From the NCBI RefSeq assembly GCF_001601815.1, contig NZ_LUKG01000009.1, positions 7,307 to 46,158 of the forward strand: a stretch of DNA of 38,852 nt. Reading direction: 5' to 3'. This document shows positions 1 through 38,852 of the stretch, piece after piece. The stretch comes from Flavihumibacter sp. CACIAM 22H1 (GTDB lineage Bacteria; Bacteroidota; Bacteroidia; Chitinophagales; Chitinophagaceae). Under the pieces are notes generated by a model, which searched no databases, had not been told where the DNA came from, and was given only the letters and a program-made list of their open reading frames with translations. A program made the translations under genes and the position numbers. The number at the start of each line of letters is the position of its first letter. Position 1 is the stretch's first letter.

Positions 1-1
1 C

Positions 2-481
2 TATGTATTATCGCTTCGCTCGGCGTTAACAGGTAAGCGATTGAGCTGCCAGGCCGTTCCGCATAGTTTCAATAAGCCAGGCACTGCCGAAGGCCGGTTG
101 GTAGGTGGTAACCTAAGCCTGGTAGTGCACCTCATAGGAACGCGCTCTTCTTATAAAACAACCGAAAAAATCCTGTTTCTCGAAGATGTTGGGGAACAGT
201 TGTATTCGATCGATCGTATGTTTCACCAGTTAAAACGCGCAGGTATGCTGGATGGGCTGGCGGCACTGGTTTTGGGCGGCTTTACTGATAACAAGGATAC
301 CGAACGGCCATTCGGACAAACGGTGGAAGAGTTGATCCGTGATCTACTTAAGGACGTCAGCTACCCGGTTTGTTATGGATTTCCTGTTAGTCATGAAAAA
401 GAAAATTTTGCCTTAAAAGTGGGGGCAAAATACCGCCTGAAAGTTGGTACAACGAAGGTGATACTTGAAGAAACCGGGTAG
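2..481 (+). CDS. LD-carboxypeptidase (peptidase family S66), C-terminal part
   Basis: Partial: the frame is open from base 2 with no start, so the 5' end lies outside the window; 159 codons remain of a family usually about 300 residues long. The remaining part carries the S66 C-terminal domain: a GRLVGGNLS segment, then KILFLEDVGEQLYSIDRMF, which holds the catalytic Glu region, and GFPVSHEKENFAL, which holds the family's catalytic His. S66 enzymes remove the terminal D-Ala from murein tetrapeptides during peptidoglycan recycling, normally in the cytoplasm. The Ser nucleophile would be in the missing N-terminal half. The gene ends one base before the convergent NlpE-like gene. Family assignment is confident; substrate is inferred from the family. 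Confidence 0.85.
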   Translation, partial: YVLSLRSALTGKRLSCQAVPHSFNKPGTAEGRLVGGNLSLVVHLIGTRSSYKTTEKILFLEDVGEQLYSIDRMFHQLKRAGMLDGLAALVLGGFTDNKDTERPFGQTVEELIRDLLKDVSYPVCYGFPVSHEKENFALKVGAKYRLKVGTTKVILEETG

Positions 482-1177
482 TTAACGGCAGCTTTCGATC
501 AGCTCATTTATTTTATTGATTTTCACCTGGTACCCGGTAGCACTGCTATCTGCTAAAGGGGCTAATTCAATAATGGCCTGTACAAAAACACCATCTTCCA
601 GTTTGGCTTTCTGTTTTACCAGGAATCTTTCGGCGTCTTTTAGCATACGATCCTGGACTACTGTCCATGCCTGCTGCTGACCGCAGAGCGTAAATGCCGT
701 TGATTTGTTTTCATTTTTTATTAAACCTCTTGCTATAAAAGGAATACTTGTAAGATTAGCCGGGGGTGTTGCCTGTTTCAGGCTGTAGTCTAGCCCTGAT
801 AGGATCTCCGTTCCGTCTTTATCAAGGAGCACAAGCCGGTCTTCCAAAATGGTAAAGCGGAGCAGACTGTCTGCATCTGCCTGCAACAGCAGTTTGTCTC
901 CTTCCCTGCGGTAGGTCCCCATCCTGCCAAAGGGAATAGACTGTTCTGTTAAATACTGCTCGGTAAGAAAAAAAGTGCTGTCAGTTAAAATGGATAAACC
1001 GGTCAGAATGCCTTCACAGCTGGCGCAGGGAAGGGTATCGGTATAATAGCCGGCCAGTTCATTCAGTGATACCGCTATTTTGGTTTCCGGTACCGTAATG
1101 TCCGTGGTTACTTCAATTCCATCATTGCAGGCAAAACAACCAGCTGCCAGTGCAGCCATGAGCAGTTTTCGAAGCAT
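482..1177 (-). CDS. NlpE-like copper-resistance/envelope lipoprotein
   Basis: Predicted lipoprotein of 231 residues. The ATG at 1177 is preferred because it places a clean lipobox, LAAG|C with Cys14, after a short hydrophobic stretch; the ATG at 1222 would add 15 unlike residues. Residues about 43-60 carry the NlpE N-terminal signature, YYTDTLPCASCEGI, with its CxxC pair at 51 and 54. The middle resembles the rest of an NlpE barrel domain, and the C-terminal half, about 145-231, is a META/heat-shock-like segment of uncertain type. NlpE of enterobacteria senses surface contact and envelope stress; that role here is inference. The gene is convergent with the LD-carboxypeptidase. A strong terminator hairpin lies only about 30 bp upstream of its start, so it is either attenuated or transcribed from a very short leader. 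Confidence 0.75.
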   Translation of the reverse strand: MLRKLLMAALAAGCFACNDGIEVTTDITVPETKIAVSLNELAGYYTDTLPCASCEGILTGLSILTDSTFFLTEQYLTEQSIPFGRMGTYRREGDKLLLQADADSLLRFTILEDRLVLLDKDGTEILSGLDYSLKQATPPANLTSIPFIARGLIKNENKSTAFTLCGQQQAWTVVQDRMLKDAERFLVKQKAKLEDGVFVQAIIELAPLADSSATGYQVKINKINELIESCR

Positions 1178-1206
1178 TAGCGGGGATTTTGGGCCCAAGA
1201 TACATA

Positions 1207-1236
1207 AAAAAGCCACCCGCATAAACGGGTGGCTTT
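1207..1236 (-). terminator. Rho-independent terminator or attenuator upstream of the NlpE-like gene
   Basis: The arms at 1209-1219 and 1226-1236 pair perfectly over 11 bp around a 6-nt loop. Read on the minus strand, the stem is followed by a run of six T, a canonical intrinsic terminator. On the plus strand the trailing T run is only three bases, so minus-strand use is favoured. No minus-strand gene longer than a leader peptide lies upstream before oxyR, so the terminated RNA would be a short leader or small RNA from roughly 1320-1340 to 1207. Confidence 0.75.
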
Positions 1237-1351
1237 ATCGTGCTTACTACCAACCAGTGACTAAACCGAGCCCTGGCAGATAGGGTGGTATATTCTCCTA
1301 TTAATTTAAACATTTTATCTGATTAGTCTGATTGATTAATTTTATATTTCA

Positions 1352-1366
1352 ATAGATAAAATCTAT
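1352..1366 (+). promoter_or_regulatory. OxyR box at the oxyR start
   Basis: The 15 bases ATAGATAAAATCTAT fit the OxyR consensus ATAGnTnnnAnCTAT at every fixed position and sit inside a 7-bp perfect inverted repeat, 1351-1357 and 1361-1367. The site ends two bases before the oxyR ATG. A TATATTTC sequence at 1343-1350 is one mismatch from the Bacteroidota -7 box TAnnTTTG, so the box would cover the transcription start, a position that suits autorepression. The full four-element E. coli site is not evident upstream. The match is seen directly; binding is inference. Confidence 0.65.
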
Positions 1367-1368
1367 TT

Positions 1369-2316
1369 ATGACCCTCACCCAACTTGAATACATATTGGC
1401 CGTGGATGAGTACCGGCATTTTGCTACGGCTGCTACTCATTGTTTTGTAACCCAGCCCACGCTTAGCATGCAGATACAGAAGCTGGAAGAAGAAATGGGG
1501 TTTAAGTTTTTTGACAGAAGCCGGCAGCCGGTAGTTCCAACGCCGATGGGCGAACTGGTATTAGAACATGCCCGCAAGGTACTGCGGGAAGTAAAGGTAT
1601 TGGAGGATGTTATCAAGGAAAAACAAGGGCTGATCCATGGAGAGCTTCGGCTTGGCATCATTCCTACGCTGGCGCCGTATTTACTACCGCTTTTCCTGCC
1701 TTCCTTCCTGGAAAAATACCCCGAACTCCAATTGAAGGTAAAGGAAATGACTACCGACAACCTGCTAGAAGCTGTTCTAAAAGGTCATCTTGATATGGCG
1801 CTGGCTGTTACCCCGCTTCAGAACAAAGGCGTGGATGAACACCCGCTTTTTTACGAGGAAATGGTAGCTTATGTATCGAGAAAAAATGCAGCCTATAAAA
1901 AAACCTATGTATTGGCCAATGATATCGATGTACATGAACTCTGGTTATTGGAAGAGGGGCATTGTTTCCGCGATCAGATGCTGAATTTATGCGAGTTACA
2001 GCAGGCCCATAAAGACCTTTTATTGTTTGAATACGAAGCGGGTAGTTTGGAAACTTTAAAAAAGATGGTGGAAACCAACCGGGGAATTACCATCCTGCCC
2101 GAGCTGGCTACCTATGACCTAAATGCGGCGCAGCAACGGTTACTGCGGCATTTCAAATCTCCTTCTCCGATGCGGGAGGTAAGTCTGATAACCAGTAAAA
2201 CATTTGTAAAGCAGAAATTATTACAAGCGCTGAAAGCTTGTATTACAGATAATCTGCCGGATAAAATCCGAAAAAATAAACCGCGGAATATTATTGCTGT
2301 TGGGGAGCCGGGCTAG
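1369..2316 (+). CDS. oxyR: OxyR, peroxide-sensing LysR-type regulator
   Basis: LysR-family regulator of 315 residues. The N-terminal winged helix-turn-helix covers about 1-60 (MTLTQLEYILAV, then FVTQPTLSMQIQKLEEEMG), followed by a linker helix and a periplasmic-binding-protein-like effector domain from about 90. The redox motif GHCFRDQMLNLC places cysteines at 199 and 208, the same numbers and spacing as the peroxide-reactive pair of E. coli OxyR, so disulfide switching is well supported. The start matches the family N-terminus, with no spare upstream residues. A consensus OxyR box abuts the start codon, which suggests autoregulation. The last 26 bp overlap the 3' end of the convergent AsmA-like gene. 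No catalase, Dps or peroxiredoxin gene lies in the window. Confidence 0.93.
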   Translation: MTLTQLEYILAVDEYRHFATAATHCFVTQPTLSMQIQKLEEEMGFKFFDRSRQPVVPTPMGELVLEHARKVLREVKVLEDVIKEKQGLIHGELRLGIIPTLAPYLLPLFLPSFLEKYPELQLKVKEMTTDNLLEAVLKGHLDMALAVTPLQNKGVDEHPLFYEEMVAYVSRKNAAYKKTYVLANDIDVHELWLLEEGHCFRDQMLNLCELQQAHKDLLLFEYEAGSLETLKKMVETNRGITILPELATYDLNAAQQRLLRHFKSPSPMREVSLITSKTFVKQKLLQALKACITDNLPDKIRKNKPRNIIAVGEPG

Positions 2317-5300
2317 TTTCGTCCTGCACTTCTTCCAGTTCATCTTCTTCTTTGCCTTTCCTGATTTTTACCAGCGGGTTATCAGAATTACCGGTAATGG
2401 TCATGGGTATGCCCAAAATACCAAGCGGCGGCAATCCTAACCTAAATCGCAGATTCAGCCGACCGTCTAATGATACCTGTCCTTCCAGGCGGGGGCGAAA
2501 ACCAAAAATGCGCATTTTTGTCCGTTCTATGGTCAGCAGGTTGTTCTGAATGCTGGACTGAATGGTAACTGCTTTCAGGTTTGGATTATTGATACTGTCT
2601 TTTCCTGTGGCCCGGCTAACGGCACTGAACAAGCGAAGCCCTTTTACCTGTACCTGTTCCAATACCAGTTTTCCTTTCCCTTTTAAGGAAGGATAAACAG
2701 GTTCCATTTTTTCATTCAGGCGTCCGTTTAAACTATAATCAGCGGAAATAATTCCTTTGGCATACGCAGCGCCAGGAGCCATTTCCCGGAAAATGGCCAG
2801 GTCCTGGTAAGCTTTCTGAACATCAAAGGAATCGGCTTTCAGCTTTACTTCAAACCTGGCAGAAACCGGGTTTTCGGGCGCGTAGCTGGCAGTAATGTTA
2901 AGCATTGCGCCGGCCAGCCGGGCGGTTGACGGGTTTATGAGCAGCCTGCCTTTTTCAAGTTCCAACTGGGTGTTCAGCTGGTGCAAAACCGATTGACCGT
3001 ACACAAGGGTGTCAAATTTTCCGGCTATGCGGAAACGGATATCAGCAGGCAATAGAACCACTCCTTCCGTACCGGAAGAGTCAGTTGCGGGGTTTGTATC
3101 AAAGGCCATAAAATCGTCTACTACCAGCTTGTTTCCTGTTACTGATAAATTGCCTGCGAGCTCTGATTGTCCTAAAAGATAGCCAATGAATTGCTGCAGG
3201 TCTCCGTTCAGTTGAAAATCCTGGTTCTTGTATTGGAGGCGGGCATTTTTTAACCAGGCATGTTCGCGGTTAAATTCAAGGCGTGCCTGCGGCAAATAAA
3301 AAGGAGCCGGGTATTCGCGGGTTTGTAAGTGAATACCGGATGCTTCCAGGTAGCCCCTGTTATTCAGCAGTTGATAACGTTTGTTCCGTATATCGGATTC
3401 TTTACCCTGGAGGTCAAGCTGCATAGAAAGTTCACCACCAAATTTATACCCGGCTATACCCAGCATTTGGTATATACTGTCGAGTTGTAAACTCCCTGTT
3501 GCCTTTATTGCATAGTGCAGATCGTCGAGGTTCTGCAATGCTGCTGTCAGCGAAAATGGACGTTTGTTAAATTCGAAATCAAGTGGCTGAATTAAAATGG
3601 ATAAATCTTTATAAGACGCTGTTTTACTGCTGATGGTGGCTTTGGTCTTTATTTGCTGCAGTGCTTCGGTAGCAAAAGGGGTCTTTACGAAGCCCTTATC
3701 CCAGTCAATAGTTGCGGTACTAACCGGGAATTGTTTTTGTGAAGGATGGTACGTGCCCTTTGACACCAGGTTCATCTGCAGGTTTCCGGAAAACGCATAT
3801 CCATCCATGGGAAAGATCTGTGCCAATTCCTGTAACAAGAGTTTAGCCTGCAGGTTGGCATCGATCCGGGCGGGCATTAATCCCTGCAGGTCAAGCCGGC
3901 CTTCCAGGTTGCCGGTACCTGGGGTAGCTTTTAAGGATTGCATACGGAACCGGATATCCTTCCACTGGTTGCCTTCCAGTGAAGATTCTATATCAGCCTG
4001 CACATCTTTTATTGCGAGGGGAAGTGTAGCGTATTGAAAGGATCCGTTTTTGATGGAGGCTTTTAGCTGGTAAGCAGGAACCGATAGCAGGATGGTGTCC
4101 GGCCGTATATTAGCAGGGTTTTGACCTGTTTGATAAACTCCCTGAACCTTGGCAGAAAGGGAAAGCAAGCCCTTTAGGTCGGCGCTTTGCAATCCGATTG
4201 CCTGGTCCAGCAAACCCAGGTCCATTCGTGTATCCACCAGGGCATCCAGGTTCGGGGCCTGCATGCCCAACCATTTTAATTTCAGTCTAGTAGGTTCTTT
4301 CCGGAGGGTAAATGAAAGGGTGTCTAATTGAATCAGTAAACTATCTGTATTAAGTTTTGGCAAATAGATATCAGCAGCTATCTGAAGGTTCTTTAGGGGC
4401 TCCGGTGCTTTTTTGTGCTGCAGGCTGCCGTCTTTTACGCGGCAGGAAATATGCATATCGGGCGCTTCCCCGGTACTAGCCCGGTAGGAGCCCTTCAGGT
4501 CGAGGGTAACCCTGCTTTGCCCCGAAAACCGGGTATCTCTGAACCAGGAAGCGTATTCCGGTGGAAAAACGGAAAACACGTTCGCAAAATCGGTAGTCCC
4601 CGAAACTACGCGCAGGTCAATATCATAGCCATCCCGAACAAAAAAAAGGGTGCCGGTAAAATCAACTGGTAATTGATTGATCAGTACATTGTTTTTTTGA
4701 AAACGGAACGCAAGCGAATAGGTATTGATGCCTGTTATCAGTTCTGCATCAATGCTGCGTTGGTTCAGGTAGGTGGTGCCATCGTACTCAAAACTCAGGG
4801 CTTCGGTATGGAGGGAAGACGTGAGGTCAAATTCTTCCTGGTCGAGCAGACCTTTTCCTTCGTAATCAAAACGCTCTGATTGAATGGTCATTGGTATGGA
4901 CGCGTCGCGGTAATACAGTGAACAGTCAGAAAAATAGATACCCCTGATTTGCAGGCTCGTACCGCCCGAGGGCTGTTGCAGTGTGGAGTCTGCCTGTTCT
5001 GCACCTCTATAAATTGCATAATTGGCATTTCCCTTTTCGTCTACCAATACCTTTACGCGGGCCTTGTTAATAAAAAATTGATCAACCTCCAGCTCGGAAC
5101 GAAACAGGGAACGGAGATTTATGCCAAAGCTGAGCGACTGGCCAGCCATTAGGGTATCTTTCTCAAACGGAGCGGCACCGGTGAGGGTAAAATCATGCAG
5201 GCTCAGTGTCAGGGTCGGAAACTGTTCAAAAAAACTGAGTTTCACTTTCCTGAATTCAATCCGGGCATTCACTGATTGGTTTATCCATTGTTTGATGCTG

Positions 5301-5407
5301 GATTCAATTTTTCCGGGAAAAAGCAGCGGAAGTAGAAAAAGCAGCAGCAGTAAACTACCAAGGATAATTCCGGTTCTTTTCAGCCATTTAAGCAGGGTGG
5401 TACGCAT
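2291..5407 (-). CDS. AsmA-like envelope protein
   Basis: Large protein of 1038 residues with a single N-terminal membrane anchor (about residues 12-30) and a long, mostly beta-strand periplasmic region. The N-terminus fits the AsmA family: anchor, then an IESSIKQWINQSVNARIEF-type segment and LSLHDFTLTG. The C-terminal third, around 850-1010, resembles the AsmA C-terminal region, ending near GIPMTITGNSDNPLVKI. The tail is acidic, Pro- and Gln-rich. AsmA-like proteins are thought to bridge the periplasm and move lipids to, or support assembly of, the outer membrane; the exact cargo is unknown. It begins 11 bp after the alpha/beta hydrolase gene at 5419-6237, so the two are probably cotranscribed. 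It overlaps oxyR tail to tail. Confidence 0.8.
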   Translation of the reverse strand: MRTTLLKWLKRTGIILGSLLLLLFLLPLLFPGKIESSIKQWINQSVNARIEFRKVKLSFFEQFPTLTLSLHDFTLTGAAPFEKDTLMAGQSLSFGINLRSLFRSELEVDQFFINKARVKVLVDEKGNANYAIYRGAEQADSTLQQPSGGTSLQIRGIYFSDCSLYYRDASIPMTIQSERFDYEGKGLLDQEEFDLTSSLHTEALSFEYDGTTYLNQRSIDAELITGINTYSLAFRFQKNNVLINQLPVDFTGTLFFVRDGYDIDLRVVSGTTDFANVFSVFPPEYASWFRDTRFSGQSRVTLDLKGSYRASTGEAPDMHISCRVKDGSLQHKKAPEPLKNLQIAADIYLPKLNTDSLLIQLDTLSFTLRKEPTRLKLKWLGMQAPNLDALVDTRMDLGLLDQAIGLQSADLKGLLSLSAKVQGVYQTGQNPANIRPDTILLSVPAYQLKASIKNGSFQYATLPLAIKDVQADIESSLEGNQWKDIRFRMQSLKATPGTGNLEGRLDLQGLMPARIDANLQAKLLLQELAQIFPMDGYAFSGNLQMNLVSKGTYHPSQKQFPVSTATIDWDKGFVKTPFATEALQQIKTKATISSKTASYKDLSILIQPLDFEFNKRPFSLTAALQNLDDLHYAIKATGSLQLDSIYQMLGIAGYKFGGELSMQLDLQGKESDIRNKRYQLLNNRGYLEASGIHLQTREYPAPFYLPQARLEFNREHAWLKNARLQYKNQDFQLNGDLQQFIGYLLGQSELAGNLSVTGNKLVVDDFMAFDTNPATDSSGTEGVVLLPADIRFRIAGKFDTLVYGQSVLHQLNTQLELEKGRLLINPSTARLAGAMLNITASYAPENPVSARFEVKLKADSFDVQKAYQDLAIFREMAPGAAYAKGIISADYSLNGRLNEKMEPVYPSLKGKGKLVLEQVQVKGLRLFSAVSRATGKDSINNPNLKAVTIQSSIQNNLLTIERTKMRIFGFRPRLEGQVSLDGRLNLRFRLGLPPLGILGIPMTITGNSDNPLVKIRKGKEEDELEEVQDETSPAPQQQ

Positions 5408-5418
5408 GAAAGGGGCGG

Positions 5419-6237
5419 TTAAGGTTGGTTGGTTTGAAATACAGAATCCATGGTATGCTGGTAAAGGGCATAATTGGTAAGATCATTATGGCTTCCTCCT
5501 TCAATGCGGATAAACCTATCCGTGGATTTTAAGAGCGGCTTTAATCGGATGGCATTGTCATACGGCACAACCCCGTCATCGGTTCCCTGCATTATTAAAA
5601 CAGGGGCTTTGATAAGCGGTAGGTAGCGGTAGGTGGGTAATTCCATTTTAATCATGCGGCTTACAGGATATACAGGCAGGTAGCGGCTAAAGAGCGAATG
5701 AATACTGTAGTAGGGGGTCTCCAGGATAACCAATCGCGACACCGTTTCGCTGGCCAGGCGGGCGGCAATGCCTGTTCCCATACTTTTTCCATAAAGCACC
5801 AGGCTGTCGGCTGCAAAACTGGCCCGGGCCAGTTTATAGGTTTGCTGCGCATACGCGTGCATCCGTTCTTCGGTCAGTTCACCGGTGCTTTTGCCAAAGC
5901 CCGGATAATCAGGCATCCATACTTCATACCCCCGTTGGGTAAATTGCCTGGCATAAGCAGCATAGTGCCGGATGTTTTTTTTGTTTCCATGAAAATATAA
6001 AACCGCCCCTTTAACCGGGAAACTGCTGTCTGCTGCTGGCAAAAATCGAATTATGTTAAGGTTCGATTCCTTGTCGAACGGAATATTCAGTTCTTTAAAT
6101 GGCTGATCAAACTGGTAGGAACTGGATTTGGTAAGGGGTTCGGGGTGAAAGAGCAGGTAGTCCTGCAGATAATATACCGCAATCCCGATTCCTGCATAGA
6201 GAATAACCGCTATTTTTAACCACCGCATCCATTTCAT
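5419..6237 (-). CDS. Membrane-anchored alpha/beta hydrolase
   Basis: Protein of 272 residues with an N-terminal membrane segment (about 8-24) and an alpha/beta hydrolase fold. Visible elements are the oxyanion region YFHGNKKN (81-88), the FGKSTG loop, nucleophile elbow GKSMG with Ser152, acid GTDDGVVP with Asp220/221, and GGSHNDL with His250. It belongs to the group that includes YqkD/FrsA-like and BAAT-like serine hydrolases, whose substrates are mostly unknown. It lies upstream of the AsmA-like gene with an 11-bp gap, so a lipid or envelope role is possible but unproven. A clear paralogue with the same architecture lies at 31580-32362. Confidence 0.8.
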   Translation of the reverse strand: MKWMRWLKIAVILYAGIGIAVYYLQDYLLFHPEPLTKSSSYQFDQPFKELNIPFDKESNLNIIRFLPAADSSFPVKGAVLYFHGNKKNIRHYAAYARQFTQRGYEVWMPDYPGFGKSTGELTEERMHAYAQQTYKLARASFAADSLVLYGKSMGTGIAARLASETVSRLVILETPYYSIHSLFSRYLPVYPVSRMIKMELPTYRYLPLIKAPVLIMQGTDDGVVPYDNAIRLKPLLKSTDRFIRIEGGSHNDLTNYALYQHTMDSVFQTNQP

Positions 6238-6271
6238 CTTGCAAAAATAAGAAAGCCCGTACGTGCTTCAA

Positions 6272-6301
6272 TTGCCGGTAAATAAATTAGTGCTAACTTG
6301 A
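6272..6301 (+). promoter_or_regulatory. Weak candidate promoter for the aromatic-rich protein gene
   Basis: A TTG at 6272-6274 is followed after 19 bp by TAACTTGA at 6294-6301, a partial match to the Bacteroidota -33 (TTTG) and -7 (TAnnTTTG) elements. If real, transcription would begin close to 6307, inside the codons after an ATG at 6302, which supports translation from the ATG at 6320. The match is imperfect. Confidence 0.25.
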
Positions 6302-6319
6302 ATGTGTAAATTATATTAT

Positions 6320-7498
6320 ATGAAAGCCTGCAGGCAGTTGCTTCTTTTTTTATTTTTTTTTATTAAGGCGGTTTCAATCAATGCTCAAAGCGCTTCGGAG
6401 GAAGGCAAGCTGGGCTTACCGGGTGATAACCTGAATCTTTTTTCCGTGATGAAAATTTTCCAGGAATCGGAAACACTGGAGGCTTTTGAGAAAAAACTCA
6501 ATGAAGAAGATAACCGGATCAATAACCTCGACCTGGATGGGGATGATAAAATTGATTATATATCGGTTGTAGATGAAGTGGATGGGGATGTGCACCTAAT
6601 TATTTTACGGGTAGCGCTTAATGGTAAAGAAACCCAGGATCTGGCTGTGTTTACGGTAGAAAAGCTTAAAAACGGCGAGGTGCAGATCCAGTTAACGGGG
6701 GATGAGAACCTGTATGGGAAGGATTATATTATTGAACCAAACATGACAGAAGCCAATGCTTCCCAACGGCCCAATCCTGGTTATACTGGTAAAACGCAAA
6801 AAATCGACGATAAGGTAATTGTAGCCAGTGCTGTTCCGCGTACTGAAATTGCTACCTGGCCGGTGGTTGTTTACATGTACCAGCCAACTTATGTAGTTTG
6901 GCATTCGCCCTGGCATTGGGGGTATTATCCGCCCTGGTGGAGTCCTTGGAGGCCCTGGTACTGGCACCAGTACTATGGATACCATTATAACTGGTACCAC
7001 CATTATTATGGCTTTTACAGGAGAAGTTACTACCACCATTATCCGCACTGGAATGTATTTTACTATAGTAACAGGAGAACGGTGTCTATAACGGTTACTA
7101 ACAGACGAAGATCGGGGTATTATGGAACTACTTATTCAAGACCCGATTTGCGAAAAGACGGTATGGCCATGTATACCCGCCAACATCCGGAACGCCCGGT
7201 GCTGAAACCCGGTATTAACCGACCGGCCCCCACGAGGCCTGCCCCAACCAGACCAGTTCCGACCAGGCCGGCTCCGGGAAATGCAGGATCTGTTGCGCGG
7301 CCCAAACCATCGAGGCCCGCCGTGGAAAGACCCGTAACCAGGCCTGCCCCGTCGACTCGTCCGTCGCCATCGACTCGTCCATCACCGTCTACCCGTCCGT
7401 CGCCATCTACAAAACCCGCTACCCGTCCATCCCCTGCTGCAAAGCCTGCTACTCGTCCGGCTACCCGGCCAGCGCCAGTGAGAACCGGGGGAAACTGA
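6320..7498 (+). CDS. Secreted aromatic-rich protein with Arg-Pro repeat tail
   Basis: I do not recognise a named family. The ATG at 6320 gives 392 residues with a good signal peptide, cleaved near SINAQ|S (about 23); the ATG at 6302 would put six extra residues before it. Regions in order: a globular part (24-180) with an EF-hand-like loop DLDGDDKIDY at 71-80; a very aromatic and His-rich stretch at about 185-250 dominated by Trp, Tyr and His; a short basic part; and a disordered tail (about 298-390) of RPAPT and STRPSP repeats. The product is probably periplasmic or surface-exposed. The aromatic block and Pro-rich tail suggest cell-wall or matrix contact, and the His residues could bind metal, but no function can be assigned. 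It ends 13 bp before the convergent beta-lactamase gene. Confidence 0.7.
   Translation: MKACRQLLLFLFFFIKAVSINAQSASEEGKLGLPGDNLNLFSVMKIFQESETLEAFEKKLNEEDNRINNLDLDGDDKIDYISVVDEVDGDVHLIILRVALNGKETQDLAVFTVEKLKNGEVQIQLTGDENLYGKDYIIEPNMTEANASQRPNPGYTGKTQKIDDKVIVASAVPRTEIATWPVVVYMYQPTYVVWHSPWHWGYYPPWWSPWRPWYWHQYYGYHYNWYHHYYGFYRRSYYHHYPHWNVFYYSNRRTVSITVTNRRRSGYYGTTYSRPDLRKDGMAMYTRQHPERPVLKPGINRPAPTRPAPTRPVPTRPAPGNAGSVARPKPSRPAVERPVTRPAPSTRPSPSTRPSPSTRPSPSTKPATRPSPAAKPATRPATRPAPVRTGGN
7352..7405 (+). repeat. Three tandem 18-bp coding repeats
   Basis: Units at 7352-7369, 7370-7387 and 7388-7405 each encode STRPSP with a few synonymous differences. A related set encoding RPAPT/RPVPT lies at about 7219-7272. 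Both are in the disordered tail of the aromatic-rich protein and are likely to vary in copy number between strains. Confidence 0.8.
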
Positions 7499-7511
7499 TC
7501 AGGCAGAATCA

Positions 7512-8702
7512 TTAATGCCCCAGGCTCATTACCCGGGCAATTTTCCAGCTTGTTCCTTCTTTTTTCCAGAAGAGGACATTTTTAAAGATGCCGCAATCGA
7601 GTGTTTTATTTTCGATATGGCAAAACCGGTGCAGGTTCATTTGAATGGCACCATAACCTGGTATGGCGTAGATCTCAAAACTTCCTTCAATGGGATCTCT
7701 TCTAAAACCATTTTCGGCATTATTGTCAAAAAAACGTTTCATGCCGGTCCGGGTTTGTTCCAAATCGGCCTTGCCTCCCTGGTCGTGGTAAAATTCAAGG
7801 TCAGCGGAAAAAAAAGCCATCGTTGCTTCGAGGTCGCGCCGGTTATAGGCATCAAAAAAAGCACTGTCGAGCTGCCGGATCTGTTGGTAGAGTGCTTCAT
7901 TGCTGGCTTGCGGGGTGTAGGCGCCGCTTTTGGTATCTACTACTTTAAAAAGGGATGCCGTATAATCGAGCAAACCTGCATCGCCTATTTTTCCATGTCC
8001 GGGTATAACATGCTGCAGGTTGGGGTACGTTTTTTTTACAGCATTTACGGTAGTAGACCAGGCAGTAATATTGGCATCTCCTACAAAGCCAAAGCCTGCG
8101 CCTTTTTCTTTCAGTAAACAACCTCCGAACAAGGCCTTGTATTCGGGGATATAACTTACGATGTTATCCTTTGTATGGCCTTCGCCGAAAAACCGATGGA
8201 TGATAGGTTGGCCATTTAAATGCGTTACAAGTTCTTCTGAAAAGCCTTGCTGTGGCAGCGGAAAACCGGCCTGTTTTGCAAAACCTATGGTTTTTTCATT
8301 TGAGAAAGAGGGAATACCAGCTTGGTGAAAAGCGGTTAGTCCGCCCAGGCAGTCGGTATGAAAATGGGTAACGACCACCCCTTTGATGGTGAGTTTCCAT
8401 TTTTTTTGTAAAATCCGAATCAGTTCCCGGCTGCTGGTATCGTTGGTGGGGGTGTCAAAAATAAAGGCAGAATCCTTACTGATATATACCAGCCCATTGC
8501 AAGGAACTTTTCCCCAGCTATCGGTATTTATATAGGATACATGCACCAGCAGGTTGGGATTGATGGGCTGCAGTTCCAGCGTAGCGGATTTATAGGACCT
8601 GTTTTGTGCGGCGGCTGTTAAGCTAAGCAATACCAACAGGCAACTATTTGCAAACTGCCATCCAGTTAAGTAGTTTTTGATTAAAAAGTTCAGCTTCTTC
8701 AT
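7512..8702 (-). CDS. Subclass B1 metallo-beta-lactamase fused to an NTF2-like (DUF4440/SnoaL) domain
   Basis: The ATG at 8702 gives 396 residues with an N-terminal signal (hydrophobic core about 20-32); a GTG at 8783 would add 27 residues that hide it. Residues about 38-258 are a metallo-beta-lactamase of subclass B1 by its ligands: HFHTD (His113, His115, Asp117), GEGHT (His176), FGGC (Cys195) and PGHG (His236), so both zinc sites are complete. Residues about 268-396 form a second domain resembling DUF4440/SnoaL (DSAFFDAYNRRDLEATMAFF). B1 enzymes hydrolyse beta-lactams, including carbapenems, in the periplasm, and are normally about 240-250 residues, so the extra domain is unusual. The 5' end overlaps the upstream hydrolase gene by 59 bp in another frame. 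Activity on beta-lactams is inferred. Confidence 0.88.
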   Translation of the reverse strand: MKKLNFLIKNYLTGWQFANSCLLVLLSLTAAAQNRSYKSATLELQPINPNLLVHVSYINTDSWGKVPCNGLVYISKDSAFIFDTPTNDTSSRELIRILQKKWKLTIKGVVVTHFHTDCLGGLTAFHQAGIPSFSNEKTIGFAKQAGFPLPQQGFSEELVTHLNGQPIIHRFFGEGHTKDNIVSYIPEYKALFGGCLLKEKGAGFGFVGDANITAWSTTVNAVKKTYPNLQHVIPGHGKIGDAGLLDYTASLFKVVDTKSGAYTPQASNEALYQQIRQLDSAFFDAYNRRDLEATMAFFSADLEFYHDQGGKADLEQTRTGMKRFFDNNAENGFRRDPIEGSFEIYAIPGYGAIQMNLHRFCHIENKTLDCGIFKNVLFWKKEGTSWKIARVMSLGH

Positions 8703-9504
8703 AAGCAGGGTTGTGTGCACTGTGTTCAAATAATTCGATGGTAAGATCGGGAAAATGTTTGGTGATTGTAGTCCATTGTTCACCGGGGCCGGTCACAAAA
8801 TCAAATTTTCCCAAAGCAAGCCATACTGGGGTATAAAAATCCTCTAAGTGGCTGGTAATATCAATATCCCGGAATACAATGCCCCATAAATGATCGATAA
8901 CGGGCATATTAATGTAAACACCTTCCCAAAATCTTTTTACTTCTGTTTCGTAATTTCTCCAGCTCTTGGGGGTCAGTGCAAGATTGTATACTAAAAAAGC
9001 CTGGCTGGGATCCGCTTCCAGCAAAGCCGGTAATTCTTCCATGTTTTTTTTAAAGGCCCGTATGCGGTCAGATTCAGCCAATGTATCAAAATGCAGCTCT
9101 GCAATAGCATGATTTTCGGTAGATAAGGAGGGGGCCATGGCAATCAGTACCACACCAATTACCCGGTCATTAAATTTCTTGGCATATTCCAGGGCCATAT
9201 AACCATGCCCGCTGTGGCCGGCTACCCACCATTTTTCCAGGTTTAATTGCCGGCGCAGCGCGTCCATATCATCCAGTATTTCTTCCAGCGTACAGGGTTC
9301 GCTAGTTGCTGGTACAGCTGCAGGGGCTTCGCAGAAGCCACGATGATCCAGGAATATAAATTGTAGGTTTTTTCTGAGCAGGGGGGAGAACCAGCGCTGG
9401 TAAAAAAGACTGCTGCCGATTACAAGTAGCGGGTCTCCGGTTCCTTCTATCCGGTATCTAAGTGCAAAGCCGTTGCGGTCAAGAATGCCTTCTTGGATTT
9501 TCAT
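8644..9504 (-). CDS. Alpha/beta hydrolase (proline iminopeptidase-like)
   Basis: Protein of 286 residues without a signal peptide, so probably cytoplasmic. Family features are an oxyanion-hole region around VIGSS (28-32), LDHRGFCEAP (52-61), nucleophile elbow GHSGHG with Ser98, and a C-terminal catalytic His in FEHSAHNPAYE (about 260-264). The sequence resembles the large esterase, haloalkane dehalogenase and proline-iminopeptidase group; the substrate is not predictable. Its 3' end overlaps the metallo-beta-lactamase start by 59 bp, which suggests coupled expression. The upstream S12 hydrolase gene is 99 bp away, so an internal promoter is possible. Confidence 0.82.
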   Translation of the reverse strand: MKIQEGILDRNGFALRYRIEGTGDPLLVIGSSLFYQRWFSPLLRKNLQFIFLDHRGFCEAPAAVPATSEPCTLEEILDDMDALRRQLNLEKWWVAGHSGHGYMALEYAKKFNDRVIGVVLIAMAPSLSTENHAIAELHFDTLAESDRIRAFKKNMEELPALLEADPSQAFLVYNLALTPKSWRNYETEVKRFWEGVYINMPVIDHLWGIVFRDIDITSHLEDFYTPVWLALGKFDFVTGPGEQWTTITKHFPDLTIELFEHSAHNPAYEEAELFNQKLLNWMAVCK

Positions 9505-9603
9505 CGTGGATTAATCTTTCAGGGTCGGTAATTTCTGATACTTTACAATAACCGGCACAATATACTACAGCAACGGTGAAGTCGGATTTTAAATGGCAGG
9601 CAG

Positions 9604-10755
9604 TTATTCACAGGCCGCAACGATAAGGCGCATGATTTCTCCAATCTGCTGATTCGTCCAGCGTGTTACGACAACCAGGTCATTTTTATAATCGATGATG
9701 ATATAATTTCCTCCGTACCCGGCTGCATACACCAAGTATGGAGGAGCATTTTTCAGTAATTGATCACTGTTGTTCCACCACAGGTATCCATAGGTTTTGT
9801 TGGGCACAGAAGGCGCTATAGCTTCCCGTATCCAGGCTTCTGATAGGAGTTGCTTGTTTTTCCATTTTCCTTTGCGCAGAAAAAGCAGTCCATACCTTGC
9901 CTGGTCCTTTGCATGGATAAAGAGGCCTCCGCCAAAATGACCCCCACCACTTACAGATTGCACCTGTAATCCGTCCATGGTTACCCAGGAATTTTTATAG
10001 CCGAACCAACGCCAGGTAGTGGAAGCGCCGATCGGATCCTGAATTTCTTCTTTTAAAACCTGGGGCAGTGGTTTTCTCCAAACCTGCAACAACGAATAGG
10101 CGAGCAGGTTTACCCGTATATCATTGTATTTAAAAACCGTTCCCGGTTCATGAAGGGGGCGATTTTTCCAGTCGTCGATCGTGCCCTCGCGCGGTGGGCG
10201 ATCGGCCCAGTCGAACTGATTAAAGAGTTGGCCCGACCAATCTGAGCTTTGATTTAATAAATGCTCCCAGGTTATTTTACTGTTATGAGGTCCGTCAAAA
10301 CTGCCTTCCCAAACATATTGCGCTACCCTATCCTTTACCGATTTTATCAATCCTTTGTCAATGGCAAGTCCGGCAATGGTCGACAAATAACTTTTCGTAA
10401 CACTGAACGTCATATCAACGCGTTCGATATCGCCCCAGGAAGCCACTATATACCCTTTTCGCACAACCATCCCTGCAGGTTTTCCTCTTTCTTTCATGGG
10501 GCCAAGTATTTCATAACCCGGCTCTCGCTGATAGGTTTTATAAGAAGCGATGCGGAGGTCCTTATCCAACTCAATCTCGGCCGTTTGGGCCATTTTTACT
10601 GCGCTATCGAGCAACACCTGGTTCATGCCAACTGACCGGGCCGTTTTTCGTTCCCAGGTTGTATCCGGAAAATAGGCTTGCTGCCCCAGGGCATTTCCTG
10701 CGATAAAAATGCCCAGGAGCAGCAGGTAGCAAAAATTTTTATACGATGCACTCAT
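9604..10755 (-). CDS. Serine hydrolase of the class C beta-lactamase/S12 family
   Basis: Protein of 383 residues with a signal peptide ending near NALGQ (about 24). The S12 fold is indicated by SVTK (Ser118 nucleophile and Lys121 general base), the FKYND motif at 208-212 in the place of the family's Tyr-x-Asn, and a GGGHFGGG-type segment in the region of the third motif. A canonical KTG is not seen, so this is more likely an esterase or D-amino-acid peptidase-like member than a true AmpC. It lies 19 bp downstream of the DoxX-like gene and upstream of two more hydrolases on the same strand, including a B1 metallo-beta-lactamase. Confidence 0.82.
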   Translation of the reverse strand: MSASYKNFCYLLLLGIFIAGNALGQQAYFPDTTWERKTARSVGMNQVLLDSAVKMAQTAEIELDKDLRIASYKTYQREPGYEILGPMKERGKPAGMVVRKGYIVASWGDIERVDMTFSVTKSYLSTIAGLAIDKGLIKSVKDRVAQYVWEGSFDGPHNSKITWEHLLNQSSDWSGQLFNQFDWADRPPREGTIDDWKNRPLHEPGTVFKYNDIRVNLLAYSLLQVWRKPLPQVLKEEIQDPIGASTTWRWFGYKNSWVTMDGLQVQSVSGGGHFGGGLFIHAKDQARYGLLFLRKGKWKNKQLLSEAWIREAIAPSVPNKTYGYLWWNNSDQLLKNAPPYLVYAAGYGGNYIIIDYKNDLVVVTRWTNQQIGEIMRLIVAACE

Positions 10756-10774
10756 TGCGGCAATATACGCCGCT

Positions 10775-11146
10775 TTATTTTTTTGCAGCCAGTAAACGAT
10801 GGTAACTGATGTAGGAAACCAGCCACACAGCTAAAACGATAAGCGGCATTAGTAGTAAGGGGCCGGCGCCATCTACCACCCATAAACTAATAAAAGCTGC
10901 AGTGAAGTCAAAGAAGAATCCGGCATAAGCCCATTCTTTTAAACGAGGTGGCGTAATAGGCAAAATCAATACAATGGCACCAGCAATTTTAGCCAGGGTA
11001 AGCAGGGTGCCGAAATAGTCTGGATAACCCAGATGCCGGGTACCTTCTTTTGCCATTTCGGTATGCCCGGTAAGGGCGGGCATTACCCCTTGAAAAACAA
11101 ACAATAATCCAGTGCTTATCCAAAACAGGACGGTCCATTTTTTCAT
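10775..11146 (-). CDS. DoxX-like small membrane protein
   Basis: Protein of 123 residues with about four membrane helices (roughly 5-20, 45-63, 70-90 and 95-114). Composition and length fit the DoxX-like family, and the LAKIAGAIVLILP segment in helix two is typical. The role of these inner-membrane proteins is poorly defined; relatives of DoxX have been linked to redox functions. It is the first gene of the minus-strand group that continues with the S12 hydrolase 19 bp on. A short inverted repeat, TGAAC-N6-GTTCA at about 11178-11193, lies upstream and could be an operator. Confidence 0.75.
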   Translation of the reverse strand: MKKWTVLFWISTGLLFVFQGVMPALTGHTEMAKEGTRHLGYPDYFGTLLTLAKIAGAIVLILPITPPRLKEWAYAGFFFDFTAAFISLWVVDGAGPLLLMPLIVLAVWLVSYISYHRLLAAKK

Positions 11147-11359
11147 ACTATGTTTTTTGATTGGATTGCAAACTACTTGAACGAACTTGTTCAGATCAGG
11201 GCCGAATCCGCCAATAAAAGGGTTATTTGAGAAAGGGGAAAAAAAAGAGCGGCGGATGTGTAATGTGGAGCAAGGGGATGCGTCTAAGGGGAGGAGGAAG
11301 GGAGAATGGAGGGAGGGAGGGGGGAGGGATTAATGGATTTAAAGGAGTGAATAAGGCGA
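11147..11359. other. 213-bp intergenic region with GA-rich, G-tract DNA
   Basis: No gene is seen here. The part near the DoxX-like gene has the inverted repeat TGAAC-N6-GTTCA (about 11178-11193). From about 11228 onward the plus strand is strongly purine-rich, ending in closely spaced G runs at 11288-11328. The innermost set, 11311-11328, has four G runs of at least three separated by single A residues, a classic G-quadruplex pattern, about 30 bp before the sigma factor gene. No convincing -7 box is seen. Confidence 0.6.
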
Positions 11360-11860
11360 ATGAATAATATGAATCAGGAACAGCTTTTTACCGATCTCTA
11401 TCAGTCGTATTCTCCGGGCATTTTTAAGATTTGCCTGGGGTATACCGGCGACCGGAGCCTGGCGGAAGACCTGTTGCAGGAAGTTTTTCTATCGGTTTGG
11501 AATAACATGCACAAGTTTCGCCAGGAGGCCTCCTGGAGTACCTGGATTTACCGGATTGCGGTCAATACCTGTCTGACCTATCTCCGTAAAAAGAAGGCAC
11601 CCCTGGTAGATGTAGCGGTAGAAATACTGGGTGCCTTACCGGAAGAGCCTGGCACAAAAGAGCAGGATATACAACTATTATATACCTGTATCAGCAGGTT
11701 GCCGGAAGCCGACCGACTGATTATTGGGTTGGTGCTGGATGATAAACCCTATGAAGAAATTGCGGCCATCATTGGTATGAACGTAAATAACCTGCGGGTT
11801 AAAATTCATCGGATCAAAAAACAATTAACGGAAATCTATAACCGATATGCAAGACTTTGA
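11360..11860 (+). CDS. ECF-subfamily RNA polymerase sigma factor
   Basis: Protein of 166 residues with sigma region 2 at about 10-75 (AEDLLQEVFLSVWNNMHKF and the STWIYRIAVNTCLTYLRKKK segment) and region 4 at about 100-160 (LPEADRLIIGLVLDDKPYEEIAAIIGM, a helix-turn-helix). The ATG at 11360 or the one at 11369 could be used. It overlaps by 14 bp a gene for a two- to four-helix membrane protein, which occupies the usual place of an anti-sigma factor. No FecR gene is adjacent, and the only SusC in the window lacks the STN signalling domain, so this sigma factor is probably not part of a SusC transducer circuit. Its regulon is unknown. Confidence 0.93.
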   Translation: MNNMNQEQLFTDLYQSYSPGIFKICLGYTGDRSLAEDLLQEVFLSVWNNMHKFRQEASWSTWIYRIAVNTCLTYLRKKKAPLVDVAVEILGALPEEPGTKEQDIQLLYTCISRLPEADRLIIGLVLDDKPYEEIAAIIGMNVNNLRVKIHRIKKQLTEIYNRYARL

Positions 11861-12476
11861 AGCACTGAAAAAAATCTGGCAGCAAAAACCTGAGCTCGTA
11901 AAGCGGGTAAGCGGGCCGAAGGAATTGAGCAGTACTTCCAAACGGAATAAAAAACTGTTACAGTATGCTCAGTTAGTGGGGGGTGCCGGCCAGGTAATAG
12001 TTTCCGCCTTTATCAGCTGGATGATGGTGTTCGGGAATTTTGGTTTCCGGTTCTGGTATACCTATTTATCCATGGGTATGGTGGTATTGCTTTGCCTGCT
12101 CCAGGCTGGCTACATGTTGTATACATACACAAAAATACGGGCCATTGATGATAGTCTTCCGCCGGCAGAGCATCTGCGGCAATGGGAACAATATTATGCT
12201 CTCCGCCAGCAACAAATTACTTTTCAGGGGCCGGTATTTACGGTATTGCTGAGTATAGCATTGGGCATTTATTACATAGAAATATTAAGTGGTCGCCCGT
12301 TTTTGCCCGTGCTACTGGTGGTATTGGTTACAATTGCCTGGATCCTGTTTGCTTATTTTTACCTTGGTAAAAAAAGCATCCGGAAAGAAACCAATCGCCT
12401 GCAGTCTATCATTCATGAACTGCAGGCTGTGGAACGCCAACTGGAAGAAGAGGAACCATCCGGGTTGGATCAATAA
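11847..12476 (+). CDS. Membrane protein, candidate anti-sigma factor
   Basis: Protein of 209 residues, not recognised as a named family. It begins inside the sigma factor gene (14-bp overlap), so the two are translationally coupled. The N-terminal about 40 residues are soluble and charged (MQDFEALKKIWQQKPE), followed by hydrophobic segments at about 45-63, 70-92, 128-146 and 150-170, then a charged coiled-coil-like tail rich in Glu. A short cytoplasmic N-terminal domain before membrane helices and coupling to an ECF factor are what an anti-sigma factor would show, but no zinc-binding or other anti-sigma motif is visible. The 3' end overlaps the convergent ROK gene by 7 bp. Confidence 0.6.
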   Translation: MQDFEALKKIWQQKPELVKRVSGPKELSSTSKRNKKLLQYAQLVGGAGQVIVSAFISWMMVFGNFGFRFWYTYLSMGMVVLLCLLQAGYMLYTYTKIRAIDDSLPPAEHLRQWEQYYALRQQQITFQGPVFTVLLSIALGIYYIEILSGRPFLPVLLVVLVTIAWILFAYFYLGKKSIRKETNRLQSIIHELQAVERQLEEEEPSGLDQ

Positions 12477-13699
12477 AAGGAAAGGGTGCGGTTTCTTGCT
12501 ATCAGTGCAGACCCCAGTATTCCTGCTTTCTCCTTTAGTCTTGAAATACTTAGTTTAGAATCGCTGTTGATAAGACTGAGCGAGTATTTGTTGAGAGCAA
12601 TTTTTGTAGTGAGGTATAAATAATCGCCGGTGGCTGTGAGCGAACCACCCAGGATAACCAGTTCAGGATTATACAGGTTAATCAATACGGCTAATCCTCT
12701 GCCCAGGTTATACCCGATTTTGGAAATAAGTTCAATACATAAAACATCATCCTGCCTGGCACCTTCTATGATATCCTGGATCGTAATGGTTTCCAGTTTG
12801 CCGCCGCTGGAAAAAATACTGGAAACCGATCCTTCCTGTATCTTTTGGTTGAACATTCTAAGCAGTGCCCTGCCAGATGCTTCGGTTTCGAGACAGCCTT
12901 TTTTACCACAATGACAAATTATTTCATTATCAAAGAGCGGAATATGGCCAAATTCTCCGCTAAAACCGGATTTTCCATAATAAACTTTCCCATCTATCAG
13001 AATGCCTAAGCCCAAACCGGTATCAATGTTTATGAACAATACGTTTTTTTCATTCTTTACAACCCCTTTATGAAATTCGCCATAAGCCATGGCGCGCGAA
13101 TCGTTTTCCAGGAACACTTTTATCCCTACTTTATTTTCTATGTATAAAGCCAGCGGTTCTTCACTAAAATGAAAAAAACTGAAGCTATAGCCATTGGTCG
13201 TATTGATACGGCCGGTAAGGTTGATACAGATCGAAAAGATATTTTTTTCTTTAACCTGGGGGCCATTCAGGAAGTTCTGCAGTATTTCAATAAGACGGTT
13301 CAGGCTTTGGCTGGTATTTTCCAGTTCAAAGGGAATCTCCATATCAGTATGGGTAAGGTTCTTTTTGAAATCCAGCAACCCTATATTAATATACTTGTCG
13401 CGCACGTCCATGCCTAAAAAATAACAGGCATCGCTGAGCAAGCCATAATGATTGGCGGGTCTGCCTGCAATGGAGTCGATTTTACCGCAGTCTTCAATGA
13501 TCCCTTCTTCCAGCAATTCAGTAACAAGGCTGGTGGCTGTAGGGATGCTGATATTGAGATTTTGTGCTATTTCGGGAATGGTGCATTCTTCCTGTGTATC
13601 CAATAAACCAATGATTTCTCGCTTCCGGGTTAGATGCTTAAAGGCAACACCACCCTGTTCTTCATCGGTAAAAAGTGCTCTAAGTTTGGAAATTTTCAT
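12470..13699 (-). CDS. ROK-family transcriptional regulator of the adjacent PUL
   Basis: The ATG at 13699 gives 409 residues; a TTG at 13738 is the only longer choice. A winged helix-turn-helix lies at about 24-84 (LTRKREIIGLLD, then IPEIAQNLNISIPTATSLVTELLEEG), followed by a ROK domain. The ROK zinc site is complete: GHIP with His252, then Cys262, Cys264 and Cys269. The phosphate-binding DxGGT loop is replaced (GMDVRDKYINIG at about 96-107), so it should sense sugar rather than phosphorylate it, although the NDS segment at 199-201 is kept. It is NagC/XylR-like in architecture and divergent from the PUL, whose likely regulator it is. A 197-bp A/T-rich spacer separates the starts. Confidence 0.9.
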   Translation of the reverse strand: MKISKLRALFTDEEQGGVAFKHLTRKREIIGLLDTQEECTIPEIAQNLNISIPTATSLVTELLEEGIIEDCGKIDSIAGRPANHYGLLSDACYFLGMDVRDKYINIGLLDFKKNLTHTDMEIPFELENTSQSLNRLIEILQNFLNGPQVKEKNIFSICINLTGRINTTNGYSFSFFHFSEEPLALYIENKVGIKVFLENDSRAMAYGEFHKGVVKNEKNVLFINIDTGLGLGILIDGKVYYGKSGFSGEFGHIPLFDNEIICHCGKKGCLETEASGRALLRMFNQKIQEGSVSSIFSSGGKLETITIQDIIEGARQDDVLCIELISKIGYNLGRGLAVLINLYNPELVILGGSLTATGDYLYLTTKIALNKYSLSLINSDSKLSISRLKEKAGILGSALIARNRTLSFY

Positions 13700-13896
13700 T
13701 CGGCTATTTTCCTGACCCGGTCTTGACCTGGTATTCAATTCAAATTAAAATAAAATGCAATTTAGGGATTATTTTCTAAAAATATTTTATGTTAGTAGGG
13801 TTAGGAATACCAAAAAATAAAATAATTATTATCTATTTGTTTATTAATTAAATATTTTAGTTAAAACCCTTATATTCGTTTAATAAATTAATTAAT
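13700..13896. promoter_or_regulatory. Divergent regulatory region between the ROK gene and the PUL
   Basis: A 197-bp, very A/T-rich spacer must hold the promoters of both directions. The 10-mer AAATATTTTA occurs at 13780-13789 and 13850-13859, exactly 70 bp apart, with a core AAATATTT that is self-complementary; both copies lie in near-palindromic T/A surroundings and are candidate ROK operators. TATATTCG at 13871-13878 is one mismatch from the TAnnTTTG -7 box, about 19 bp before the first PUL gene, but no -33 element stands at the right distance. Assignments are inference. Confidence 0.4.
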
Positions 13897-15117
13897 GTGG
13901 GGTTTAAAGACGAAATATTTAATTCTCTAAGCGGTTATAGCGCGCTTTATAAAAATGAACTGCTTACCAATGTGTTACCCTTTTGGATGAAATATAGCCC
14001 CGATACGGAACTGGGTGGTTATTTCAACTGCCTGAACCGCGATGGCTCAGTATATGATACCGATAAGTTTATGTGGCTGCAGGCAAGAGAGGTCTGGACA
14101 TTCGCCACCATGTACCAACAGGTGGAACCAAAGGAAGAATGGCTGGAAATGGCTCGTCAGGGCATGGATTTTATTCTTCGGCATGGAAGAGATGAACAGG
14201 GGAATTGGTTTTTTTCCTTAACACGGGATGGAAAGCCCCTCACCCAGCCACATAGTATTTTCAGCGATTGTTTTGCAGCCATGGCATTAAGTATCCTGGA
14301 TAAATCAATGCCCGGCAACGGGTATGCCGAAGTAGCCCTGCAAACCTTCGAGAATATCCTTAAAAGAAAAAACAATCCCAAAGGAATTTACAGCAAAGAA
14401 TACCCGGGCACCCGACCGGTAAAAGGATTTGCACTGCCCATGATCCTGTCAAACCTCGCACTTGAAATGGAACATATCCTGGGTAAGCATCGGGTAGATG
14501 CATTTATACCGGAAGTTATTCATGAAGTAATGGAAGTGTTTTATAAACCGGAACTGGGCCTGATCCAGGAAAATGTTGCCCAGGATGGTTCATTGGTAGA
14601 CAGTTTTGAAGGCCGCCTGCAAAATCCCGGTCATGCCATCGAAGCCATGTGGTTTGTCATGGACCTGGGGGTTCGTCTGCAGGATGAAGCGCTGATTAAA
14701 AAAGCTGTTGATATCGCCCTTCGGGAAATTGAATATGGGTGGGATCAACAGTATGGCGGTATATTTTATTTTATGGACCGCAAAGGATTTCCGCCCCAGC
14801 AACTGGAATGGGATCAGAAGCTTTGGTGGGTTCACCTGGAATCCCTGGTGGCAATGGCAAAAGGATTTGAACTAACCCATGATATCCGTTGCTACAACTG
14901 GTTTGTAAAACTGCATGAGTATACCTGGAATCGGTTCAGAGACACCGAGTATGGCGAATGGTACGCCTATCTTAACAGGCAGGGTGATGTGTTATTGCCC
15001 CTGAAAGGAGGTAAATGGAAATGCTGTTTTCATGTACCCCGTGCCTTGTTGAATATATGGAAGTCGATGGAAACTGTTAGTACAAAAAAAGAAACAACCA
15101 AAACAAATACCTATTAA
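13897..15117 (+). CDS. N-acylglucosamine 2-epimerase (AGE) superfamily sugar epimerase
   Basis: Protein of 406 residues with an (alpha/alpha)6-barrel AGE architecture and no signal peptide, so cytoplasmic. The start is GTG at 13897; an ATG two bases earlier is out of frame and soon stops. Conserved features are FMWLQAREVWTF (58-69) with the substrate-binding Arg64, GHAIEAMWF with His246, WVHLESL with His313, and CCFHVPR with His379. His246 and His379 match the proton-transfer pair of AGE and cellobiose 2-epimerase. These enzymes interconvert C2 epimers of glucose/mannose-type sugars or their N-acetyl forms, or of beta-linked disaccharides; which applies is not clear. It is the first gene of the operon, 8 bp before susC, so it probably acts on the imported product. 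Confidence 0.88.
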   Translation: MGFKDEIFNSLSGYSALYKNELLTNVLPFWMKYSPDTELGGYFNCLNRDGSVYDTDKFMWLQAREVWTFATMYQQVEPKEEWLEMARQGMDFILRHGRDEQGNWFFSLTRDGKPLTQPHSIFSDCFAAMALSILDKSMPGNGYAEVALQTFENILKRKNNPKGIYSKEYPGTRPVKGFALPMILSNLALEMEHILGKHRVDAFIPEVIHEVMEVFYKPELGLIQENVAQDGSLVDSFEGRLQNPGHAIEAMWFVMDLGVRLQDEALIKKAVDIALREIEYGWDQQYGGIFYFMDRKGFPPQQLEWDQKLWWVHLESLVAMAKGFELTHDIRCYNWFVKLHEYTWNRFRDTEYGEWYAYLNRQGDVLLPLKGGKWKCCFHVPRALLNIWKSMETVSTKKETTKTNTY

Positions 15118-15125
15118 CTGTAATT

Positions 15126-18100
15126 ATGGAAAACGGAAGAAAAGCTCCAAACAAATGGAAACAATGGAGGGGGGGCGCCCTGCTGTTGTTTTGTTTTTCC
15201 CTGCTTGCGGTAGCTGCTCAGTCGCAATCGCTTGTAAAGGGTATGGTAACCGGACCTAACGGGTCGCCCGCTCCTGGTGTTACCATTCAGCAAAAAGGCG
15301 CCAAATCCCAAACCCTTACTGATTCACTGGGCAGGTTTTCAATTTCGGTTACTGATCCCATGCAGGCCGTATTGATTTTTTCCTCCGTTGGTTTTGAAAC
15401 CAAAGAGCTTGTCCTCAATGGCAAAACCACGCTTAATGTATCGCTTGAAATTGTTACCAAAATGCTCGATGAAGTGGTGGCAGTAGGATATGGTACGGTA
15501 AAAAAACGCGATGTAACAGGAGCCGTAGCTTCTATAAAGGGCGAAGAGCTGATGAAAACCAACCCTACCAGTATCAACCAGGCTCTACAGGGTAAAATAG
15601 CGGGGGTAATAGTTAGTCAGGCAGATGGAGCACCCGGCGCAGGCATCAATATTCAGATAAGAGGCGCCAACTCCTTTTCTACCAGTACGGAACCTCTTTA
15701 TGTAATCGATGGGGTTCCTTTCAATGCCGGTGAAGCACCTGGTACTGATTTTGCCACCAAGCAAACCAATAACCCGCTGAATCTTATCAACCCGCGTGAT
15801 GTTTTGTCTATAGAAGTATTAAAAGATGCATCTGCAACCGCCATTTATGGATCGCGCGGAGCCAATGGAGTAGTGCTGATCACAACAAAAGGAGGTAGCA
15901 GAAACCGTACCCGGGTAGAATTCAGTTCCACTACCACCGTATCCCGGGCAGTAAGAAAAATTGCTGTGCTGGATGCGGCTACCTACGCCGAATACCGCAA
16001 TGAAATGATCCGTAACCGCTATCTCTACGACGGCGGTGAATTTGTTGCCGATTCGGTACTGCCCTTTCCCATTCCAGGCCGCTGGGCTTATACGAGGGTA
16101 ATAGATCCGGTTACCGGCCAGGAAAAAATTATTGACAGCGCCTATAATCCCAGTCCACAGGATTATCGCGATGGGTATATGAACAACGGAACAAACTGGC
16201 AAGACCAGATTTTCCAAACCGCTCTGTCGCAGGACTATAACCTGAGTATTTCAGGTGGTGATGAAAAAGGAACCTACCTGTTTTCCATTGGAGCCCTGGA
16301 TCAGCAGGGTATTATTCGCAATTCATATTTTAAGCGCTATAATATCCGCTCCAATATAGATCGTAAAATAAACGACTGGTTCAGTGTCGGAAATTACCTG
16401 ACCGCTTCCAAATCGGATAACCGGATGGCCCGTACCAATTCTGAAACCTATGGCATTATTCCTTCTGCACTGGCATTTACTCCTACACGTACCGTATTTG
16501 ATCCAGATGAGCCTTCCGGTGTTTCTGAAGATTTTTCCAATGGCTTATCTAATCCCTATCTCTATGTACGTACCGCAAAAAATGTATTGGGTTCTATGAA
16601 CCTGTATAACTCCAGTTTTGCAAAGATAAAGCTGACCGATTTCCTGACCTTTAAGCAGGACCTGGGGTATGCGTACAGTTATAATCAGCGCGATATTTAT
16701 TATAACCGGTTTATCAGCGGTGGAATTGCTCCTGTTAATGGATACGGTATGCAGTCTGATAATTATTACCAAAGCGTGCTGCTGCAATCTACCCTTAATT
16801 TCAGTAAACAACTTTCCGCTAATCACCGTATTGATGGCGTAGCCGGTTATACTTATGAAAATGTTACCTGGGGTGGAAAAACTATGAGCGGCTCTAATTT
16901 TCCCAACGATATTACAGAGAACAATGATATGGGAGCCGCCTTGCTGCAAAACATCAACTCCTCCAGTAAAGGCAAAAGTTCCCTGATGTCTTTCCTGGGA
17001 CGGGTTAACTATTCGCTTTTCGATCGGTACCTGATTACCGCTAACTACCGGAGAGATGGATCCAGCCGGCTTTCCAAACAGGGCCGCTGGGCCGATTTTT
17101 ATTCGGTTGCCCTGGCCTGGAAACTTACGGAAGAAGCGTTTATTAAAAACCTGGATTTCTTTGATGAGCTGAAGATCAGGGCTGGTTATGGCGAAACCGG
17201 TAACCAGGGTGTAAGTGCCTATGCTACCCGCTCCAGAATGACTGCGCAAAACTATCCTTACAACGGCTCGCTTCAAAGTGGTTACGCGGAAGATCGTTGG
17301 GGTGGACCGGCGGCGCCCAATCTTAAATGGGAAACAACCCGTCAATTCAATATCGGGTTAGACCTTGGATTTCTTAATAACCGGATCAATTTCGTTGTTG
17401 ATTATTACCATAAGAAAACCGCTGATCTGTTGCAATATGCCTTTATTCCGCTCAGTACCGGTTTCTCCAGCATTGCTACCAATTATGGCAATGTTGAAAA
17501 TAAAGGATTGGAGATCGCAGGAAGTTTCGGCATTATCCAGCGCCCTGATTTTACCTGGAAAATGGATGCTAATATTTCCTTCAACCGAAATAAAATAAGT
17601 GGGCTCGATGCAGATCAGTTCTCAGATGTAGTCTGGGGTCTGGAAAGCATGTTTCTTCGTAGAAACGGCTACGCCATCGGTACAATTTATGGGTACCAGG
17701 AAAATGGATTTTATGACAATGAAGCCGAAGTGCGGGCAGACCCTGCCTATACCAATGAGTCTGATGCGAAAATAAAAAGCATGGTAGGGCAGGTTAAATA
17801 CCGCGATATCAATAGAGATGGCATTATCGATGACCGGGATAAAACCATTATTGGAAATACCAATCCCGATTTTGTATATGGTATGACCAATACAGTTACC
17901 TACAAAAAGTGGAGCTTTAGTTTCTTTTTGCAGGGTATCCAGGGAAATGATATCCTGAACACCAACCTGCGGGCATTTGATATGGCGTCTACTACCAATA
18001 TGCCACAGTTTGTATGGGATAACCGATGGACACCTGAGAGCAAACAGGCTGCACAGTTTCCCCGCGGCGACATCACTTTTACACGTAGCCTTCGCGCTTC

Positions 18101-18356
18101 GGACCGGTTAATAGAAAACGGTTCTTATCTCCGGTTGAGAAATGTATCCGTTGGGTATCGTTGGGATCGTCCCATTCGCCAGATCAGTTCGCTCAATTTC
18201 ACCCTGTCTGCAAATAACCTGGTTACCTTCACCGATTACAGGTGGTATGATCCGGACGTGAATGCATTTGGAAGTGATCCTGCCCGCCGCGGGGTGGATA
18301 TGGCTTCCTATCCATCTGCACAGACCTTCACCTTTGGCCTGCAAGTGGCATTCTAA
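15126..18356 (+). CDS. SusC/RagA-family TonB-linked outer-membrane transporter
   Basis: Protein of 1076 residues. After a signal peptide (hydrophobic core about 17-33) comes a carboxypeptidase-regulatory-like domain (about 38-115), then the plug with the family signatures VVAVGYGTVKKRDVTGAVA and PTSINQALQGKIAGVIVSQ, the LKDASATAIYGSRGANGVVLITTKGG block, and a long beta-barrel ending in Phe, as expected for assembly by the BAM complex. It lacks the N-terminal STN domain, so it is a transporter without sigma/anti-sigma signalling. With the SusD partner 33 bp downstream it should import oligosaccharides across the outer membrane using TonB energy. The substrate is not predictable from sequence alone. 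Confidence 0.97.
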   Translation: MENGRKAPNKWKQWRGGALLLFCFSLLAVAAQSQSLVKGMVTGPNGSPAPGVTIQQKGAKSQTLTDSLGRFSISVTDPMQAVLIFSSVGFETKELVLNGKTTLNVSLEIVTKMLDEVVAVGYGTVKKRDVTGAVASIKGEELMKTNPTSINQALQGKIAGVIVSQADGAPGAGINIQIRGANSFSTSTEPLYVIDGVPFNAGEAPGTDFATKQTNNPLNLINPRDVLSIEVLKDASATAIYGSRGANGVVLITTKGGSRNRTRVEFSSTTTVSRAVRKIAVLDAATYAEYRNEMIRNRYLYDGGEFVADSVLPFPIPGRWAYTRVIDPVTGQEKIIDSAYNPSPQDYRDGYMNNGTNWQDQIFQTALSQDYNLSISGGDEKGTYLFSIGALDQQGIIRNSYFKRYNIRSNIDRKINDWFSVGNYLTASKSDNRMARTNSETYGIIPSALAFTPTRTVFDPDEPSGVSEDFSNGLSNPYLYVRTAKNVLGSMNLYNSSFAKIKLTDFLTFKQDLGYAYSYNQRDIYYNRFISGGIAPVNGYGMQSDNYYQSVLLQSTLNFSKQLSANHRIDGVAGYTYENVTWGGKTMSGSNFPNDITENNDMGAALLQNINSSSKGKSSLMSFLGRVNYSLFDRYLITANYRRDGSSRLSKQGRWADFYSVALAWKLTEEAFIKNLDFFDELKIRAGYGETGNQGVSAYATRSRMTAQNYPYNGSLQSGYAEDRWGGPAAPNLKWETTRQFNIGLDLGFLNNRINFVVDYYHKKTADLLQYAFIPLSTGFSSIATNYGNVENKGLEIAGSFGIIQRPDFTWKMDANISFNRNKISGLDADQFSDVVWGLESMFLRRNGYAIGTIYGYQENGFYDNEAEVRADPAYTNESDAKIKSMVGQVKYRDINRDGIIDDRDKTIIGNTNPDFVYGMTNTVTYKKWSFSFFLQGIQGNDILNTNLRAFDMASTTNMPQFVWDNRWTPESKQAAQFPRGDITFTRSLRASDRLIENGSYLRLRNVSVGYRWDRPIRQISSLNFTLSANNLVTFTDYRWYDPDVNAFGSDPARRGVDMASYPSAQTFTFGLQVAF

Positions 18357-18389
18357 CGCGTTCCATCAACAGCTAAAACTCGGATAACG

Positions 18390-20096
18390 ATGAAATATTT
18401 ATCAAAACTATTTTTTATACTGATCACTGCCAGCCTGTTTTTTTCCTGTAAAAAAACGCTCGATGAGCAGGCTTATACCTTTGTATCGGGCGAAGAACTG
18501 GTAAAAACGGGTAATTACCGTGAGTTGGTAGCAGGTGCCTATAATACCCTTAGCTTTCCATTTGAATGGGGTAATTACCACAATATTGTAAATTTTGATG
18601 TGGATTATCAAACCGGTCCAACCTGGGCATTTGGAGAGCTGGGGGCCGGAAATTTCTATGAAAACGGCTCAAGCCGTAGTTTTTATCAATCCTATTATCA
18701 ATCTATCCACCGGGCCAACTACCATTCCAGCCTGGTGGCAAGGATGGCTATTCCTGAAGATGAAAAAAACAATGCCATCGGTGAGTTGAAGTTTCTGAAA
18801 GCATGGGCCTATTTCAACCTGGTTCAATTTTATGGAGACCTGGTCTTGTATAAGGTGTCGGTATCAGAAGGCGCTCCACTTTATATGCCGCGCTCTTCCA
18901 TTAAAGAAGTATACGAACATATTATTGAGGAACTCAAAATTGCAGAAACCTCGATGTATTCCACAAAGGATGCCAAGTACCAGAAAGGACATCCTTCCAG
19001 TGGCGCTGCCAAAGCCTTGCTGGCAAAAGTTTATTGCACCATCGGTTCAGCTTCCATGCCCACCGGTAGCCAGGTCTCTGTGATGGGTGGACTCGCTTTT
19101 TATTATGATGATGAAAACAATAAGGTGCTGGTGCCCTACCCGTCGAAGCAGAATTTTGCCAAAAACCAGGTGGCTGGTTACGAATCCTTTGATTCTAAGG
19201 AATACTATCGCCTGGGTATGGAAAAAGCAAAAGAACTGATTGAGTCGAATCAGTTTGAATTATACGGATCACAAGCGGAATTATGGTCGCCTTCCAGTAA
19301 AAATGGGGCAGAGTTCATTTTTACACTTCAAACCATTGCAGGAAATGCTACACTCAGCAATTTTGTAGCTACGGATTATTGCGGTTATTATGCACCCACC
19401 GGCGCACTGCTCAATGGATACTATGTGCAAAGAGACCACTGGTACCAGTTGTTTGATGAGGGCGATGAGCGAATTACCTGGGGTGTTATGCACCGGGTGC
19501 CTTACACCTATGATGCAGCTACCGGTACGTTGTATTATTCCTATTATCCTGCAAAGGACAGTGTAAAAGTAAGACTTGGTATGGATGGTTATAAACCAAC
19601 AGACCAGCTGCGGTACGACGCGCATTTATATGGTTCAAAACTTATGAAATTCCGCCAGGTATCCAATGCCCTGGATGGTAACCGTACAGATTTCAACTTT
19701 CCCTTTATCCGGTATGCGGAAGTACTGTTATTGTATGCAGAAGCCGATAATGAAGTAAATGGCCTGCCCTCAGCATACGCTATTCAGCAGGTGGAGAAAT
19801 TAAATACCCGCAACAAATCGGTACTGGCATCTTCCATCGGGGCCAACCAGCCCTGGACAACCGAATCTTTCCGGTCGTATATACTGGAAGAACGCGCAAA
19901 GGAGTTTGCCGCAGAAGGTATTCGCCGATTTGATCTGCTTCGTTGGGGTATTTATCTGCAGACAATGAACGCCCTTGGTGGTACAGATGAAAATGGTGTT
20001 ATAAAACGTCGTGAACAACGGCATTTATTGATGCCCCTGCCTGCAGACGAAGTAAATACCAATCCATTTATTGAATCGAATAATCCGGGCTGGTAG
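18390..20096 (+). CDS. SusD/RagB-family surface glycan-binding lipoprotein
   Basis: Lipoprotein of 568 residues with Cys20 after ASLFFS and a KK-rich start to the mature chain. Typical SusD elements are an N-terminal helical SusD-like region with the FLKAWAYFNLVQFYGDL segment, a middle region with HPSSGAAKALLAKVY, and the C-terminal signature LEERAKEFAAEGIRRFDLLRWG. It forms a lid on the SusC barrel and delivers the glycan. The order and 33-bp spacing after susC are standard for a PUL. Confidence 0.96.
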   Translation: MKYLSKLFFILITASLFFSCKKTLDEQAYTFVSGEELVKTGNYRELVAGAYNTLSFPFEWGNYHNIVNFDVDYQTGPTWAFGELGAGNFYENGSSRSFYQSYYQSIHRANYHSSLVARMAIPEDEKNNAIGELKFLKAWAYFNLVQFYGDLVLYKVSVSEGAPLYMPRSSIKEVYEHIIEELKIAETSMYSTKDAKYQKGHPSSGAAKALLAKVYCTIGSASMPTGSQVSVMGGLAFYYDDENNKVLVPYPSKQNFAKNQVAGYESFDSKEYYRLGMEKAKELIESNQFELYGSQAELWSPSSKNGAEFIFTLQTIAGNATLSNFVATDYCGYYAPTGALLNGYYVQRDHWYQLFDEGDERITWGVMHRVPYTYDAATGTLYYSYYPAKDSVKVRLGMDGYKPTDQLRYDAHLYGSKLMKFRQVSNALDGNRTDFNFPFIRYAEVLLLYAEADNEVNGLPSAYAIQQVEKLNTRNKSVLASSIGANQPWTTESFRSYILEERAKEFAAEGIRRFDLLRWGIYLQTMNALGGTDENGVIKRREQRHLLMPLPADEVNTNPFIESNNPGW

Positions 20097-20122
20097 TTGT
20101 TTAACGCATAATCATTAAGGAA

Positions 20123-21259
20123 ATGAAAAAGACTATACTAACGCATCTCTCTTTCTTTTCAGTGCTCCTGTTACTGGTGCTGATAGCATCCTGTAAAAAA
20201 GACGAGGCAAAGCCTGCTGTGCCTGAAATACTTTCCGTATCAACCATCAAAAAAACCGACAGTTTAATATATGAAGGTAATATGGGCGACTGGATTGCAA
20301 TTCATGGCACCAGTCTGGCAAATATTATGGAAATAAAACTCAATGATGTACTGGTTGACCTGGAAGAGATCTATGAAGAAAACGGCGTGGTTTACCTGCA
20401 GATACCGGTTAAACTGCCAATAGAGATAACGGATAAATTATACCTCACAACAAAAGGAGGAGCGTCTGTTCTGAATTTTAAGGTAAACAGCCCCGACCTG
20501 GAACTGACCGGCATGTTCAATGAATATACCCTGCCCGGAGATACCATTCGTATTTATGGCAAATTTCTTCAGTTGTACGAGGTGGATGCCAGTAATTCTG
20601 TAGTGCTGTTTGGAGAAATGGAATCGCCGGTTATTGCTGCAACAGATAATTACCTCACCGCCAAAGTGCCGGCCACTGTGCAGCCCAATGTAAAAGTGAA
20701 ATTGAGGAATAATAAATACAACGCGGAAGCTGTTTGTCCGGGTTATTACCAGGATAAAAATCATGTGATAACATCGTTTGACAGCGATTTCCCTTATACA
20801 AGCGGAACGGGACAGCAATGGGTAGGAGCCGGTCCGGAACCAAAGCCCACATCCGGTAACTATATCCGGTTTGAGGTTGATCAACAGAAATACCCCAATG
20901 GATTAGGCTGGTTTTACCTGATGGAAAACAGTTACGATTATCAGCTCGATATGATTCAGCATCCCGAAAAATATGTGTTGAAGTTTGAGCTGAATATGGG
21001 GCTGCCTATACGTAAAACCAATTTCTTTATCTATTACTATTGGGCGGTTGCCCCCAGCCCGATCGGCGGCGATTTTTTTACCGTCCAAAACCTGGGGCGC
21101 TGGCAAACAATTGCAATTCCCCTGGAAAAAATAATTCCGATGGGCAATACCGGAACGTCTACCAGCTTTTCCTTGAATTTCCGGGTTGAAAATTTTTCTC
21201 CGGTTGAACAGGTGGCTATGTATTTTGACAATTTCAGGATCTACAAAAAAGGTGAATAG
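20123..21259 (+). CDS. Surface glycan-binding lipoprotein (SGBP-B-like)
   Basis: Lipoprotein of 378 residues: LIASC with lipidated Cys24, then IPT/TIG-like immunoglobulin domains (about 35-125 and 125-210; VPEILSVSTIKKTDS and DWIAIHGTSLANI mark the first), and a C-terminal beta-sandwich (about 215-375, WVGAGPEPKPTSGNYIRFE to the FDNFRIYKKGE end) that resembles the glycan-binding domain of SGBP-B proteins. It is predicted to be displayed on the cell surface with aromatic residues in the binding site. The position directly after susD is typical. It carries no catalytic residues I can see. Confidence 0.82.
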   Translation: MKKTILTHLSFFSVLLLLVLIASCKKDEAKPAVPEILSVSTIKKTDSLIYEGNMGDWIAIHGTSLANIMEIKLNDVLVDLEEIYEENGVVYLQIPVKLPIEITDKLYLTTKGGASVLNFKVNSPDLELTGMFNEYTLPGDTIRIYGKFLQLYEVDASNSVVLFGEMESPVIAATDNYLTAKVPATVQPNVKVKLRNNKYNAEAVCPGYYQDKNHVITSFDSDFPYTSGTGQQWVGAGPEPKPTSGNYIRFEVDQQKYPNGLGWFYLMENSYDYQLDMIQHPEKYVLKFELNMGLPIRKTNFFIYYYWAVAPSPIGGDFFTVQNLGRWQTIAIPLEKIIPMGNTGTSTSFSLNFRVENFSPVEQVAMYFDNFRIYKKGE

Positions 21260-21290
21260 TTCATAAATTTTCTAATCCAAGCATCGTTTT

Positions 21291-23270
21291 ATGTTTCATT
21301 TTTTAAGGTTTTTACTGGTACTGTGTACAATTGCTGCTTTACCTGTACAGTCTATTGCAAAAGAAGTGTATATCGATAAACTGGACCTTCGCCTTCTTTT
21401 GCAGGACTGGGGCGCGCCGGTTATTAATAAATCGGTTATTGGCAGTCCTTTGTCTGTCGGCGGGGTTCGTTATTCCCGGGGTATTGGTACACACTCGGTA
21501 AGTCGGTTTATGTTAAAGCTGGGAGGTAAAGCCAGTTTTATTAGCGGCTTTGTAGGAGCCGACGATCGCAATGATTATACCATGGATATGGCCTTTAAAA
21601 TCCTGGCCGATGGTGAAGTGATCTGGACCAGTAATATTATGCGTAAAGGCATGCCTGCCCAACCATTCAACGTTGATCTTAAAGGAAAACAACAAATAGT
21701 ATTAATGGTAACGGAGGCCGGAGATGGTATTATGTACGATCATGCCGATTGGCTGGAAGTGAAAATTGAAACATCCGGAGAAGTAATTCCACTGAGTGCT
21801 TATCCCGAATCTATTGCTAAAGAAAAATACATTCTTACCCCTAAGCCAGCGGATAAACCCCGCATCAATTCTCCCAGCGTTTTTGGGGTACGGCCTTCCA
21901 ATCCTTTTCTTTACCAGGTGGTAGCTACTGGAAAAAGGCCCATGAAGTTTACCGCCTACCAGTTGCCAAAAGGCTTGTCAATTGATGAAACTACCGGGTT
22001 AATTACCGGAAAAATTGAACAGGCAGGCAGGTACTATATGGTAGTGCGCGCCGATAATGAAGCAGGCGGTGATTTTAGGCGTGTTACGGTGGAAGTAGGC
22101 GATAAAATTGCACTTACCCCGCCAATGGGCTGGAACAGCTGGAACTGCTGGGGCATTAACGTAGACGAACAAAAAGTTAAAGATGCCGCTGATTTTATGA
22201 GCCGTGAACTGGTTAACCATGGATGGTCTTATATCAATATTGATGATGGCTGGGAAGCTAAAACAAGAACGAAAGAAGGCGAATTGCCGGGTAATGAGAA
22301 ATTTCCTGACTTTAAACGACTAGCGGATTATATACACGCAAAGGGCTTGAAATTTGGGATCTATTCCTCACCCGGTCCCCGAACCTGCGGAGGATACCTG
22401 GGTAGTTATGGCCATGAAGCCATTGATGCCAAAACCTGGGCAAATTGGGGAGTAGATTACCTGAAATATGATTATTGCCTGTATACCGACGTTGCCCCTG
22501 TGCCTACCGAAACCATTATTAAAGCACCCTATGTACTGATGGGAGAGGAGTTGAAAAAACAAGAACGGGATATCGTTTATTGTGTTGGATACGGTGCACC
22601 GAATGTATGGTACTGGGGGCAGGAAGCCAATGGTAACCAGTGGCGTACTACCCGCGATATTACCGATGATTGGAACGTTGTGGTGGCAATAGGCGCTTTT
22701 CAGGACCTGATGGCGCCAGTAACCAAACCAGGTCAGTACAATGACCCCGATATGCTGGTGGTTGGTAAACTAGGCGGTGGATGGGGAGCTAAAATGCACG
22801 ATTCCAAACTTACGGCCGACGAGCAATACAGCCACCTGAGTCTTTGGAGTTTACTCTCTTCTCCACTGCTGATCGGTTGTGATATGAATGCAATGGATGC
22901 ATTTACCCTAAACCTGCTTACCAACGACGAAGTAATTGCAGTAAACCAGGATCCATTGGTTAAGCCGGCAAAAAAAATACTTACTAAAAACGGCCAGGTT
23001 TGGTCGAAAGAACTGGAAGATGGCTCAATTGCAGTGGGTTTTTTTAATATGGATCCATATTATATTCTTTGGGATAAATCTCGCGAAACTGCCATCCAGC
23101 AGGAGCAGTATGAAATTTCAGTAGATTGGACACAACTTGGTATAAAAGGTGAATACCAGGTAAGAGATCTTTGGACACAAAAGGATATTGGAAAGGCTAC
23201 TCAAAAATACACTGCCAAAGTTCCTTACCACGGGGTGAAGTTCCTGAAATTAACACCGGTTAAAAAATAA
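21291..23270 (+). CDS. GH27 glycoside hydrolase with NPCBM domain (alpha-galactosidase-like)
   Basis: Protein of 659 residues, signal peptide about 1-23. Domains: NPCBM carbohydrate-binding module (about 25-160), an Ig-like putative cell-adhesion domain (about 200-270), the GH27 TIM barrel (about 275-575, starting [14 protein letters not shown]) and a C-terminal beta domain. Catalytic Asp394 in LKYDYC is the nucleophile, and Asp456 in [11 protein letters not shown] matches the acid/base of human alpha-galactosidase A. The segment at 431-443 ([13 protein letters not shown]), where galactosidases normally have C-E-W-G or C-Q-Y-G, is altered and longer by a residue. GH27 includes alpha-galactosidases, alpha-N-acetylgalactosaminidases, beta-L-arabinopyranosidases and isomaltodextranases, so the specificity is open. 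Location is periplasm or surface. Confidence 0.92.
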
Positions 23271-23307
23271 TCCAACATCTTATTATTTATTACTACAACC
23301 GACATCA

Positions 23308-24372
23308 ATGAATAGAAGAAATTTTCTGAAATATTCCGCTTTGGGAACAGCTGCCCTGTCGGCCACCGTTCCTGCGCTGGCAGTAACCGGTACAGGTGCC
23401 GCCAATGGAATATCCGATATAAAACCTATTGCCGGATCCTGGTTTGAATTTCAGCATTTATTACCTGCGGAAGGAGAATACTGGGATAAAGATCTTGCTC
23501 AATTTACCGAACAGCAATGGAAGGATAAGGTAAAAGAAATTAGTGAACTTGGCTTTGAATACCTGGTTATCCAGGAGGTGGCGCTCGACGGAAAATCGAT
23601 TTATCCTTCCAAGCTGGTTCCACAATATAAGTTGGGCTGTGCCGATCCCCTGGAAGCGGTATTGGCTGCAGGAGATGAGGTAGGTATGAAGTTTTTTTTA
23701 AGCAACGATTTTTGGGACGATTGCCAGAAAGGAGAATTCCTGATGACGGATCCTGGTATTAAAAAGTTGCGGAATAAAGCCATGGAAGAAATTGTAAAAA
23801 AATACGGCCACCATTCCAGTTTTTATGGATGGTATTTTCCGAACGAATCTTACCTGATGCCTTATTTTGATGAAAAATTCATCAGGTATGTAAACGAGTG
23901 TTCTCATGTAGCGCGCTCCCTGCAACCGGCTTCTTTTAACCTGATAGCACCTTATAATATTAAAGCGGAAAAATCAGATAGTCATTTTGTAAAGCAATTG
24001 GAGCGTATGAATATTGACGTTATTGCTTACCAGGATGGGGTTGGAGTAAACCATGCTAAACTGGGAGAGCCTGCCAAACATTTTGAAAACCTTTGCCGCG
24101 CTCATCAACAGGCGGCCCGTTCCAGGATCTGGGCCGATATGGAAGTATTTTATTTTGAAAAAGGAACCAAGGATAATCTGCTGCCAGCTGATTTTGAAAC
24201 AAGAATCCTGCAGCAAATGAAAGACCTTTCGCCGTTTGTAGATAAGATTTTGATTTATCAATACCTGGGCTGCTTCAATAAGCCTGGTTCCACGGCATAT
24301 GCAGGGCATCGTAACCAGGAATCAGTTCGATTGTATAATCAATACAAATCCTGGTTAGAGAAAAGAAAATAA
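23308..24372 (+). CDS. DUF4434-family secreted protein, candidate glycoside hydrolase
   Basis: Protein of 354 residues. The N-terminus [17 protein letters not shown] fits a Tat-type or lipid-free secretion signal with adjacent Arg. The chain looks like a TIM-barrel enzyme. [15 protein letters not shown] and EFLVIQE-type strands open the barrel; GWYFPNE at 174-180 (Glu180) and WADME at 275-279 (Glu279) fall at positions that would suit the acid/base and nucleophile of a clan GH-A retaining enzyme. The same two Glu-bearing motifs are found in the second DUF4434 protein of this operon. No activity is known to me for this protein; glycoside hydrolase is an inference from fold and context. It lies 37 bp after the GH27 gene. 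Confidence 0.75.
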
Positions 24373-24393
24373 TTGTTTCAAAAAATTGTACAC

Positions 24394-25941
24394 ATGACCC
24401 GATTCATTTATACCGTATTGCTGGCAGCCGGCTTCTCAATGTGTTCGCCCAAAAAAGATGGAAGCGCTGAGCAAAATCCCGGGCAGGAAATAACAAAAGC
24501 TGTTTTATTAAACAAGATAAAAGGCGGTTGGGCCGGTCAAACGATTGGCGTTACCCTTGGCTGGCCTTCTGAATTCCGCTATCTCGGTACATTTATTCAA
24601 GACTATGAAACAATAAAATGGCACGATGATTATGTGAATGAAGCAATGACCACTTTTCCTGGTTTGTATGATGATGTGTATGTAGACCTGACCTTTGTGG
24701 AGGTATTTGAAAAGTTGGGCATCAATGCTGCTGTAGACTCTTTTGGGCACGCATTTATGGGCAAAAAATATGAGTTATGGCATGCCAACCAGGCCGGCCG
24801 GTATAATTTGCAGCAGGGGATCCCGGCCGACAGCTCCGGCCATTGGTTGCACAATCCCCATGCCGATGATATCGATTTTCAAATAGAAGCAGATTTTGCT
24901 GGTCTGATGAGTCCGGGTATGCCGGGTGCTGCCACTGCTATCGCTAACAAACTTGGCCGTATCATGAATTCTGGCGATGGCTTGTATGGTGGTATTTATG
25001 TGGCCAATATGTATGCATTGGCATTCACCGATTCCGATATACCCCGTATCGTGAAAAATGCATTAAAAGTCATTCCCGAACAAAGTAAGTTTTATCAGTG
25101 CATAGCGGATGTTATCAAATGGCACCAACAATACCCCGATGATTGGAAACAGACCTGGTTTGAAGTGCAGAAAAAATGGGCGGAAGAAACGGGCTGCCCC
25201 AATGGCGTATTTCATCCACTTAATATCGATGCCAAGTTAAATGCTGCCTACGTGGTAATCGGGTTACTCTATGGAAAGGGTGACTTTACTCAAACACTGG
25301 AAATTGCTACCCGCCTGGGGCAGGATTCTGATTGCAATCCTGCCACGGCTGCCGGTGTGCTGGGTGTAATTAAAGGGTATGACAATATTCCTGCTTATTG
25401 GCTGAAGCCGTTACAGCGTGCGGAACAACGAAATTTTTCCTTTACAGATCTTTCACTCGAAAAAGTGTATGCGATCGGTTATAAACATGCCCTGGAAAAT
25501 ATTGCAGCAAATCAGGGTGATACTGCCCAGGATATTATCCGTTTTCCTGCTCCCGCGCTAACTACCGTAGAGTTTGAGGAGAATTTTGCCGGTCATCACC
25601 CGAAACAGTTTATTCCATTGGGAAAAATTTTTGCGGATGAACTGGTATTCGAAATGGAAGGTATCGGGTTTGTTATACGCGGCCATGCAGCAAAAAAAGC
25701 AGCCGATGCTCCTCCGCATGTACTACAGGCAACCCTGCTGATAGACGGTAAAGAAGTTGAAACCGCCAACTTTCCGGTTGATCCCATTTACAGCCGCACT
25801 GAATTATTCTGGCAATACCGAATGTTGCCGGGTAAACACGAGGTGCGTATCAGGGTAAATAATCCTCATCCTGCCTATGAATTCAGAACGGTAGATTGCC
25901 TGGTATACGACACTAAAAAGAATATTGGTCAGAGAAAATAA
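24394..25941 (+). CDS. ADP-ribosylglycohydrolase-fold lipoprotein with C-terminal beta domain
   Basis: The ATG at 24394 gives 515 residues; a TTG at 24373 is unlikely. Cys17 follows AAGFSM, a non-canonical lipobox. The region at about 34-340 is an ADP-ribosylglycohydrolase-like all-alpha domain: KGGWAGQTIG (43-52), DDVYVDL (93-99) and QDSDCNPATAAGVLG (310-324), where Asp311 and Asp313 match the metal-coordinating DxD of the family. The usual following Thr is Cys here. Residues about 375-515 are a beta-rich domain that may bind a ligand. Known members cleave ADP-ribosyl-arginine or -serine and related alpha-ribosyl bonds. In a PUL, secreted with glycan enzymes, an alpha-linked furanoside or other glycosyl bond is more plausible than ADP-ribose. 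The function is inferred. Confidence 0.85.
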   Translation: MTRFIYTVLLAAGFSMCSPKKDGSAEQNPGQEITKAVLLNKIKGGWAGQTIGVTLGWPSEFRYLGTFIQDYETIKWHDDYVNEAMTTFPGLYDDVYVDLTFVEVFEKLGINAAVDSFGHAFMGKKYELWHANQAGRYNLQQGIPADSSGHWLHNPHADDIDFQIEADFAGLMSPGMPGAATAIANKLGRIMNSGDGLYGGIYVANMYALAFTDSDIPRIVKNALKVIPEQSKFYQCIADVIKWHQQYPDDWKQTWFEVQKKWAEETGCPNGVFHPLNIDAKLNAAYVVIGLLYGKGDFTQTLEIATRLGQDSDCNPATAAGVLGVIKGYDNIPAYWLKPLQRAEQRNFSFTDLSLEKVYAIGYKHALENIAANQGDTAQDIIRFPAPALTTVEFEENFAGHHPKQFIPLGKIFADELVFEMEGIGFVIRGHAAKKAADAPPHVLQATLLIDGKEVETANFPVDPIYSRTELFWQYRMLPGKHEVRIRVNNPHPAYEFRTVDCLVYDTKKNIGQRK

Positions 25942-25969
25942 ATAGAAGCCGGTTACGGGCCCTGATATT

Positions 25970-27349
25970 ATGAGAGCATATTTACTGTGTTTGCTGGTGC
26001 TGGTTAGCAGCCCGCGGTTAATGGCACAATTGCCGTTGAAATTGCCGGCATTGTTGTCTGATCATGCTGTATTGCAACAAAACGCATCCGTAAGGCTTTG
26101 GGGAAAAGGCCCGGGTTCTTTTGAGTTGAAAATTGTTGGCTCCTGGCAGCCCGAAGACACGCTGCGCGTAATGATCGGCCCGGAATGCAGTTGGCTGACA
26201 ACCATCCAGACACCTGCTAACAAAGGACCGCATACCATTACTTTTATCTGTGGTAAAGAAACCCAAACCATTCATGATATCGTAATGGGGGATGTTTGGC
26301 TTTGCGCCGGTCAGTCAAACATGGAATACAGCAGCCCTCACTCTATTGAACCCAATGAGGAACTGCGTTTTTTTACCGTCGATAAAAACTACGATAACCT
26401 GCCTTTTGCTGAATGCAGCGGTAAATGGGTGAAATGTGATTCAGCAACGGCTGCAGCCTTCAGTACGGTAGGACTTTATTTCGGCAGGCAACTGAACCGG
26501 GTAAACAAATCGCCAGTGGGTTTAATCGGCGCTTATTGGGGAGGAACCAATATACAGACGTGGATGCCTGGAGAGCTCTTTAAGGAAAGCGGGTTGGCCA
26601 AAACCATTGAGTATATTGAACCCTATGGTTGGGCGCCTAAAGGAGTGGCAAGCCTGTACAATGGTATGATCTATCCATTGAAGAACTACCAGCTAAAAGG
26701 TTGTATCTGGTACCAGGGAGAAGCCAATGTTGATTGGGACTGGGACCGCTATGCCGATCTTTTATCAGCAATGGTGCAATCCTGGAGAAATGAATTTGGA
26801 ACAGCCTTTCCCTTTTTTGCGGTTGAAATTGCCCCCTGGAACGGTTATAAACCGGTACGTGGCGCAGCATTGAGAGAACAGGTTCAACTGGCGGCCCAAC
26901 GCATACCAGATTTTGGTTCAATTGGAATTGCCGACCTGGTACCTGATACCGATGATATTCATCCATCCAGGAAATCCGAAGTGGGTATACGGCTGGCAGA
27001 ACTGGTATTGAAAAAAATATACAAGGTAGAAGCATTACAGGTAGATCCTCCGCAAATCACAGCGGTTAGTTTTCAGGGTAACTACGCTTATGCCACCTGT
27101 ACTGCCAGGGGAGTGTTGAGAAGTAACGCTGAACGTATAGGCGGTTTTCAGCTTGCCGGAACAGACGGCGTATTTTATCCTGCCAAAGCCAACCTTCTTA
27201 AAGGCAACAGGATTGAAATTTTTGCGCCGGGTCTATTGCGTCCTACTGCTTTGCGGTATTGCTTTGAGAATGCGTCCGTTCCCGATTTATCGGATAATAC
27301 CCGCTTACCAGTAAAACAGTTCAGAACCGATAATTATCCGATTAATTAA
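25970..27349 (+). CDS. Sialate O-acetylesterase-family (SGNH) esterase
   Basis: Protein of 459 residues with a signal peptide ending near LMAQ (20). The opening LKLPALLSDHAVLQQ and CxxGQSNME with Ser116 are the SASA-family SGNH signature, and the second catalytic block is DDIHPSRK (Asp328, His331). Members remove acetyl groups from sialic acid or other glycans, including xylan. The mature chain begins with a beta-strand domain before the hydrolase core, as is typical. The neighbouring glycosidases suggest it deacetylates the PUL glycan before cleavage. It lies 28 bp after the ADP-ribosylglycohydrolase-like gene and 2 bp before the next gene, so translational coupling is likely. Confidence 0.9.
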   Translation: MRAYLLCLLVLVSSPRLMAQLPLKLPALLSDHAVLQQNASVRLWGKGPGSFELKIVGSWQPEDTLRVMIGPECSWLTTIQTPANKGPHTITFICGKETQTIHDIVMGDVWLCAGQSNMEYSSPHSIEPNEELRFFTVDKNYDNLPFAECSGKWVKCDSATAAAFSTVGLYFGRQLNRVNKSPVGLIGAYWGGTNIQTWMPGELFKESGLAKTIEYIEPYGWAPKGVASLYNGMIYPLKNYQLKGCIWYQGEANVDWDWDRYADLLSAMVQSWRNEFGTAFPFFAVEIAPWNGYKPVRGAALREQVQLAAQRIPDFGSIGIADLVPDTDDIHPSRKSEVGIRLAELVLKKIYKVEALQVDPPQITAVSFQGNYAYATCTARGVLRSNAERIGGFQLAGTDGVFYPAKANLLKGNRIEIFAPGLLRPTALRYCFENASVPDLSDNTRLPVKQFRTDNYPIN

Positions 27350-27351
27350 TC

Positions 27352-28659
27352 ATGAAAAAAATTTTAATAGGCGTTGCCTGGCTGGTGCTGCACTTGAGTT
27401 GCACACAAAGGGAAGTGCTTACGGCTACTGCAAGTGCTGTCAAGAAACCCAAATCAGATGGTACGTTTATCCAGAGCTACCTGGTAAGAAACTGGACAGA
27501 TGAGCGCTGGCAGCAGGAGTTTGCCGCATTAAAGCAAGCCGGTATGCATTACCTGGTGCTGGGCTCCACGCTAAATACCGATAAGGAAGGTAAAATGTAT
27601 TCCATCTTTCCCAGCAAGTTGCCGGGGGTAGTAAACCGCTATGGGAATGACCTCGTGGAAAATTGTTTGCGGAATGCTAAACTTGCCGGCATTAAAGTGT
27701 TTATTGGACTGAATTTTGACGAAAAATGGTGGACTACTCCTATTAGCTCACCTTGGATAACGGAACAGATGGAGTTGGGGAACCGGCTTGCCAAAGAACT
27801 GGTTGATCGGTATAAAAGCAGGTATGGTGGTACCATGTATGGATGGTATTGGGTATGGGAAGTTGATAATATTAAAGCCACCACACCAGCAGCCCATGCA
27901 CAGCTGGCTGCCGCATTAAATATCAACCTCCATTTTCTTAACGGGCTTACCCCTGATATGCCCTTTATGTTGTGCCCGTTTTTTAATTACCGGCTGGGCA
28001 GTTCGCAGGAAACGGCCAACATGTGGAAAAATGTATTCAGCGCAGCCAATTTTAAAGAAGGCGACATCTTCGCACCCCAGGATTGTATAGGTGCAGGCGG
28101 ACTCGAAATGCAGGTGCTGGACGAATGGTTTGCTGCGCTTAAAACTGCGGTTGATACAAAACCCGGGTTGTTATTTTGGGTAGATACCGAAACCTTTGAC
28201 CAGCGGTTCTGGACCAGCGCACCCCTCGATCGTTTTGTGAAACAGATGGAAATTGTAGCCCCCTATGTATCTAATTATATAACATTTGCCTACAGCCATT
28301 ATTATAGTCCCGGGTATAATAATCCGCAATTTCATAAAGATTACCTGTATTATACCCGGCAGGGGAAACTGCCGGAAGAGGACGTGCAGGGTGGTATCGA
28401 ACATACAGTAGTGAACCGCCAAAACGATCATTCTTTAGAATTCAGTTGGTCGGTAAAATCATCCACTGAAAAGAATGTGGCCGGTTATTATATTTTTCTC
28501 AACGATTCGCTTTATGCCGATTGTCAGTACAAGCCTGGGAAGCAACTAACCACCCGTATAAAAATTAACACCGGGCTAGTGCGTTCTGATAATGAAATTT
28601 ATATAGCACCTTATTCTGCTTCGGGTAAAATGGGTGCCGGTATCCGCCAGCGATTTTGA
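27352..28659 (+). CDS. DUF4434-family lipoprotein, candidate glycoside hydrolase
   Basis: Lipoprotein of 435 residues (LHLSC, Cys17). The TIM-barrel-like region covers about 38-325. It carries GWYWVWE at 164-170 (Glu170) and WVDTE at 276-280 (Glu280), the counterparts of Glu180 and Glu279 in the first DUF4434 protein. Overall similarity to that protein is low, so it is a distant paralogue rather than a recent copy. The C-terminal about 85 residues look like a fibronectin type III domain (FSWSVKS, then AGYYIFLN and NEIYIAPYSASGK). As a retaining glycosidase, its bond specificity is unknown. It starts 2 bp after the acetylesterase gene. Confidence 0.72.
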   Translation: MKKILIGVAWLVLHLSCTQREVLTATASAVKKPKSDGTFIQSYLVRNWTDERWQQEFAALKQAGMHYLVLGSTLNTDKEGKMYSIFPSKLPGVVNRYGNDLVENCLRNAKLAGIKVFIGLNFDEKWWTTPISSPWITEQMELGNRLAKELVDRYKSRYGGTMYGWYWVWEVDNIKATTPAAHAQLAAALNINLHFLNGLTPDMPFMLCPFFNYRLGSSQETANMWKNVFSAANFKEGDIFAPQDCIGAGGLEMQVLDEWFAALKTAVDTKPGLLFWVDTETFDQRFWTSAPLDRFVKQMEIVAPYVSNYITFAYSHYYSPGYNNPQFHKDYLYYTRQGKLPEEDVQGGIEHTVVNRQNDHSLEFSWSVKSSTEKNVAGYYIFLNDSLYADCQYKPGKQLTTRIKINTGLVRSDNEIYIAPYSASGKMGAGIRQRF

Positions 28660-28689
28660 TAGGAATTAGTAATGGTTTAATTGAATGCT

Positions 28690-30126
28690 ATGTATAAAAA
28701 AGTGCAGGTAGTTTTAGTTTTTTCAGGGTTATTGATGTTAGTCAATTCGGCTATGGCTCAAAGCCGGTTGATAACAGGTATTGTATCTCAGCAGTTCACT
28801 AAAATGGGCATTGCGGAAGTAGCGGTAACCGATGGATTTTCGGTGGTTAAGACCAATAAAAAAGGTGCGTATTCTTTTTATGCCCATCCGGATGCGGACT
28901 TTGTTTACCTTACTATTCCGGCAGGCTACCAGATTCCTGCCGATCGGTTTTTACCGCGGTTTTACCAGCGCCTTGAACCTGCGCGGAAAAAATATAATTT
29001 TGAATTATTAAAGGAAGCGGTGGATGATTCTCACCATATCCTGGTGGTTGGCGCCGATCCTCAACCAGCCAACGCAGAAGCAGCGGAAAAATGGTCCAGG
29101 TTTTCGAAAGACTATTTTAAACCAGTTTTAGCGGCGTATAAAAACCTGCCTAAAGTGGGCCTGCTCTGTGGCGATATTGTGGGCGATGATCTGACCTTGT
29201 TCGCTAATCATAAAAAATCGGTGGAGCAGATGGGGTTTCCTACATTCCAGGTGCTGGGAAACCACGATGAAGATTATGATGCCCGTACCGACGAGGGTTC
29301 ACAGAAAACCTTTCGTGCTAATTTCGGTCCCGAGTACTATTCTTTCAATAAGGGCAGCATACACTATGTTGTATTGGATAATGTGTTTTACCAGGGTATG
29401 CATTCCCGTTATATGGGGTATGTTACGGAACGTCAGCTGAAATGGCTGGAGAATGACCTTAGTTTGGTTCCGGTAGGATCTACAGTAATTGTGGCGGTGC
29501 ATATTTCCTTTGAATATGACCGGGAGAAACCCGCAGGCTCAGAAGGGGTAGCGCTGCCCGATGATAGCCCCGTTATAAATGCGGAGCATTTTTATAAAAT
29601 ACTGGAGCCCTATAAAGTGCATATAATGTCTGGGCATACGCATTGGAACCAGGCTTTTGAACGGAAAAATATCTTTCATCATATACACGGTGCCATTTGT
29701 GGAGCCTGGTGGGGGGGAGAAACCTCTTTCGATGGGGCTCCTCTGGGTTACGCTGTTTACGAGATTCGAAAAGATAGTATTTCCTGGTATTTTCAAAGTG
29801 CCGGCAAAGATAGAAATCACCAAATGCAGCTTAGTTATGAAGATTCTACCGGCGCAGTGATCGCAAATGTCTGGAACTGGGATGCCAAATGGAAAGTAGA
29901 ACTGGTGGCAGATGGTAAAAACATGGGAGAAATGACCCGGTTTATAGGTTATTCGCCGGTAATGGCGGCCTATTATCAATCGCTTCCGCCCGGTCAACCC
30001 TGGATGAAACCTGTGCTGACTGCTCATTTATTCAGGACTAAGGTTAATAAAACGGTTAAGCAGGTAGTAGTTAAAGTAACGGACCGGTTCGGTACGGTAT
30101 ACGAAGAATTTTTGCAGCTTCGCTGA
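28690..30126 (+). CDS. Secreted calcineurin-like metallophosphoesterase
   Basis: The ATG at 28690 is preferred over a TTG nine bases earlier and gives 478 residues with a signal peptide ending near SAMAQ (24). The first about 80 mature residues form a carboxypeptidase-regulatory-like N-terminal domain, the central domain is a dinuclear-metal phosphoesterase, and the last about 130 residues form a C-terminal beta domain. Metal ligands: DPQ at 123-125 (Gln where the usual DxH has His), GDIVGDD (161-167), GNHDE (190-194), an internal VHISFE and SGHTH. It could remove phosphate mono- or diesters from the glycan or from import products. It lies 30 bp after the second DUF4434 gene. Confidence 0.85.
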   Translation: MYKKVQVVLVFSGLLMLVNSAMAQSRLITGIVSQQFTKMGIAEVAVTDGFSVVKTNKKGAYSFYAHPDADFVYLTIPAGYQIPADRFLPRFYQRLEPARKKYNFELLKEAVDDSHHILVVGADPQPANAEAAEKWSRFSKDYFKPVLAAYKNLPKVGLLCGDIVGDDLTLFANHKKSVEQMGFPTFQVLGNHDEDYDARTDEGSQKTFRANFGPEYYSFNKGSIHYVVLDNVFYQGMHSRYMGYVTERQLKWLENDLSLVPVGSTVIVAVHISFEYDREKPAGSEGVALPDDSPVINAEHFYKILEPYKVHIMSGHTHWNQAFERKNIFHHIHGAICGAWWGGETSFDGAPLGYAVYEIRKDSISWYFQSAGKDRNHQMQLSYEDSTGAVIANVWNWDAKWKVELVADGKNMGEMTRFIGYSPVMAAYYQSLPPGQPWMKPVLTAHLFRTKVNKTVKQVVVKVTDRFGTVYEEFLQLR

Positions 30127-30181
30127 TGCAAGGCCGCTAATAAGGTAGTTTTTGTAACATGGAATAGTTGAAACAAACATT

Positions 30182-31573
30182 ATGAAGGAAAAGAATATCG
30201 GGTACGTGATTTTTTTAACCATCGTGGCAGCATTAGGTGGCTTCCTGTTTGGATACGATACGGCAGTAATATCCGGCACCATTGAACAGGTGACCCTGCA
30301 ATACCAGCTTAGTTCTCTGCAGCAGGGTTGGTACGTGGGCTGTGCGTTGGTGGGTTCTATGGCAGGGGTATTGATGGCAGGTTACTGCGGAGAAAAATTC
30401 GGTCGGAAAATGTCGCTGTTTTTTTCGGGCAGTTTATTCCTGTTATCAGGTATTGGCTGTGCCATTGCGCATACGATTGATGCATTGGTGATATACCGGA
30501 TCATAGGTGGTGTTGCAATCGGAATGGTTTCCATTATTTCGCCCATGTATATTTCGGAAATTGCGATAGCCAGTTACAGGGGCCGGTTGGTGGCTATGTA
30601 CCAGCTGGCTATAACTGCCGGTTTTTTAGGAGCATACCTGGTCAATTACCAATTGCTGGAATATGCAGTTTCCGGCGTTGCCTTTGAGAATAATACCCTT
30701 CAAACGGTATTTGTAACGGAGGTATGGCGTGCGATGCTGGGCATGGAAGCACTGCCGGCATTGCTATTCCTGCTGATCCTCTTTTTTATTCCGGAAAGCC
30801 CGCGTTGGTTGCTCTTAAAAAATCAGCAGGCGAAAGCAGTAGGTATTCTTGCAAAAATTAATGCAAGCCAGTTGTTGGCAGAGGAAGAGGCGGCTGTTAT
30901 TCAATCAAAAATGGCCGGACAAAAAAGCCATACCGGGTACAGGGTACTGCTTCAATCCAATTATTTCAAAGTAGTGGTAATTGGGGTAGCGATTGCCATT
31001 TTAGGACAGTTTATGGGGGTGAATGCGGTGCTTTATTATGGGCCTACTATATTTAAAAACAGCGGACTGTCGGAAGGTGATTCCCTGTTTTACCAGGTAT
31101 TGGTTGGGTTGGTGAATATGCTTACGACGGTATTGGCTATTTTCATAATTGATCGGGTAGGGCGCAAGATGTTGGTCTACTGGGGTGTTTCGGGGATGAT
31201 AGTTTGCCTGGCGCTGATTGGTTTATATTTCTGGCGCGGGCTTGCCTGGTCCTGGCCGAACGAGGTATTGTTGTTTTTATTTCTATCCTATGTTTTTTGT
31301 TGCGCGGTTTCTGTGTCGGCAGTAGTATTTGTGTTGTTATCGGAACTGTATCCCAATGCTATTCGGGCTATGGCAATGTCAATTGCAGGTTTTTCCCTTT
31401 GGGTAGGAACCTACCTGATTGGCCAGTTAACACCCTGGATGCTGGAGGAGTTAACACCGCATGGAACATTCTGGCTATTTGCCGCTATGTGCCTGCCCTA
31501 TATGTATATTGTATGGAAGCATATTCCTGAAACTGCCGGCAAATCGCTCGAAGAAATTGAGGCTATGTGGTAA
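30182..31573 (+). CDS. MFS sugar porter (sugar/H+ symporter, XylE-like)
   Basis: Protein of 463 residues with twelve predicted membrane helices and the sugar-porter signatures: GGFLFGYDTAVISGT near the N-terminus, the GRKM repeat after helix two (GEKFGRKMSLFF), PESPRWLLL after helix six, DRVGRKML after helix eight, and PETAGKSLEEIE at the C-terminus. It should carry a monosaccharide (or small sugar) across the inner membrane. It is the last gene of the PUL, 55 bp after the phosphoesterase gene, and stops 6 bp before the convergent hydrolase gene. Together with the first gene, the AGE epimerase, it supports cytoplasmic use of a hexose, pentose or amino sugar. Confidence 0.95.
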   Translation: MKEKNIGYVIFLTIVAALGGFLFGYDTAVISGTIEQVTLQYQLSSLQQGWYVGCALVGSMAGVLMAGYCGEKFGRKMSLFFSGSLFLLSGIGCAIAHTIDALVIYRIIGGVAIGMVSIISPMYISEIAIASYRGRLVAMYQLAITAGFLGAYLVNYQLLEYAVSGVAFENNTLQTVFVTEVWRAMLGMEALPALLFLLILFFIPESPRWLLLKNQQAKAVGILAKINASQLLAEEEAAVIQSKMAGQKSHTGYRVLLQSNYFKVVVIGVAIAILGQFMGVNAVLYYGPTIFKNSGLSEGDSLFYQVLVGLVNMLTTVLAIFIIDRVGRKMLVYWGVSGMIVCLALIGLYFWRGLAWSWPNEVLLFLFLSYVFCCAVSVSAVVFVLLSELYPNAIRAMAMSIAGFSLWVGTYLIGQLTPWMLEELTPHGTFWLFAAMCLPYMYIVWKHIPETAGKSLEEIEAMW

Positions 31574-31579
31574 ACGGTC

Positions 31580-32362
31580 TTAATACTTAAGAATGTCGCG
31601 GATGAAATTGTGGTATTCGTGAAAGGCAGGCAGGTTATTATGTCCGCCTCCACTTATTTTTATCAGGGTTATTTTGGAAGGGTTTATGCGCTGGAGTTTT
31701 TCACTGTGCCGCACGGGGATCAGCCAGTCGTTGGTACCGTGAATAATATAGGTATGGCAATTCACATGCCGTATCCATTTGTCGGTGCGGAGGTGATAGC
31801 GCAATACCAGTGATACCGGCAAAATGGGCAGAAAACGTTCTACTACTTTTTTAAAACTGTAATAAGGAGCATCCAGGATGAGGTAACGGGGATTATTATC
31901 CGATGCCAGCTTTGCAGCAAAGCCGCTGCCAATGCTACGGCCATATACGATGATATGGTGTTCGGGGTATTGCCGGGTTAATGCTGAATAGACATACTGT
32001 ACATCGGTCAGCAGTTGTTTTTCACTTCGTTTTCCGGTGCTTTTTCCAAAGCCGCGGTAATCGATCAGGACCACATCATAATTGTAGCGATAAAAATCGC
32101 GGGCATACTTGGCCCATCCTTTAATACTTCTGCTGTTGCCGTGAAGGTATAGTACAAGCCCATTTGGTTCTTCGCGGTAAAAATGCAGGCCATTGATACT
32201 TACCCCAGGTTCCGGGTGAAAAAACAGTTCCCTGAAAGGTGCATCGTATTTGAATTCAAAATCCTGCGCCAGTTTCTCTGGTTTAAAGATGAATTTCTCC
32301 TGCAGAAAATATCCGAGGAGGCTAAGCAGCAGTATCGCCAGAAAGATGTATAGAAATAACAT
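31580..32362 (-). CDS. Membrane-anchored alpha/beta hydrolase (paralogue of the 5419-6237 protein)
   Basis: Protein of 260 residues with an N-terminal membrane segment (about 3-20). Alpha/beta hydrolase features are LYLHGNSRS (71-79), FGKSTG, nucleophile GRSIG with Ser143, GTNDWLIP with Asp212, and GGGHNNL with His241. The order, spacing and the N-terminal FxPEKL-type segment match the protein at 5419-6237, which argues for an old duplication. It lies downstream of kup on the same strand after a 49-bp gap of GA-rich sequence and may share its transcript. The substrate is unknown; the family includes esterases and thioesterases. Confidence 0.8.
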   Translation of the reverse strand: MLFLYIFLAILLLSLLGYFLQEKFIFKPEKLAQDFEFKYDAPFRELFFHPEPGVSINGLHFYREEPNGLVLYLHGNSRSIKGWAKYARDFYRYNYDVVLIDYRGFGKSTGKRSEKQLLTDVQYVYSALTRQYPEHHIIVYGRSIGSGFAAKLASDNNPRYLILDAPYYSFKKVVERFLPILPVSLVLRYHLRTDKWIRHVNCHTYIIHGTNDWLIPVRHSEKLQRINPSKITLIKISGGGHNNLPAFHEYHNFIRDILKY

Positions 32363-32411
32363 TATCCAATTCTAAAAAAACGTCCCCCTTCTCCCTTCTC
32401 TTTTCCCCTTT
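32363..32411. other. GA-rich linker between kup and the alpha/beta hydrolase gene
   Basis: On the minus (coding) strand this short gap is almost purely A and G, with runs such as GGGGAAAAGAGAAGGGAG, followed by a run of seven T just before the hydrolase start region. It resembles the purine-rich DNA upstream of the sigma factor at about 11228-11330. It contains no gene. Confidence 0.55.
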
Positions 32412-34394
32412 TCACTCCTCCTCATGATACACCCGCTTCAACCGTATACTCGTAACGGGTGCTACAATAAGCGGAAACTTTTCTACCACTACATTGGAGG
32501 GGTCGAGGCCAAAACCTCTTTCTTCGGAAAGGGAAATTTCCTTGAGCCAGAAATAGATTTTCATAATAATGCGCTCCAGGAAAGGGAGTTCATTATCCTG
32601 GCTCAGGTATTTTTCCATTACAATAAACTGGAAATCGCCTACCACATTATTTCTTTCCAGGCTTTCGTAGCGGCTGTAAATGTTTACTTCCTTGTTATTT
32701 ACAAGTTCTTCCACCACTTTACGGAACAATAAGTTGATTTTAGGCTCCATCCGGAAGCCCAGGCGAAATTCTACCCGGATAATATCATTCGGGATAATAT
32801 GATCTACCACATATTCACAGGTATAGGGGTCGTCGAGTGTGTCCACATGCACAAACCAGTAAATGTCGGCCCTTTTGGGTTTTTTATTAAGGATGGAGTA
32901 AATGATTTTATGTTCAATTTCCTTGGGGTTATTGGCACTGGTCATATATACCAGGTGGGTAGCATGTTTGGGTACTGTTTTGTCGTTGCTGAGTTCCTGG
33001 ATCATGGGTACATAATGTTCCAGGCGTACAAATTCCACGTACCGGTTTTTAATTTTACGGCTCCGGTAGGAAACATACATGATAATGAACATGCCCAGCC
33101 CGATGATAAGGGTTATATAACCTCCATGGGTGAATTTCTCCAGCAGGGCGGCCAGGAAGGTTATTTCAATTACCAGGAAACTGATCAGGAAAATATAGAT
33201 AAGCACGGAGGGGACCCGTTTTGCAACCATATAATTGGAGAATAAAATGGTGGTTGTTATCAGGGTAACAATAATGGCAAGGCCGTAGGCCGCTTCCATG
33301 CGCGAGGATTCCTGGAAATAGAGTACAATGCCAACACAACCCACAAACATCATGGTATTGATACCGGGAATAAAGAGTTGTCCTTTCTCTTCCGAAGGAT
33401 AGCGGATCTTCAGCCTAGGCCAAAGGTTGAGCCGCATGGCTTCGCTGATGAGGGTATAAGCGCCGGAAATCATGGCCTGGCTGGCAATAATAGCGGCCGT
33501 AGTGGCAATAATAACGCCCGGGATAATAAACCATTGCGGCATCAGGTCATAGAAGGCATTGATTCCCAATTCTGCTTTTACAGCCGGGGTTACCGTTATA
33601 CCGGTGCGGTTGGCCAGCAAAAAAGCCCCCTGTCCAAAATAATTAAGAAGCAGGCAAAGTTTTACATAGATCCAGGAAAAACGGATATTGTCTCGTCCGC
33701 AATGCCCCAGGTCGCTGTACAAGGCTTCGGCCCCCGTGGTACAAAGAAAAACGGCACCGAGCAGCCAGATGGCTTTCGGGTAAGTGGCCAGGAAATTAAC
33801 GGCATAATAAGGGTTAACCGCTTTTATAATGCTGATATCATCCGTAATATGCAGTACGCCCAGTATGCCCAGCATGGTAAACCAGGTGAGCATGATCGGA
33901 CCAAACAGTTTACCGATGGAAGCGGTGCCAAACTGCTGCATAAAGAAAAAGGCCGAAATAATGGCCAGTACAATATAAACGATTGTGGAAGTGCCCAGTT
34001 CATGAAATACCGGTAATTCACGCAGCCCTTCAATAGAAGAGGTAATGGTCATAGGCGGCGTAATAATGCCGTCGGCCATCAGGGATGCTCCGCCGATCAT
34101 GGCGGGTAGAACAAGCCATTTTTTGCGTCTTCTCACCAGGGCATAGAGGGCAAATGTACCCCCCTCCCCCCGGTTATCGGCCCTAAGCACCAGCCAAACA
34201 TATTTTACCGTAGTAACCAGGGTAAGGGTCCAGATAATACAGGACAGGGAGCCCAGGATCAGGTCCTCGGTAATTTCCCGGCCAGAGATGATCGCATTAA
34301 ATACGTAAAGTGGAGAGGTTCCGATATCACCGTAAATAATTCCTAAAGCGATTAACAGGCCTCCAAGGGAGACTTTGTCTAAATTTTTTCCCAC
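32412..34394 (-). CDS. kup: Kup potassium transporter
   Basis: Protein of 660 residues, slightly longer than typical Kup (about 620-630). The family signature GDIGTSPLYVF is at about 22-32, and the N-terminal about 450 residues hold roughly twelve membrane helices. A cytoplasmic C-terminal domain follows (about 460-660). Kup proteins carry K+ in symport with protons across the inner membrane. The start is GTG at 34394 (cac on the plus strand). Upstream are a perfect -7-like box, hairpins and an operator-like palindrome. The adjacent alpha/beta hydrolase gene follows on the same strand. Confidence 0.95.
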   Translation of the reverse strand: MGKNLDKVSLGGLLIALGIIYGDIGTSPLYVFNAIISGREITEDLILGSLSCIIWTLTLVTTVKYVWLVLRADNRGEGGTFALYALVRRRKKWLVLPAMIGGASLMADGIITPPMTITSSIEGLRELPVFHELGTSTIVYIVLAIISAFFFMQQFGTASIGKLFGPIMLTWFTMLGILGVLHITDDISIIKAVNPYYAVNFLATYPKAIWLLGAVFLCTTGAEALYSDLGHCGRDNIRFSWIYVKLCLLLNYFGQGAFLLANRTGITVTPAVKAELGINAFYDLMPQWFIIPGVIIATTAAIIASQAMISGAYTLISEAMRLNLWPRLKIRYPSEEKGQLFIPGINTMMFVGCVGIVLYFQESSRMEAAYGLAIIVTLITTTILFSNYMVAKRVPSVLIYIFLISFLVIEITFLAALLEKFTHGGYITLIIGLGMFIIMYVSYRSRKIKNRYVEFVRLEHYVPMIQELSNDKTVPKHATHLVYMTSANNPKEIEHKIIYSILNKKPKRADIYWFVHVDTLDDPYTCEYVVDHIIPNDIIRVEFRLGFRMEPKINLLFRKVVEELVNNKEVNIYSRYESLERNNVVGDFQFIVMEKYLSQDNELPFLERIIMKIYFWLKEISLSEERGFGLDPSNVVVEKFPLIVAPVTSIRLKRVYHEEE

Positions 34395-34468
34395 AGTTGG
34401 ACTATTGCGCCGGGATAAGCACCCCGACTGGTATTCAGAATCAACCGGGTTTTATCCCGGTCGTGTTG
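34395..34468 (-). promoter_or_regulatory. Structured kup leader with competing hairpins
   Basis: On the minus strand the arms ACCGGG and CCCGGT (plus 34444-34461, 6-nt loop) form a hairpin near the predicted 5' end of the kup transcript. The same CCGGGATAA segment can instead pair over 9 bp with TTATCCCGG (plus 34410-34418), 15-24 nt upstream of the GTG start. The two pairings exclude each other, which is the layout of a riboswitch or other leader-based control. I do not recognise a known riboswitch class. Confidence 0.4.
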
Positions 34469-34476
34469 CAAAGGTA
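34469..34476 (-). promoter_or_regulatory. Candidate -7 box for kup
   Basis: On the minus strand the sequence TACCTTTG matches the Bacteroidota -7 consensus TAnnTTTG at every fixed base. No TTTG stands at the usual -33 distance, but the palindrome at 34499-34521 would lie at about -37 to -59, a position used by activators. Transcription would begin at about 34462. Confidence 0.5.
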
Positions 34477-34498
34477 TAGTTAAAATATTCATACCTTA

Positions 34499-34521
34499 TG
34501 TTTATGTTGTGAACATAAACA
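34499..34521. promoter_or_regulatory. Near-perfect palindrome, operator-like
   Basis: Arms TGTTTATGTT and AACATAAACA (34499-34508 and 34512-34521) are perfect 10-bp complements around a 3-bp GTG centre, all in a spacer between two divergent genes. A second inverted repeat, AAGGTAT/ATACCTT (34471-34477 and 34491-34497), overlaps the kup -7 box. The long symmetrical site is typical of a dimeric regulator; the protein is unknown and no regulator gene is adjacent. Confidence 0.55.
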
Positions 34522-34590
34522 ACCGACTGATGTGTAAAATTGTCCTATAATTATATGCATTGGATATTACCTTTAACTAAAGCGTACGAA

Positions 34591-36129
34591 ATGAAACTCA
34601 AGCTTGTTGTTGTCGGCTTTTTATTGTTTGCCTTTCTTGGAGTAAACGCCCAGGCCCCGCGGATAGTATATACCGAACCCGAAAAGGAGGATTCGCGCCG
34701 AACGGAATTCGAAATCCTGGGTAAGCTGGAAGGCGATGTGCTGGTTTATAAGAATAACCGGTCCGAGCACGCCATTTCTATTTATAACGAAGAAATGAAG
34801 CTGAAGGAAAAAGTGGTAATGGACTTTATGCCAGACCGGGTTTTTAACGTGGATTACATAACCTATCCGGATAAAGTCCTGTTTTTCTACCAGTACCAAA
34901 GAAAGCGGATTGTTTACTGTGATTACGTGGCAATCGGGGCAAGCGGTAAACCCCTGGCCAATCCGGTAACCCTCGATACCACTGAAATCGGTTATTCCTC
35001 CAGTAATAAGATCTATACCGTTGTAAATAGTGACGATAAACAGAAGCTCATGCTGTTTAAAGTGAACAGCAGTAACCCCCGTAAGTTTTTTATTACCTCT
35101 TTTTTATACGATGCCGACCTGAAATTACTGACACGGAATTTCAGCGAAGTGGCGATGGACGAAAAAGGCGATTATTTTTCCGATTTCCACCTCAGCAATG
35201 CCGGAGAGCTGGTAGTGGCAAAATTTACCAGGGCTGGTAATAATTCTGATTTTATTGCCGGTGTTTCCATGCTGATCAAACACCCCGATTCTCTTGGATT
35301 TAGTATCCGTAACGTGGAAATCGGTAAACAGATCCTGGACAACCTGCTGATGAAGATCGACAATAACAACAACAGGATACTGCTCGCTTCCTTTTTCTCG
35401 CGGCAGAAAAGGGGCAATATTGAAGGTTTATACCTGGTAAACTGGGATAAGGGTACCAATTCCAAGGTAATGGATTCTGCCCTGGTGTTTAATGACGAAA
35501 TCAGGATCCAGGCCAAGGGTACGGACGCCAACAAGAAATCAGCCTTCAACGATTTTTTTATAAAGAACATTTTTACCCGTAAGGATGGTGGTTTTGTGAT
35601 AGTAAGCGAGGCCCTGTACACGACCTCCCGCAATAATAACTTCAATCGCTGGGATTATATGGGCTGGGGCAATCCCTGGATGAGCCCCATGAATTACGGG
35701 TACTGGTCGCCGATATATTCACCATACGGAATGCCCTGGAATCGGTATGGCTGGAACAATGCCATGCAAAATCGCTATTTTGCAGAAAATGTACTGGTGA
35801 TTTCCTTTGGGCAGCAGGGTAACCTGGAATGGAGCAATGTTATCACCAAAAACCAGTTCGACGACGAAAGCGATAACCTGATTTCTTACGGAAATATGAA
35901 TACAGGTGGAGAAGTACACTTTCTTTTTAATACTTTCGAAAGACGGACGTTCGTGTTAACAGACCAGAGCCTTGACCCCGCTGGTAAAATAACACGGTAC
36001 CCGACCCTTAAAAACCTGGATAAAGGATATGAATTCATGCCAAGATTTGGGAAGCAGGTAAGTGCCAGGCAGATCATCATCCCGTGTTTGTACAGGAATT
36101 ACCTGTGCTTTGCCAGGGTTGACTTTTAA
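34591..36129 (+). CDS. Secreted beta-rich protein with aromatic-rich insert, function unknown
   Basis: No named family recognised. The ATG at 34591 gives 512 residues with a signal peptide cleaved near GVNAQ (21); TTG at 34540 and ATG at 34555 would add 12-17 residues that do not help. TACCTTTA at 34568-34575 resembles a -7 box and suits the later start. The chain is rich in beta strands with repeated KxxLMLFKVNS- and VVAKFTR-type units, which suggests a propeller or similar fold. Between about 359 and 405 there is an aromatic-rich insert (RWDYMGWGNPWM, then YGYWSPIYSPYGMPWNRYGW). It recalls the block in the secreted protein at 6320-7498, although the rest of the two proteins is unlike. The gene is divergent from kup and 14 bp before a membrane protein gene. 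Confidence 0.7.
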   Translation: MKLKLVVVGFLLFAFLGVNAQAPRIVYTEPEKEDSRRTEFEILGKLEGDVLVYKNNRSEHAISIYNEEMKLKEKVVMDFMPDRVFNVDYITYPDKVLFFYQYQRKRIVYCDYVAIGASGKPLANPVTLDTTEIGYSSSNKIYTVVNSDDKQKLMLFKVNSSNPRKFFITSFLYDADLKLLTRNFSEVAMDEKGDYFSDFHLSNAGELVVAKFTRAGNNSDFIAGVSMLIKHPDSLGFSIRNVEIGKQILDNLLMKIDNNNNRILLASFFSRQKRGNIEGLYLVNWDKGTNSKVMDSALVFNDEIRIQAKGTDANKKSAFNDFFIKNIFTRKDGGFVIVSEALYTTSRNNNFNRWDYMGWGNPWMSPMNYGYWSPIYSPYGMPWNRYGWNNAMQNRYFAENVLVISFGQQGNLEWSNVITKNQFDDESDNLISYGNMNTGGEVHFLFNTFERRTFVLTDQSLDPAGKITRYPTLKNLDKGYEFMPRFGKQVSARQIIIPCLYRNYLCFARVDF

Positions 36130-36143
36130 TAAACCAAGCCATA

Positions 36144-37133
36144 GTGATAGGAGTTTTCCGGCAAAAGAATCCTGGGAATGCATTCGTTTTGCTGATTTAT
36201 GCCCTGATACTGAAATTTCCCATATTCCTGCATTCCGCCGCGCCCCTGCGGCAGGAAGATGATAATTATCTCTATCGCTTATTGCTGAATACCCTCCGGC
36301 CTGTTTTCGGTGAACGAGGGTATTTTTATGCCCTGCTGGCTTTTTTACTGCTTTATTTACAGGCAAGTTTGCTGAACCGCATCGCCAATAACGTAAAACT
36401 GCTGCCCAAGCCCAACTACCTGTTCGGAATGTCTTTTTTGCTGGTAAGCTCCCTTTTGCCCGAATGGAACCAGTTTTCCAGTACCCTGCTCGTTAATTTC
36501 TGCCTGATCTGGATCTGGTATGGCATGGTAAAATGGTACAATAACAGCCGGGCCATGGGAGCCATCTTTAATACCTGTTTGCTGGTGGGGCTATTACCGC
36601 TCTTGTATACCCCGTCTATCGGGTTCGTGGTAATGGTGGTATTGGGCATTTTTATTACCCGACCGCTCCGGATCGGGGAATTTGTGGTTGCCCTCATCGG
36701 TTTTCTGGCGCCTTTTTATTTTTTAATGGTAGTCATGTATTTAACCGATAACTGGAAGCCGGAAGAATTGCTGCCTTCGATCCAGTTTCATTTGCCCCGG
36801 TTACCGGCCTCCCTGTGGACCACCGGGGGTATGCTCTTACTGGTGGTGCCTTTCCTGGTGGGCGGTTATTTTGTGCAGGATAACCTGAATAAAATGCTGA
36901 TTCAGGTACGTAAAATATGGAGTTTATTACTGGTAATTATGTTGGTAGGGCTACTGGTAATACTGGTAAACCCGGGTGAAAATTACCAGCACTGGATGCT
37001 GAGCGTGATCCCCATTTCCTGTTTTCATGCAGCGGCGTATTATTATCCCGACCGCAAAATGTTCCCCCTCATCCTGCACTGGTTACTCTTTGCCTTTGTG
37101 GTGGCGGCGAATTATCTTAGTTTTGCGCTTTAA
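36144..37133 (+). CDS. Multi-pass membrane protein (possibly DUF6427 family)
   Basis: Protein of 329 residues with about nine membrane helices. The start is GTG at 36144. The opening [22 protein letters not shown] with a short amphipathic start is typical of a Bacteroidota family of inner-membrane proteins, which I tentatively place in DUF6427. No catalytic motif is visible and the function is unknown. It lies 14 bp after the secreted beta-rich gene and 10 bp before purQ, so the three may be cotranscribed, though this does not show a shared role. Confidence 0.65.
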
Positions 37134-37143
37134 ATTCACTTAC

Positions 37144-37821
37144 ATGAAGTTTGGTGTAGTTGTTTTCCCCGGTTCCAATTGCGATCGCGATATGCAGGAT
37201 GCCCTGCAAAATGACCTAGGACAAGAAGTTATCATGCTTTGGCATAAGGAGCGCGATCTGTCGGCTTTTTCAACCGAGGATTGCATCGTATTGCCTGGTG
37301 GATTTTCTTACGGCGATTATCTTCGTTGCGGCGCCGTAGCACGTTTCAGCCCCATGATGCAGGAGGTAATTGAGTTTGCAAACCGCGGAGGTAAAGTGTT
37401 GGGGGTATGTAATGGATTTCAGATTCTTTGTGAGGCGCATCTTTTGCCGGGTGTGTTATTACGTAATGCGAATCAGCAGTTTATTTGTAAAAATGTTTAC
37501 CTGAAAGGGCTGGGGGCGGAGCAGGCCCTGAAAATTCCGATAGCACATGGCGAAGGCCGGTATTTTGCAGATGAAGCAACCCTCGACCAGCTCGAAGCAA
37601 ATGACCAGGTCATTTATCGGTACTGCAATGCTTCGGGCGCCATTACGGCAGCTGCCAATCCGAATGGAGCGCTCCGCAATATAGCCGGTATCCGGAATGC
37701 CGCAGGAAATGTATTTGGTATGATGCCCCACCCCGAGCGCGCTACCGCAGCGGCATTGGGCAATACCGATGGACGTTTGGTGATGGAGGCGCTTTTAAAC
37801 GTCAGACAGGTGTTGGTATAA
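37144..37821 (+). CDS. purQ: PurQ, phosphoribosylformylglycinamidine synthase glutaminase subunit
   Basis: Protein of 225 residues with the complete class I glutamine amidotransferase fold: [16 protein letters not shown] at the start, GVCNGFQ with the catalytic Cys (about 85), and PHPERA with the His/Glu pair (about 198-201). It supplies ammonia from glutamine for step four of purine biosynthesis with PurL and PurS. The ATG at 37144 matches the family start; an in-frame start at 37027 would overlap the preceding gene. It lies 10 bp after the membrane protein gene. A 9-bp inverted repeat spans its stop codon. Confidence 0.97.
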
Positions 37822-37830
37822 CTGTCTGAC
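37801..37830. repeat. Inverted repeat across the purQ stop codon
   Basis: Arms GTCAGACAG (37801-37809) and CTGTCTGAC (37822-37830) are perfectly complementary over 9 bp with a 12-bp spacer, overlapping the purQ stop at 37819-37821. An alternative pairing, AGGTGT with ACACCT, is also possible. No T run follows, so it is not a standard terminator; a REP-like element or a protein site is possible. Confidence 0.6.
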
Positions 37831-37884
37831 ACCTATAAGCGTTGGTTAACATAACTTTTGATTTTTTTCACCCAATTTTGTACC

Positions 37885-38337
37885 ATGAAAAAAATGTTAC
37901 TATCCCTGGTGGTGATGGCCCTGGCAGTAACCGGCTTCGCCCAAAGTGAAAAACAGGTACGCTGGACCTTCGATTCCAAAAAAATTGCTGAAAATACCTA
38001 CGAAGTGCGCATTACCGCAGATATCGGTGGCAATTTTCATATGTACGCCCAGGATGGCGGAGATGGCCCCGTATCTACCAGCTTCGATTTTACCAAAAAC
38101 CCCTTGATCAGCCTGGATGGCAAAGTAAAGGAAATAGGTAAAATGAAGAAAGTGTACGAAGAAGCCTTCAGCTCCGAAGTACGTTACTACGAGAAAAAAG
38201 TAGATTTCATTCAGATCGTAAAAGTGAAAGGCAAAGCAAAACCCACCCTCTCCGGAAAAGTAGAGTTTATGGTATGCAATGATAAAGAATGCCTTCCCCC
38301 ATCTACCGTCAATTTTAAAGTTGCCTTAGGGGGCTGA
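37885..38337 (+). CDS. Secreted DsbD-N-terminal-like protein
   Basis: Protein of 150 residues. The ATG at 37885 gives a signal peptide MKKMLLSLVVMALAVTGFAQ; an in-frame start at 37858 adds nine residues. The mature chain is a short beta-rich domain like the N-terminal domain of the DsbD family (a disulfide-corrector fold), with a CxxxxC pair in VCNDKECLPP near residues 131-136. It may carry reducing equivalents or stabilise a partner in the periplasm. The gene lies 63 bp after purQ and is followed by a terminator hairpin and a second gene of the same family. Confidence 0.8.
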   Translation: MKKMLLSLVVMALAVTGFAQSEKQVRWTFDSKKIAENTYEVRITADIGGNFHMYAQDGGDGPVSTSFDFTKNPLISLDGKVKEIGKMKKVYEEAFSSEVRYYEKKVDFIQIVKVKGKAKPTLSGKVEFMVCNDKECLPPSTVNFKVALGG

Positions 38338-38356
38338 TATGCCAAAAAAATAGCCT

Positions 38357-38387
38357 GAACGAGTTCTCCGGAACTCGTTTCTTTTTT
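38357..38387 (+). terminator. Rho-independent terminator
   Basis: GAACGAGTTC and GAACTCGTTT pair over 7-9 bp around a TCCG tetraloop (38367-38370), followed by CTTTTTT. This is a strong plus-strand terminator after the DsbD-N-like gene, 19 bp past its stop. Confidence 0.85.
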
Positions 38388-38409
38388 CACTCCCAAACCC
38401 TGGTCGGTT

Positions 38410-38852
38410 ATGATGAATCGTATTTGCCTGCTACTACTAGCTGTATTTCTCCAACTTTCCCTTTTTTCTCAGGAAACCCCTTCGCCCGTTCAATGGACCT
38501 TTACCGCGGTTAGCTCGCCGGGTGCGGCCGAACTGGTGCTTAAGGCTACTATTGCACCGGGATGGAAATTATACTCCTTAAGCGCCACCGATGAGCAACC
38601 GAATACCCGGATCAATGCCGACTCTGCCTGGCGCCCCATAATGGGCCAGCCTATTGAAAAAGGAGAACTGAAAAACGAGCCCGAACCGCTTTTCGACAAC
38701 GCCCGTATCCCTTATTACGAAAAGGAACTGGAAATCCGGATCCCACTGCAAAAAATAGAAGGCATACGGCTTCTGAAAGGCAGCATCCAGTTCATGGCCT
38801 TACAAGGAGAAACTGTTATCGGACCCGAAGAACTGCCTTTCCGCTTTGAAAT
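38410..38852 (+). CDS. DsbD-N-terminal-like protein, 5' part (truncated by window)
   Basis: Open frame from the ATG at 38410 (ATG ATG AAT CGT) to the window end, 147 codons plus two bases. It has a signal peptide (hydrophobic core about 4-20, ending LFSQ) and a beta-rich domain with an APGWKLYSLSATDEQPNT segment, like the neighbouring protein, so the two are tandem paralogues. In many Bacteroidota this domain is followed by the DsbD membrane and thioredoxin domains that move electrons into the periplasm; those would lie beyond the window. The gene follows the terminator at 38357-38387 by 22 bp and therefore probably has its own promoter. Confidence 0.75.
   Translation, partial: MMNRICLLLLAVFLQLSLFSQETPSPVQWTFTAVSSPGAAELVLKATIAPGWKLYSLSATDEQPNTRINADSAWRPIMGQPIEKGELKNEPEPLFDNARIPYYEKELEIRIPLQKIEGIRLLKGSIQFMALQGETVIGPEELPFRFE

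Follow-up and report, generated by a model that had tools for sequence, protein, structure and literature searches.

The N-acylglucosamine 2-epimerase (AGE) superfamily includes the cellobiose 2-epimerases used in mannan polysaccharide utilization loci (PULs). Beta-mannan PULs with such an enzyme have SusC/SusD, an alpha-galactosidase, an esterase, an epimerase and an MFS transporter in common with the operon analyzed here, but the latter encodes an epimerase of the AGE type, and neither GH26 nor GH130 was identified among its eleven proteins. Some sialic-acid (nan) loci also carry AGE and a SASA-type gene, whereas the genome studied here has no NanA above the cut-off (best match 97.2 bits, cut-off 382) and none of the eleven proteins belongs to a sialidase family. 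For Bacillus subtilis, a passage of PMC11188070 describes PhoD and GlpQ as teichoic-acid hydrolases. The operon shares a calcineurin-like phosphoesterase with this pair, and its relatives also a GDPD, but the enzyme has MetallophosN/C domains and lies in a PUL setting, and its likeness to PhoD is at the level of the superfamily.

Within the window (the whole stretch of 38,852 nucleotides from Flavihumibacter sp. CACIAM 22H1), the ORF table lists eleven consecutive plus-strand ORFs at positions 13897-31573. The series begins with AGE (13897-15117; PF07221, NF052547; nearest solved chains 6f04 and 2gz6), followed by a SusC-type TonB-dependent transporter (15126-18356; TIGR04056, 855.6 bits), a SusD-type lipoprotein (18390-20096; PF07980, PF14322) and a surface glycan-binding protein (SGBP, 20123-21259; PF18329, E 6.8e-14), whose lipobox was assigned by pattern. 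A GH27 protein with NPCBM and He_PIG domains (21291-23270), the first DUF4434 protein (DUF4434a, 23308-24372) and an ADP-ribosylglycohydrolase-fold lipoprotein (24373-25941) come next. The remaining genes encode a SASA-type carbohydrate esterase (25970-27349; PF03629), the second DUF4434 protein (DUF4434b, 27352-28659), a secreted calcineurin-like metallophosphoesterase (28681-30126; PF16370, PF16371, PF00149) and a sugar-porter MFS transporter (30182-31573; PF00083, TIGR00879). Both DUF4434 proteins match PF14488 (E 3.9e-62 and 8.2e-57). The intergenic gaps are 8, 33, 26, 31, 37, 0, 28, 2, 21 and 55 bp, where the 0-bp gap assumes a TTG start at 24373; the ATG at 24394 would give 21 bp, and with this start the 2-55 bp given in the initial annotation is a fair description. 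ORF coordinates and profile matches likewise bear out its eleven plus-strand genes and their families. It overlooked, however, a divergent minus-strand gene for a ROK-family regulator with a winged helix at its N-terminus (12470-13738; PF00480, E 2.5e-55; HTH_24, E 1.4e-6), separated from AGE by 158 bp. This interval contains three promoter-like sites versus 2.1 expected, a terminator search at both operon ends found none, and PADLOC returned no match for five proteins.

The SusC/SusD pair with co-directional glycan enzymes gives the locus the anatomy of a PUL. This backs the earlier description as a PUL with an unusual enzyme set; our search, which covered few subscription journals, found no literature on DUF4434 and nothing joining ADP-ribosylglycohydrolase with polysaccharide utilization. 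The proposed gene-order comparison with other genomes returned an operon with these genes in almost unchanged order, including the divergent ROK gene, on MKTY01000014.1 of another genus (G051). Here, AGE, SusC, SusD, SGBP, GH27, DUF4434a and ADP_ribosyl_GH follow in identical order with 77-90% protein identity, while the remaining homologues are SASA (59%), DUF4434b (67%) and two metallophosphoesterases (52 and 75%), one of them relocated upstream of SASA. A NagB-PIG-L gene lies downstream of the MFS gene. The corresponding genes of a congeneric genome (G137) are present in fragments, and both genomes extend the window's set by a GDPD, another metallophosphoesterase and a third DUF4434. Since two genomes of another genus carry its genes, the operon is a real unit and more than a chance arrangement. 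A search of two other members of the genus to which the window belongs (G008, G108) returned no match to DUF4434a. Four further loci (L037, L038, L045, L056) lie on short contigs and are little informative, and clostridial DUF4434a loci have generic-looking neighbours except L078, among the 11 listed.

The GH27 protein matches PF16499 (E 5.6e-55), and both Asp residues, which we take to be catalytic, align with those of solved alpha-galactosidases. However, the Cys-Glu-Trp segment of alpha-galactosidases, presumably located near C2 of Gal, is replaced by Cys-Val-gap-Gly-Tyr, so that the protein, judged from its sequence, may possibly act on GalNAc or another sugar. The ADP-ribosylglycohydrolase-fold lipoprotein matches PF03747 with Asp motifs conserved in five sequences, and the best fold matches of its model (pLDDT 72.1) include DraG and ARH3. 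Its C-terminal beta-sandwich resembles a CBM by weak matches; this sandwich, the lipoprotein status and the PUL setting suggest that the substrate may be other than ADP-ribose.

From this gene content, we infer a PUL for a ManNAc-containing glycan that bears acyl and phosphate esters as well as branches of the alpha-galactosyl type. This glycan is most likely a bacterial wall glycopolymer of the Gram-positive type, such as the wall teichoic acid (WTA) linkage region, a reading that we prefer but hold tentatively and with less than even confidence. SusC, SusD and SGBP would bind and import polymer fragments, SASA would strip acyl groups, GH27 would take off alpha-Gal or alpha-GalNAc, and the metallophosphoesterase would cleave phosphoesters. 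The two DUF4434 barrels would free ManNAc, the ADP-ribosylglycohydrolase-fold lipoprotein would cleave one further bond, and the MFS porter would take the sugar into the cell. AGE would then convert ManNAc to GlcNAc and feed a NagB-type catabolism encoded elsewhere, with the ROK protein as a putative amino-sugar sensor. Paenibacillus alvei is one bacterium whose wall polymer contains ManNAc. A passage of PMC8035078 gives the WTA linker as GlcNAc-ManNAc, and galactosylated ManNAc-GlcNAc wall polymers are described, in a portion of the review PMC6801904, as being without the phosphodiesters typical of teichoic acids. No single polymer is shown to combine every one of the features, which counts against a wall glycopolymer. 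The literature search found no work joining teichoic acid, PUL, Bacteroid and GH27, and for N-acetylmannosamine, PUL, epimerase and phosphodiesterase only a title on rumen grass degradation matched. Titles that join an epimerase with SusC and SusD concerned Elizabethkingia and Flavobacterium. Among the test glycans suggested in the initial annotation, the phosphorylated and acetylated ones remain suitable, whereas galactans, galactomannan and arabinogalactan fit less well than a phosphate-bearing N-acetylhexosamine glycan.

The metallophosphoesterase is the one phosphoester enzyme identified in the window; a GDPD, the class to which GlpQ belongs, was absent from the window proteins scanned by profile and present in G051, L039 and L041. 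All five GH27 and DUF4434a loci with ample flank (L036, L039, L041, L046, L050) have at least one phosphoester enzyme, which in L050 is fused to DUF4434b. NAGPA adjoins DUF4434 or AGE in six loci (L051, L053, L054, L166, L174, L176). Counting against the preferred reading, the window has no GDPD and the own genome no NAGPA match. L041, a related locus of Prolixibacter bellariivorans, also contains genes for a 3-keto-disaccharide hydrolase and an oxidoreductase, which a wall glycopolymer does not explain. The same mechanism could be directed at another source, namely a capsule, an exopolysaccharide or a phosphoglycan of eukaryotes that contains phosphate along with ManNAc or other N-acetylhexosamines, as AGE, GH27, SASA and the phosphoesterase suit any such polymer and the phosphate enzymes differ among relatives. 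We regard this as unlikely: cell-wall genes adjoin the AGE/NAGPA module in two loci, and only there (Amidase_3 in L174, GH3 in L166). The statistics for a phosphate link of the substrate are modest. Pfam Metallophos was found in 5/108 sampled proteins compared to at most 2/108 in controls (108 proteins sampled per set, out of 148 and 177). Locus-derived profiles, biased to the test set, matched nine loci overall, joined by hand (n = 20; metallophosphoesterase 2, second phosphoesterase 4, GDPD 3, NAGPA 3), versus 0/20 SusC control loci, for which each genome's best-scoring SusC and not a random one was taken. Due to this bias and the small Pfam difference, the enrichment was not used as support.

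With 642.6 bits, the epimerase passes the curated equivalog cut-off of NF052547 (600), while it fails that of the cellobiose 2-epimerase model (72 bits, cut-off 800); against solved chains, it scores 537 bits with AGE and 81 with the best cellobiose epimerase. On these scores, it is a true N-acylglucosamine 2-epimerase, and no signal peptide was detected. Its position as first gene had been pointed out before and is correct, but the telling feature is its pairing with DUF4434 in either order. Full-length DUF4434 occurs in 9/148 sampled genomes, all of them within the 16 AGE genomes (Fisher p 1.6e-10); if a partial match of 30 bits (G169) is counted as well, the ratio is 9/16 versus 1/132 (p 1.5e-9). 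By genus and with the own genome omitted, the numbers are 6/12 versus 0/70 (p 2.6e-6, not phylogeny-corrected). DUF4434 lies in seven of the 37 fetched AGE neighbourhoods, where about 0.01 was predicted from a rough rate; L165 was retained though its AGE escaped ORF picking, and G257, with DUF4434 19 kb from AGE and thus beyond the fetched stretch L157, is not among the seven. In the AGE tree, in which five of the 12 DUF4434 rows (window, L036, L049, L053, L078) were picked for having DUF4434, the pairing is scattered over separate lineages with nine changes, at least six of them forced by supported branches.

Alternatively, AGE could serve general GlcNAc/ManNAc metabolism next to a PUL for another glycan, with the pairing being merely statistical. 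The two genes are distant or on separate contigs in four of the nine genomes, and the E. coli control row has a DUF4434 match without AGE. We nevertheless consider this distinctly unlikely in view of the genome-level co-occurrence, the overlap of both genes in L078 and L164 and their adjacency in L053, L166 and L174. The missing sugar kinase, correctly noted earlier for this stretch, has little weight as a clue, because a ROK regulator faces the operon, ROK kinase-like genes, an SIS protein or NagB-PIG-L flank the module in some relatives, and a NagB-type gene (633-641 aa) is encoded on a different contig of this genome.

DUF4434a, which carries a twin-arginine signal, is modelled as an eight-stranded barrel (pLDDT 89.7) with Glu after strand 4 (E180) and at strand 7 (E279), both invariant among 55 sequences. 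Clan GH-A enzymes share this layout of a TIM barrel and two Glu residues, and DUF4434a is predicted to be a glycosidase of this kind. Its best match by sequence and fold is BT_0435 of Bacteroides thetaiotaomicron (PDB 4h41), in which both Glu positions are conserved; aligned by structure, the two proteins are about 15% identical. BT_0435 is a "putative alpha-L-fucosidase" by annotation only, and searching for it returned only unrelated titles (e.g., on salmon). Next in the fold ranking are GH5 beta-mannanases and GH164 beta-mannosidases, and with the epimerase superfamily described above they would fit a galactomannan PUL, in which GH27 would remove alpha-Gal, DUF4434 would be a mannanase, SASA would take off acetyl groups, and mannobiose or mannose would be the substrate of the epimerase. 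This is disfavoured and quite improbable given the epimerase scores and the lack of GH26 and GH130, and the phosphoesterases and NagB neighbours would be left unaccounted for. A sialoglycan locus, with SASA as sialate O-acetylesterase and AGE processing sialic-acid-derived ManNAc, is likewise disfavoured and very improbable: carbohydrate and sialate esterases, including sialate O-acetylesterases, are the nearest solved relatives of SASA and a NanA-like gene is near AGE in 10/37 sampled neighbourhoods, but no NanA passes the cut-off in the own genome, the eleven proteins include no sialidase family, and the window AGE falls outside the NanA-linked groups of the AGE tree. NanA and DUF4434 do not significantly exclude each other in the vicinity of AGE (p 0.65), and L188 has both.

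Without NanA above the cut-off in the own genome, the ManNAc probably does not originate from sialic acid, and DUF4434 is a candidate family for the ManNAc-releasing enzyme; our search, with the journal coverage given above, found no literature on N-acetylmannosaminidase. That DUF4434 proteins are N-acetylmannosaminidases partnering AGE, that the operon is a wall-glycopolymer PUL and that the ADP-ribosylglycohydrolase-fold lipoprotein has turned glycan hydrolase is, taken together, doubtful. If the preferred reading of a PUL for a ManNAc-containing wall glycopolymer is true, a candidate enzyme family would be named for freeing ManNAc from glycans, and AGE genes without a NanA-like neighbour would have a ManNAc source other than sialic acid. 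It would also suggest how some Bacteroidota-type bacteria consume the walls of other bacteria.

Open reading frame calls and family profiles confirmed eleven plus-strand genes at 13897-31573, in the families that the initial annotation had named: an N-acylglucosamine 2-epimerase (AGE), SusC, SusD, a surface glycan-binding protein (SGBP), GH27, DUF4434a, an ADP-ribosylglycohydrolase-fold protein, a SASA-type carbohydrate esterase, DUF4434b, a metallophosphoesterase and an MFS protein. Across 158 bp, a winged-helix protein of the ROK family (minus strand, 12470-13738) faces this operon. Signal peptides and lipoboxes were judged by eye and sequence pattern: no signal peptide was seen on the AGE, DUF4434a starts with a twin-arginine motif, and lipoboxes are present on the SGBP and the ADP-ribosylglycohydrolase-fold protein. 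SusD and DUF4434b have a cysteine past the hydrophobic stretch that the pattern did not flag, and its flag on GH27 was taken as a false hit. Behind the ROK gene, at 11360-12476, an ECF sigma factor is followed by a 209-aa protein with no Pfam match over the cut-off; this pair may be unrelated to the operon. Two ORFs of 529 and 329 aa at 34540-37133 had no Pfam match either; the second overlaps an ORF of the glutamine amidotransferase type at 37027.

The gene order, singled out earlier as an unusual set headed by the epimerase, is a conserved unit that recurs in G051 (MKTY01000014.1, 'Sphingobacteriales bacterium 46-32'; same family, other genus). There it runs from a divergent ROK gene through AGE, SusC, SusD, SGBP, GH27, DUF4434a, ADP-ribosylglycohydrolase fold and metallophosphoesterase to SASA, DUF4434b, metallophosphoesterase, glycerophosphodiesterase (GDPD), a third DUF4434, MFS and NagB-PIG-L; genome G137 holds this set from SusC through MFS in fragments. 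DUF4434a is rare, with 3/395 phylum genomes including our own at E 1e-10, and 16/147 family genomes at E 0.001, where most matches are weak. A scan of genome contigs gave 76 loci in Bacteroidota, Acidobacteria, Clostridia and others; nearest to the operon in gene content were L039, L041 (Prolixibacter bellariivorans), L046 and L050. In ten clostridial loci (L062-L066, L068-L069, L071-L073), DUF4434a has no visible signal peptide and often adjoins a 521-527 aa protein whose start is alike in those read.

Among 148 phylum genomes, AGE (E 1e-80) was found in 16 and DUF4434 (E 1e-5) in 10, one a weak partial match. All nine full-length DUF4434 carriers also had AGE (Fisher p 1.6e-10; per genus without our own genome, 6/12 vs 0/70, p 2.6e-6; neither corrected for phylogeny). 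AGE and DUF4434 are less than 20 kb apart in five of the nine (G000, G257, G207, G208, G268) and are distant or on separate contigs in four (G275, G158, G177, G272). Of 38 AGE hits in 296 genomes, one being the window, 37 neighbourhoods were fetched: seven contained DUF4434 (L152, L156, L164, L166, L168, L174, L188) and ten a DHDPS/NanA-like gene, with both in one. Because the DUF4434 label takes nine changes on a tree of 41 AGEs, at least six forced by supported branches (NanA, three; 5/12 DUF4434 rows had been picked for having DUF4434), the pairing occurs in several AGE lineages. By the starts that the ORF caller picked, DUF4434 overlaps AGE in L164 and in the clostridial locus L078, and adjoins it in L166, L174 and L053. 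However, E. coli control rows match DUF4434 and not AGE; E. coli handles ManNAc as the 6-phosphate. A second AGE locus type (L152, L153, L157, L188) combines AGE with an FAD-dependent oxidoreductase, SusC and a divergent ROK gene, L152 and L188 also having DUF4434 and MFS.

Since the epimerase passed the NCBIfam N-acylglucosamine 2-epimerase cut-off, scored low with the cellobiose 2-epimerase (72 bits) and mannose isomerase (34 bits) models, and has AGEs by far as its nearest solved chains, ManNAc/GlcNAc would be its expected substrate/product pair. Sialic acid is an unlikely source of this ManNAc, because our genome (97.3% complete) holds no sialate lyase (NanA) over the cut-off. Of its three DHDPS-family matches, one sits within a hydroxyproline-type cluster, another resembles DapA and the third is weak. 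A set of genes for hydroxyproline-type catabolism on its contig C3 (L118), coding for proline racemase, DAO, DHDPS and aldehyde dehydrogenase, adjoins genes for a DUF885 protein and a SusD-like protein as well as a SusC-like match.

The DUF4434a model (pLDDT 89.7) is an eight-stranded barrel with E180 after strand 4 and E279 at the end of strand 7, both invariant in 55 sequences. A barrel with glutamates at these positions is the clan GH-A layout. The top structure was BT_0435 (4h41, E 1.3e-15), followed by GH5 beta-mannanases, C. difficile Cwp19 and GH164 beta-mannosidases, and lower down by beta-glucuronidases, beta-galactosidases and GH29 fucosidases. As TM-scores of 0.5-0.6 to the structures after BT_0435 speak for fold only, these structures give a hint of a manno preference. 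Literature searches, with most subscription journals outside their scope, found nothing on DUF4434 or 'N-acetylmannosaminidase'. GH27 keeps both aligned aspartates and misses the Cys-Glu-Trp segment of known enzymes, a position that separates alpha-Gal from alpha-GalNAc use in the human enzymes. The ADP-ribosylglycohydrolase-fold protein has Asp motifs conserved in five sequences; the fold search with its model (pLDDT 72.1) pointed to DraG and ARH3 and, for the C-terminal sandwich, weakly to CBM36, CBM6 and CBM35, so that a glycan substrate is plausible.

The window encodes one secreted metallophosphoesterase. Related loci carry GDPD (Pfam in L036; clustering in L039, L041) or another phosphoesterase type (Pfam in L039; clustering in L041, L046, L050), and in L050 (12024-14192) a calcineurin-like phosphoesterase is fused to DUF4434b in a single 723-aa ORF. 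By unbiased per-protein counts, the phosphoesterase excess is only modest. The phosphodiester glycosidase NAGPA was found by Pfam in L053, L166 and L174, by clustering in L051 and L054, and by a local profile in L176; it occurs in 6/9 DUF4434 genomes vs 42/139 others (one-sided p 0.033), and had no match in our own genome. L174 additionally has Amidase_3 (Pfam), and L166 has GH3 and GH38 genes (both Pfam) and a sub-cut-off BadF-type match. NAGPA and AGE adjoin an MFS gene in L166, L174 and L176, as does DUF4434 in the first two; each of these looks like a cluster for wall recycling in another family.

The wall teichoic acid linker is GlcNAc-ManNAc on phosphate, with Gal on some teichoic acids (PMC8035078), and calcineurin-like PhoD degrades teichoic acid (PMC11188070). 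Other wall polymers consist of galactosylated ManNAc-GlcNAc repeats, O-acetylated on the terminal repeat, and do not have the phosphodiesters usual in teichoic acids (review, PMC6801904). No single polymer described in these sources unites every feature. The operon is probably a polysaccharide utilisation locus for a wall glycopolymer, a reading that is strongest on the amino sugar, weaker on phosphate and weakest on the wall origin.
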